Positions 1 through 38,544 are shown, numbered from the stretch's first letter. The stretch is 38,544 nucleotides of DNA from a virus (IMGVR_UViG_3300031825_000362:1-38544); one strand, 5' to 3'. Made by a program: numbers and translations. The notes: a model not told the origin generated them from the sequence alone.

Positions 1-687
1 TTATTGGTTTAAGAATGCCGTTATTAAATTACTGAGTGTTTTGGTATTTACTGTTTCCAGTCCGTGTGACGCATGTGCAAGCATATACATGCCAGCATTA
101 GGTAAGCTTTTATAAACGGCTGCAGTTTCTTCATAGCTTACCATTCTGTCCCTGTCACCCAAACCAATTAAAACTTCAGTTTTAATGTTTTGCAAAGAGT
201 TATGTAGCAGGTATTTTTTTTGTTCAATATCCCTCATCATATCTGCTGTTCTTGTAAGTATGTTTTCCCAATGTATACCATGTTTTTGTTTCAGCATTTC
301 GGCAAAAGCAGGTGCTTTCTGTTGCATGGTTTCAGCATTTAAAATTCTGGTTTCCTTTTCAACTACTTCCTTGCTCCAGTTAAATTTGGTGCCCAGCGTG
401 ATTATTTTCTTTATTAAATCCGGATTTTTTTTGGCAAGATTAAGGGCCACAAATCCTCCCATACTATAACCAAAAACAGTTGCGTTGTGTATATTATTTT
501 TTAAAATAAAATTTTCCAGTTCAATGGTAAATTGTTCGATCCCAAAATCTGCATTAAATGGCGCATTGCCATGTCCTGAAAAGGAAAAAGAACAGGTATG
601 GTAACCTGCATGCTGTAAATCAGCGGCAAGTGGCTTAAGATCTTCCATTGATCCAAGCGCGCCATGTAAAAGTATTACGTTTTTCAT
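1..687 (-). CDS. Alpha/beta-fold hydrolase (host chromosomal gene)
   Basis: Complete 228-residue protein, ATG at 687 and TAA at 1-3. It shows an HG oxyanion-type motif near residue 8, a nucleophile elbow GYSMGG with Ser75, a candidate acid in GDRDRMV (Asp180) and a candidate catalytic His208 in AHASHG. This is the full Ser-Asp-His set of the alpha/beta hydrolase superfamily at normal length for the small cytoplasmic members. No signal peptide is visible. The substrate cannot be told from sequence; esterase, lipase or peptidase-like activity are all possible. It lies outside the prophage, divergent from the tRNA, and represents the host flank. Confidence 0.85.
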   Translation of the reverse strand: MKNVILLHGALGSMEDLKPLAADLQHAGYHTCSFSFSGHGNAPFNADFGIEQFTIELENFILKNNIHNATVFGYSMGGFVALNLAKKNPDLIKKIITLGTKFNWSKEVVEKETRILNAETMQQKAPAFAEMLKQKHGIHWENILTRTADMMRDIEQKKYLLHNSLQNIKTEVLIGLGDRDRMVSYEETAAVYKSLPNAGMYMLAHASHGLETVNTKTLSNLITAFLNQ

Positions 688-846
688 GCGCTAAAATTAC
701 GAAATCACGTATTCAAAGACTGAAAGCCGACAGGATTTATGAGAATGGATTAAACATGCGCGCAAAAGGACTAATCACTAAAAAATTATATTTTGTTATT
801 TTTTTACCTAAAACAAAAATTTCTATATGTTGAATTAAAAAAATTG

Positions 847-854
847 TATATTTG
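847..854 (+). promoter_or_regulatory. -7 box of the tRNA-Pro promoter
   Basis: TATATTTG fits the Bacteroidota -7 consensus TAnnTTTG exactly. It ends 22 nt before the mature tRNA, so transcription would begin near 860. A TTG at 831-833 is too close (13 nt spacer) to be a standard -33 element. A small hairpin CTCAA/TTGAG (about 859-871) lies between the box and the tRNA and may mark the processed leader. Confidence 0.6.
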
Positions 855-876
855 CACTCTCAATTTTTGAGAAGTT

Positions 877-951
877 CGGGGTGTAGCGTAGTCCGGTTAT
901 CGCGCCTGCTTTGGGAGCAGGAGGTCGCAAGTTCGAATCTTGCCACCCCGA
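877..951 (+). tRNA. tRNA-Pro (anticodon TGG), probable prophage attachment site
   Basis: Cloverleaf read directly: acceptor stem CGGGGTG (877-883) with CACCCCG (944-950), discriminator A951; anticodon stem CCTGC/GCAGG (905-909/917-921) with loop TTTGGGA, giving anticodon TGG at 912-914; T-loop GTTCGAATC present. CCA is not encoded (ACA follows). The phage integrase starts 115 bp downstream on the same strand, the usual layout when integration uses a tRNA 3' end, so the 3' half of this gene probably holds attL. The gene is intact, so integration has preserved it. Confidence 0.93.
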
Positions 952-958
952 CATAAAA

Positions 959-975
959 CCCGCGTCCAGTGCGGG
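959..975 (+). repeat. Short hairpin behind the tRNA
   Basis: CCCGC (959-963) and GCGGG (971-975) are complementary with a 7-nt loop. It sits 7 nt behind the tRNA, between the presumed att core and the integrase. There is no U-tract, so it is a poor terminator. It may be an integrase or excisionase site, or may fold in the tRNA precursor. Confidence 0.35.
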
Positions 976-991
976 GTCTGTAAAAAATAGG

Positions 992-1011
992 TTGGCGCAC
1001 TTTGGCGCACT
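992..1011 (+). repeat. Tandem 10-bp repeat, candidate integrase arm-type sites
   Basis: TTGGCGCACT occurs twice without a gap (992-1001 and 1002-1011), followed by a partial third unit TGG. It lies about 40 bp inside the prophage from the tRNA end and upstream of the integrase start. Tyrosine integrases of temperate phages bind short repeated arm sites in such places. The repeat is seen; the binding role is inferred. Confidence 0.45.
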
Positions 1012-1066
1012 TGGTACGGAGAATTTAGATTTTGTGGTTGAGAACCAAAATCAAATTCTAGACCAG

Positions 1067-2188
1067 ATGATCAAGTCAGTAACCTTAAAAACGTTCGGAA
1101 TGAACGTATCTAAGCGGTGGTATGTTGAATACTACGAGTTTAATCCAATTACTTCTTCATGGCTCAGAAAGCGGGAATACGGCTTTGTAAACAAAGAAAA
1201 GGATGCTGAAAAGCGCCTACAGAAAATTAATGCCTTATGTCATGAGATAATTCAATCAATGGGCAAAAAGTTTGTTCCTGCAACCAAGGGAGAAAGATCT
1301 ATAAAAAAGTACGTTAACATGTACCTGGCTGACAAGAATAATACACTGAAGGAAACTTCAATGGCAAACATCAAGGCTACGCTCACTTACTTTATTGGAT
1401 TTTTAGCTGATAGGGGATTAGCAGATATTCAGATCCACGATATAACAAAAGATCATATCCACGATTTTAAAAAGTATTTAAGTGCGGAACTAGAGAACAG
1501 GACCGTTAATAATCACATGAGCTTTCTGAAGTCATTTTTCAATTATTTCATCAATAACTATGAAGATCTGCTGGTCAAAAATCCAGTGAAGGGAACGAGT
1601 AAATTAAAGACAATCAGCGAAACGCATGTTGCTTACACGGACGAAGAAGCTAAGAAGATTTTTGAATATCTGGAACGGCACGATCAGCAGTTACTCCTGT
1701 ATTGTATGTTTGTTGGAATAGGCTTTGTCAGGTGTGAGGAATCAAGAAATTTAAGGATTCGGGATATAGATTTTACAGGAAAAAAAATAACTCTCTCCGC
1801 TGATATTCACAAACCTGGTACCAGGGTAAATAAACCGATGCTTAAGAAGTTCTATTCAATTTTAAAAGACAGAGGACTGCATAAATATCCTGGTGATTTC
1901 TATATTTTTTCAATGAGCGGTCAGCCGGGCACAAAAATGGTTTACTACAATTATTTTCAGAAGCGATTCAAAAAGGTGAAGGACGAATTTGGCCTAAGCA
2001 AAAAACACACAATTTACGGCTTCAGACATACCTCTGTTAGCCAGATGCTGGAACGTGGAGCTAAATGGCATGAAGCAATGAAATACACTGGTCATACCAC
2101 AATGGAGGCATTTTCAAAATATGCAAAAAGCTTAATGAATAAACCTGCTGAAGATCTCAGCGAATTTATTACTCTGCCAATTAAATAG
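1067..2188 (+). CDS. int: Tyrosine recombinase / phage integrase
   Basis: 373-residue integrase starting at ATG 1067; the open frame continues upstream into the tRNA but has only a TTG there. The N-terminal half (about 75-175) is a SAM-like core-binding domain; the C-terminal catalytic domain shows Arg222 (GFVRCEES), a candidate Lys249, Arg320-His321 in IYGFRHT, His343 in TGHTT and the nucleophile Tyr352 (FSKY). Tyr317 replaces the first His of the usual HxxR box, a substitution I recall in Bacteroidota phage integrases. It should catalyse site-specific integration and excision at the tRNA-Pro gene. It is one of only two plus-strand phage genes, and its stop codon overlaps the end of the tape measure gene by 8 bp. 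Confidence 0.93.
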   Translation: MIKSVTLKTFGMNVSKRWYVEYYEFNPITSSWLRKREYGFVNKEKDAEKRLQKINALCHEIIQSMGKKFVPATKGERSIKKYVNMYLADKNNTLKETSMANIKATLTYFIGFLADRGLADIQIHDITKDHIHDFKKYLSAELENRTVNNHMSFLKSFFNYFINNYEDLLVKNPVKGTSKLKTISETHVAYTDEEAKKIFEYLERHDQQLLLYCMFVGIGFVRCEESRNLRIRDIDFTGKKITLSADIHKPGTRVNKPMLKKFYSILKDRGLHKYPGDFYIFSMSGQPGTKMVYYNYFQKRFKKVKDEFGLSKKHTIYGFRHTSVSQMLERGAKWHEAMKYTGHTTMEAFSKYAKSLMNKPAEDLSEFITLPIK

Positions 2189-5100
2189 AAGACAACTTAG
2201 CGGCATTTTCGATTCCACTCATGGTCTTTTTGAAATCATCGTAAACAATTCCTGCTTCAATACCGTTTTCCAGAGTTGTATTAAGCCTGTTAATCGCTCC
2301 TGTGAGCTGAGATAGTACTTCGCTATTTGCGGTACTTGATGAACTTCCCTGTGTTACTCCTGAGCCTGTAGCTGTTGAATTATATCCGCCATTAGCATAA
2401 GTTCTTCCTGCGCGTATAGCCTCCAGCATCTGAATTTGATTTGCCACCACAGGATCTCTTAACATCCAATTAGGAGCAATCCACTCCGCTCCGGCCTCTC
2501 CGGCAATAAAAGGAGCTCCAGACGAGCTGGAAAACAAAGTAGCCTTATTGATATATCCTGAAGGTTCCGTAAAACCACCGGTCGCGTATTGAGGTACTGG
2601 TTCTGAATTTATCATCATCAACCTTGCAAATGTTCCGCCGGCTGCTAAAGCGCTCAATGAACCTGCGATAATTGGATTAGCCGCATGTTTAGCCCAAATT
2701 TGCGCTATTGCTTCAATACCATGTAGAATGGTGTTATATCGTGCTGTTTGTTTTTGTTTCTCTGCGGCTTCAGCTCGTATCTTCCTTTCTTGTTTCTCTT
2801 TATCAACCTCCAGCCTGGCAACTCGTCTATCATATTCGGACTGAGAAATTAATTTGGCGTTTAGTAATCGCTTTTCTCTTTCCAGTTCCTCTGTATGGTT
2901 CTGAGCAATTGCGGAAAGTCGCATATCCCGCTCAACCTCTTGCATCTGATTAAAACTTGAAACAATATCTGCAAGTGTGCTATAATAAGTTTGATAAAGG
3001 GAAATTTTAGTATTTAAATCTTCCTGGAATAACTGTAGCTCATCTTTTTCTCCTGCCTTAGTTGAAGTGGAAGACCCTTTGTTTTTATATTTCTCCTTGA
3101 TTTCGGCAACTTTTATCCACTTATCATGCTCGAGGCTTGCCGCCTCCTCACCATACTTCTGAGCAAGCGCAATTAGTTCGTCGTACTTTGCAATCGTATC
3201 ATTTATTTCATTAACCTCTGCTGAAGTTTGTATCCGCTCTCTATCCTTAAGATATTTTTCCTTTTCTCTTAACGCCTTTTCATAGTATTTTTTATCAATA
3301 TCATCCAGGTCATTAATCATTGCGGTGCGAATGATCATTTCCTGTTTTGCGTTCCCCTCCACTTTTTTAAGCATGGCATAGTACTTATCCATGACATGTT
3401 TTTCTTCCTTGTCACGATCACTCATTCCATGCTCGGCGTTTTTACGCTCAAGCTCTGCAAGTTCATCTAGTAACTTTTTACGGGCATCTAATATTTTTCT
3501 GTTTGTTTCAGCGTCAAATAAACCTCGCTTGTCCTCGGATTGCTTATTCCTTCTGTCCAGTTCATCATGGATTGCTTTAATCATTTCTTTGGAGTAAGCA
3601 ATACCTCTGGAAAGTTTTTGCTCCACAAGCATATCGTTTAACTGTTTCACGGTTTTCTTAGTAAGATCTTCCATTTTAGTACCGGCGCCTTCTGTTTCAA
3701 TTCCAAGCTGCTTCATGAGTTTAGTTTTCTCATCCATCAGCATTGCGGATACTTTCGATAGTTCGTTGTATTTAAACTCTGCAAGATTTAAGCCGTTAGT
3801 TGTAGCTAAAATGTTTTTAATCTGGAGCGATTCCTGATCACGTATAGTACTGCCATCACTGGCTTTTTTCCATTCTTCAGCTCTTGCAAGTTTACCAAGC
3901 AGATTAACTTTTTCTGTTATAGATAGGTTCTCATCATCAAGTATCTTTTTAGCCTTAGTGCCAACAATCCCATTCATTTCCTGAATTTTCCCTAAAGCTT
4001 CATAAGCTTTGGATTGCCGTTCACTTAAAGTAGTTAACATTTCTGCGGCTTTCTCCTGGGCTTTATCAATTTCCTCCTGTTTTTTCTGCACTGCAATACG
4101 CCCGATCTGAGCATGGTTGTATTTTATTACATTCTGCGTCAACCTTTCAATACTAATATTCTCACGGTCAATTCCTGCAACAATGGATGGGTTAATCGCC
4201 TCCAACTCGTCGTATATTTCAAGTCTTCTCTCCTGGGTAACGTTGGACGATTTCAACTCCTGAACAAGCGCGTTAACGTGTGTTCTTTCTTCTTCCATTC
4301 CCTGGCTAACAGATTTTGTTTTATCAAAAAGATCTGCCATCCACCCCACAATTGATTTTAATCCATCGGTAACCGCTGAGTTAGTAAATGCACTGGCCAT
4401 ACCCTTGCTTAAACGGTCCATTTCCGCTCCAAGAGTACTATTCTTTGCACGAAACTCTGACATGATGGAATTTGTATTTCCAAGTGCGCTATTAGCCAGT
4501 AAAACTTTACTCTTGAGCAAATCGGTATTTCCTCCGAGCTTCGATATTACTTCAGACGCTCCTGCGCCATCAACACCAAGTTTATCAAGGATAGCTCCAA
4601 GGGCTGTGGCGCTGTCTCCGCTCTTCTTACTTCCTTCTACAACTTTTATCAACGCTCCGTATATATCTCGGTTAACAAGCTCTGCAAAATCTTTGCTTTT
4701 CATTCCTGCAACTTTTGCGAAGTCGTCAATATTGGTAGTCATTTTTTGGAGGATCTTGACAACAGCGGTACCGCCTCTTTCAGTGCTAACGTTTAATTCC
4801 TGAAGAGTGGCCGACATTCCCAATACCTGTCCGGACGTCAAGCCTAAACTGATACCAACGCCACCGATACGATTGGCAAAATCTGCAACAACAGGTCCTG
4901 TGGCAGCTCCGGCGCTTGCGAGCTCGTTAATGGCATTGCCAATGTGAAGTAAATCCTGATCAACCTTATTGGTTTTAATATCAGAGAAAATATTTCGAAG
5001 GCCTCCCATTACCTTGGTAACCTCCGATGCGCCTCCAGTGAATTCATCACCAAGAGATACAACCATTTTATCAACCGCTGTGGTAAAATTTAAAACGTCA

Positions 5101-5591
5101 CCCTTCGCAATACCTAACTGACCTGCTCCAATGGCAATCTGACGCAATTCTTTGGTTGGCGTTCTTGTGTCAATTTGAGAAAGAGAAGTATTTAATTTTT
5201 TCACTTCTGCATCCGTCATTCCGGTTGTTTTCCTGATATCCGCTAAGCTGTCGCTAAGCTCTGCATTGCTAGAAATGATATTTTTAACGCTGCTGGACAG
5301 CCATTGAAAACCAAGATATCCGGCAGCAAGAATTCCAAACTGTTTAACTTCACCGGATAGCCATTGGAACATGCCGCCAGTACCCTTAATTTCGTTGCGG
5401 ATGCTGTTCAAACGCCCGTTAACATTTTGTAATTCCTTTGTCTTTTTTTCAAACTCTTCAGAATCTACAGGTAATCGTTTTAACTGTGCTCTTAACGCTG
5501 CGGCTGAGCGTTCAATTTCTTTCAGGGAGGCGCTTGCCGCCTGACCTTTAAGTATTACTTCAACTATTGCAGTTTCGGTTCTTCCTGACAT
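2181..5591 (-). CDS. Phage tail tape measure protein
   Basis: 1136-residue protein, the longest in the window. It has an early coiled coil (about 15-70), a hydrophobic stretch around 88-105, a conserved TP901-type tape measure region with minor-tail motifs (roughly 110-400), long charged helical repeats (about 430-950), a second hydrophobic alanine/glycine-rich patch near 990-1030, and a Ser/Thr/Gly-rich C-terminus. Such proteins set tail length and help DNA pass the cell envelope. By the usual rule of about 0.15 nm per residue the tail would be near 170 nm. It follows the 140-residue gene by 2 nt and is the last late gene before the integrase, which it meets tail to tail with an 8-bp overlap. 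Confidence 0.9.
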   Translation of the reverse strand: MSGRTETAIVEVILKGQAASASLKEIERSAAALRAQLKRLPVDSEEFEKKTKELQNVNGRLNSIRNEIKGTGGMFQWLSGEVKQFGILAAGYLGFQWLSSSVKNIISSNAELSDSLADIRKTTGMTDAEVKKLNTSLSQIDTRTPTKELRQIAIGAGQLGIAKGDVLNFTTAVDKMVVSLGDEFTGGASEVTKVMGGLRNIFSDIKTNKVDQDLLHIGNAINELASAGAATGPVVADFANRIGGVGISLGLTSGQVLGMSATLQELNVSTERGGTAVVKILQKMTTNIDDFAKVAGMKSKDFAELVNRDIYGALIKVVEGSKKSGDSATALGAILDKLGVDGAGASEVISKLGGNTDLLKSKVLLANSALGNTNSIMSEFRAKNSTLGAEMDRLSKGMASAFTNSAVTDGLKSIVGWMADLFDKTKSVSQGMEEERTHVNALVQELKSSNVTQERRLEIYDELEAINPSIVAGIDRENISIERLTQNVIKYNHAQIGRIAVQKKQEEIDKAQEKAAEMLTTLSERQSKAYEALGKIQEMNGIVGTKAKKILDDENLSITEKVNLLGKLARAEEWKKASDGSTIRDQESLQIKNILATTNGLNLAEFKYNELSKVSAMLMDEKTKLMKQLGIETEGAGTKMEDLTKKTVKQLNDMLVEQKLSRGIAYSKEMIKAIHDELDRRNKQSEDKRGLFDAETNRKILDARKKLLDELAELERKNAEHGMSDRDKEEKHVMDKYYAMLKKVEGNAKQEMIIRTAMINDLDDIDKKYYEKALREKEKYLKDRERIQTSAEVNEINDTIAKYDELIALAQKYGEEAASLEHDKWIKVAEIKEKYKNKGSSTSTKAGEKDELQLFQEDLNTKISLYQTYYSTLADIVSSFNQMQEVERDMRLSAIAQNHTEELEREKRLLNAKLISQSEYDRRVARLEVDKEKQERKIRAEAAEKQKQTARYNTILHGIEAIAQIWAKHAANPIIAGSLSALAAGGTFARLMMINSEPVPQYATGGFTEPSGYINKATLFSSSSGAPFIAGEAGAEWIAPNWMLRDPVVANQIQMLEAIRAGRTYANGGYNSTATGSGVTQGSSSSTANSEVLSQLTGAINRLNTTLENGIEAGIVYDDFKKTMSGIENAAKLSSI

Positions 5592-5593
5592 GA

Positions 5594-6016
5594 TTATACT
5601 GATTTTGTTATTTGCTCTTTAATAATGTTTGTGTACTGGTCGCCGTATTTCGCGCTTAGGAGTGACGATAGTTCAGCAACTTCTGCATAATACGTTTTTG
5701 ACAACCATCTTTTAGGGCGGCGTGATTTTCCGCCAATCAGGGATATTATATCAGCATTACCCATCACTGATTCAATCTTGGTTCCGCGACCAACACCCAT
5801 GTCAACAAACTTTCCATAATAATTGAATTCGTGCTTAATGCTTCCTACATCTCCTCCGCTAATTCCCATTAGCTGATATAGAATCGAATAATTAAGACTC
5901 CCTGAAGCTCCTATTTTGAATCTGGCAATGGATTTTTGAAGGCGTTGAGCGGTGTATTTAGCCCAATCTTCGCATAACTGTATCCTCTCCAATTCGTAAT
6001 AAAGCCCATTGTTCAT
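5594..6016 (-). CDS. Small phage tail-region protein, unknown
   Basis: 140 residues, not recognised as a named family. The N-terminus is helical and basic; the middle carries a GGDVG...FVDMGVGRG stretch and the C-terminus a basic patch RRPKRW followed by a helical segment. It stands directly upstream of the tape measure gene (2-nt gap) and is the first gene behind the late-promoter candidate at 6021-6056, so it is probably a minor tail or neck component made together with the tape measure protein. HK97 gp10-type tail completion proteins occupy a similar place, but I cannot show that similarity. Confidence 0.7.
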   Translation of the reverse strand: MNNGLYYELERIQLCEDWAKYTAQRLQKSIARFKIGASGSLNYSILYQLMGISGGDVGSIKHEFNYYGKFVDMGVGRGTKIESVMGNADIISLIGGKSRRPKRWLSKTYYAEVAELSSLLSAKYGDQYTNIIKEQITKSV

Positions 6017-6020
6017 GTAT

Positions 6021-6056
6021 TAAAAATAGAGGGGGAGGGGGAGGTGATAAAGGACA
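6021..6056 (-). promoter_or_regulatory. Late promoter candidate P5 (tape measure block)
   Basis: On the minus strand TGTCCTTTAT (6056-6047) directly follows the TAG stop of the upstream gene. After exactly 18 nt comes TATTTTTA (6028-6021), close to the Bacteroidota -7 box TAnnTTTG, and 4 nt later the ATG at 6016. The spacer includes a pyrimidine-rich CTCCCCCTCCCCCTC tract. This is one of five sites with the same layout. Confidence 0.6.
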
Positions 6057-8189
6057 CTAAAGTTTCAACAATATTGCCTTAACCTTTGAGATTTTATTGC
6101 GGATACTGATTGAAAGGCTCTTAATAAAGTAAAGATTGTAATCAATCATCCTTTTCGACGAAGCTTTAACTGTAAGTACTTGTTTCGCATCCAGAAACAA
6201 TTCCTTCTCAACCAAAGCGCCTTCATTAATAGCGGTATATAATTTATCAATGTTTCTTCTCAGAATACCCGTGGTGTTGTCAAGCCTAAACGAATAATTA
6301 CCTACGATGTTTTTATTTATTCCATAAATTCCTGTGGATGCGTATAAATAAACACCGCCTTTTTGCACCGGTACCGGCCCGATTTGGTTTTCTCCACGGA
6401 GAAATACCAACCTGAAGAAGTTGTTGTTTAGGCCAATTCCAAACATTGGTGAAGAGCCTTTCCCTGGCATATATGGCAACAAAGCACTGTTCTGATCAGC
6501 TGTTCCTCCAGTGAGGTTAGCATTTGCCATCATCATTGGAGCCAGCTTGCATTTATGTCCTGAGGTCCCTCTGCCAATGATGTGCGGCGAGTAATTAAAC
6601 CCTTGAGATGTCCACACCTGAGCGCCTGAATCAGTAACCTGGTAAATTGTATTGGTGTCTTTCGCGATTGCCTGCTGATATTTTGAGGTAGGGCTTGGAA
6701 AATCAGATCTTGTAATGTACTCGCCTATAAATCTGGACTCATCCTTTTTTACAATTGTTTCAGTATCATTAAACTCATATTCAACGGTAAAGCCGTTCCC
6801 TTTCTCTTCCAGCGACATTTCATAATCTGGAGCCGCATTTCCTGTCCAGTCTTCAACGGTAGAATCTTCCAGTAAATTTTTTACCGTATCCATATTTACC
6901 TTACCGTTCATGAAATCAAAATCAAAGTTCACTCCAAGATTTTTCACCTCCTTAAGAAATTCGCCAACGGTCCAATCCGGCATGTGGTTTTTCAAAATTA
7001 CCCTGTCAGCATGTGTATTAATAGGTGTGCTGGAAAGCTCAGTTACTAACACATAGCTGCTTGTTTTAACAGCGAACAAAGGATTAGGAACGGTTACAGC
7101 AATATTGTTTTTAAGATAAGTAAGCACAACATATTTACCGACATCACCGGGCCCCGCATTTATTGTAAGAGAAAAGTTTTTACTGAAAACCTGAGTTGAA
7201 GTGTCAAACCAAACCGACACCGGCACCTGGCTATCATATTGCACGCCAAATTGAATAGCGTAATTAGTCTGTCCTGGTACCTGATACATGATTATGTCCA
7301 GAAAGAAATCAAACTGATATAACCCTGTTTTTTTTATGATATACTGAGGAGCTTGCCATGCCTGCAAATTATCATAAGTTCCTTCTGGTCCGAGTTGAAA
7401 AGAAATATCACTGAACGCGTTATATGTGTATTGTGAAGCCGGCTTAACAAACGTATTGCTATCTTCGGTACCGGCGTCGAGTGCCAGATTATTAAATAAT
7501 AATAGTTTTGAATATTCAGGATTAGACCAGAACGAGCCTCCTGGAGTAAGTCCTTCCAGTTCGAATATGCGGTTTAATAGCCAGAAGAAATAAATAAACG
7601 GAACAAGGCATTCGTTATTACCACTGGTAATGGTGTTAGTGTAAAACGCTCCATTAACACTATCCTGCCTGTTAACTACACCGTTGAAATCAGAATTGTT
7701 TCCATCATAAAAACCAGGCGCGTAAAAAGGCACAAATGTTATAGGGGAGTTTGCCCAGTTTTGATTTGAAGCAATATTAAACACGGCACCTCCTTTGGTT
7801 GTTGGAGTTGTTCCGAGAATAATATCATCACCCAGATCTATCTCGGATAGTTTTTTATCTGCGTTTTTTAAAGCTTTGATACCTTCGCTCACTACTATTG
7901 AAAATGATCTTTTTTTTCCTTTGGTAATTCTCAGCTTAGCTTTTTGATAAGGAATACCAAACAAATAAACGTAACAGTCGTAATCAGTAACCCTGTTTGA
8001 AACGTCTATGTAATTCGCAAAACCAAATGTTTTCAGGTTTTTTTCAGTTGCTGGAGCGTTGAACGGAAAACTGTAGTTTCCTTGGTACAAATCAGATATA
8101 AATGCCGGATTTACCTTCTCTAAACGTACTGATGCGTCACTAAGATCAATGAAACTTCCGTTTACTTCTATGTCAAAAAATCTAGGCAA
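6057..8189 (-). CDS. Large tail/baseplate structural protein
   Basis: 710 residues without signal peptide or membrane segment. The N-terminus (VNGSFIDLSDASVRLEKVNP) and the body are rich in predicted beta strands and aromatic residues, typical of virion proteins. Its start overlaps the end of the 539-residue gene by 8 bp, so the two are translationally coupled, and it ends at the late promoter for the tape measure block. By size and position, between lysis and tape measure genes, it is probably a distal tail, hub or baseplate-like protein of Bacteroidota siphoviruses. No catalytic motif was recognised. Confidence 0.7.
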   Translation of the reverse strand: MPRFFDIEVNGSFIDLSDASVRLEKVNPAFISDLYQGNYSFPFNAPATEKNLKTFGFANYIDVSNRVTDYDCYVYLFGIPYQKAKLRITKGKKRSFSIVVSEGIKALKNADKKLSEIDLGDDIILGTTPTTKGGAVFNIASNQNWANSPITFVPFYAPGFYDGNNSDFNGVVNRQDSVNGAFYTNTITSGNNECLVPFIYFFWLLNRIFELEGLTPGGSFWSNPEYSKLLLFNNLALDAGTEDSNTFVKPASQYTYNAFSDISFQLGPEGTYDNLQAWQAPQYIIKKTGLYQFDFFLDIIMYQVPGQTNYAIQFGVQYDSQVPVSVWFDTSTQVFSKNFSLTINAGPGDVGKYVVLTYLKNNIAVTVPNPLFAVKTSSYVLVTELSSTPINTHADRVILKNHMPDWTVGEFLKEVKNLGVNFDFDFMNGKVNMDTVKNLLEDSTVEDWTGNAAPDYEMSLEEKGNGFTVEYEFNDTETIVKKDESRFIGEYITRSDFPSPTSKYQQAIAKDTNTIYQVTDSGAQVWTSQGFNYSPHIIGRGTSGHKCKLAPMMMANANLTGGTADQNSALLPYMPGKGSSPMFGIGLNNNFFRLVFLRGENQIGPVPVQKGGVYLYASTGIYGINKNIVGNYSFRLDNTTGILRRNIDKLYTAINEGALVEKELFLDAKQVLTVKASSKRMIDYNLYFIKSLSISIRNKISKVKAILLKL

Positions 8190-9801
8190 TTGGATGGTAG
8201 CTGTATTCTGTTAATTCAGAGGATAAATCTTCGTAGTATTCTATAACAAACGCGAACAAGTTCTGGTTGGTTTTGTGTCGTCCCAGTTTTTTATTTGTGA
8301 TAATAATCGGTATCTCGGCTACCTGTCCGGTGTAGCTTTCATAAACATATTTTTTGCGTGATAAAAACAATTCTTCAGCATATTTTATTTCCTCTAAAGT
8401 CTTCCATCCGCTGTAAGCTTTAAGAATATTCGTTTTGCTGATAAATAACGTCTCGTGTTCTCCAACTGTTTTTTCATCTGTAAGTGTCCAGGTTCTTTCT
8501 GCAACTTCACTTTCAAAATCAACAGAACTTTCCATCTCGCCAAACAGTCTCATGGTATCGAGGCCTCCATCACTATTTGTAAAATAAATGAACTTTTCAT
8601 CCATTTTTTCCTCGTCATCAAACGTGTACGTAAAATACTCACTGATCACAGCGTTACCATTTGCAACGTCAAGCACGCAAACTGAAAATTTAACTACGGT
8701 GGAAGCTACAGAAACGCTACCAGGATAATTTATAGGAAACGCCCAAACTGTTCCTTCGTTAACGGAAGGAGAGGTGAAGTGCTGATTAGAGGTTGTTACA
8801 TTACCGTATTTGTCATATAGTGCATACCTGATGCATGCGTTACCAGATAAGGTGGTTGGAAAAATAAAATACAGATATTCAACCTGCCGGCGGCTAATTA
8901 CTTTTTCCCGTGGTTGGCGAGTAAGAAAAGATTGATAAAAATAATAGAACGTTGAAATCTGTGAATCTGGAATGTTCCTTGCATCAACCTTTGAAAATCC
9001 TGCTTTTAAAACGTCATACTTTATTGTGGTATATCCGTCTCCACCAGGCAGGAGTATTCCGGAAGGTGAAATTGTGGTTGTTTGCTGAACGGAAGGCTCT
9101 CCATAGTACTCAAATATTTTAGCATAAAACTTTTTAGCTAACTGAGAGCAAAAGAAAGGTGACCATGTACCAAATGACGGGAGGCTGTAGCTTAAATGAA
9201 TATTTATAAACTCAGACAGGTCGCATTTAATTGTGAGGTCAACGGGTTCTTTGAAAAACTCGTGAATTTTTTCGAACGTGTTTGAATCGGCGGCCGTCTC
9301 CTGGTATATTTCAAGTTTTATTTTATACCCTGCTTTTGGCCTGTTAATAACAATACTGGTACCGGTAACTAGATTCTGAAAAGATGCGCCTGTTACAGTG
9401 GTTGCACTTCCAATTAAAATATAACTGGTGCCCGGATTAACAGATTCCAGATAAAGGCGCCCATAGCTTGCGCTGAAAATATAAAGAGGACTAAGTGTAG
9501 CATGTGTAGCTAATATACCAGCTAACTCAAATAAATAATCATCATTGCTTTGCCCTACTGTTTTAATCTTTATCTCATCAAGAGCAATATTGGTAGCCGC
9601 TTTAAAAGTAAGGGTAACGGCGCCAATAGCCCAGTTAATTGTTAGCGTGTCGTTAACTACAGCGTTTGAAAGATTGTAGAATACACCTTTCGATTTTAAT
9701 CCAAGGTTAACCGCCTCCAAATAATTATCGGTTGTAATCTCCACATGGTGAGGATTACGACTTAAATTATACTTAGTTGGAGAATGTACTACCGTCAGCA
9801 T
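8182..9801 (-). CDS. Large tail/baseplate structural protein
   Basis: 539 residues, beta-rich, with many Thr, Ser, Val and Tyr, no membrane segment and no recognised enzyme motif. It follows the holin-like gene by 1 nt and overlaps the next gene by 8 bp. Such tight packing with the 710-residue protein suggests that both are parts of one structure, most likely the tail tip or baseplate. A fibre-like or adaptor role is equally possible. Family unknown to me. Confidence 0.68.
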   Translation of the reverse strand: MLTVVHSPTKYNLSRNPHHVEITTDNYLEAVNLGLKSKGVFYNLSNAVVNDTLTINWAIGAVTLTFKAATNIALDEIKIKTVGQSNDDYLFELAGILATHATLSPLYIFSASYGRLYLESVNPGTSYILIGSATTVTGASFQNLVTGTSIVINRPKAGYKIKLEIYQETAADSNTFEKIHEFFKEPVDLTIKCDLSEFINIHLSYSLPSFGTWSPFFCSQLAKKFYAKIFEYYGEPSVQQTTTISPSGILLPGGDGYTTIKYDVLKAGFSKVDARNIPDSQISTFYYFYQSFLTRQPREKVISRRQVEYLYFIFPTTLSGNACIRYALYDKYGNVTTSNQHFTSPSVNEGTVWAFPINYPGSVSVASTVVKFSVCVLDVANGNAVISEYFTYTFDDEEKMDEKFIYFTNSDGGLDTMRLFGEMESSVDFESEVAERTWTLTDEKTVGEHETLFISKTNILKAYSGWKTLEEIKYAEELFLSRKKYVYESYTGQVAEIPIIITNKKLGRHKTNQNLFAFVIEYYEDLSSELTEYSYHPIA

Positions 9802-9802
9802 T

Positions 9803-9982
9803 TTATTTTTCTGGCACGTTTACTTTTGAAACAATTCCACCTATTGCAATAACAGCAGAACAGGCAAGCTTTGGCCACTCTTTTTCAAAATCAAATTCTT
9901 TCCAATCAATCGTTAACCATGCGTTAGCAACTGCTACTGTAATACCGACAACGGTCGCGATTAAACTAGCTCTTTTCTTCAT
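9803..9982 (-). CDS. Small two-helix membrane protein, holin candidate
   Basis: 59-residue gene, ATG at 9982-9980 and TAA at 9803-9805. The protein starts MKKRASLIATVVGITVAVA and has two hydrophobic stretches (about residues 6-23 and 38-53) separated by an acidic, Trp-containing loop, with a short charged tail. This is the form of a small class II holin. It follows the endolysin stop by 3 nt and precedes the 539-residue gene by 1 nt, so it is firmly within the operon. A holin would form membrane lesions that release the amidase. The assignment rests on topology and position only. Confidence 0.62.
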   Translation of the reverse strand: MKKRASLIATVVGITVAVANAWLTIDWKEFDFEKEWPKLACSAVIAIGGIVSKVNVPEK

Positions 9983-9985
9983 GAT

Positions 9986-10465
9986 CTATTTTTTAAAAAT
10001 GTTTTTATCATTAACACCAATACTTTTTAACCATGTAGGAACATGAAAAGATGGGCAGGCTTTAGAAGCAACCTGGTTGTGCCCCAGAACAATTATTTCA
10101 GGATAGCATTTAATAGTAGTTAATACATAATCCTGAAGTGAAACCCATTGCTCTGTAGTACGCGTGTCTTTAGGCTTCATGTTCTTGTCAACACCTCCAA
10201 CATACATTACGTGTCTGGAAACTCCGTTAAGCCCGATAGCTCCGTTTGTGATTTCTCGGGGCTGAACAATGTCATCACCGTTATAAGGCACAAGGTTCTC
10301 AATCTTACCATCAAGATGAATCATATCAGAGTATCCAACTTGTTTCCAGCCTCTGCCAGATGGCGGAGGAGAACAATGCATCTTGCGGATATCGTCCGAA
10401 GTATATTCTCTACCTTCAGGAGTAGCGGAGCAATGTATAACGAGATATTTAAGTTTTTGGCTCAT
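9986..10465 (-). CDS. Endolysin, N-acetylmuramoyl-L-alanine amidase (T7 lysozyme-like)
   Basis: 159 residues, an amidase_2/PGRP-type domain over nearly the full length. Zinc ligands match T7 lysozyme: His11 (VIHCSATPEG), His129 (LGHNQV) and Cys137 (KACPSFH), with Tyr45 and Lys135 at the positions of its catalytic Tyr46 and Lys128. It should cut the amide bond between MurNAc and L-Ala in peptidoglycan and lyse the cell. There is no signal peptide, so release needs a holin; a suitable 59-residue candidate follows immediately. The start overlaps the previous stop as TAATG. Confidence 0.93.
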   Translation of the reverse strand: MSQKLKYLVIHCSATPEGREYTSDDIRKMHCSPPPSGRGWKQVGYSDMIHLDGKIENLVPYNGDDIVQPREITNGAIGLNGVSRHVMYVGGVDKNMKPKDTRTTEQWVSLQDYVLTTIKCYPEIIVLGHNQVASKACPSFHVPTWLKSIGVNDKNIFKK

Positions 10466-10815
10466 TAATGAGGAGATTTGAATTGAATTTCTTCTGGCTT
10501 AATAAACTCAGGGAATCGGGATTTAAGGAAGAATTCAATGTTATTGACTTTGATCAGCGAGTTGACGCGGTCAATCTTATCTTCTTCCTGGTATGTTTTG
10601 AGAGATTTAACTGAAGCAAGCTGTTCTGAGAGATCTCTTTTTATTCCTATCATTTGCTCCGTGAATTGTTGCATGTGGAGCTGAAAAGCTTCAGCGATCT
10701 TTTTTTCAACCGCATTGGTAAGAACTGTTTGCGCGGCGAAAATACCGACCACAAGAGATGCGAATACTTTCGCTATAGGAATTAAGTCTTTCAGGAGTTT
10801 CCCGTTTATACTCAT
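10465..10815 (-). CDS. Membrane-anchored coiled-coil protein of the lysis cassette
   Basis: 116 residues. One hydrophobic segment at about 12-32 (IPIAKVFASLVVGIFAAQTV) is followed by a long charged helix suited to a coiled coil (33-100). It lies directly before the endolysin, with stop and start overlapping as TAATG, and is the first gene behind a late-promoter candidate. Plausible roles are a spanin-type or holin-partner protein. No lipobox is seen, so it would be anchored by the N-terminal helix. Confidence 0.65.
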   Translation of the reverse strand: MSINGKLLKDLIPIAKVFASLVVGIFAAQTVLTNAVEKKIAEAFQLHMQQFTEQMIGIKRDLSEQLASVKSLKTYQEEDKIDRVNSLIKVNNIEFFLKSRFPEFIKPEEIQFKSPH

Positions 10816-10820
10816 GAGAA

Positions 10821-10856
10821 TAAAAATCGGGAAACTGCTTGCGCTGATAAAGGACA
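10821..10856 (-). promoter_or_regulatory. Late promoter candidate P4 (lysis/baseplate block)
   Basis: Minus strand: TGTCCTTTAT (10856-10847), 18-nt spacer, GATTTTTA (10828-10821) at the -7 position, then 5 nt and ATG at 10815. The 10-mer is the loop of a small stem CGCTG/CAGCG. Its 3' flank CAGCGCA resembles TAGCGCA at the portal site, so these two copies match over about 17 nt. Confidence 0.6.
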
Positions 10857-10863
10857 GCGATTT

Positions 10864-11214
10864 TTAAGGGCTGTAAACAAATGTAGTCGCCTGGGCGGAT
10901 GATGTTGTTGACGCTCCGCTATAATTTACGGCTCTGATTCTAAAATAGTACAGGGTGATTGGAGCTAGTCCGGTAGCCGCGTATGAAGTTAAATTCCCGG
11001 AAACATTTATTCCTCCAACAAACGGTCCTGTCAGTGGACTTGTAGACAATTCAATTTGAAATGTCGTAACTGGCGACTGAGCGTCCCATGCCAAATTTAT
11101 TTGATCGTGCGAAACAGCCGTGGCTGTAAAATTTGTTGGAGCGTTAGGTACCGCAACCGGAGCGGGAATAACTACCGCTTCCTTTAATTTTATAGTTTTT
11201 AATACATCTGCCAT
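10864..11214 (-). CDS. Fibronectin type III virion protein
   Basis: 116 residues. After a short N-terminal module (MADVLKTIKLKEAVVIPAP) comes one FN3 domain (about 25-112) with the typical PTNFTATAVSHDQINLAWD start and the YYFRIRAVN strand. FN3 domains are common on the outside of tailed phages and are thought to bind carbohydrates or host surfaces weakly. It is last in a row of tail-tip or fibre genes. Its N-terminal stretch resembles that of the glycine-rich protein two genes upstream. Confidence 0.85.
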   Translation of the reverse strand: MADVLKTIKLKEAVVIPAPVAVPNAPTNFTATAVSHDQINLAWDAQSPVTTFQIELSTSPLTGPFVGGINVSGNLTSYAATGLAPITLYYFRIRAVNYSGASTTSSAQATTFVYSP

Positions 11215-11220
11215 AACTAA

Positions 11221-11523
11221 TTAAATAACTTCCTCCCATAAACAGGTTTCTTCATTAAGCGTCCAGTTACCTTCTTCCGGCATAGGCGGAATAAAGGCAT
11301 TTCTTCCAGAGTCCCATGTATCGCCAATGCCTGCGAATTTTTTTCTGATACTAGCTGTATAGCTTGTTTGCACCCATGTTCCGTCAGGTCCATGTAACTT
11401 TCTTAAAAATTCAATTCCGACCTGTTCAGACTCTTGACCATTTGCGTCTAACAACTCAATGTTATCAACGGCAGAGACGTGCTGAACAATGTTGTTTTCA
11501 TCAATATATGCGAAATATGCCAT
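11221..11523 (-). CDS. Virion-associated protein shared with marine phages
   Basis: 100 residues. The order AYFAYIDENNIVQHVSAVDN, VGIEFLRKLHG, WVQTSYTASIRKKFAGIGDT, then FIPPMPEEGNWTLNEETC is one I recall from small proteins of many marine and T4-like phages, where they occur beside tail fibre genes. The exact function is not known to me; a capsid or fibre decoration role is likely. ATG and the stop of the glycine-rich gene overlap as TAATG. It lies between two putative receptor-contact proteins. Confidence 0.72.
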   Translation of the reverse strand: MAYFAYIDENNIVQHVSAVDNIELLDANGQESEQVGIEFLRKLHGPDGTWVQTSYTASIRKKFAGIGDTWDSGRNAFIPPMPEEGNWTLNEETCLWEEVI

Positions 11524-12395
11524 TACTGATATTGGTATCTAATTATAACTATTCCTTTACCGCCAGGAGCCCCAGGTTGATTATGAGAAAAACCACCGCC
11601 GCCGCCGCCGCCGCCGCCAAGATTATCTCCTCCGGCTTGTGCCGCGATACTGCCAGTATAACCATTTCCTCCTCCACCATTTCCTCCTAATCCATGTGCG
11701 TTTCCGCTAAAGCCTGCGTATCCTGCTCCGCCGCCACCAGCATAATAGGTGTTAACACCGCTAATTGACAATTGTAGTCCAACGCCACCATAACCAGGAT
11801 TACTTGCTGCTGATCCGGCGTTTCCTATGGCTCCAGCACCACCTCCTCCACCGCCTTTATAAGGTGTGCCAACTTGATTATTACCGCCAACATTTCCTTG
11901 TCCTGATGTTGCTGTACCACCTGTTTTCGAAGAAGTATATCCGCCTGCGCCTCCACCAGATCCTCCATTACCTCCATTTTGGTTGGCGCCACCTCCCATT
12001 CCACCGCCGACAGCGGTTAATCCAAATATCGAAGAGTTACTGCCATTTGTTGCCGGGCTTCCTCCTAAATTGCCGCCAGCGGAACCGCCTGCACCAATAA
12101 CTACGGTATAAGCCTGAATGGAAGGAACCAGATTACCAGTCAGAAACCCGCCTGCACCTCCGCCACCAGGACTTCCTGAATTACCACCCTGACCGCCTCC
12201 ACCACCGCCTGCAATAATTAAATATTCAAGGGTGGCTCCAGGAGGCATGGTTAACACTGTGAAGGTTCCGCTACCAGTGAACGTGTGTATTTTATAATTA
12301 CCAGAGGTGGTAATTACTCCACCGGTGGCCGTAATAAACTGCGGAACAACAGAAACACTTTTTCTTAATGTTACTCTTTTTGAAATCGTTGTCAT
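11523..12395 (-). CDS. Glycine-rich tail tip / receptor-binding protein
   Basis: 290 residues. After an N-terminal module (MTTISKRVTLRKSVSVVPQ) and a beta segment with FTGSGTFTV, residues about 63-280 consist of poly-Gly runs divided by short variable loops, ending in GIVIIRYQYQ. This is the glycine-rich domain seen in many phage fibres and resembles the polyglycine II sandwich tips of T4-like adhesins, where the loops between Gly runs bind the receptor. The coding DNA holds a (CCG)7 run at 11596-11618. It likely decides host surface specificity together with the two genes behind it. Confidence 0.8.
   Translation of the reverse strand: MTTISKRVTLRKSVSVVPQFITATGGVITTSGNYKIHTFTGSGTFTVLTMPPGATLEYLIIAGGGGGGQGGNSGSPGGGGAGGFLTGNLVPSIQAYTVVIGAGGSAGGNLGGSPATNGSNSSIFGLTAVGGGMGGGANQNGGNGGSGGGAGGYTSSKTGGTATSGQGNVGGNNQVGTPYKGGGGGGAGAIGNAGSAASNPGYGGVGLQLSISGVNTYYAGGGGAGYAGFSGNAHGLGGNGGGGNGYTGSIAAQAGGDNLGGGGGGGGGFSHNQPGAPGGKGIVIIRYQYQ
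11596..11618 (-). repeat. CCG triplet microsatellite in the adhesin gene
   Basis: The plus strand reads (CCG)7CC, encoding part of a nine-residue Gly run near the C-terminus of the glycine-rich protein. Replication slippage here would add or remove Gly codons without a frameshift. Confidence 0.8.
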
Positions 12396-12793
12396 TATGG
12401 TAATGGAGTTATTTTATTAATCTGTGATTCCAGTATTGAGAATAAGTACTGTTCAGTTTCTACAACATCTTGTAAAAAATCATCAGTGTGCACGGTTGAA
12501 TTAAACCTAACCCTAACCTCGCAATAATACCTTCCGGGAGTCATTGTTTTGCTAATGGTTGTAAGTATTTTAAATTTTAAAATGCCGGAATTCGCCATTG
12601 TGATATCCAATTGCTTCCATGCACCGGCGGCGTTGTATGCGGTAAACTTATCCCATACGTTTTTGTATCCGTCGTAAACAATTACATATATACTAATTGC
12701 CGAAGCCATTGGTAACACGGCTCCGCTAGGTTGCAGAACAGTTAGTTCAATATCAATGTCTTCTGTTTGTGTTATAAATAAGTCGTCTGTCAT
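12395..12793 (-). CDS. Beta-rich tail/baseplate protein (BppU N-terminus-like)
   Basis: 132 residues if started at the ATG 12793, which overlaps the previous stop as ATGA; an upstream ATG at 12820 would force a 31-bp overlap and is less likely. The protein begins MTDDLFITQTEDIDIELTVL and has the strand pattern of an immunoglobulin-like domain, with GRYYCEVRVRF near the end. N-terminal domains of baseplate upper proteins in siphoviruses have this look. Placement just before the glycine-rich adhesin suggests that it anchors fibre proteins. Confidence 0.6.
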   Translation of the reverse strand: MTDDLFITQTEDIDIELTVLQPSGAVLPMASAISIYVIVYDGYKNVWDKFTAYNAAGAWKQLDITMANSGILKFKILTTISKTMTPGRYYCEVRVRFNSTVHTDDFLQDVVETEQYLFSILESQINKITPLP

Positions 12794-13326
12794 ATTGTTG
12801 CTTTTGTATCGAAAAACCAATCATTATTGTTTAGAGTTAACCGGTTAGACCAGGTCTGATCAATAGTGAATGACACGCGCCATCCATACCAGTTACCAAA
12901 TACAGGGCCTACTTTGAACATCTTAACACTGGAAGGGTCAAACCCTTTTATTTTATAGGGATGATTAGCATTTAATTTATGCTTCAGCAGATCGTTCTTC
13001 ATCTTAGCCACCACTTGTTCGGCAACATCCATTGTTTCATCAAGCACAGTCATCTCGCTGTCAAAATTTCCTTTTGCAGCTTCATTCAGAATAAGAAAAG
13101 CTCCTTCAAACAACTTGCGCGGGTTGTCTGATAACATGTCTCTGGTTCCGATTTCTGGAGCTTCAAGGAACATGCTTAAACCCTTCATTGAGGACTTTGC
13201 GCCTGTTATCACTTCCTCAATATCAATCCGCCGGAATGTTTTTTTATCGGGAGAAGCCAGATGGCTTATCTTCTTATTGCTTTTCGCAGCTTCTAAAAAA
13301 TATGTTTCGTATTCTGAGAATTTCAT
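12790..13326 (-). CDS. Phage structural protein, unknown
   Basis: 178 residues, helical N-terminal two thirds and a C-terminal segment VGPVFGNWYGWRVSFTIDQT that looks like paired strands. I do not recognise the family. It overlaps the upstream gene by 4 bp and the downstream one by ATGA, within the neck/tail run, so a minor tail or tail-completion role is reasonable. Confidence 0.65.
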   Translation of the reverse strand: MKFSEYETYFLEAAKSNKKISHLASPDKKTFRRIDIEEVITGAKSSMKGLSMFLEAPEIGTRDMLSDNPRKLFEGAFLILNEAAKGNFDSEMTVLDETMDVAEQVVAKMKNDLLKHKLNANHPYKIKGFDPSSVKMFKVGPVFGNWYGWRVSFTIDQTWSNRLTLNNNDWFFDTKATI

Positions 13327-14156
13327 TTGTCTGGCTCCTTTTTACTTTTGATTATTAACTCCTGCAGTTCCTTGAGAATAACGTGCATGTTCTCTTTTTT
13401 TGTTTCGCTGAATGGTCCAAACTTTCCTCCACTCATTGAAATGACAGCGTCAATGAAACTGCCGCCAGAGCGTTGGGTTTCTTTGCTTCTGGTGAATACT
13501 TCCGGATACCTTTTTTCAAGCATCTCCATGCACCCCCGAAAGAAAATATACGTTGCATGCTTGTATTCATCAGGACATTTGGATAAAACTTTTTCATGAA
13601 GATCCACCAGCTTGTTATTAAACTCAGACCGGAGCTCCCCTGATTTTTTATAATTCGGGTTTTTTGGCCGGTACAAAACCGCCATTAACTTCAATAGGAA
13701 ATTTTCATTGCCTGTTTTGCTGTATTGAGTATAGCAATGTAAAGCGAAAGAGAATTCATCAATTTGCAGATCTGCTAATTTATCAGCGGGACCGTAATAC
13801 CTTTTAAATATTCCTACAGGTATTGTAGGAACTAAGCATTTGGTAAGTTTTAGTTCTCCAAATACAAAGTTTGTGCAATCCAGGATATTCACATCTGTTG
13901 AGAGGTCAACAAAGCTTAACGCGCGACACAAACGCTTTCGCTGTTTGGAAGTGTTAAGACCGGATAAAGCAATTAATAAACCGCATCTTGCTTTAATTAA
14001 GCTATGGCCATGCTGCAGGAGATTTTGCCAGGCGCTCCAGTATTTTGCAATATAAAGGAACTGCTCGCGGGTTAACTCTTCCCAGGAGGCAGGAATAGAC
14101 AGCTCAAAAATTTCTGAGCCATGCTTTTTATTTAATCTTACCGTTACCTCTTGCAT
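13323..14156 (-). CDS. Phage structural or assembly protein, unknown
   Basis: 277 residues, largely alpha-helical, with WEELTREQFLYIAKYW near residue 24 and a C-terminal helical segment FGPFSETKKENMHVILKELQ. There is no membrane segment or catalytic motif. The pattern recalls tail assembly chaperone-like proteins, which load the tape measure protein, but the tape measure gene is more than 7 kb away, so this is only a suggestion. It overlaps neighbouring genes by 29 bp and 4 bp. Confidence 0.62.
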   Translation of the reverse strand: MQEVTVRLNKKHGSEIFELSIPASWEELTREQFLYIAKYWSAWQNLLQHGHSLIKARCGLLIALSGLNTSKQRKRLCRALSFVDLSTDVNILDCTNFVFGELKLTKCLVPTIPVGIFKRYYGPADKLADLQIDEFSFALHCYTQYSKTGNENFLLKLMAVLYRPKNPNYKKSGELRSEFNNKLVDLHEKVLSKCPDEYKHATYIFFRGCMEMLEKRYPEVFTRSKETQRSGGSFIDAVISMSGGKFGPFSETKKENMHVILKELQELIIKSKKEPDK

Positions 14157-14718
14157 GGATGTTGAATGTTATGCTCGCTTTATAAAACCGGTTAGGGATG
14201 TCGTAAGACAGCCCAAATATGTTTTTGTTTTTATGCAGGTAATGTATTTCCGGGCCTATTCCAAAACCGTTTTTGGATCCACCGGCAAAACCTCCGATAA
14301 ATAATCCGGAAGGATTGATAGTGATAGTTGAGGATTCAATTGTACGAACTGGCTTGAGATATTGATAACTGAACCGACGTCCTATTATTTTATTCTCACT
14401 GATGCTATCAAAAATAAAAGCGCGGATGCTGGTGTCTTGTATCTGCTGAGAATAGGTGTGAACAGAAAAATAACTTTTCAAGATTTGAAGAGTGTCAATG
14501 TTGGACGGTACCGGAACAGTAAAAACAGAAACACTTCCGGGCAAAGTTCTTACCTCAAGTGTTTTTTTGCTGCTGTCATAAATCTGTTTGGTTTCCTTAA
14601 GGATAATTTGTTGCGGCTGTTCAGGATTACACTTTGAATACAGTAATATGCAAAGTAGGGTTATTGCAAACCCTGCCCATCCTATTACTGAAAACATCTC
14701 TTTGAATTTATCCGCCAT
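14128..14718 (-). CDS. Membrane-anchored phage protein with periplasmic domain (DUF6808-like)
   Basis: 196 residues from the ATG at 14718 (MADKFKEMFSVIGWAGFA), which overlaps the previous stop by 11 bp; a longer reading from 14820 would lie mainly inside the connector gene. A single membrane segment at about 11-28 is followed by a polar region and a C-terminal strand-rich part with repeated FIGGFAGG and FGIGPEIHYL motifs. I recall similar small proteins in Bacteroidota phages (DUF6808 type), of unknown role. A membrane protein between connector and tail genes is unusual; envelope entry or lysis help is possible. Confidence 0.6.
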   Translation of the reverse strand: MADKFKEMFSVIGWAGFAITLLCILLYSKCNPEQPQQIILKETKQIYDSSKKTLEVRTLPGSVSVFTVPVPSNIDTLQILKSYFSVHTYSQQIQDTSIRAFIFDSISENKIIGRRFSYQYLKPVRTIESSTITINPSGLFIGGFAGGSKNGFGIGPEIHYLHKNKNIFGLSYDIPNRFYKASITFNIHARGNGKIK

Positions 14719-15709
14719 AGAAAAAGTTATTTGTTTCCTGATTATCAAAATTATTGGACACGAAAGGAGTATATAATGGATCCGCCGCATACATCGTGTA
14801 TAGAAGCGTGTTAGCCTCAAGATACTTTTTCAGGTTGTCCAGGTATTGAGTTCCGTCAACAGTACAACTATGTTTCAACCTTACAAGAGCGTCTCCGCCT
14901 GCTTGCTTTTTCATTTCGGTAGTTTCTCTTCCGGCGGTATTGTCAAAAACAAGGAAGCCATTTTTATCAATTGACGCTGCCATCTCGTCTATAGCTCTTG
15001 CAATTGTTAAATTAATAACAGCGGGCTTAATCATGTCGATGATCGTTTTATCAACTGGCAATAGCGCGGTGGTACTCTGGAGCTTTGTTTTAAGGTCATT
15101 AAAATAATTTGGAAGCAGAATAGCTTTGATGTCAAAATCCTCTATTTTCCTGATGATTGACTTCATTTTATAGAAGTTAACATGGCTGTTATTCATCGGG
15201 CTAAAGTGTTTGGTAAACTCTTTTGCTGATGGAACAAACAGATATTTGTTTTCCTTATACTCGTCAGAACCGGAGTAAGTCGCGTAGCTTGCAATATTAT
15301 CATGCAGATAAGACAGTAGATCTTCCAGGCCGCTTGTTCCATTCTGACGGAGTGAAGCTTCAAGATCTCTAACCTGCCACTGAAAAGCGGTTTTAAAATG
15401 CTCAGAGGAAGCTATACGAATTCCAGAGTTATCCATTTGAACCTGACCGGATGGCACCCACTCCGCTATTGTGAGCGGAGCGGTACACACGCGGATTAAC
15501 TCAACAACCTGTGTTAGCGGAGCTGCTACCGCGGCTGCAGTTGCGGCAGCATCAAACGCCGCCTGAAGCTGAGCGAGGAATGCGGAGCCTAAATATTTTT
15601 TTAATACAGTCCTGTCAACATGGTTAAGCCATACAGTAAGTTCAGGAAACTCAAATGAGTAGTTAACGCTGAAATATTTTTTAAAATCTGCTGTGTCTTT
15701 GAAAAACAT
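14708..15709 (-). CDS. Head-tail connector protein (DUF6712-like)
   Basis: 333 residues, starting 3 nt behind the portal gene. The sequence is helical, with an Ala-rich stretch QAAFDAAATAAAVAA (about 48-63). It resembles a protein commonly encoded next to portals in Bacteroidota phages, annotated as DUF6712, which I take to be a head-tail adaptor. Direct functional evidence is lacking; the placement supports a connector role at the portal vertex. Confidence 0.65.
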   Translation of the reverse strand: MFFKDTADFKKYFSVNYSFEFPELTVWLNHVDRTVLKKYLGSAFLAQLQAAFDAAATAAAVAAPLTQVVELIRVCTAPLTIAEWVPSGQVQMDNSGIRIASSEHFKTAFQWQVRDLEASLRQNGTSGLEDLLSYLHDNIASYATYSGSDEYKENKYLFVPSAKEFTKHFSPMNNSHVNFYKMKSIIRKIEDFDIKAILLPNYFNDLKTKLQSTTALLPVDKTIIDMIKPAVINLTIARAIDEMAASIDKNGFLVFDNTAGRETTEMKKQAGGDALVRLKHSCTVDGTQYLDNLKKYLEANTLLYTMYAADPLYTPFVSNNFDNQETNNFFYGG

Positions 15710-15712
15710 GGC

Positions 15713-17026
15713 TTAAGCTTTTATTTGTGTTGTTTCTTCTCCTTTATCCAGGGTATTCATAAAACTATTTCTGAAACGGAACTCCACTTCTTCATCCCAA
15801 CCGTTATAGTATTTTATCAGATCGTTCAGTGGCTCAAGAATAATATCCTGGTGTGCCCTGATGGATAACATGTGAAGGTTATAGGCTTCGCGGATATTGC
15901 TTCCAGCTCCGCCCATACCGTTATTAGGCATGGTACCAATAAGGGCAGGATGTAAACCAATAGCGCTCATTTTATACAGAGATGCGTCTTTGCCTTCTTC
16001 CAAAAACTGCCCTTGTTTGATTTTATCATCAATAACAGTAATCTTCCACATGCTGTACTCCTTACCGAATCCGAAATCCGTTTTAAAAGCTGTAATAAGG
16101 CTGTTTCCTGCACGTTCGGCGCCTGACATTATTCCGGCAAAAGTTGTAAGCTCTGTTTCGCGTATTTTATTCTTTTCCTCAACTGAAAGAGATTGCCAGT
16201 TAGGATATTTAATTGGCCAGTACTGATCACTGATTTCAACATGATACTTAATATTCATCTGACGCTCCAGTAAATTCTTTTTGAATTTTGGAATAGCTCT
16301 GGATACATCCAGCCATCCGCTTTCACGAATACTGTTCCAGTCTGCAAGCTGATAGTAAGTTGAACCTGGTGAAGGATAAGAAAGCGGGTAGATATAATTG
16401 AATCCTTTTGTTGAGGCTTGTAAAAAAGCGGCAGCGTCATAATACGGATCTATTACCGGAACTTTCTGGGATGTTTTTTCATCTCCTTCAGGAAAATTCG
16501 CATTGATGTAACAGTTCTCTACTATACCTTTACTGTTCTGACGCTCCCATCTGCATTCTTCAGCAGATTGAACGCAAAGCTGAACCACTTTTTTTCTATC
16601 AGCCTGCAGTACGATTTCAGGAAAAATATTACCAAACCAAAACAGGTCCGTTGCCGCCTCAATCAAGTATCTTTTGATTGCGGATTTACGCATCCAATCT
16701 TTTATTTCTGCGTTACTGGAATCTTCAAGCGGAGTCATGATTTCTTTTCCACCCTCCATCACTTTTATTTTTCCCCAGATCAATCCGCCTGAATAAAGGA
16801 GGCGTGCTTGTTTATTTAAGAGCGTGCCGATTTCAGGATCTTTTCTTACATCGGTAATTACCTTTTGCGGAAAATCGTTATTAGCGTCCCATTTAGCGAT
16901 CTTTCCATCATCATCAGTTTTAATTGGAACGGAAGTGAAGCGCGGTACCGAATCAGTAACAATAGCAGAAATACTCTTCACATAGGCCGCTGAGAGATCA
17001 TCACTAAAAATTATCTCCTTATCCAT
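15713..17026 (-). CDS. Portal protein
   Basis: 437 residues. Features fitting Bacteroidota phage portals are the N-terminal FPQKVITDVRKDPEIGTLLN segment, the central wing-like region and the C-terminal IGLHPALIGTMPNNGMGGAGS motif followed by a long helix with QDIILEPLNDLIKYYNGW. The portal forms the dodecameric ring through which DNA enters and leaves the capsid and docks the terminase. The start overlaps the preceding stop (TAATG). Confidence 0.88.
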   Translation of the reverse strand: MDKEIIFSDDLSAAYVKSISAIVTDSVPRFTSVPIKTDDDGKIAKWDANNDFPQKVITDVRKDPEIGTLLNKQARLLYSGGLIWGKIKVMEGGKEIMTPLEDSSNAEIKDWMRKSAIKRYLIEAATDLFWFGNIFPEIVLQADRKKVVQLCVQSAEECRWERQNSKGIVENCYINANFPEGDEKTSQKVPVIDPYYDAAAFLQASTKGFNYIYPLSYPSPGSTYYQLADWNSIRESGWLDVSRAIPKFKKNLLERQMNIKYHVEISDQYWPIKYPNWQSLSVEEKNKIRETELTTFAGIMSGAERAGNSLITAFKTDFGFGKEYSMWKITVIDDKIKQGQFLEEGKDASLYKMSAIGLHPALIGTMPNNGMGGAGSNIREAYNLHMLSIRAHQDIILEPLNDLIKYYNGWDEEVEFRFRNSFMNTLDKGEETTQIKA

Positions 17027-17286
17027 TAAATAAAAATTTGATTATTATTAACTGACAGAATTAAATGAGTATGAACCGTGTGCGGATGATGCGAGTTGTT
17101 AAGTTGTTTAACGGTAATCGTATCATTATCCTTTTGGTTATGGGAAGTCCCAACCCGTACGGCGTTGCTAAGGTCAATGATCTGGCCTCCTTTTTTTCTG
17201 GATGCGTCAAAGGTTACGAAGCGAATGGCAAAAGGCCTGGATTTTTCCTCCGTAATTCCAAGTGCGTCGATCAATGAAATAGCCAT
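17026..17286 (-). CDS. Small protein preceding the portal gene, unknown
   Basis: 86 residues, MAISLIDALGITEEKSRPFA; no membrane segment or known motif, with a His-rich stretch NNSHHPHTVHTH near the C-terminus. It is the first gene behind a late-promoter candidate and overlaps the portal start by 1 nt, so it is co-expressed with the head-neck genes. Function unknown. Confidence 0.65.
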   Translation of the reverse strand: MAISLIDALGITEEKSRPFAIRFVTFDASRKKGGQIIDLSNAVRVGTSHNQKDNDTITVKQLNNSHHPHTVHTHLILSVNNNQIFI

Positions 17287-17290
17287 AATA

Positions 17291-17326
17291 CAATTATATT
17301 AAAGGCTGGTGCGCTAATAAAGGACA
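17291..17326 (-). promoter_or_regulatory. Late promoter candidate P3 (portal/tail block)
   Basis: Minus strand: TGTCCTTTAT (17326-17317), 18-nt spacer, TATAATTG (17298-17291), then 4 nt and ATG at 17286. It lies about 50 nt behind a strong intrinsic terminator, as expected where one transcription unit ends and another begins. Confidence 0.65.
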
Positions 17327-17355
17327 TGAAATAAAATGGTCGGAAAGCGTTTTTT

Positions 17356-17405
17356 GCTTCTTTTTTTAAAAAAAGAAGCGAGGGGCAGGTTTCCCTACCC
17401 TCGCT
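17356..17405 (-). terminator. Strong intrinsic terminator
   Basis: Minus strand: AGCGAGGG (17405-17398) pairs with CCCTCGCT (17384-17377); inside, AGG and CCT close a GAAA tetraloop; the helix is followed by TTCTTTTTTT. The tract is itself half of a perfect 24-nt palindrome (17356-17379). A weaker inverted repeat (17422-17433/17440-17452) directly precedes it. It ends the transcript of the small genes upstream. Confidence 0.85.
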
Positions 17406-17447
17406 AAAGAGAGTTTTAAGCGGTAAAATTAACTTATAGGTTAACTT

Positions 17448-17615
17448 TTACCCGTTATTGAGTATAAACATATCAAAAATATTAAGAGCTTTTATATAGG
17501 GATTGTTTCCGGTCATCTCTTTATTTATCTTGTTCAAATATGCATTATACTGTTTATCGCTATATAGGTGTAAAAGGTCACGCTGTTGTAACGCATCAAT
17601 TACAATTTGTTTCAT
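17448..17615 (-). CDS. Small hypothetical protein
   Basis: 55 residues from ATG 17615 (MKQIVIDALQQRDLLHLYSD); the frame can be extended to a GTG at 17681, but that lies in a hairpin and is unlikely as a start. Predicted helical and polar, with no motif. It stands between a hairpin and the strong terminator, so it would be the last gene of its unit. Confidence 0.45.
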   Translation of the reverse strand: MKQIVIDALQQRDLLHLYSDKQYNAYLNKINKEMTGNNPYIKALNIFDMFILNNG

Positions 17616-17665
17616 AAATTTGCGAAGCTTGTTAAAGGTTCTGGGGGGAATCCTTAGCAATGAAG

Positions 17666-17688
17666 CCCCGGAGATGATCACTCCGGGG
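17666..17688. terminator. Hairpin between two small genes
   Basis: CCCCGGAG (17666-17673) and CTCCGGGG (17681-17688) form a perfect 8-bp stem with a 7-nt loop. On the plus strand it is followed by TTTTGCTTTT; on the minus strand, the direction of the genes, it follows the stop of the 123-residue gene by 8 nt and has only a weak tract. It may act as a partial terminator or 3'-end stabiliser. Confidence 0.55.
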
Positions 17689-17696
17689 TTTTGCTT

Positions 17697-18068
17697 TTAG
17701 ATGATTTGAAAATCAAGGATTTCTTTTTCAGCTAAAACTTTAGCCTCTTTAACTCTTTGGCGTAACAATTTTGTTACCTCCTCAATAATTGAGGGATTGC
17801 TAACTTTTACGTCTTTGTAATTACACGATAAGGTAATTTTAGCCCCTCCAAAACCATCTTTTCCGCTTCCGAAGCTTTCAAGGTTGGTTTGCACTTCTGT
17901 TAAATACTCATGCTTTGAGCTGAGCGCTTCCAGTTGCATTAAACTGTCGAGCTTTTCAGTAACGCTCATTTTTTTTGGCACAACTGTTAAGGCTGTTGTT
18001 TGTTTTGGTTGATTCAGGTTTTTTAACCCTTCTGCGGCGATTTTTGCCGTTTCTGTTTTTGTTTTCAT
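17697..18068 (-). CDS. Hypothetical phage protein
   Basis: 123 residues, Lys/Glu-rich and mostly helical, with a glycine-containing stretch FGSGKDGFGGAKITLSC in the middle. No membrane segment and no known motif. It is separated from the terminase genes by 490 nt and from the portal genes by the strong terminator, so it forms its own small unit with the 55-residue gene. Function unknown. Confidence 0.65.
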   Translation of the reverse strand: MKTKTETAKIAAEGLKNLNQPKQTTALTVVPKKMSVTEKLDSLMQLEALSSKHEYLTEVQTNLESFGSGKDGFGGAKITLSCNYKDVKVSNPSIIEEVTKLLRQRVKEAKVLAEKEILDFQII

Positions 18069-18242
18069 ACGCTGTTAACTATTTGATTTATAATTGTTTG
18101 ACTATATAAAAGTACAAATTTTTAAGGGTAAAAACAAAAAATATTTCCAGTTTTAACAATTCTAATTAACTGTATTTCAACACTTTGCAGTGTTTTTTTA
18201 ACATATCTTTTTCAGTTCTAAATACTTGGTTTTCAGTTTTTT

Positions 18243-18307
18243 GCAATTTTTGTAAAATTGCTCTCGCAAGAGCCCGCCCCGCGCTGTGGAAATTTCTAAA
18301 TTTCCGC
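18243..18307. terminator. Cluster of three hairpins downstream of terL
   Basis: Three consecutive stems: GCAATTTT/AAAATTGC (18243-18261), GCTCT/AGAGC with a 4-nt loop (18260-18273), and GGAAATTT/AAATTTCC with a 2-nt loop (18288-18305). On the minus strand the second stem is followed by AATTTTAC, so it could terminate transcription from the packaging block. The rest of 18069-18240 is AT-rich and shows no convincing gene. Confidence 0.5.
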
Positions 18308-18350
18308 CCGCCTTTTTTACGTTATATGATTGTAACTATTATAAATAGGG

Positions 18351-18563
18351 CTTTGCAGGGTGTTGTTGTTTTATAACCCTTTACTACCAAGGCTTTTAAG
18401 GCTATTGGATATAGCGACTAATAAAATGTGATGAAGGATAGCCCCTACCCGCAATACACTACAGGGTATTGCACCAATGAGATAGCCCTTAGGTGGGCAT
18501 AAGTGTTAGGGATTGAAGTAAGCTACCATGTAGCACGGAAAGCCCGGGCGAAGCAACACCCTA
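18351..18563 (+). repeat. Structured intergenic element, possible dispersed Bacteroidota repeat
   Basis: A 9-bp perfect inverted repeat AGGGTGTTG (18357-18365) and CAACACCCT (18554-18562) encloses further stems: GCAATAC/GTATTGC (18451-18472), GCCC/GGGC (18485-18498), GCTAC/GTAGC (18522-18534), and the palindrome GCCCGGGC. The plus strand reads TTAGGGATTGAAG ... CGGAAAGCCCGG, resembling a recurrent intergenic repeat I recall from Bacteroidota genomes. The outer arm overlaps the terL stop codon. No open frame fits here. Confidence 0.5.
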
Positions 18564-20051
18564 CACAAAGAATCCTGGTTGTGCTAAACCGTCCTTATAC
18601 TTAAAGAATATTAGTGTATCAAAGGCATCGCTAAAGTGTGTTGTCTCTTCATCTACCGCGTTCTGATGTCTCTCTGGTCGTTTGTCTTTCTCGATCCCGT
18701 TCCTGCCTTCCACTGTTCCTGCCTGTTGTATTGATGTGATAAGGTTCTTACAATGAAACTTATTAATCCTGATGACTGGTGTTTGTATTGATTCTTCCTT
18801 GAACACTATATCAAAGAATATATACTTAGTATCATGCCTTGGTGCCTGCCCGCAATATATCCTGTTAACGGTCCATCCATTTGCTTCCAACACTTTAGTA
18901 AACTCATCAGCAAAGGTGGTGGTTCTCACTGCGTCTCTGTACATGGCCGTGTGATCATAGTAGTAATTAACTTCTTTTTTAGCGTGACTACCGTAATACT
19001 TACAAAACTCTTTCGCCAGATCCATTATTGTTAATGGGGTTTTGACAAATAGCGCATTCAACACATTAAACCGGTTACGTGCATAATCTGGTTGGCCGCA
19101 CACAAGAGTATTGATTTTAGCACCGTAATCACATGCTAAGTCAATAGGCATGGACCTGATAAGGTCAGCATCCATCCTGCAATCAACCTCCCTCAGGCGG
19201 TTAATGTCAAATTCAAGGCCGAAAAGATAATCGTCATTGCTCGCATTGATTGTATGCAATATTTCATCAAATGAGGGATAAAATCCGGCAGCTACTTTAC
19301 CAGGGCGAATACATAAAATTTCAGCGTTGTATTGAAGATCTGTAAGAAGGCGTTTGTTTTGTTTAAAGAATTCCTTACCAAGATTGTGCGCATTATATAG
19401 GGATGAAGCTCTGAGGTATAAAATATCTTCAGGAGACAACTTTGCTTTTTCTTCCTGATTCAAAAACCACCTTCCGCGGAGTGTAAGCGGAGTACTGCTA
19501 GCGAACAATAGCGAATGGTGTAACCAGGTATGCTTAAACTTGTGAATATTGCCTCTGTTCGAAGCGAGCACATTATAACCAAGCTTATCAACATCAAATA
19601 AAACGGCCTCGTCTCCAATTACTGCATCAAGGTTTAATCCACGTCCACTGTTCGGATTATCAAGGGAAATTAACTGAAATCCGGCGCCGTTGTAAAAGGG
19701 AATATAATTATCATAATTAAGAGGAGGCTGGTATGCCTCGGCAAACTTCCATTCCTTCGGCGGCTTTCTACCAACAAAGTAATGAAGATCTTTTTTTATA
19801 CCGAGAAGCTCAAGTCCTTCAATTGTAGAAGGTAGAGTTCTAGTCAGAATTTGCTGATAGCTTTCGCCAACAATGCCGGTTTTGGAACGAGGCATGAAAT
19901 TGACAATGTCTTTCATGCGCCATCCTATAATTGTACTTTTTCCTGTACCACGTCCCAGTTCCAGATATGTCTCTTTTTTTTTGCTCGTCGCAAAGATCAT
20001 TTGCGGCACATTAAGAGTGATGGACTTTTGTGGAAGGTGGCTATTGATCAT
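18561..20051 (-). CDS. terL: Terminase large subunit
   Basis: 496 residues. The ATPase domain has Walker A GRGTGKST (33-40) and Walker B AVIGDE (Asp147-Glu148). The RNase H-like nuclease domain shows acidic residues at Asp308 (LACDYG), Asp366 (YYYDHT) and Asp475/Asp478 (HFSDAFD). The protein cuts concatemeric DNA and pumps it through the portal. It overlaps the upstream small-subunit-like gene by 11 bp and ends at a structured spacer rather than running directly into the portal gene. Confidence 0.95.
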   Translation of the reverse strand: MINSHLPQKSITLNVPQMIFATSKKKETYLELGRGTGKSTIIGWRMKDIVNFMPRSKTGIVGESYQQILTRTLPSTIEGLELLGIKKDLHYFVGRKPPKEWKFAEAYQPPLNYDNYIPFYNGAGFQLISLDNPNSGRGLNLDAVIGDEAVLFDVDKLGYNVLASNRGNIHKFKHTWLHHSLLFASSTPLTLRGRWFLNQEEKAKLSPEDILYLRASSLYNAHNLGKEFFKQNKRLLTDLQYNAEILCIRPGKVAAGFYPSFDEILHTINASNDDYLFGLEFDINRLREVDCRMDADLIRSMPIDLACDYGAKINTLVCGQPDYARNRFNVLNALFVKTPLTIMDLAKEFCKYYGSHAKKEVNYYYDHTAMYRDAVRTTTFADEFTKVLEANGWTVNRIYCGQAPRHDTKYIFFDIVFKEESIQTPVIRINKFHCKNLITSIQQAGTVEGRNGIEKDKRPERHQNAVDEETTHFSDAFDTLIFFKYKDGLAQPGFFV

Positions 20052-20643
20052 CTTTTAATTCTTGAGCGTCATCAAGTGAACTGAGATCCGGCGGAGGAAG
20101 CAAATCTGCCACGTTAACAGAGCCGCTTTTCATAAGGGCTTTAAACGCGCTCAGAAACTGAGGAGGAAGGTTAACAATATAATTGTGCTGCTCCAGATTA
20201 CTGAAGTCTGGAAGATCTGGAACAATTTCCTCAAGTCCGCACAATTTATAGTGGGCCATCAAGGCCTTAGTTATTTTCAAACTGTCGCGGCTTGCCATGG
20301 CAAGCTCAATATTTTTACGGCTATTCTCCAGGAGAAAATTACGCTCGTAATCCTTGTTAACTCCTTCAATGCTGCCGAAAATATATTCTGTGTCATTAAT
20401 CAAATTGTAAGCCTGACGCTCAGAATAACCGTGTAGTGAAACAATGAGAGAGGCGACGTCGCGTTTTGACGTATAATTACATCGGTACCCATGGATCTTC
20501 TTGCAAATATCCAGTTTGTTTTTTTCGGTTGGTGTCAGCTCAATGGTATCGTCGTTAGGATTGAGCAGGTAACGGATAATATTGTCAGCGTGTTTATATT
20601 CCGACAAATAAAGTTTTTTTTGAATCTCTTTCCCCGGGTTCAT
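20041..20643 (-). CDS. Terminase small subunit-like protein
   Basis: 200 residues, helical, with a central region resembling a helix-turn-helix (DVASLIVSLHGYSERQAYNLI, about 62-82) and a Pro-rich tail. It lies between a small HTH-like protein and TerL, overlapping both (4 bp and 11 bp). Small subunits recognise the packaging site and hand DNA to TerL. Two adjacent candidates exist here, and sequence alone does not say which is the true TerS or whether both act together. Confidence 0.65.
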   Translation of the reverse strand: MNPGKEIQKKLYLSEYKHADNIIRYLLNPNDDTIELTPTEKNKLDICKKIHGYRCNYTSKRDVASLIVSLHGYSERQAYNLINDTEYIFGSIEGVNKDYERNFLLENSRKNIELAMASRDSLKITKALMAHYKLCGLEEIVPDLPDFSNLEQHNYIVNLPPQFLSAFKALMKSGSVNVADLLPPPDLSSLDDAQELKDDQ

Positions 20644-20915
20644 ATCTTAACATTATTGATTTTTATTTTATCCATCATTTGAACCGCCAAAGCCTGAGCA
20701 GGGCTGCTTCCTTTTTGTGCCAGATCAATTATTGATTTACGAACTTTAGCCTGGCTCAGCAGGCTACCTTTCTGGTATGCATTTGAAAACTCTGAACCTT
20801 CTATAGTCAAAGTCGTTTTATGATCAATTCCAAGAATTATGCAAATTTCTTTCGGCGAAAAAAAATAAGATGCATACTCTTCAACCTGCTTTAATTGTTC
20901 ATCTGTGAGATTCAT
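20640..20915 (-). CDS. Small HTH protein of the packaging cluster, second TerS candidate
   Basis: 91 residues from ATG 20915, whose A overlaps the preceding stop (TAATG); the ATG at 20954 would lie 40 bp inside the upstream gene. It carries YFFSPKEICIILGID (an HTH-like segment) followed by FSNAYQKGSLLSQAKVRKSI and a helix ending in AQALAVQMM, a pattern I associate with phage terminase small subunits and related packaging regulators. It overlaps the next gene by 4 bp. Confidence 0.6.
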   Translation of the reverse strand: MNLTDEQLKQVEEYASYFFSPKEICIILGIDHKTTLTIEGSEFSNAYQKGSLLSQAKVRKSIIDLAQKGSSPAQALAVQMMDKIKINNVKI

Positions 20916-21517
20916 TAATAAATTTTTTGATCGTTTAATACTCGTTTCATCCACTCCATGTGAAAATTGGCTGTAGAAGTTCTTGTGCTTATAATTCCGG
21001 CCTCAATTCTGGGATTATTGCTAAGATTAGCGGAAGTGACGATAGTTACTGAAAAATAAGGGTAATTCAACACAAGCACTTTCGCATGGTTTTTTGTTAG
21101 AGTGTATTTATTGAAAAGACCTTCTACAAGCTGGAACCCTTTCGTGTCAATTGTTTTAATCCTGTAATCAAAAACCCCGAAAAGATCCTTCAGCTCACCG
21201 CTATCTTTCATTTTAAGCAACGATCTTGCCGGAGCTTCTTTAACCGCCCAAGTAGAGATGTACAAATTTGCGCCGGGCCCGTAATACTTTATCAACTGCT
21301 CCAGCAATACATGGAGAGAGAGATTTCCGGCCGAAACAAAATTAATATTCCGCACTCCTGCAGTAAGTAGGTTAAAAAGGCCTGCAATAAGCTTAGCACC
21401 ATGTCCGCTGATATTTGTTTCAGTATCATAGTCATCAGCCTCAAAACTTGTTTTAAGGTCAGCGGCTTCGTTAACCAGGGTAGTGATGTCTTTTGGTGAA
21501 AACAATTCGTTACTCAT
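20915..21517 (-). CDS. PLD-like protein of the packaging cluster
   Basis: 200 residues. The C-terminal half has NHAKVLVLN (about 143-151) followed by VTSANLSNNPRIEAG, resembling the HxK...S-x-N...E-x-G order of the phospholipase D superfamily. The usual Asp of the HKD motif is Asn here, and only one motif is present, as in single-domain nuclease-type members that act as dimers. The first half, with FVSAGNLSLHVLLEQLI, fits the same fold. PLD-like proteins cleave phosphodiesters in DNA, RNA or lipid. Its place before TerS/TerL suggests DNA processing, but activity is uncertain. Confidence 0.7.
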   Translation of the reverse strand: MSNELFSPKDITTLVNEAADLKTSFEADDYDTETNISGHGAKLIAGLFNLLTAGVRNINFVSAGNLSLHVLLEQLIKYYGPGANLYISTWAVKEAPARSLLKMKDSGELKDLFGVFDYRIKTIDTKGFQLVEGLFNKYTLTKNHAKVLVLNYPYFSVTIVTSANLSNNPRIEAGIISTRTSTANFHMEWMKRVLNDQKIY

Positions 21518-22148
21518 AGCGTTTGTTTAATAGCTCGGTTATTTGCTTGCAGACAGCCTGATACTCCGCAATTCTGCGTGGATTATTTTTAAGCTTACTG
21601 CGCTGAGATCTTAATAGTTTTAACTGATACTCCGTTTCATAGTTTTTTTCAAGCTTAGCAGGAAGTTTTATAGCCGGAGAGTCAATTTTTCTCATTGGAT
21701 CCGTTCCGGTTTCCTGAAAAGTATCAATTCGGGTAAAGATCATGCGCCGTTGAGCGGATAGCTCAACAATTCGCTTAGCGGCTTCATACCTGGTTTTATC
21801 ATCCGGAAAATATTCAAGGCGAGCGTGCAGAGAGCATATTTCTCTGATTATTGGAGAAAGCCTGGCATATTCTGTCCTGAGTTCTTCGGGAAGAGCTTCA
21901 AGATTTATAGCTTTTTTCGCATTCTTGGAGGCTGTGAATGATTTAAAACTATTCTGGCTAACATTGGCTTCAAACTCCTTATACTTCGTTTCTAAGCCTT
22001 CCTTAAGCTTTTTTCGGGAGTGCCTGTCTTCTACTTCAAAAAAACTGCGAAGTGAAGATTGCGGGTATAATTGAAAATACAAAGACACGCTCTCTTTGTA
22101 AGAAAGCGTGCCGTTTTTGTACTTAACTAAACAAACCCATACATCCAT
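21510..22148 (-). CDS. Hypothetical coiled-coil protein heading the packaging block
   Basis: 212 residues, strongly charged and helical; 170-210 is Lys/Arg/Glu-rich with coiled-coil character. No known domain recognised. It is the first gene behind late-promoter candidate P2 and overlaps the PLD-like gene by 8 bp, so it belongs to the packaging operon. Function unknown. Confidence 0.65.
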   Translation of the reverse strand: MDVWVCLVKYKNGTLSYKESVSLYFQLYPQSSLRSFFEVEDRHSRKKLKEGLETKYKEFEANVSQNSFKSFTASKNAKKAINLEALPEELRTEYARLSPIIREICSLHARLEYFPDDKTRYEAAKRIVELSAQRRMIFTRIDTFQETGTDPMRKIDSPAIKLPAKLEKNYETEYQLKLLRSQRSKLKNNPRRIAEYQAVCKQITELLNKRYE

Positions 22149-22154
22149 GGGTTA

Positions 22155-22190
22155 CAAATAAAGAAAATGGAAATTTCCAGAGAAAGGACA
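22155..22190 (-). promoter_or_regulatory. Late promoter candidate P2 (packaging block)
   Basis: Minus strand: TGTCCTTTCT (22190-22181; one mismatch to the 10-mer) directly follows the TGA stop of the 89-residue gene; 18-nt spacer; TTTATTTG (22162-22155); 6 nt; ATG at 22148. The spacer contains the palindrome TGGAAATTTCCA. Confidence 0.55.
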
Positions 22191-22460
22191 TCAGGCCGGC
22201 ATAATCATCCAGAATGACGTTGCCGAATCTTCCAGAGTAGCGGTCTTAAATCCGTTTTCATTCAAAAACTGGTACAGCATGGTTTCTGTGTAATATTCAT
22301 CCACAGCTATTCTGTTAAGTTTATCCAGAAACTGAAGCGTTGAAAACACCTCTCTGGCACTTTGATTATCCGGCGCTGCCTTCCAATTGACTGAAAATGT
22401 TTTCCAGGCAATATGCTGATTAATACGCTGCTGATTTTCTTTTTTTTCTTGTTGGTGCAT
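22191..22460 (-). CDS. Hypothetical protein with start codon in an inverted repeat
   Basis: 89 residues, MHQQEKKENQQRINQHIAWK; polar and helical, with no known domain. The first codons (TGCACCAACAAG) are perfectly complementary to a leader segment at 22485-22496, so the start can be closed in a 12-bp stem. It is an isolated accessory-type gene between the secreted protein gene and the packaging block. Confidence 0.6.
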   Translation of the reverse strand: MHQQEKKENQQRINQHIAWKTFSVNWKAAPDNQSAREVFSTLQFLDKLNRIAVDEYYTETMLYQFLNENGFKTATLEDSATSFWMIMPA

Positions 22461-22547
22461 AACAATAAAATTTGGTGGCGGGGTTGCACCAACAAGTACC
22501 CTTTCGAGTAATTATGTGCCGGTCATTACTGCTTCCGACTCCCCGCC
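22448..22547 (-). promoter_or_regulatory. Structured leader, possible translational switch
   Basis: Two helices compete. (i) GGCGGGG (22547-22541) with CCCCGCC (22483-22477) closes a 71-nt domain. (ii) CTTGTTGGTGCA (22496-22485) with TGCACCAACAAG (22459-22448) covers the start codon region (ATG 22460-22458). Inner stems TCGG/CCGG and GTAAT/ATTAC are possible. Base pairing is read from sequence; the regulatory role is inferred. No gene is seen between 22548 and 22620. Confidence 0.5.
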
Positions 22548-22620
22548 GTATTAATATTTGAATAATTGATTTAATCGGTACTTGATTGATGCATTGTAAA
22601 ATTACAAAGAAAAACCCAAG

Positions 22621-23187
22621 TCACCAATCCTTACTCTTAGCATGCCTAATTTTGATGTATTGTTCAATGTCATTGGCGGCATGATTAAACTTTTCCGAAA
22701 TGTATTCAGATAACTCCTTTAATTCCTCTTCCGCTTTATTACATTTAAATAAACGTTCAAGGTAACCTGCTTCAGGACAATTTGCGTTAAATGGAACAAT
22801 CTTTTTGGTGTATTTATTGCCCGGTTCGTAATTGTAATATATATAATTAGTACACTCGATTTTTAGCTTACTTTTTTTAGTTGCAACCTTAACATCACAT
22901 AATATCTTCATGTTGGTTATAAAGGCAAAATTTTGGACAGACGAGAATTTTTTAGTACTTACCCCTGCGAGCTTTCGCATGGTTTGATCTTCCTGCTGAA
23001 TTTTAAGACCGATATCAAAAAACCATTCTTTTGCAATTGAATATAGAATATCAGCCGAATAACTGCTGTCAAAGCTGATCACCTTTGACAGTGCGATAAG
23101 ATTAGTTGAAGAATCGACAGGAAGATAAAGCTGTGATCTTCCTTGAATAAATGCAAAAACCGCTATTACAAAAAATAATTTCTTCAT
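22621..23187 (-). CDS. Secreted protein, DUF4468-like (accessory/moron gene)
   Basis: 188 residues with a clear signal peptide (MKKLFFVIAVFAFIQGRSQ, cleavage near residue 18-19). The mature part has the pattern of the TBP-like-fold DUF4468 family common in secreted Bacteroidota proteins, e.g. SADILYSIAKEWFFDIGLK followed by strand-rich segments. It would act in the periplasm or outer envelope. It lies alone between structured spacers and downstream of a terminator within a late operon, the layout of a moron gene that may be expressed in the lysogen. Host benefit is unknown; surface change or exclusion of other phages are possible. Confidence 0.7.
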   Translation of the reverse strand: MKKLFFVIAVFAFIQGRSQLYLPVDSSTNLIALSKVISFDSSYSADILYSIAKEWFFDIGLKIQQEDQTMRKLAGVSTKKFSSVQNFAFITNMKILCDVKVATKKSKLKIECTNYIYYNYEPGNKYTKKIVPFNANCPEAGYLERLFKCNKAEEELKELSEYISEKFNHAANDIEQYIKIRHAKSKDW

Positions 23188-23190
23188 AAT

Positions 23191-23270
23191 AAAAAAATCC
23201 GGGATGCGTCAAACAAAAGTCACAGCGTGTGAAATTGAATTGAGGGCCTTGCGGCTACCTCCATCCCGGA
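23191..23270 (-). ncRNA. Candidate structured small RNA or leader (three-way junction)
   Basis: Minus strand: a 9-bp closing helix TCCGGGATG (23270-23262) / CATCCCGGA (23206-23198) encloses two hairpins: GAGG-TA-GCC-GCAA-GGC-CCTC with a GNRA tetraloop (23261-23242) and TCACA-CGC-TGTGA (23232-23220). TTTTTTT (23197-23191) follows directly. A TAnnTTTG box ends 5 nt upstream of the first helix base. The U-tract ends 3 nt before the ATG of the secreted protein gene, so the element could be a free RNA, an attenuator, or both. Confidence 0.55.
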
Positions 23271-23275
23271 GATTA

Positions 23276-23283
23276 CAAATATA
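23276..23283 (-). promoter_or_regulatory. -7 promoter box before the structured RNA
   Basis: Minus strand TATATTTG, an exact match to TAnnTTTG, just behind a terminator. Transcription would start near 23270, the first base of the three-way-junction element. No TTTG -33 element is seen at the usual spacing. Confidence 0.5.
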
Positions 23284-23286
23284 AAA

Positions 23287-23316
23287 AAAAAGACCTGCAT
23301 ACACTGCAGGTCTTTT
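23287..23316 (-). terminator. Intrinsic terminator
   Basis: GACCTGCA/TGCAGGTC (23292-23299/23305-23312) with loop TACAC, extended by an A/T stem; on the minus strand it ends in TTTTTTTTTATA. It lies 23 nt behind the stop of the 68-residue gene and ends the capsid/tail-tube transcript. Confidence 0.85.
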
Positions 23317-23338
23317 AATTGTCAAGTAATCCCTTAAA

Positions 23339-23545
23339 TTACTTTTTCTCTGGCGTGCCAGGCTTTTGAACCAGCACGTCAAAGCCCTCTTTAACCAGCG
23401 CGTCAGCTTCTTCAACGCTGATGGTGCGCAAGTCGAATTCTTTTCCGTTCCAACGGTAAGCGCCAATAGCGCATCCAGGCTTAACGGTATATTTGTTAGA
23501 TACCGCATTAGGGAGCGTTCCTGATTTGTCTTCTTTTTTTTCCAT
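23339..23545 (-). CDS. Small structural-operon protein, unknown
   Basis: 68 residues, charged, with a compact core YTVKPGCAIGAYRWNGKEFD and ISVEEADALVKEGFDVLV. No membrane segment. It is the last gene of the capsid/tail-tube unit, between an attenuator-like hairpin and a strong terminator. The pattern resembles small phage head or head-tail accessory proteins. Function not established. Confidence 0.65.
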   Translation of the reverse strand: MEKKEDKSGTLPNAVSNKYTVKPGCAIGAYRWNGKEFDLRTISVEEADALVKEGFDVLVQKPGTPEKK

Positions 23546-23563
23546 TTTTTTATAAAGGTTAAA

Positions 23564-23582
23564 GCGGGCTCATTGAGCCCGC
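23564..23582 (-). terminator. Attenuator-like hairpin
   Basis: GCGGGCTC/GAGCCCGC (23564-23571/23575-23582) with a 3-nt loop, in the 53-nt gap behind the tail tube gene. The minus-strand tract TTTAACCTTT is weak, so partial termination or mRNA 3'-end protection is likely. Confidence 0.55.
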
Positions 23583-23598
23583 CTGATTAAACAAACTG

Positions 23599-24132
23599 TT
23601 ATGGTGCCGGAGTTAACGTGATAGCTCCTGAGTACACAAGGTTTTTAGGCCCCATGCTTTCAACCTCGAAGATGTACCCGCGAATACCACCGCTGTTAGT
23701 GCCTGTTTCAAACTTAGGTTTGAACTGGGCAAAAAACATTTGGGTACCAACCTGAAGAGTTGAACCGTCAGGCATTTCAGCAAGGCAAATGAAACGGTCG
23801 TTCTTAGCCATGTTAGCGAAACCGTGAAGTTTTGCTGAGCTTCCTGGAATGAACACTTCCATTTTCATTTTTAAGCTGATACCGTCAGTTTCTCCTTGCG
23901 GATCTGAGCTGAATTTTCCTTTATCAATTGTACAGTAACCTACCTGCCATTTCTTACCTGTTTTGAATGTATGAGTAGTAGTAATTTTTACTGTGTCTTC
24001 AGGAGTGGTTGGAGTAAGCGTTGGCGTTTGAATAGCCAAAAAATCAGCAACACGAGCGAAATAGAATCGCTGTGTGAGACCTCCCATGTTGTCGGTTTGG
24101 CCATCAGGGCCGTCTAAATCTAAATAATCCAT
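23599..24132 (-). CDS. Major tail tube protein (probable)
   Basis: 177 residues, beta-rich, single domain. It includes HTFKTGKKWQVGYCTIDKGKF and a C-terminal IRGYIFEVESMGPKNLVYSG, typical of tail tube proteins: antiparallel strands with few charged clusters and a size of 15-20 kDa. It lies close behind the major capsid gene with a terminator-like structure before the next gene, a common sign of a highly expressed structural protein. A capsid decoration protein is the main alternative. Confidence 0.6.
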   Translation of the reverse strand: MDYLDLDGPDGQTDNMGGLTQRFYFARVADFLAIQTPTLTPTTPEDTVKITTTHTFKTGKKWQVGYCTIDKGKFSSDPQGETDGISLKMKMEVFIPGSSAKLHGFANMAKNDRFICLAEMPDGSTLQVGTQMFFAQFKPKFETGTNSGGIRGYIFEVESMGPKNLVYSGAITLTPAP

Positions 24133-24154
24133 TTATATGGTTTTTAAAAAATGA

Positions 24155-24478
24155 TTACTTAATTACTTTGCGGATAACAGACGCGCCGATTTTTATAAGC
24201 TTGTTCTGAAGTTCAGAGTTTCTTACAATTTCTTCGTCGGTTACTTCAACACCTTCAAACTTTGCTTTAGCAATTAATACCTCATAGGTATCATTACCGT
24301 TTTCGAAAGTTGGAAGGTTTTTGCTCTTAACGCTTTCCTTGCGTAAAGAAGCGATCAACTGATCTTTTTCATCAGTTGCGGTTTTTAGAGCAGCGTTCTC
24401 TTTAGAGAGCTTCTCGTTTGAAGCTGTAAGGGTATCGATGATCTCCTGGGCTTCTGTTAAATTTTTTGCTTTGCTCAT
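24155..24478 (-). CDS. Small coiled-coil head/assembly protein
   Basis: 107 residues. The first half (about 5-50) is a coiled coil with SNEKLSKENAALKTATDEKD; the second half is a small folded part with TYEVLIAKAKFEGVEVTDEE. It lies between the capsid and tail tube genes and behind an intrinsic terminator. Candidates are a head-completion, decoration or assembly protein; none can be chosen on sequence. Confidence 0.65.
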   Translation of the reverse strand: MSKAKNLTEAQEIIDTLTASNEKLSKENAALKTATDEKDQLIASLRKESVKSKNLPTFENGNDTYEVLIAKAKFEGVEVTDEEIVRNSELQNKLIKIGASVIRKVIK

Positions 24479-24487
24479 TGCGTATTT

Positions 24488-24513
24488 AAAAAAAGGGCGG
24501 CGTTAACCGCCCT
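24488..24513 (-). terminator. Intrinsic terminator behind the capsid gene
   Basis: Minus strand: AGGGCGG (24513-24507) and CCGCCCT (24500-24494), 6-nt loop, followed by a seven-T tract. It is 27 nt behind the major capsid stop and just upstream of the next gene, so it probably works as a partial terminator that raises the ratio of capsid to downstream mRNA. Confidence 0.8.
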
Positions 24514-24540
24514 GTTAAACAATTTAATTACTTATCAGGA

Positions 24541-25437
24541 TTATACCTGGTCGTTTACCGATAGAACTTCAATATCAGCGATCTGTAATCCAATTGGTAA
24601 CATTGGACGAGCTTCAATGATGTTGCGGCGAACAGAAGCTGCTACATCAATTTTTTCGCCATCCAAACCAACGCAAAGGTTACCATCAACAGTAGCAATG
24701 ATACGCTGACTTGTATTCATCCAGCTCTCAGGTTGCAACCAGAATTTTGAATTATCTAACTGGAACCGCCCGAATTCATCTTTGTTGAACGAACTACCGT
24801 AGGCTGTGCGATAATTCTTCTTGTATTTGTCAAGCGTTCCCCATGACACATACACGGGACCACCAACTTTGCGAACAGAAGCCGGTAAATTCTCAACAGT
24901 TGCTTCTACTGAATCAACTGCGTTTGCCGCTGTTACTGCTCCTGTAACAACCGGAGTAAGTGTAAGGCCTGTAATTTCGTTCGCAATAATGGTTCCCCAT
25001 CCTGTGGCAATTGATGCGGCGTTGGCACCGGCAGCATTGTACACACCAAGATAAAGCGTATTATCATTGATTTTAGACCAGTAGTTTCTTGCCATTTCCG
25101 CTGTCATGAATTGAGCGAACGGAGTTTTAGTTCCATCGTTCAAATACTTATTGCGGAAGTTTTCAGGATCAATATCCATATCCCACTTAGACTGATTTAC
25201 GGTCAATACGCGGTCTTTTGGCTGAAAACCGTTACCGGCTATATCGTCCTGTTCGCGGTACGGACGAGGCTCGCCAGTCATGTTCCATTTAGGAAGCGGC
25301 AGCGGAGCTTTAACGTTTTTAAAAACCTGAATACCTGAAGATTTGAAGTTAACTTCGTTCAGGTGTTTAAGGATTAATTGACCTCCCCACTTAACAAAGC
25401 CGGTAGCGATCAAGGATAAATCTGGAGTTGTTGCCAT
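24541..25437 (-). CDS. Major capsid protein (probable)
   Basis: 298 residues. The gene follows the protease-scaffold fusion and has the composition of HK97-type capsid proteins: an N-terminal helical part, a central region FAQFMTAEMARNYWSKINDNTLYLGVYNAA and a strand-rich C-terminus with ARPMLPIGLQIADIEVLSV. An Ala/Val-rich insertion (about 145-185) could be a surface domain. The position directly behind protease/scaffold and the following terminator support high expression. No cleavage site for the protease can be fixed. Confidence 0.8.
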   Translation of the reverse strand: MATTPDLSLIATGFVKWGGQLILKHLNEVNFKSSGIQVFKNVKAPLPLPKWNMTGEPRPYREQDDIAGNGFQPKDRVLTVNQSKWDMDIDPENFRNKYLNDGTKTPFAQFMTAEMARNYWSKINDNTLYLGVYNAAGANAASIATGWGTIIANEITGLTLTPVVTGAVTAANAVDSVEATVENLPASVRKVGGPVYVSWGTLDKYKKNYRTAYGSSFNKDEFGRFQLDNSKFWLQPESWMNTSQRIIATVDGNLCVGLDGEKIDVAASVRRNIIEARPMLPIGLQIADIEVLSVNDQV

Positions 25438-25463
25438 TTTTTATTTTAAATTTTGGTTACTAC

Positions 25464-25823
25464 TTAAATAAGGCCTTTTTTTGCAAGCTCGGCCTTTTCA
25501 CGGTCAAATGACGTAAGCTCTTCTTCTTCATTTGAAGTGCTTGCGCTTTCAGCGTCACCTTCCTTTTTAGAAGTTGTGGCACCAGGATTAACCTTCGCCA
25601 GCTCAGCTATCTGATTATCCTTTTCACTGATGGAAGCCTGAAGCGTTGCCACTTGCGAGGTTAACTCATCAACTTTGGTTTTGTTAGCCGAAGCTTCAGT
25701 AAGGCTATCATTAATAGCTTTCAGATGATCATCTGATAAAGCCTCCAGCTCTTCAGGTTTTTCAAAACCTTTTGCCGATAAACAAGCGGCAATAGCTGCC
25801 ATGCTCACAAGGATTTTTTTCAT
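25464..25823 (-). CDS. Internal in-frame scaffold product (predicted)
   Basis: ATG 25823 (codon 308 of the protease gene) would give a 119-residue scaffold, MKKILVSMAAIAACLSAKGF, followed by FEKPEELEALSDDHL and a coiled coil. The DNA before it is AT-rich (TTTTAAACCAAACAAT on the mRNA strand), like other starts here, and the protein boundary matches the end of the peptidase domain. The N-terminus resembles a signal peptide but is probably a helix of the scaffold. Nu3-like expression is inferred. Confidence 0.5.
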   Translation of the reverse strand: MKKILVSMAAIAACLSAKGFEKPEELEALSDDHLKAINDSLTEASANKTKVDELTSQVATLQASISEKDNQIAELAKVNPGATTSKKEGDAESASTSNEEEELTSFDREKAELAKKGLI

Positions 25824-26744
25824 ATTGTTTGGTTTAAAATTTTGCTGTGATTGTTCAGAAGCTTTTTCTCCTGCTAGTTCAAATACTTTTGAAACAGCTT
25901 TTTCGAGTCCGCCTATTTCATCTATAAGCCCGTTTGTTAGAGCCTCTTTTGCTAAATATGTTTTCCCGGTAAGAACGTTTTCTTTTTTCGTGTCTATTTT
26001 TCCGGTACGATTTGACTTTATATCGGATAAGAATTCCTCGTTGAGAGGATTAAGAACTTCTTTCTTATAACGATCATAGTTTCCAGCTCTAGCTTCTGTA
26101 AATGCCGCATTTTTATCAACGGATGCGTCCGCGTAAATTTCGTGAAACTTAACGCCCTGTGACTCCCAAAATGGTCTCATATCCTCGAAAGAAGACATGG
26201 TACCAATTGAACCCACACGAGTTGTGCCATTTTTAGCCATCACATAATCAGCGCTGCTTCCGAACCAATAAGCGGCACTTGCCATAAGATCTTCAGCAAG
26301 AGTAACAACAGGTTTATTTCTTTCCTTAATAACACTTGCTAAGCTTTGTGTACCGGAAACCTCTCCACCCGGAGAATCAATTACTAAAACAACTCCAGAA
26401 ATATTTGGATTTGAATAAGCGTTACGTAAAAGGTTTTCGTAAGTCTTTGAACCAGGATCACCGCAGTTATCATACTTCATAACAGGTCCAGTCATACTGA
26501 TTACTGCCACTGAACCTGAATTTGCATTTGAAAAAGAAGTGTCTTTTGCTACATACGGAAGCGCTTCTGAATCAAATAACAATACTCGGTCTAATAAGTT
26601 TACTTCTGTTGGTGATTCATCAAGATCGTTTAGCGAGCTACCGCTTAAGATCTTTGAAACAGTTGCTCCGAAAGATATTGCTGATTGATTGTCAATCAAC
26701 CAAACACCATTGGTAATTGCGAGAAGTATGTTCTTTTTTGACAC
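25464..26744 (-). CDS. S49-family prohead protease fused to scaffold domain
   Basis: 426 residues from a GTG at 26744; the next in-frame ATG is far inside the protease domain. Residues about 75-285 form an SppA/S49 peptidase: VISMTGPVMKYD, the IDSPGG oxyanion loop (122-127), nucleophile Ser156 in MASAAYW and TRVGSIGTM. Residues 308-426 are a coiled-coil, acidic, scaffold-like part (LTSQVATLQASISEKDNQIA). This parallels lambda C/Nu3, where one gene gives protease and, from an internal start, scaffold. The protease would mature the prohead and remove the scaffold. The start lies within a hairpin arm. Confidence 0.88.
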   Translation of the reverse strand: MSKKNILLAITNGVWLIDNQSAISFGATVSKILSGSSLNDLDESPTEVNLLDRVLLFDSEALPYVAKDTSFSNANSGSVAVISMTGPVMKYDNCGDPGSKTYENLLRNAYSNPNISGVVLVIDSPGGEVSGTQSLASVIKERNKPVVTLAEDLMASAAYWFGSSADYVMAKNGTTRVGSIGTMSSFEDMRPFWESQGVKFHEIYADASVDKNAAFTEARAGNYDRYKKEVLNPLNEEFLSDIKSNRTGKIDTKKENVLTGKTYLAKEALTNGLIDEIGGLEKAVSKVFELAGEKASEQSQQNFKPNNMKKILVSMAAIAACLSAKGFEKPEELEALSDDHLKAINDSLTEASANKTKVDELTSQVATLQASISEKDNQIAELAKVNPGATTSKKEGDAESASTSNEEEELTSFDREKAELAKKGLI

Positions 26745-26765
26745 TGAATGAAATTTATCAGTGTC
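26740..26765 (-). promoter_or_regulatory. Hairpin covering the GTG start of the protease gene
   Basis: GACACTGA (26740-26747) and TCAGTGTC (26758-26765) form a perfect 8-bp stem with a 10-nt loop. The GTG start (26744-26742) lies in one arm, so the hairpin would restrict translation of the protease while leaving the internal scaffold start free. Confidence 0.55.
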
Positions 26766-26800
26766 AATATTATTTTATTGTAAATCAGTTATAAAGGACA
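26765..26800 (-). promoter_or_regulatory. Late promoter candidate P1 (protease/capsid block)
   Basis: Minus strand: TGTCCTTTAT (26800-26791), overlapping the last codons of the upstream gene; 18-nt spacer; TAATATTG (26772-26765). Unlike the other four, the start codon is 20 nt behind the box, so a short leader is expected. Confidence 0.6.
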
Positions 26801-27277
26801 ATCGACGTTATAAAACGGTGATTTATCAATGCCTTCGCCATAAAATTGAAATTCGAATTCATTCCTCTCTGAATATTTCGTTTTTGTATCTCCTGATGAA
26901 GTGAACTTCAGCGGCTCTGTTTTGTTACCTACAAGGCGTATAAGGCCGTTATTATCATAGACAATAAGTATAAAGCGACGATCTTTCATGGAATTAAAAA
27001 GATCGATTAACTCCGGGCGGTTTTTTGGAATTACTCCTTTAAATGTTTTCTTATGAAAAGCGCCGTGTTCGCTGCTTTGTTGCTGGTCGCTGAAGTTCAT
27101 TGATTCAGGCGTTGCATATCCTTCATACCACCTTGAACCGGCGTACAACTTAATTTCAGTGTGAATAGCTCCATTGGATATTGCTGCTATAGACTGTATA
27201 TTGTTAACTGGAGTAAATTTAAACTTAAAATTTCCTCCTATGTTGTCGTCAGTGTGTCGTGTTATGTCGTTTATCAT
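26789..27277 (-). CDS. Hypothetical phage structural protein
   Basis: 162 residues, beta-rich, no membrane segment, with FKGVIPKNRPELIDLFNSMK and RRFILIVYDNNGLIRLVGNK. I do not recognise the family; composition and position between the regulator-like gene and the protease suggest a minor head or tail protein. The last codons overlap promoter element P1, and a degenerate copy of the same 10-mer lies 11 nt before its own start. Confidence 0.62.
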   Translation of the reverse strand: MINDITRHTDDNIGGNFKFKFTPVNNIQSIAAISNGAIHTEIKLYAGSRWYEGYATPESMNFSDQQQSSEHGAFHKKTFKGVIPKNRPELIDLFNSMKDRRFILIVYDNNGLIRLVGNKTEPLKFTSSGDTKTKYSERNEFEFQFYGEGIDKSPFYNVDCPL

Positions 27278-27305
27278 GCTAAATTATATTAGAGGACATT
27301 AGAAC

Positions 27306-27875
27306 CTAATTTTTTTTTAATCTGTAACGGTAATAATCCTTCTTCACTGTTTCATAGTTTACCGTATTAAAATCAAGTTTTAGCGTATCGGTAACTACGG
27401 TATGAATTGCAGTTTTAATGTTTAACTCGTGCGCGCTCACCTCTTTCTCCAGCTTCCTAATTAACGCAGCCAGTTTTTTATTATTTGTAACTTCAATTCC
27501 ATCTCTAACAAGGCTTTTGTAACTATCTTTCCAGTTTTTCTGTTTTTCCTGAAGCAATAGCAGGCTGTCAAGATTAGTCCTGGTTAAACTTCTAATGTAA
27601 GATTCTACCGCACAATTGAATGTGCGTGTATTCACTTTATTGATATTGAAACCATCATAAATAAAATTTGATTCTGTAATACTGATCTCAACCTGGTCGG
27701 GATATTCTATGGTGGTAATATCCTGACGGGTATTGTTTTTAAACAACTGTGAGCACAGTACTTTATTCAAAACATGTTCTTCTGGAATGAACACTTGCTT
27801 CCCGAAATTGTTTTCAAGAAACGCTTTTACAATTGGTTTACACTTAATAGTGATTTTGAGAAAGGGGGAACTCAT
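27306..27875 (-). CDS. Possible phage late-gene regulator, unknown family
   Basis: 189 residues, first gene of the late direction. The N-terminal part (ITIKCKPIVKAFLENNFGKQV) and the C-terminal segment VNYETVKKDYYRYR resemble a group of Bacteroidota phage/mobile-element proteins that I recall only as hypothetical. The C-terminal third is helical and basic, with LNIKTAIHTVVTDTLKLDF before the Tyr/Arg-rich end, which could bind DNA. Its place between the early control region and the late genes, and an exact -7 box 4 nt before its start, make it a candidate late transcription factor. This is inference; a structural role remains possible. Confidence 0.6.
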   Translation of the reverse strand: MSSPFLKITIKCKPIVKAFLENNFGKQVFIPEEHVLNKVLCSQLFKNNTRQDITTIEYPDQVEISITESNFIYDGFNINKVNTRTFNCAVESYIRSLTRTNLDSLLLLQEKQKNWKDSYKSLVRDGIEVTNNKKLAALIRKLEKEVSAHELNIKTAIHTVVTDTLKLDFNTVNYETVKKDYYRYRLKKN

Positions 27876-27879
27876 AAGA

Positions 27880-27887
27880 CAAAAATA
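27880..27887 (-). promoter_or_regulatory. -7 box of the 189-residue gene
   Basis: Minus strand TATTTTTG, exact match to TAnnTTTG, 4 nt before ATG 27875, so the transcript would be nearly leaderless. There is no TGTCCTTTAT upstream, so this promoter is presumably read before the late ones. Confidence 0.55.
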
Positions 27888-27918
27888 TTAGGGGTTTAAC
27901 AAAATAACGAGAGAATGT

Positions 27919-28209
27919 GTTACAAATTACATACCTAAAAGCGAGTTTTTTTTTGTAACCATGTAACTTCAACGACTAGTAAAGTTAATTGATTGATATA
28001 CATTTATTTATTCGGCAACAAAACCAAAAAAACGATTTGTATCGCTGCTTTCAATTTTTGTAGCCGGAAAACACATTAAAAAATGCTCTCAAAATTTTTG
28101 TAACTCTAATATCCAAGGTACATTATTTTTAAATTTTTGTAACCTTGTAAACCTTTATAAACTAATATACTACCTATCTTTTTTTTATAATACTACAGAG
28201 TTACAAAAA
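27919..28209 (+). repeat. Repeated TTTTTGTAAC boxes in the divergent control region
   Basis: Copies: 27950-27960 (TTTTTGTAACC), 28055-28065 (TTTTTGTAGCC), 28095-28105 (TTTTTGTAACT), 28134-28144 (TTTTTGTAACC) on the plus strand; 28199-28209 (AGTTACAAAAA) inverted; a weaker inverted copy at 27919-27926. Three central copies are spaced 40 and 39 bp apart. They lie between the divergent starts at 27875 and 28384, in a 508-bp AT-rich stretch without other genes. Operator sites or replication iterons are the likely readings. Confidence 0.6.
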
Positions 28210-28383
28210 AAATATAAAAATTTAAAATAAGAAAGAAGGAGGAAAGCGAAAAAGCGAAAACGACAGGTTTGCGACATGTAAAACGTGAAAAATAAGGCTT
28301 GATATACAGTCGTTTAACCGAGTAACGAAGCTTTGCTATTGTTTATGGCTATATTATACTTCCTAACGGCTTATTTTGGCTCT

Positions 28384-28746
28384 ATGGACGCGCGAAAAGG
28401 AAATATAATACTATTTGATAGTTACGAGAGCAGGAAGCCTGCAAAGCCTTATTTAAGAGGAATGGTGGTAGGGTGTGAAAAGGGTTACATTTTATTTCAG
28501 GGAGATTTCAGGAGGATGGTGGAGGAGTGTGCTGGAGTAGTATTAACTGAGAATTGGCTTATCTCGTTTGGGTTTACTTGTGCTTCTAGGGGGTGCTATA
28601 AGCTTAACGGTATTATATGGGATGCGTTTGAAAGATCTGTAAAATACAAAAACGAATCCGCGACTTGCGAATTCGTTCATGAGCTGCAGAATTTTTACCA
28701 GGATAAAACCGGAAATCTTCTTGAGGTGGTTATAATAAGACCGTAA
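28384..28746 (+). CDS. Small conserved Bacteroidota phage protein
   Basis: 120 residues from ATG 28384 (MDARKGNIILFD); in-frame ATGs further upstream add a hydrophobic stretch unlike the relatives I recall. Characteristic parts are CAGVVLTENWLISFGF and the C-terminal CEFVHELQNFYQDKTGNLLEV, matching the VHQLQNLYFALTG motif of proteins common in Bacteroidota phages. Function is not known. It is the only plus-strand gene apart from the integrase, transcribed from the control region towards the early operon, and its stop codon is in the loop of a shared hairpin. Confidence 0.72.
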   Translation: MDARKGNIILFDSYESRKPAKPYLRGMVVGCEKGYILFQGDFRRMVEECAGVVLTENWLISFGFTCASRGCYKLNGIIWDAFERSVKYKNESATCEFVHELQNFYQDKTGNLLEVVIIRP

Positions 28747-28755
28747 TGGTCTTAT
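28735..28755. terminator. Hairpin shared by two convergent genes
   Basis: ATAAGACC (28735-28742) and GGTCTTAT (28748-28755) with a 5-nt loop. The plus-strand stop TAA (28744-28746) is in the loop and the minus-strand stop TAA (28754-28752) in one arm, so both transcripts end in the same structure. Confidence 0.65.
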
Positions 28756-29165
28756 GTGTTCGGAAATTTTTTATTTAATCTGAAGTGTGCCTGGTAAAGA
28801 ATAACGTCTCTGTAATTATCTACACAAACCATGTCAGTTGCACCAAGCTTTGAAAGGGCTTTAATCGCTCTTTGTCGGGTGTATTCTGAGATAAACCAAA
28901 GCATTCCGCTTTCAGCTTTCAGATAATTATCGAGGTCTGAATACGTTATGTCGTTGTTCTTAATAGTCACTGAGCGGTGCCAATCATTCCATATTAATTT
29001 TATTTCGCTTCCTGTTGATTTAATATTCAGGACTTCGTTAAGCATGGCGGGAATATTTGCGCGGCATTGGTGCTTATTCTTCCAGCTTTCCGGCCACTGC
29101 ATTGCTTCAATACCTCCGTTGCTGTAAACGATGTAGAATTTTTCTTTTAATTTTTTCTTCCCCAT
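28752..29165 (-). CDS. Hypothetical early protein
   Basis: 137 residues, basic N-terminus (MGKKKLKEKFYIVY), Trp-rich middle (KLIWNDWHRSV) and a helical second half with WFISEYTRQRAIKALSKLG. No known domain. The last gene of the early minus-strand run; its start is preceded by the recurrent AATAAGACCATC leader. Confidence 0.62.
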   Translation of the reverse strand: MGKKKLKEKFYIVYSNGGIEAMQWPESWKNKHQCRANIPAMLNEVLNIKSTGSEIKLIWNDWHRSVTIKNNDITYSDLDNYLKAESGMLWFISEYTRQRAIKALSKLGATDMVCVDNYRDVILYQAHFRLNKKFPNT

Positions 29166-29172
29166 GATGGTC

Positions 29173-29517
29173 TTATTTGATTGTTATAAATTCCATGCTT
29201 TCGGTCATGTATTCGAACTTTGTACCTTCCGCGACCGTGTGTGTTAGTAGGTAATTAGAATAAACCCGACCAGCTTCAATACAAGTCTTAATGTCTTCGA
29301 GCCTTGCAGCTCCGAAATCAAACGACTTTCCATAAAGAATGAATTTTTTAAGCTCAGGCATATACCGGAACCAGCCACCGCCTTTAATATCAAGCTGCTT
29401 ATGCTTTTGCTTTTCAATATCTGATTCCGACAGTTGAGCAATTTCGCGGTGAAACTGAACTTTCATAAGTATCAGATTGCCGTCTTTAATGATAAATTTT
29501 GGATGCTTTTCGCTCAT
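29173..29517 (-). CDS. Hypothetical early protein
   Basis: 114 residues; a compact mixed alpha/beta pattern with GGGWFRYMPELKKFILYGKS in the middle. No motif known to me. It ends 7 nt before the next start and shares the leader AATAAGACCATC with the following gene. Phage-encoded hydrolase inhibitors and regulators often have this size, but no role can be assigned. Confidence 0.62.
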   Translation of the reverse strand: MSEKHPKFIIKDGNLILMKVQFHREIAQLSESDIEKQKHKQLDIKGGGWFRYMPELKKFILYGKSFDFGAARLEDIKTCIEAGRVYSNYLLTHTVAEGTKFEYMTESMEFITIK

Positions 29518-29530
29518 GATGGTCTTATTT

Positions 29531-29719
29531 TTAAAATATTTCTATTTGCGTTCCTGATTTTTGTTCGTTTGTCTTTAAATCAAGAAAATCGAACAATTCC
29601 ATTGCCCTTTTAGCCTGTTCATGGTAATTTTTAAATTCTAACCAACCATGAATTGTAAGAAGCGAATCCATGATAGCTTCATCTGAAATTTTACTGTATG
29701 TGTTTTTTTCTTTTGCCAT
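29531..29719 (-). CDS. Small hypothetical early protein
   Basis: 62 residues, helical and charged, with IMDSLLTIHGWLEFKNYHEQ. Complete, ATG at 29719, 11 nt upstream of the next start after its stop. The leader has ACAAGACCGTT, a variant of the motif before the next two genes. Function unknown. Confidence 0.55.
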   Translation of the reverse strand: MAKEKNTYSKISDEAIMDSLLTIHGWLEFKNYHEQAKRAMELFDFLDLKTNEQKSGTQIEIF

Positions 29720-29741
29720 TTAGTTGCCCTTAACGGTCTTG

Positions 29742-29984
29742 TTATACTTTGGTTAATAAAATCCATTCGTCTCCGGTGTATGCAAATCTGTAATTCGGAA
29801 ACGTTTGTTCGAGTATTTTTTCAAAATCTTTAGATCTGTCATAATCGTAGTACTCAAAGGAGTTTGGTACTTCAATGTCTGTTCCGTTAACTTTGTTCAA
29901 GAATTCAGAAATCACCTGATCACACACGTCGAGGCGGCAAAAGTCAGCGTGCCAAAGGTTTATTATTTTTAAAAGTTCCTCCAT
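29742..29984 (-). CDS. Small acidic hypothetical protein
   Basis: 80 residues, acidic, beginning MEELLKIINLWHADFC and ending FAYTGDEWILLTKV. No domain recognised. Part of the row of small early genes with gaps of 12-22 nt. Acidic small early phage proteins may act as host enzyme inhibitors or DNA mimics, but nothing specific is seen. Confidence 0.58.
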   Translation of the reverse strand: MEELLKIINLWHADFCRLDVCDQVISEFLNKVNGTDIEVPNSFEYYDYDRSKDFEKILEQTFPNYRFAYTGDEWILLTKV

Positions 29985-29996
29985 GTCTACCTGTGA

Positions 29997-30215
29997 CTAA
30001 TTTTTAATTGAGCAGATCGGCAAAGCTGTTATTTTAAGCTCTGTTGTTACCTTTGATTCGATGATTAGTTTTTTATCGCAACCGCCATCATCACTATTGC
30101 AATAATGAAACTGATGATCTGTTCCTGTAAGAAAACTGTATTCTGTCCAGTTATTTAAATGTCCGCAATAAGGACATTTAAAAGATATATCTCTGAAGGT
30201 TATTTGCGCGCTCAT
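29997..30215 (-). CDS. Zinc-ribbon protein
   Basis: 72 residues from ATG 30215, which overlaps the preceding stop as ATGA. CPYCGH (about 14-19) and YCNSDDGGC (about 38-46) supply four cysteines in the order of a zinc ribbon. Such small proteins bind nucleic acid or act as adaptor proteins. Coupled translation with the SEC-C protein upstream suggests related roles. Confidence 0.68.
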   Translation of the reverse strand: MSAQITFRDISFKCPYCGHLNNWTEYSFLTGTDHQFHYCNSDDGGCDKKLIIESKVTTELKITALPICSIKN

Positions 30216-30679
30216 AAACAGCAATTTTTATATTTCTTACCTGATCCGCAGGCACACGGTTCATTTCTTCCGGTTTTGTTCAAATTGACAAATGGGACAC
30301 CTTTTATTTTTTGTTTCGCTCCTGGTGCCTGAGTTAATGGATGTTGTTTAGGCACCATAAATTGAGCATCAGGATTATGCCTTATTAACTCCATTATGTA
30401 TTTCTTACCTGTCGGCGAAATATCAAGATTACAAATAGACATTGGAAGCTCGCTGAAGCGTATGTCTCCGATCTCTTCATGGTTAATGAGACGATTTTCC
30501 TGAGAGGCACACTCAAATATACCTGGACCTGGGAAACAGTTTCTAACTATTTCGCCATTATGAAGGCGAAGATCGTATTCAAACGCGTCATAGTTTCCTG
30601 TAAATTCCTGCCACTCGTCGGAGTAGCCTGCGTTATTACCAAGGTTATCTTGCTTAATTACTTTTAAATGGGTATTCAT
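30212..30679 (-). CDS. SEC-C motif zinc-binding protein
   Basis: 155 residues. The C-terminus GRNEPCACGSGKKYKNCCL is a textbook SEC-C motif (CxCxGSGKKYKxCC), as at the end of SecA, which binds zinc and interacts with proteins. The N-terminal part, with YDAFEYDLRLHNGEIVRNCF, fits no family I know. It might tether to a host partner such as SecB, ribosome or translation factors; this is inference. Confidence 0.72.
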   Translation of the reverse strand: MNTHLKVIKQDNLGNNAGYSDEWQEFTGNYDAFEYDLRLHNGEIVRNCFPGPGIFECASQENRLINHEEIGDIRFSELPMSICNLDISPTGKKYIMELIRHNPDAQFMVPKQHPLTQAPGAKQKIKGVPFVNLNKTGRNEPCACGSGKKYKNCCL

Positions 30680-30680
30680 A

Positions 30681-31148
30681 TTATTCTTGATTTAAGGTGT
30701 AAAATTCTCTGTCGGGACCTTCGAAGCAATTTATTATGGTATTAAGCTTCGCGATACCGATTTTTTGTTTTCCGAGTTTTTTTAAAAGGTTTGGCCGGTT
30801 TATAGATATTTCAAAAAGGAACATGCACATCGCTGCATCTAGAGTTACCTTACTGCCGGATTCTCTGAAATACCAATCCTTTTTAATAAGCTCAATACAT
30901 TTAAGCGATTTTTCAGCTATCTCAGATTTAATGTATTGAGACATTTCTTCAGATGTAAGTTTCATCATCTGGATTTTGGTTGGTGCGGGGAGGGATTGAA
31001 CACGCTCCAGGAAGTCCACGGAGTTTTTTCCAATTACTGCTCTACGACCATCAGGTAAATAATAAACCTGAGGATCTCCACTACTTTCTGATTGTAAGAT
31101 TAGCGCCTCGCGCTCTTCTGTAATTGTTGCTGTGCTTTTGTTTGACAT
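30681..31148 (-). CDS. Hypothetical early protein
   Basis: 155 residues, with VYYLPDGRRAVIGKNSVDFLERV near the N-terminus and a helical remainder. No membrane segment or enzyme motif seen. A spacer with an 11-bp hairpin lies before its start. It could be a nucleic-acid-binding regulator, but the sequence does not show it. Confidence 0.6.
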   Translation of the reverse strand: MSNKSTATITEEREALILQSESSGDPQVYYLPDGRRAVIGKNSVDFLERVQSLPAPTKIQMMKLTSEEMSQYIKSEIAEKSLKCIELIKKDWYFRESGSKVTLDAAMCMFLFEISINRPNLLKKLGKQKIGIAKLNTIINCFEGPDREFYTLNQE

Positions 31149-31191
31149 TGTTATTAGGTTTTAGTTATTGATTAATTAACGAGTGGTAACT

Positions 31192-31226
31192 CCGGATGGC
31201 TCGCATTAAAACGTTGAGCCATCCGG
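31192..31226 (-). repeat. Perfect 11-bp hairpin in the leader of the 155-residue gene
   Basis: CCGGATGGCTC (31192-31202) and GAGCCATCCGG (31216-31226), loop 13 nt, GC-rich against an AT-rich surround. There is no U-tract on either strand, so it is not a simple terminator. It starts 43 nt before ATG 31148. Confidence 0.6.
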
Positions 31227-31231
31227 GGATA

Positions 31232-31613
31232 GTTAGTGGCAAGCTGCCAGTACACTATATCACCAAATTAACGACAGCAATGTTATCCCATTCTTCGTTT
31301 TCTTTAACGGGTCTTGAGCGTTCGATTTTAATCACCTGCCCAGTATCATCGTCTTTAAAATCTTGCATCCAATAAAATCTACCTTCTATAAAAGTTCTTT
31401 TACTTTTACCTCTGCCAACAGTTCGCTCCGATTCAGTATACCATTGGTTTTTATCATTAATTTGAATGTATTTTTTACACAATTCAAGTTCTTCTTTTGC
31501 TAAATCTTCCTGCTTTTGGCGATTAGCTTCAATTTGTTTTAATAATTCTACTCTTTGTTTCATTGTTTTATTTTTAGTATTTATAAATTCATCCTATGCA
31601 GCCAGCCACTAAC
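31232..31613. repeat. Inverted repeat pair flanking one small gene
   Basis: GTTAGTGGCAAGCTGC (31232-31247) and GCAGCCAGCCACTAAC (31598-31613) are inverted copies matching at 14 of 16 positions; they bracket the 102-residue gene in a 382-bp unit. The flanking spacers 31149-31254 and 31564-31674 are GC-richer than the neighbourhood and hold no gene. Confidence 0.55.
31255..31563 (-). CDS. Hypothetical coiled-coil protein in an inverted-repeat unit
   Basis: 102 residues; the first 35 form a charged helix (LLKQIEANRQKQEDLAKEEL), followed by a basic segment VGRGKSKRTFIEGRFYWMQD and an acidic end. No known family. Unlike its neighbours it has long spacers on both sides, bracketed by a 16-nt inverted repeat, suggesting insertion as a separate cassette. 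Confidence 0.6.
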   Translation of the reverse strand: MKQRVELLKQIEANRQKQEDLAKEELELCKKYIQINDKNQWYTESERTVGRGKSKRTFIEGRFYWMQDFKDDDTGQVIKIERSRPVKENEEWDNIAVVNLVI

Positions 31614-31674
31614 AGCACCTAATAGCTATTTTCCTTCCCACTTGCAGACGCTCGCAGCCATTAGCCGCAAAACG

Positions 31675-31944
31675 TTACCGCTCATTTCTATACGCCTGTA
31701 CTTTCTTTACAACTTCTTTACAAGTTCCAATTTCGCAATCGCAGTACTCTCCAATAAATCTTAAGTTAGTTGCTTTCAAGTCACAGCCTCCCTTCAGTAA
31801 CGTATCATTTATATCGGGGATGTGAAATTTACTTGCTATCCAGTTAATGATGTCCATCGGTGTGCCTTTTACAACTGTACGACCTTCTTCATCCAGTGTT
31901 GTACATTCAATTGCAAATTGTTCTTTTAATTCATCTTTTGTCAT
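31675..31944 (-). CDS. Hypothetical early protein with Cys cluster
   Basis: 89 residues from ATG 31944 (MTKDELKEQFAIEC), 16 nt behind the previous stop; the frame opens further upstream to 32013 but that would overlap the previous gene. Near the C-terminus EYCDCEIGTCKEV holds three cysteines, possibly metal-binding. Function unknown. Confidence 0.55.
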   Translation of the reverse strand: MTKDELKEQFAIECTTLDEEGRTVVKGTPMDIINWIASKFHIPDINDTLLKGGCDLKATNLRFIGEYCDCEIGTCKEVVKKVQAYRNER

Positions 31945-31960
31945 TATTATGATATTTATG

Positions 31961-32341
31961 TCACTGCTGATTTCTAATCTCTTTACTACAACTTGAACAA
32001 ATCCAAGGGCCATGTTCAGGGCCAGTAATACCTGTACGGCTTATGCAATTGCAAAACGAATTGTTACGGTTATTTTTATACTCAAACCTTTCTCTAGCGC
32101 CTCTTAAGGCTCCGGCAACGGCTTCAAAAATATTAGCGGTCATCTGGCCCATATAAACTGTACCATCCGGCTGTTTTAGTCCAATCATTAAACTTGTTTG
32201 ACCATTAACGGTTCCTTTCTCCAGGATCCCGACAGTAATGTCTTCAGATTCGATGATATTCTCTTTTGTTACACCTTCAAAAATGTCTTTTCCGTTTTCT
32301 ACATCCGCAAGGCTTTGGATGACTACTTTAACTTTTTGCAT
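31961..32341 (-). CDS. Hypothetical early protein with C-terminal Cys motif
   Basis: 126 residues. The first 85 are strand-rich (KGTVNGQTSLMIGLKQPDG); the C-terminus has FCNCISRTGITGPEHGPWIC and SSCSKEI, a CxC...CxxC arrangement that could bind zinc. No named family recognised. It lies in the early row, 13 nt behind its upstream neighbour. Confidence 0.58.
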   Translation of the reverse strand: MQKVKVVIQSLADVENGKDIFEGVTKENIIESEDITVGILEKGTVNGQTSLMIGLKQPDGTVYMGQMTANIFEAVAGALRGARERFEYKNNRNNSFCNCISRTGITGPEHGPWICSSCSKEIRNQQ

Positions 32342-32354
32342 GTTTTTTATTATT

Positions 32355-32786
32355 TTATCCTTTTGTTCTTAAATCTAGTTCTGCTTTAGCCAGGTTAACA
32401 AGAGCGTTAACAGTATCTGAAATTGTTTTTGCCTGAGGTATATACTTTGCGTCTTTTTTTACGCTATCGATGTTCTCGAGGAGAATATCCCTGAGCTTAA
32501 TAATGGTTTCATTTCCTCCGAGCGAGCTAGAAGGGAGGTGTCCCTTGCCGCTCGGATATACTGTTACCTGTTTGTTTTCCTGTGGAGTGTTTTCAGAAGG
32601 TATCTCTTCAAAATTATCCATCCACAGTTTAAGATCATAATATGGAATTTCAAACCATTCGGTATCTGTAGCTACTTTAACAATATCTTTTACTCTGGTT
32701 TGACTAAGGAACTTGTAAGAGTGTCCTGTTTGTTTGTTGCGCCATGATCTCCCGATCATAGAAACTAAATTTTCAATTTTGCTCAT
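32355..32786 (-). CDS. Hypothetical early protein
   Basis: 143 residues. An N-terminal compact part (IGRSWRNKQTGHSYKFLSQT) that looks like a small beta domain, a Ser/Pro-rich linker (about 62-90) and a C-terminal helix with TISDTVNALVNLAKAELDLR. This last pattern is common in Bacteroidota phage early proteins near replication genes; a role in DNA metabolism is possible but unproven. It overlaps the HNH gene by 14 bp. Confidence 0.6.
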   Translation of the reverse strand: MSKIENLVSMIGRSWRNKQTGHSYKFLSQTRVKDIVKVATDTEWFEIPYYDLKLWMDNFEEIPSENTPQENKQVTVYPSGKGHLPSSSLGGNETIIKLRDILLENIDSVKKDAKYIPQAKTISDTVNALVNLAKAELDLRTKG

Positions 32787-33582
32787 GTTGTTGGATTTGT
32801 CTGTTTAATAATAGTTGTGTTCTTTTTAATTCAATAAGTTTTTTGTCTTCTAGAATAAAGGGGCGTAATTCTGGCTGATTGTGAGTTAAAATGCCGGCTA
32901 TGTAATTATCAGAAAGGTTTTGTGAAGAATCACGCGAGTTGATTAATGCAAGCTCGGCGTTTGTAACAAGCTGAAGATTTGAAAGACGACGGTTATACGG
33001 ATTCCCGTCAGAATAAATCACATTCATTCCATTTGGAATAGGTCCGTATTGTTTTTCCCAACGGTACCGGTTCCAATGAATAAACTTCCCATTTATCTTA
33101 ATCACCGCGAAAATCCTCCCGTTTTTTGAAGCCCACATCCGTATTTCTTTTTCTTGTGAGACTCCGCGCTTAAGCCACATTTTTACAGAACATTCCTTAA
33201 AGCATCCGTTCTGCACGTTGCGCTGATGAATTTCTTTTTTCTCTCGTTCTGTTCTTTTAAGCTTCAGGTACCGGCGTTTCTTCTCAATGTGTTTATGCGA
33301 CCAGTTTTTGTCTTTATGCCATTTTGATTTGAAGATTTTAGCAAGTTCCTTATCACCAATCGTTTTATAATTATCCTTCAGAAACTGAACCTGTTCGTCT
33401 GTCCAGTATTCCATTTCCATTCGTTTATAACCAAGCGAATAAAGCTTCATTCTAACGGACGTGATTCTTAAACCAAGATCAGCCGCAAGCTCCCAGTTTG
33501 TTTTCTTCTCATAATTATCCTGAAGAAATTGAATCATTTCACTTGTCCATTGGATGGCGTTATATGCTCGATGATTAGTCAT
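32773..33582 (-). CDS. SANT/Myb-like HNH endonuclease
   Basis: 269 residues. Two Myb/SANT-like helical repeats (WTSEMIQFLQDNYEKKTNWE, about 12-50, and WTDEQVQFLKDNY, about 60-105) precede an HNH-type domain (about 165-215): FIHWNRYRWEKQYGPIPNG, then NVIYSDGNPYNRRLSNLQLV. The usual His of the second motif is Tyr here (VIYSDGN); I recall aromatic residues at this place in the Bacteroidota subgroup, but activity is uncertain. It may be a free-standing nicking or homing-type enzyme or an accessory of packaging. It overlaps the ASCH-like gene as ATGA. Confidence 0.8.
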   Translation of the reverse strand: MTNHRAYNAIQWTSEMIQFLQDNYEKKTNWELAADLGLRITSVRMKLYSLGYKRMEMEYWTDEQVQFLKDNYKTIGDKELAKIFKSKWHKDKNWSHKHIEKKRRYLKLKRTEREKKEIHQRNVQNGCFKECSVKMWLKRGVSQEKEIRMWASKNGRIFAVIKINGKFIHWNRYRWEKQYGPIPNGMNVIYSDGNPYNRRLSNLQLVTNAELALINSRDSSQNLSDNYIAGILTHNQPELRPFILEDKKLIELKRTQLLLNRQIQQHEQN

Positions 33583-34181
33583 AGCCTCTCAATTCTTTTA
33601 AATTCAATAACCCAAACCCAAGGATTAGCGTTCCAACTTTCCTCTCCGTTTATTTCTGTCCATATAACCTGAAAGCCATACTTTGCAGTCAGCCAATCCG
33701 TTTCAGCTTCATACTGAATACAACCTTCAGCAATTGCATCCTGCTCTGTAATATCCTGCAACCTTTCAACTCCCACTGAAAGAAGTTCCAGCCATATTCT
33801 AGCTGCTTCTTTCGGCATGTGGATACAGGGTTTCCATATCTTAGCGTTTTGAGCTGCCGGATGACTATCGGCTTTATAAAAATATCCTGCGCTATGATGT
33901 TTACCGAACGTTTCCCGCACCCACAGACTGTCTCCTGGCTTGCCATACGGAAATATTGCTGAGGCTATGTCTCCTGTGACTCTAGATTCAAACCATGCGT
34001 GAAGTTTGCCATCCGGTTCAATATTTAATTTTATAAAATTCCATTGTTCGAAGTGTTGATTGAAAGCTTCTAGGTTCCTTGTGCGGCGAGTTTTTGTTTT
34101 TGGCTCTGATTTTTTAACGATAGCTCGCACCATAGGAGTGCTGAATAAAATCGGGATTTCTTTTGTTTGACGGTTTTTCAT
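33579..34181 (-). CDS. ASCH-like phage protein
   Basis: 200 residues. The order ILFSTPMVRAIV with KTKTRRT, YGKPGDSLWVRETF, WKPCIHMPKEAARIWLELL, VERLQDITEQDAIAEGC and ESWNANPWVWVIEFKR is a well-known phage protein pattern of the ASCH/PUA-like class. ASCH domains are thought to bind RNA; the precise role in phages is unknown. It lies between the primase region and the HNH gene. Confidence 0.8.
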   Translation of the reverse strand: MKNRQTKEIPILFSTPMVRAIVKKSEPKTKTRRTRNLEAFNQHFEQWNFIKLNIEPDGKLHAWFESRVTGDIASAIFPYGKPGDSLWVRETFGKHHSAGYFYKADSHPAAQNAKIWKPCIHMPKEAARIWLELLSVGVERLQDITEQDAIAEGCIQYEAETDWLTAKYGFQVIWTEINGEESWNANPWVWVIEFKRIERL

Positions 34182-34194
34182 TGGTATAGTGGTT

Positions 34195-34422
34195 TTAGTT
34201 AAGTTTTTTGAGTTTTCCGGTTGTAACGAGATTCTCCATCTCGCACCATGTAAGCTCTTTGGATTTTTCAGCCTCTACATTAAGAAGTTCAATTCGCGTT
34301 GGAACGGCAACCTTTTCCTCTTGCTGTGTTTTAACGTTCCATGCCGTAACAACATCACACCAGCGCTGTACTATTATATACAGCTTCTGATGCTTGTTAA
34401 TGTATTTGCTGTATTTTTTCAT
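34195..34422 (-). CDS. Small hypothetical protein coupled to the primase gene
   Basis: 75 residues from ATG 34422, overlapping the primase-helicase stop as ATGA; the frame is also open from a TTG one codon upstream. Basic N-terminus (MKKYSKYINKHQKLY), helical end. Translational coupling suggests a replication-related accessory role. No motif recognised. Confidence 0.58.
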   Translation of the reverse strand: MKKYSKYINKHQKLYIIVQRWCDVVTAWNVKTQQEEKVAVPTRIELLNVEAEKSKELTWCEMENLVTTGKLKKLN

Positions 34423-37400
34423 CAATCAAAATTGAAATCCTCATCCTTTACCTTTATGTCATCCGGATTTACTTTCATTTCTTCAGGTGTAGATGGTATT
34501 TCATCTTCATCATTCATGTGTCGTGGGTCAATGGTTGCCTTTGTCTTCACATAGAACATCTCAACAGATTCTTTTTGCGACGACATAGACCCGTCAGGTA
34601 AACGCTTGTGCGCTTTTCTTGTAATCCGCTTCCCGGAGTTGTGAAGATCTGTTGGGTTGAATACATAGTTATTGTATTGACACCATGCCTCGAGGCAGGT
34701 TTTAAATCGCTGCGGGGAAAAGCCTTTATTATTACTGTTTTTAAGAAAATCCTGAAATGCTTCTCCTCTGGAAACGAATTCGTCAAGCCTGCCTGATTTT
34801 GGACCGAAATAAAGGTCAGCCCAATCGTGAAATGCGGATCCCATAGTTTCCTGCAGGTTACGCTTGATTACATTGTTCATTGGAGGCTGGCACTTAAAAT
34901 TGAGCTTAAAATACCACTGGAGGCAATGCGCCATTGTATTAATGAATAGATTCCATTCTGCGTCATTAAATTCTGTGAATAACTCTTTACCAAAATCATG
35001 AGTTGGCTTTCTTTCTTCAGAATACTTGCCTGGAAGCTCCGGGTGATAGTAATCAGAAAAAGCTACATATAGCAAGCGTCGCTCTGTAGATGCATCGTTA
35101 TTTCGAACACCATAATTTGTAGTGAATACCAGTTTAGGCGAATCGGGATAATTGATTACAAACCTTGAGGCGTGTTTTGGATTTACAGGCAAGTACGCGG
35201 TTATGAAGTTGAAGAATGGAGTAATCTCTGCGTACCTGTCAAGATCGTCAATACGAACGTACTCGGTGCGCTCAGTTACTTCTTCCCATGCGTGTTTATC
35301 TTCATGCAAATTTCTATTTTTACCATTCACTTCTACTCTACTCATGAAGTGGCTAGGCGCGTCTGCATATATTGACTTTCCAGATCCGCCATTACTTATG
35401 CCTTCTTCAGAAAGTTTATGATCCATAATAAACGGAGCCCAGGCTTTCGAAGGTTCTTTGTATCGAGCAAGAATATAACCGAGAGTGAAGAATTTATTTA
35501 TCAAGTGAAGTACTTGCTCTTCTTTTTCAGCTTCACTTAATAAAGGCCCCGCAATGTTAAACTTGTTTACTTTGCGATATTCGTCTTTTTTCTCTTTCGT
35601 GTTATATATTTCGCTTTCCAATAGACGCTCCTCCTCTTCTTTCCAATACATACGCGAGGCGCTAATTAAATAGCGCATAAAAAGGCAGTCCATATTATGT
35701 ATTTCAATACCTAAAGTTTCAGTGCCGTCAGTTCGGTTTACCTTTTTAATAGTGAAAGGCGGAGGTAGTAATTTAACTCTGTGCTGTACAACTTTGTCAG
35801 ACCAAACCATTTTTGTAATTCGTTCCGGCTTATACGTTTTTATCTCCTGTGGAGTCACCTCCCAAACCTCGTTAAGGAAGAACATAAATTGTTGGTCCTT
35901 TGCAAAATATTTAAAGTCTAATTCAATGTAAGCAAGGTTGCTCAGAGAGTCTTCGTTTAGCTGTTTGCTTTTTAAAAAGGTATTGCGCAATGAAATCTCC
36001 TTTCCTCTGCGTCTCTTTAAAAAACTGTTGATGAAGTCTTTTATTTCAGACGGGTCAATAATTGTAACAACGTTTTGATCGATACGTATAAACTCATATC
36101 CGCTTTTGGCAGCCTTTGATTTATGCTTATAAAAACCACACTTCTGAATAAAGTTGTATATGTACACATTGTTAACGGTGTATATATACTTCTTAAACTC
36201 ACCTTCCCGATTAACCTGGGCTTCCTCGTCCCAAAATTTGTACGGCATAGCTTCCTCAATTAATCGCTCAAAATCTTTTGGTAAATAGTGTTCGAAGTAA
36301 TCTCGCACATCTTTGCATGGATTATACCGCCAATCTTTTTTTTGCATCAACTCTACAGGCAATTCAATTCCTTTAATTTCCAGATGCTTGAGTTGCGTTT
36401 TGTGCATTTGTCGGCGGCCTGTGGTATCAAGATCACCGAGGTAATAAATTTCCTTGCACATTTTACGGAGTTGAATGAATTTATCCTTAGATAGGATGTG
36501 GCCCTCAGAGTTTCCCCAAATAATATTTTTGTTTAATGTAGCAACGTTTAAGCTGTCACGCTCTCCGCAACAAATGATAACGCTATCAAGCTGAAAAGGT
36601 TTAACCTTTTTCTTTTTGCCGGTAGAGTCTTCAGGAGCTTCTGTTTGGTTATCCTCTTCCCATCTGGACATTCCATCATTGAATTTCTTTATCAAACGAG
36701 CATAGCCCCACATGTAATCTGGCTCAGATTTTTTACCATAGGACCTGAAACGGAATTCCTTTTTCGCTTTTGGAGTTAATATCTTAACAAAATCGTTACC
36801 TCGTATCCCGAAAATAGGATACTCGCTGGTTGCCGCGAAAGTCCTGTACTTACCTTCCTTTACGTCAGAATATGATTTAAGCACAAAGAAATTGTAATCT
36901 CTCATAACAGACAAGAGATGTTCTTTCCACTTGTCTTTGTAAACATGGAATACATGGTTCATTATTTCCTTTGCAAATACTTGCCGGAGTGTTTCTTCTG
37001 ATGGCGTTTCGTCATAGTCAAGGAAGTATTCACCCTCCTGTTCTGTTTCAGTTGCTGGCCTGCTGGACATTTGCGGTTTACATTCCAGTTGAGCTGGGCT
37101 GCCTGGTTCTATACCGTATCTCTGAATAAGCGCCTTGATAGCTTCGCTTTTTGTGCGATACCCTTCTTTGTACATGAATAGATCAATGGCGCCACCTTTG
37201 AAATCGCCTCCAAAATCGGTTACATAGTATCTGCCATTTTTAATTAGTGATAGAGTTGCTGATGCTGTTTTTTCATCTCGCAACTTGAAATGTTTTCTGT
37301 TGTTGACACAATTGGCAGCTTCAGGATAAAGAGAAAGTATAATGTCGAGTCCTCCGTTTGTTTTATCGAGGATCTGTTGAATAATAGTTTTATCACTCAT
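34422..37400 (-). CDS. Primase-helicase, replication protein
   Basis: 992 residues. The N-terminal part (about 1-95) is like a DnaG/CHC2 primase zinc domain that has lost its cysteines (HFKLRDEKTASATLS ... YYVTDFGGDFKGGAIDLF). A TOPRIM core follows, with Glu280 (ICCGERDSL) and Asp323/Asp325 (LGDLDTTG). The C-terminal part is an SF3/D5-type helicase: Walker A NGGSGKS (670-676), Walker B VRIDDLD (715-721), sensor KLVFTTN (756-762) and possible arginine finger TERR (772-775). It should prime and unwind DNA at the phage origin. It is the largest early gene and heads the replication row. Confidence 0.88.
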   Translation of the reverse strand: MSDKTIIQQILDKTNGGLDIILSLYPEAANCVNNRKHFKLRDEKTASATLSLIKNGRYYVTDFGGDFKGGAIDLFMYKEGYRTKSEAIKALIQRYGIEPGSPAQLECKPQMSSRPATETEQEGEYFLDYDETPSEETLRQVFAKEIMNHVFHVYKDKWKEHLLSVMRDYNFFVLKSYSDVKEGKYRTFAATSEYPIFGIRGNDFVKILTPKAKKEFRFRSYGKKSEPDYMWGYARLIKKFNDGMSRWEEDNQTEAPEDSTGKKKKVKPFQLDSVIICCGERDSLNVATLNKNIIWGNSEGHILSKDKFIQLRKMCKEIYYLGDLDTTGRRQMHKTQLKHLEIKGIELPVELMQKKDWRYNPCKDVRDYFEHYLPKDFERLIEEAMPYKFWDEEAQVNREGEFKKYIYTVNNVYIYNFIQKCGFYKHKSKAAKSGYEFIRIDQNVVTIIDPSEIKDFINSFLKRRRGKEISLRNTFLKSKQLNEDSLSNLAYIELDFKYFAKDQQFMFFLNEVWEVTPQEIKTYKPERITKMVWSDKVVQHRVKLLPPPFTIKKVNRTDGTETLGIEIHNMDCLFMRYLISASRMYWKEEEERLLESEIYNTKEKKDEYRKVNKFNIAGPLLSEAEKEEQVLHLINKFFTLGYILARYKEPSKAWAPFIMDHKLSEEGISNGGSGKSIYADAPSHFMSRVEVNGKNRNLHEDKHAWEEVTERTEYVRIDDLDRYAEITPFFNFITAYLPVNPKHASRFVINYPDSPKLVFTTNYGVRNNDASTERRLLYVAFSDYYHPELPGKYSEERKPTHDFGKELFTEFNDAEWNLFINTMAHCLQWYFKLNFKCQPPMNNVIKRNLQETMGSAFHDWADLYFGPKSGRLDEFVSRGEAFQDFLKNSNNKGFSPQRFKTCLEAWCQYNNYVFNPTDLHNSGKRITRKAHKRLPDGSMSSQKESVEMFYVKTKATIDPRHMNDEDEIPSTPEEMKVNPDDIKVKDEDFNFD

Positions 37401-37417
37401 ATAGACGCGCGCGGTTG

Positions 37418-37888
37418 TTATTGATTAATATTATTAACCGCCGCCACATCTCTCATCTCCTCTAATATTTTATACAGTCTGAATACCAGCGGATCTTGCC
37501 CCATTGAATCAGGTAACTTGCGAAGCAAGCTTTTTCCTTCTTCGCACAACTCGTCCGCAGTTTTTCTTTTATACTCTTCCTGCTTGTTTATACACTTAAT
37601 TGCTTTCAGTGAAGCAGGATAATCTTTCCAAAAAACTGGCTTATATTCATCAAAAGGTCCTTTGCCACGAGGCATTACATAAATTGCTCTTATTTCTCTA
37701 AAAAGAAAACCGTCTGGATTTCTCTTTGATGCAAAAAAAGATAAAGCTTTACGCTCAGCTTCAATGCTGTCTTCACAGCCTAGTACGTAGACACTATGGG
37801 TAAGATTGGTGTCATGCCAATGGCAGATACAGCAATAAGCTGTAGCCTTTTCTTCAGGTGTCATTGTTTCGAATTCACGTGCTTGCAT
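37418..37888 (-). CDS. Hypothetical early protein with N-terminal Cys/His cluster
   Basis: 156 residues. AYCCICHWHDTNLTH (about 17-31) offers several Cys and His residues that could bind a metal; the remainder is helical and basic. No domain recognised. It lies between the primase-helicase and the 109-residue gene and overlaps the latter by 14 bp. Confidence 0.6.
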   Translation of the reverse strand: MQAREFETMTPEEKATAYCCICHWHDTNLTHSVYVLGCEDSIEAERKALSFFASKRNPDGFLFREIRAIYVMPRGKGPFDEYKPVFWKDYPASLKAIKCINKQEEYKRKTADELCEEGKSLLRKLPDSMGQDPLVFRLYKILEEMRDVAAVNNINQ

Positions 37889-38204
37889 TTTGAAATTTGT
37901 TTTGCTGTAAGCTTGCCTTACAGAGATTAATAATTTTATGATAGTTCTCCAGCGAACTTTTATAGCTTTTATTCCGCTCGCATGGAATGATTTTAAAAAG
38001 ATGTTTTTCGTTATTAATCACGAGCCTGGCAACGTCTTTTTCTGTAATTGCATGCCTCTGAAATATTAGAAGCTTTTGCATATAATAAGCCCATTCCAGA
38101 GAAGTGCGTAATTCAGGCGACCTGTAGTACTGACTACAAGTTGACAAGCGCAGCTTGTGATTAATGTATTTAGCCAGCAATAGCGTTACCATGGTTTGCA
38201 TCAT
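37875..38204 (-). CDS. Hypothetical early protein
   Basis: 109 residues, strongly basic and helical (INHKLRLSTCSQYYRSPELR). The start may be ATG 38204, 38201 or 38192; all overlap the upstream gene. The basic character is consistent with nucleic acid binding, but no HTH is clear. Confidence 0.5.
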   Translation of the reverse strand: MMQTMVTLLLAKYINHKLRLSTCSQYYRSPELRTSLEWAYYMQKLLIFQRHAITEKDVARLVINNEKHLFKIIPCERNKSYKSSLENYHKIINLCKASLQQNKFQNAST

Positions 38205-38544
38205 GTATTTTCAGAAGCTTATCTAAAAGAACAATGGCTTTGTTTAAATGGCGAGCAACGTTTATTTCTATCTGACTGTTCAATGCATTTTGCCATCCGG
38301 GGATGGTAACAATCATATCGCACATTGCTAAATGGGAGCAGATAACATTCATGTGCTTTTCCTCGTCTAACAGGTGATGTTCCTCGCCTTCAAAAAGGCT
38401 GTAAGGATTAATACACTTAATACCTCTGTCTGTAAGCTGCTTTTCAGCTTCTTCAAAAGCCTGATAAGCCTGAATTTTGTTTTCTTTGCCTCTGGGGCCG
38501 CAGATGAAGACAGTGTCTTCTTCAATTAACATAGGGTTTTTCAT
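38170..38544 (-). CDS. DUF4406 / nucleoside deoxyribosyltransferase-like protein
   Basis: 124 residues; the ATG lies at the window edge (38544-38542), so a longer start outside cannot be excluded. VFICGPRGKENKIQAYQAFEEAEKQL, then CINPYSLF, then DMIVTIPGWQNALNSQIEINVA follow the order of DUF4406, related to nucleoside 2-deoxyribosyltransferases (GP..., P motif, GW..S.GA/E). Such proteins may act on nucleosides or nucleotide conjugates; the catalytic Glu could be the one in SQIEINVA. Part of the early row. Confidence 0.75.
   Translation of the reverse strand: MKNPMLIEEDTVFICGPRGKENKIQAYQAFEEAEKQLTDRGIKCINPYSLFEGEEHHLLDEEKHMNVICSHLAMCDMIVTIPGWQNALNSQIEINVARHLNKAIVLLDKLLKIHDANHGNAIAG

Follow-up and report, generated by a model that had tools for sequence, protein, structure and literature searches.

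The window analysed here, a 38.5-kb viral record (38,544 nucleotides in full), carries five copies of a genuine recurring element, for which a chance origin is excluded. Bacteroidota phages and prophages have the same architecture at the head of late gene blocks, and the 198 sampled Bacteroidota genomes essentially lack it. We think it likely that the five sites are activator-dependent late promoters, at which a phage protein of the orphan family f154 would bind the upstream box and host RNA polymerase would act on the -7 element. This reading rests on the observed sites, their geometry, position, strand and phylogenetic spread, and on the co-occurrence of f154; the transcription start, leaderless translation, and DNA binding and activation by f154 are inferred.

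Five copies of one element in the window

A scan of the whole window for TGTCCTTTMT gave five matches on the minus strand and none on the plus strand (0.38 expected), and none of 100 shuffled windows reached five. A preliminary description of this DNA had placed five such 10-mers, here called boxes, at the same coordinates. They are listed below with the features that accompany them.

26791..26800, minus strand: site 1 box TGTCCTTTAT, protease/capsid block; a homologous site with the same spacing occurs in genome G001
26765..26772, minus strand: site 1 -7 element TAATATTG, 18 nt past the box, 5/6 to TAnnTTTG
26738..26767, minus strand: site 1 inverted repeat TTGACACTGA / TCAGTGTCAA; the 5' arm begins within the -7 element and the 3' arm spans the GTG at 26744
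22181..22190, minus strand: site 2 box TGTCCTTTCT, packaging block
22155..22162, minus strand: site 2 -7 element TTTATTTG; ATG at 22148, 6 nt on
17317..17326, minus strand: site 3 box TGTCCTTTAT, portal block; the gene family is preceded by a site in 34 of 43 genomes
17291..17298, minus strand: site 3 -7 element TATAATTG; ATG at 17286, 4 nt on
10847..10856, minus strand: site 4 box TGTCCTTTAT, lysis block
10821..10828, minus strand: site 4 -7 element GATTTTTA; ATG at 10815, 5 nt on
6047..6056, minus strand: site 5 box TGTCCTTTAT, tape-measure block; a homologous site occurs in L001
6021..6028, minus strand: site 5 -7 element TATTTTTA; ATG at 6016, 4 nt on
27306..27875, minus strand: 189-aa member of the f154 family, 506 nt upstream of site 1, candidate activator of the late genes; no Pfam match
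25464..26744, minus strand: head-maturation protease (S49), first gene past site 1
21510..22148, minus strand: 212-aa gene ahead of the terminase genes, first gene past site 2
18561..20051, minus strand: terminase large subunit
17026..17286, minus strand: 86-aa gene ahead of portal, first gene past site 3
15713..17026, minus strand: portal protein
10465..10815, minus strand: 116-aa gene, first gene past site 4
9986..10465, minus strand: Amidase_2 endolysin, after the 116-aa gene
5594..6016, minus strand: 140-aa gene, first gene past site 5
2181..5591, minus strand: tape measure protein

At every site exactly 18 nt lie between the box and an 8-mer which, as had been noted, resembles TAnnTTTG, the host -7 consensus (matches of 5, 5, 5, 4 and 5 of 6). 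Summed over the five sites, this score is 24 at spacer 18 and no more than 14 at any other spacer between 6 and 30, with a P of about 7e-10 at one fixed spacing. Two of the -7 elements end in A and not G, and the exact pattern with the full TAnnTTTG found no match in the window because every -7 element there deviates slightly. The TTTG of the host -33 element is missing, and TTTA or TTTC of the box stands in its place.

The assignment of each site to the head of a late block is broadly right, as the sites precede the S49 protease gene, the gene ahead of the terminase genes, the gene ahead of portal, a small gene followed by the Amidase_2 endolysin, and the gene ahead of the tape measure. Head, tail, packaging and replication genes of the window all lie on the minus strand. 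What had been missed is an ATG 4-6 nt past the 8-mer at four of the sites and the wide occurrence of the pattern in related phages. Site 1 is the exception, where the predicted start of the protease gene is a GTG 20 nt beyond the 8-mer. The comparative evidence below supports a multi-site late regulon in which a putatively factor-specific element takes the place of the host -33; the promoters themselves are inferred from sequence, without transcript 5' ends. Between the two readers suggested earlier, a phage sigma-like factor or an activator that replaces -35 contacts, the activator fits better than a replacement sigma factor, because the -7 half is host consensus.

A TGTCGTTTAT at 27265 on the plus strand was considered as a further site. 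It is on the strand opposite to the five sites and within the start of gene 26789-27277, which has the residues MIND there in common with G001, and was taken as chance. The same gene, which precedes site 1, was also considered as a regulator and ruled out, being a late protein whose paralogue lies at 23599-24132. A Mu-like phage with Mor/C was ruled out by the terminase and portal genes in the window. At the left end of the window an alpha/beta-hydrolase gene, probably of the host, occupies positions 1-687, and a plus-strand 425-aa ORF lies at 911-2188 in the usual place of an integrase, which gives the record the look of a prophage edge. Its early end is cut, at 38544. A 155-aa early-region protein (30212-30679) carries a C-terminal SEC-C zinc motif.

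Distribution in phages and host genomes

Relatives were collected by a tape-measure protein search, used in place of a terminase search of viral contigs that gave no match, and named phages by a terminase search; both groups were read whole. The TGTCCTTT box was found in G001, G008, Leef_1, Ingeline_1, Mea-Yong924-1 and MT835542, and the TGTCGTTTA box in G002-G007 and G009, with the same spacer and mostly with an ATG at +40. The 18-nt spacing thus recurs in relatives that were not selected by the motif. Across a set of 14 phages found by protein homology, the window included, the -7 match occurs in 38 cases at spacer 18 and in at most one at any other spacer from 6 to 30.

Pattern scans of viral and genome collections identified many more contigs. 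The genome matches were mostly Bacteroidota by title, and genomes with several matches carried them on one contig and the same strand, within a span of ~30 kb. Forty viral records picked by the motif alone yielded 124 relaxed sites, of which 40 were the seeds themselves; the control gave one match. Over 43 genomes, the gene directly downstream was most often the pre-portal gene (34 genomes), followed by the protease/capsid gene (23) and a pre-terminase gene (17), and in these genomes a site was never found directly ahead of terminase, portal or f154. The preliminary description had named matches confined to late gene starts, in a scan of the phage and related prophages, as support; the sites are nearly all on one strand (160 of 162 on the f154 strand) and lie at conserved late-block heads.

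The 198 sampled Bacteroidota genomes gave two new matches against two control matches, and a host regulon was rejected on this background. A search of 200 genomes from the phylum of a Vibrio match gave none beyond that seed. Judged from this distribution, the element is a phage system and not a host regulon, and a putative phylum-wide class of late promoter.

Bacteroides phage BT-TP2 (L404:5411-5989), a natural test system, and Porphyromonas gingivalis phage021a (L405:9063-9536) carry f154 plus late sites. In BT-TP2, which infects Bacteroides thetaiotaomicron, 5411-5989 is the f154 gene and the sites lie at 10591, 17977 and 25811. The deposited Microcystis host of phage Mea-Yong924-1 (L041) is probably wrong, and a co-cultured Bacteroidota likelier, because this phage has f154 and Bacteroidota-type -7 elements and the other relatives of its terminase are either named Bacteroidota phages or unnamed.

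Start codons and inferred leaderless messages

In the 14-phage set, 33 of 48 sites have their first start codon at offset 39-41 and none at 42-47; for the rest it is at 48-72 or was not found. At most sites 4 nt separate the 8-mer from the ATG, and 87% of sites have a pyrimidine just before the A of that codon, as is usual ahead of a start site. In Flavobacterium johnsoniae promoters the -7 element spans -12 to -5 (T-12 A-11 T-8 T-7 T-6 G-5) and lies 4-5 nt from the transcription start (PMC6847099). With this published spacing and the 8-mer 4 nt before the ATG, +1 would fall on the A of the start codon, in which case most late mRNAs should be leaderless. The bimodal start-codon offsets are as expected if +1 lies at 40-41, and the empty offsets 42-47 fit messages that would be either leaderless or equipped with a leader of normal length. 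Most late mRNAs therefore are probably leaderless and start at the A of the ATG, an inference for which no 5' ends are available. Leaders exceed 10 nt in 87% of F. johnsoniae transcripts (PMC6847099), and a 2011 survey found a leaderless signal in one of 37 genomes of Bacteroidetes/Chlorobi (PMC3160421).

f154 as the candidate reader

The sole universal non-structural gene traced from one reference phage was f154, a very divergent orphan family whose member in the window is the last gene but one ahead of site 1. It is present in 36 of the 40 viral records selected by the DNA motif only, and in full length in three of 197 random Bacteroidota genomes. No f154 was found in the motif record G458. 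An early 153-aa gene of G443 that was apparently universal was discarded, its profile having drifted into f154.

A Pfam search of f154 members gave no match above the cut-off, including to the known late activators Ogr and Mor/C, and no related PDB fold was found either; known DNA-binding proteins gave no sequence or fold match. The AlphaFold models are confident (pLDDT 87.9 for the window protein and 90.5) and contain two strand-helix-helix (E-H-H) units followed by helices. They had no structural match in the PDB, and the sole significant match among viral models was the Leef_1 member. The models suggest, without proving it, a fused or tandem ribbon-helix-helix pair that could read an asymmetric box. 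The best reading is that f154 is the phage activator of the late promoters, a candidate by co-occurrence only, with binding and activation inferred.

Phages that bear f154 and lack TGTC[CG]TTT carry boxes of their own, TGTCCTATT, TGTCTTAAA and TGTCACAA, in nearly the same geometry. Flavobacterium phage 1H and phage laban looked like exceptions at first, having f154 without a known box; 1H has four copies of TGTCTTAAA at spacer 17 and laban five of TGTCACAA at spacer 18, all on the late strand, the first site lying at the end of the f154 gene. The G198 prophage, found only via f154, is without TGTCCTTT sites and has six TGTCCTAT sites instead, all on the f154 strand and all with the 18-nt spacer to a -7 element. 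TGTC is constant and the geometry is constant within one base; the next four to five bases vary, and the box variants fall into separate f154 clades. We lean towards the view that f154 founds a new phylum-wide family of late activators, with a constant TGTC half, an evolvable half and mostly leaderless virion mRNAs.

No such site was found in G096 (L337), an f154 genome of 63% GC with readable downstream DNA, and within 20 kb of the three Bacteroides f154 copies of G010 no gene start is accompanied by a site of this layout. Three more f154-like proteins, two of them matching in the C-terminal part only, occur in Bacteroides xylanisolvens (L331-L333), where no promoter of this layout lies ahead of a gene within 20 kb; they possibly represent another mobile element using the same domain.

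Proposed mechanism and relation to known systems

In the mechanism that we propose, f154 would be an early or middle phage protein that binds TGTC plus the phage-specific half-box at about -40 to -31, the place of the host -33 element. It would recruit or position the host RNA polymerase, whose primary Bacteroidota sigma factor would read the -7 element exactly 18 nt downstream of the box. Transcription would begin 4-6 nt past the -7 element, at the A of the ATG at most sites to give leaderless late mRNA, and the remaining sites would have a leader of roughly 10-30 nt. A single protein could in this way switch on all late blocks together. Against this model stand the lack of transcript data and of a known DNA-binding match, the exceptions G096, G010 and G458, and the two -7 elements ending in A. 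The phages also share a structural core, and the co-occurrence of f154 may partly reflect common descent.

Activator-dependent late promoters are already known from other phages, and their occurrence in several copies, at late-operon heads and on one strand is also found here. In phages P2 and Mu, several late operons are switched on together by a single phage protein (Ogr and C, respectively) that works with the host RNA polymerase, as is proposed for f154; however, the boxes and their positions differ, and no Pfam regulator family is detectably similar to f154. At T4 middle promoters the MotA box replaces the -35 element. These resemble the f154 sites in that a phage box near -30/-35 is paired with a -10-type element of the host, and differ in that no AsiA-like partner has been identified for the f154 sites, the genes are late and not middle, and the starts are putatively leaderless. 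The lambda cI mRNA is leaderless, with its start codon at the 5' end, a state inferred here for most late blocks of many phages. The Bacteroidota primary-sigma promoter (-33 TTTG / -7 TAnnTTTG) shares the -7 element and the 4-5 nt between it and the start (PMC6847099), whereas the phage sites swap the -33 for TGTC plus a phage-specific half-box, nearly always at 18 nt. In host promoters the -33 motif is barely visible, and the leader exceeds 10 nt in 87% of cases.

What appears to be new is the box with its evolvable half, the leaderless geometry and the protein family proposed as the reader. As the preliminary description had supposed, no account of such a Bacteroidota phage promoter was found, although only open-licence papers were covered and absence is not proof. 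If true, the phages of Bacteroidota, a dominant phylum in the gut and in the sea, would have a general switch for their late genes, and the orphan f154 family would gain a likely role. In phages that have not been cultured, the annotation rule TGTC, 24 nt, nAnnTTnG could point to late operons and their true start codons. The natural box variants and the separate f154 clades with which they pair are a ready source of orthogonal promoters for Bacteroides, and the evolvable half-box, if true, would amount to natural specificity swaps. Virion mRNAs would likewise be mostly leaderless in hosts that otherwise rarely use leaderless messages, and would allow a direct test of how translation begins in a phylum without Shine-Dalgarno use.

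Alternative explanations and inverted repeats

The same late promoters could be read by another phage regulator, for example the LuxR/GerE-type protein of PHROG 10300 encoded beside primase, which we consider unlikely. A GerE-type helix-turn-helix early gene is present in G003, G005, G006, G009, Leef_1, Ingeline_1, Mea-Yong924-1 and 1H, and the window record is cut where this gene would lie. However, the PHROG 10300 protein was rejected as the reader since it occurs in only 11 of the 40 motif-selected records, against 36 for f154, and G001 has no copy although its early region is present. We give little credence to a host-encoded sigma factor or activator that the phages borrow; it would suit a -7 half of host consensus and an element spread over the whole phylum, but no host regulon is visible in the 198 Bacteroidota genomes, and differing boxes in differing phages with the same geometry argue for a phage-encoded reader. 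Still less credible to us is f154 as a replacement sigma-like subunit that reads the whole promoter and displaces the host sigma factor: the -7 half cannot be told apart from the host's own and f154 has no similarity to sigma domains, for all that the spacing is rigid and the -33 region non-consensus.

In phage T4, start codons of late genes are hidden by folding of read-through transcripts, and the repeated segment could similarly act in RNA, with the box as part of the device. Stems of at least 6 bp with their centre in the -7/start region are about four times as frequent as in the control, an enrichment that is real, and at leader sites the start codon is better concealed with the native upstream sequence than with a swapped one (z -5.2). 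Leaderless sites, however, show no such hiding (z +1.5), and G-U is not in excess over A-C at stem ends (17 to 17). Strong stems occur only at a minority of sites, and a universal start-codon hairpin is not supported, yet the box and spacing are universal. An RNA device as the main function is highly improbable in our judgment, and folding is better taken as an added layer. The inverted repeats may limit expression from read-through RNA, a role that is unresolved. Their arms differ from site to site, and the G001 homologue of site 1 has a similar dyad with other arms.

The PHROG 10300 regulator, carried by many of these phages, has a cysteine-containing N-terminal part (L040:19714-20301, L041:859-1440 and L044:15323-15928). 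A second class of dyad fills the 18-nt spacer, with arms at 11-18 and 23-30 followed by a T-rich -7 element (for example G455 1793, G441 14346 and G453 17997), and resembles an intrinsic terminator placed inside the promoter.
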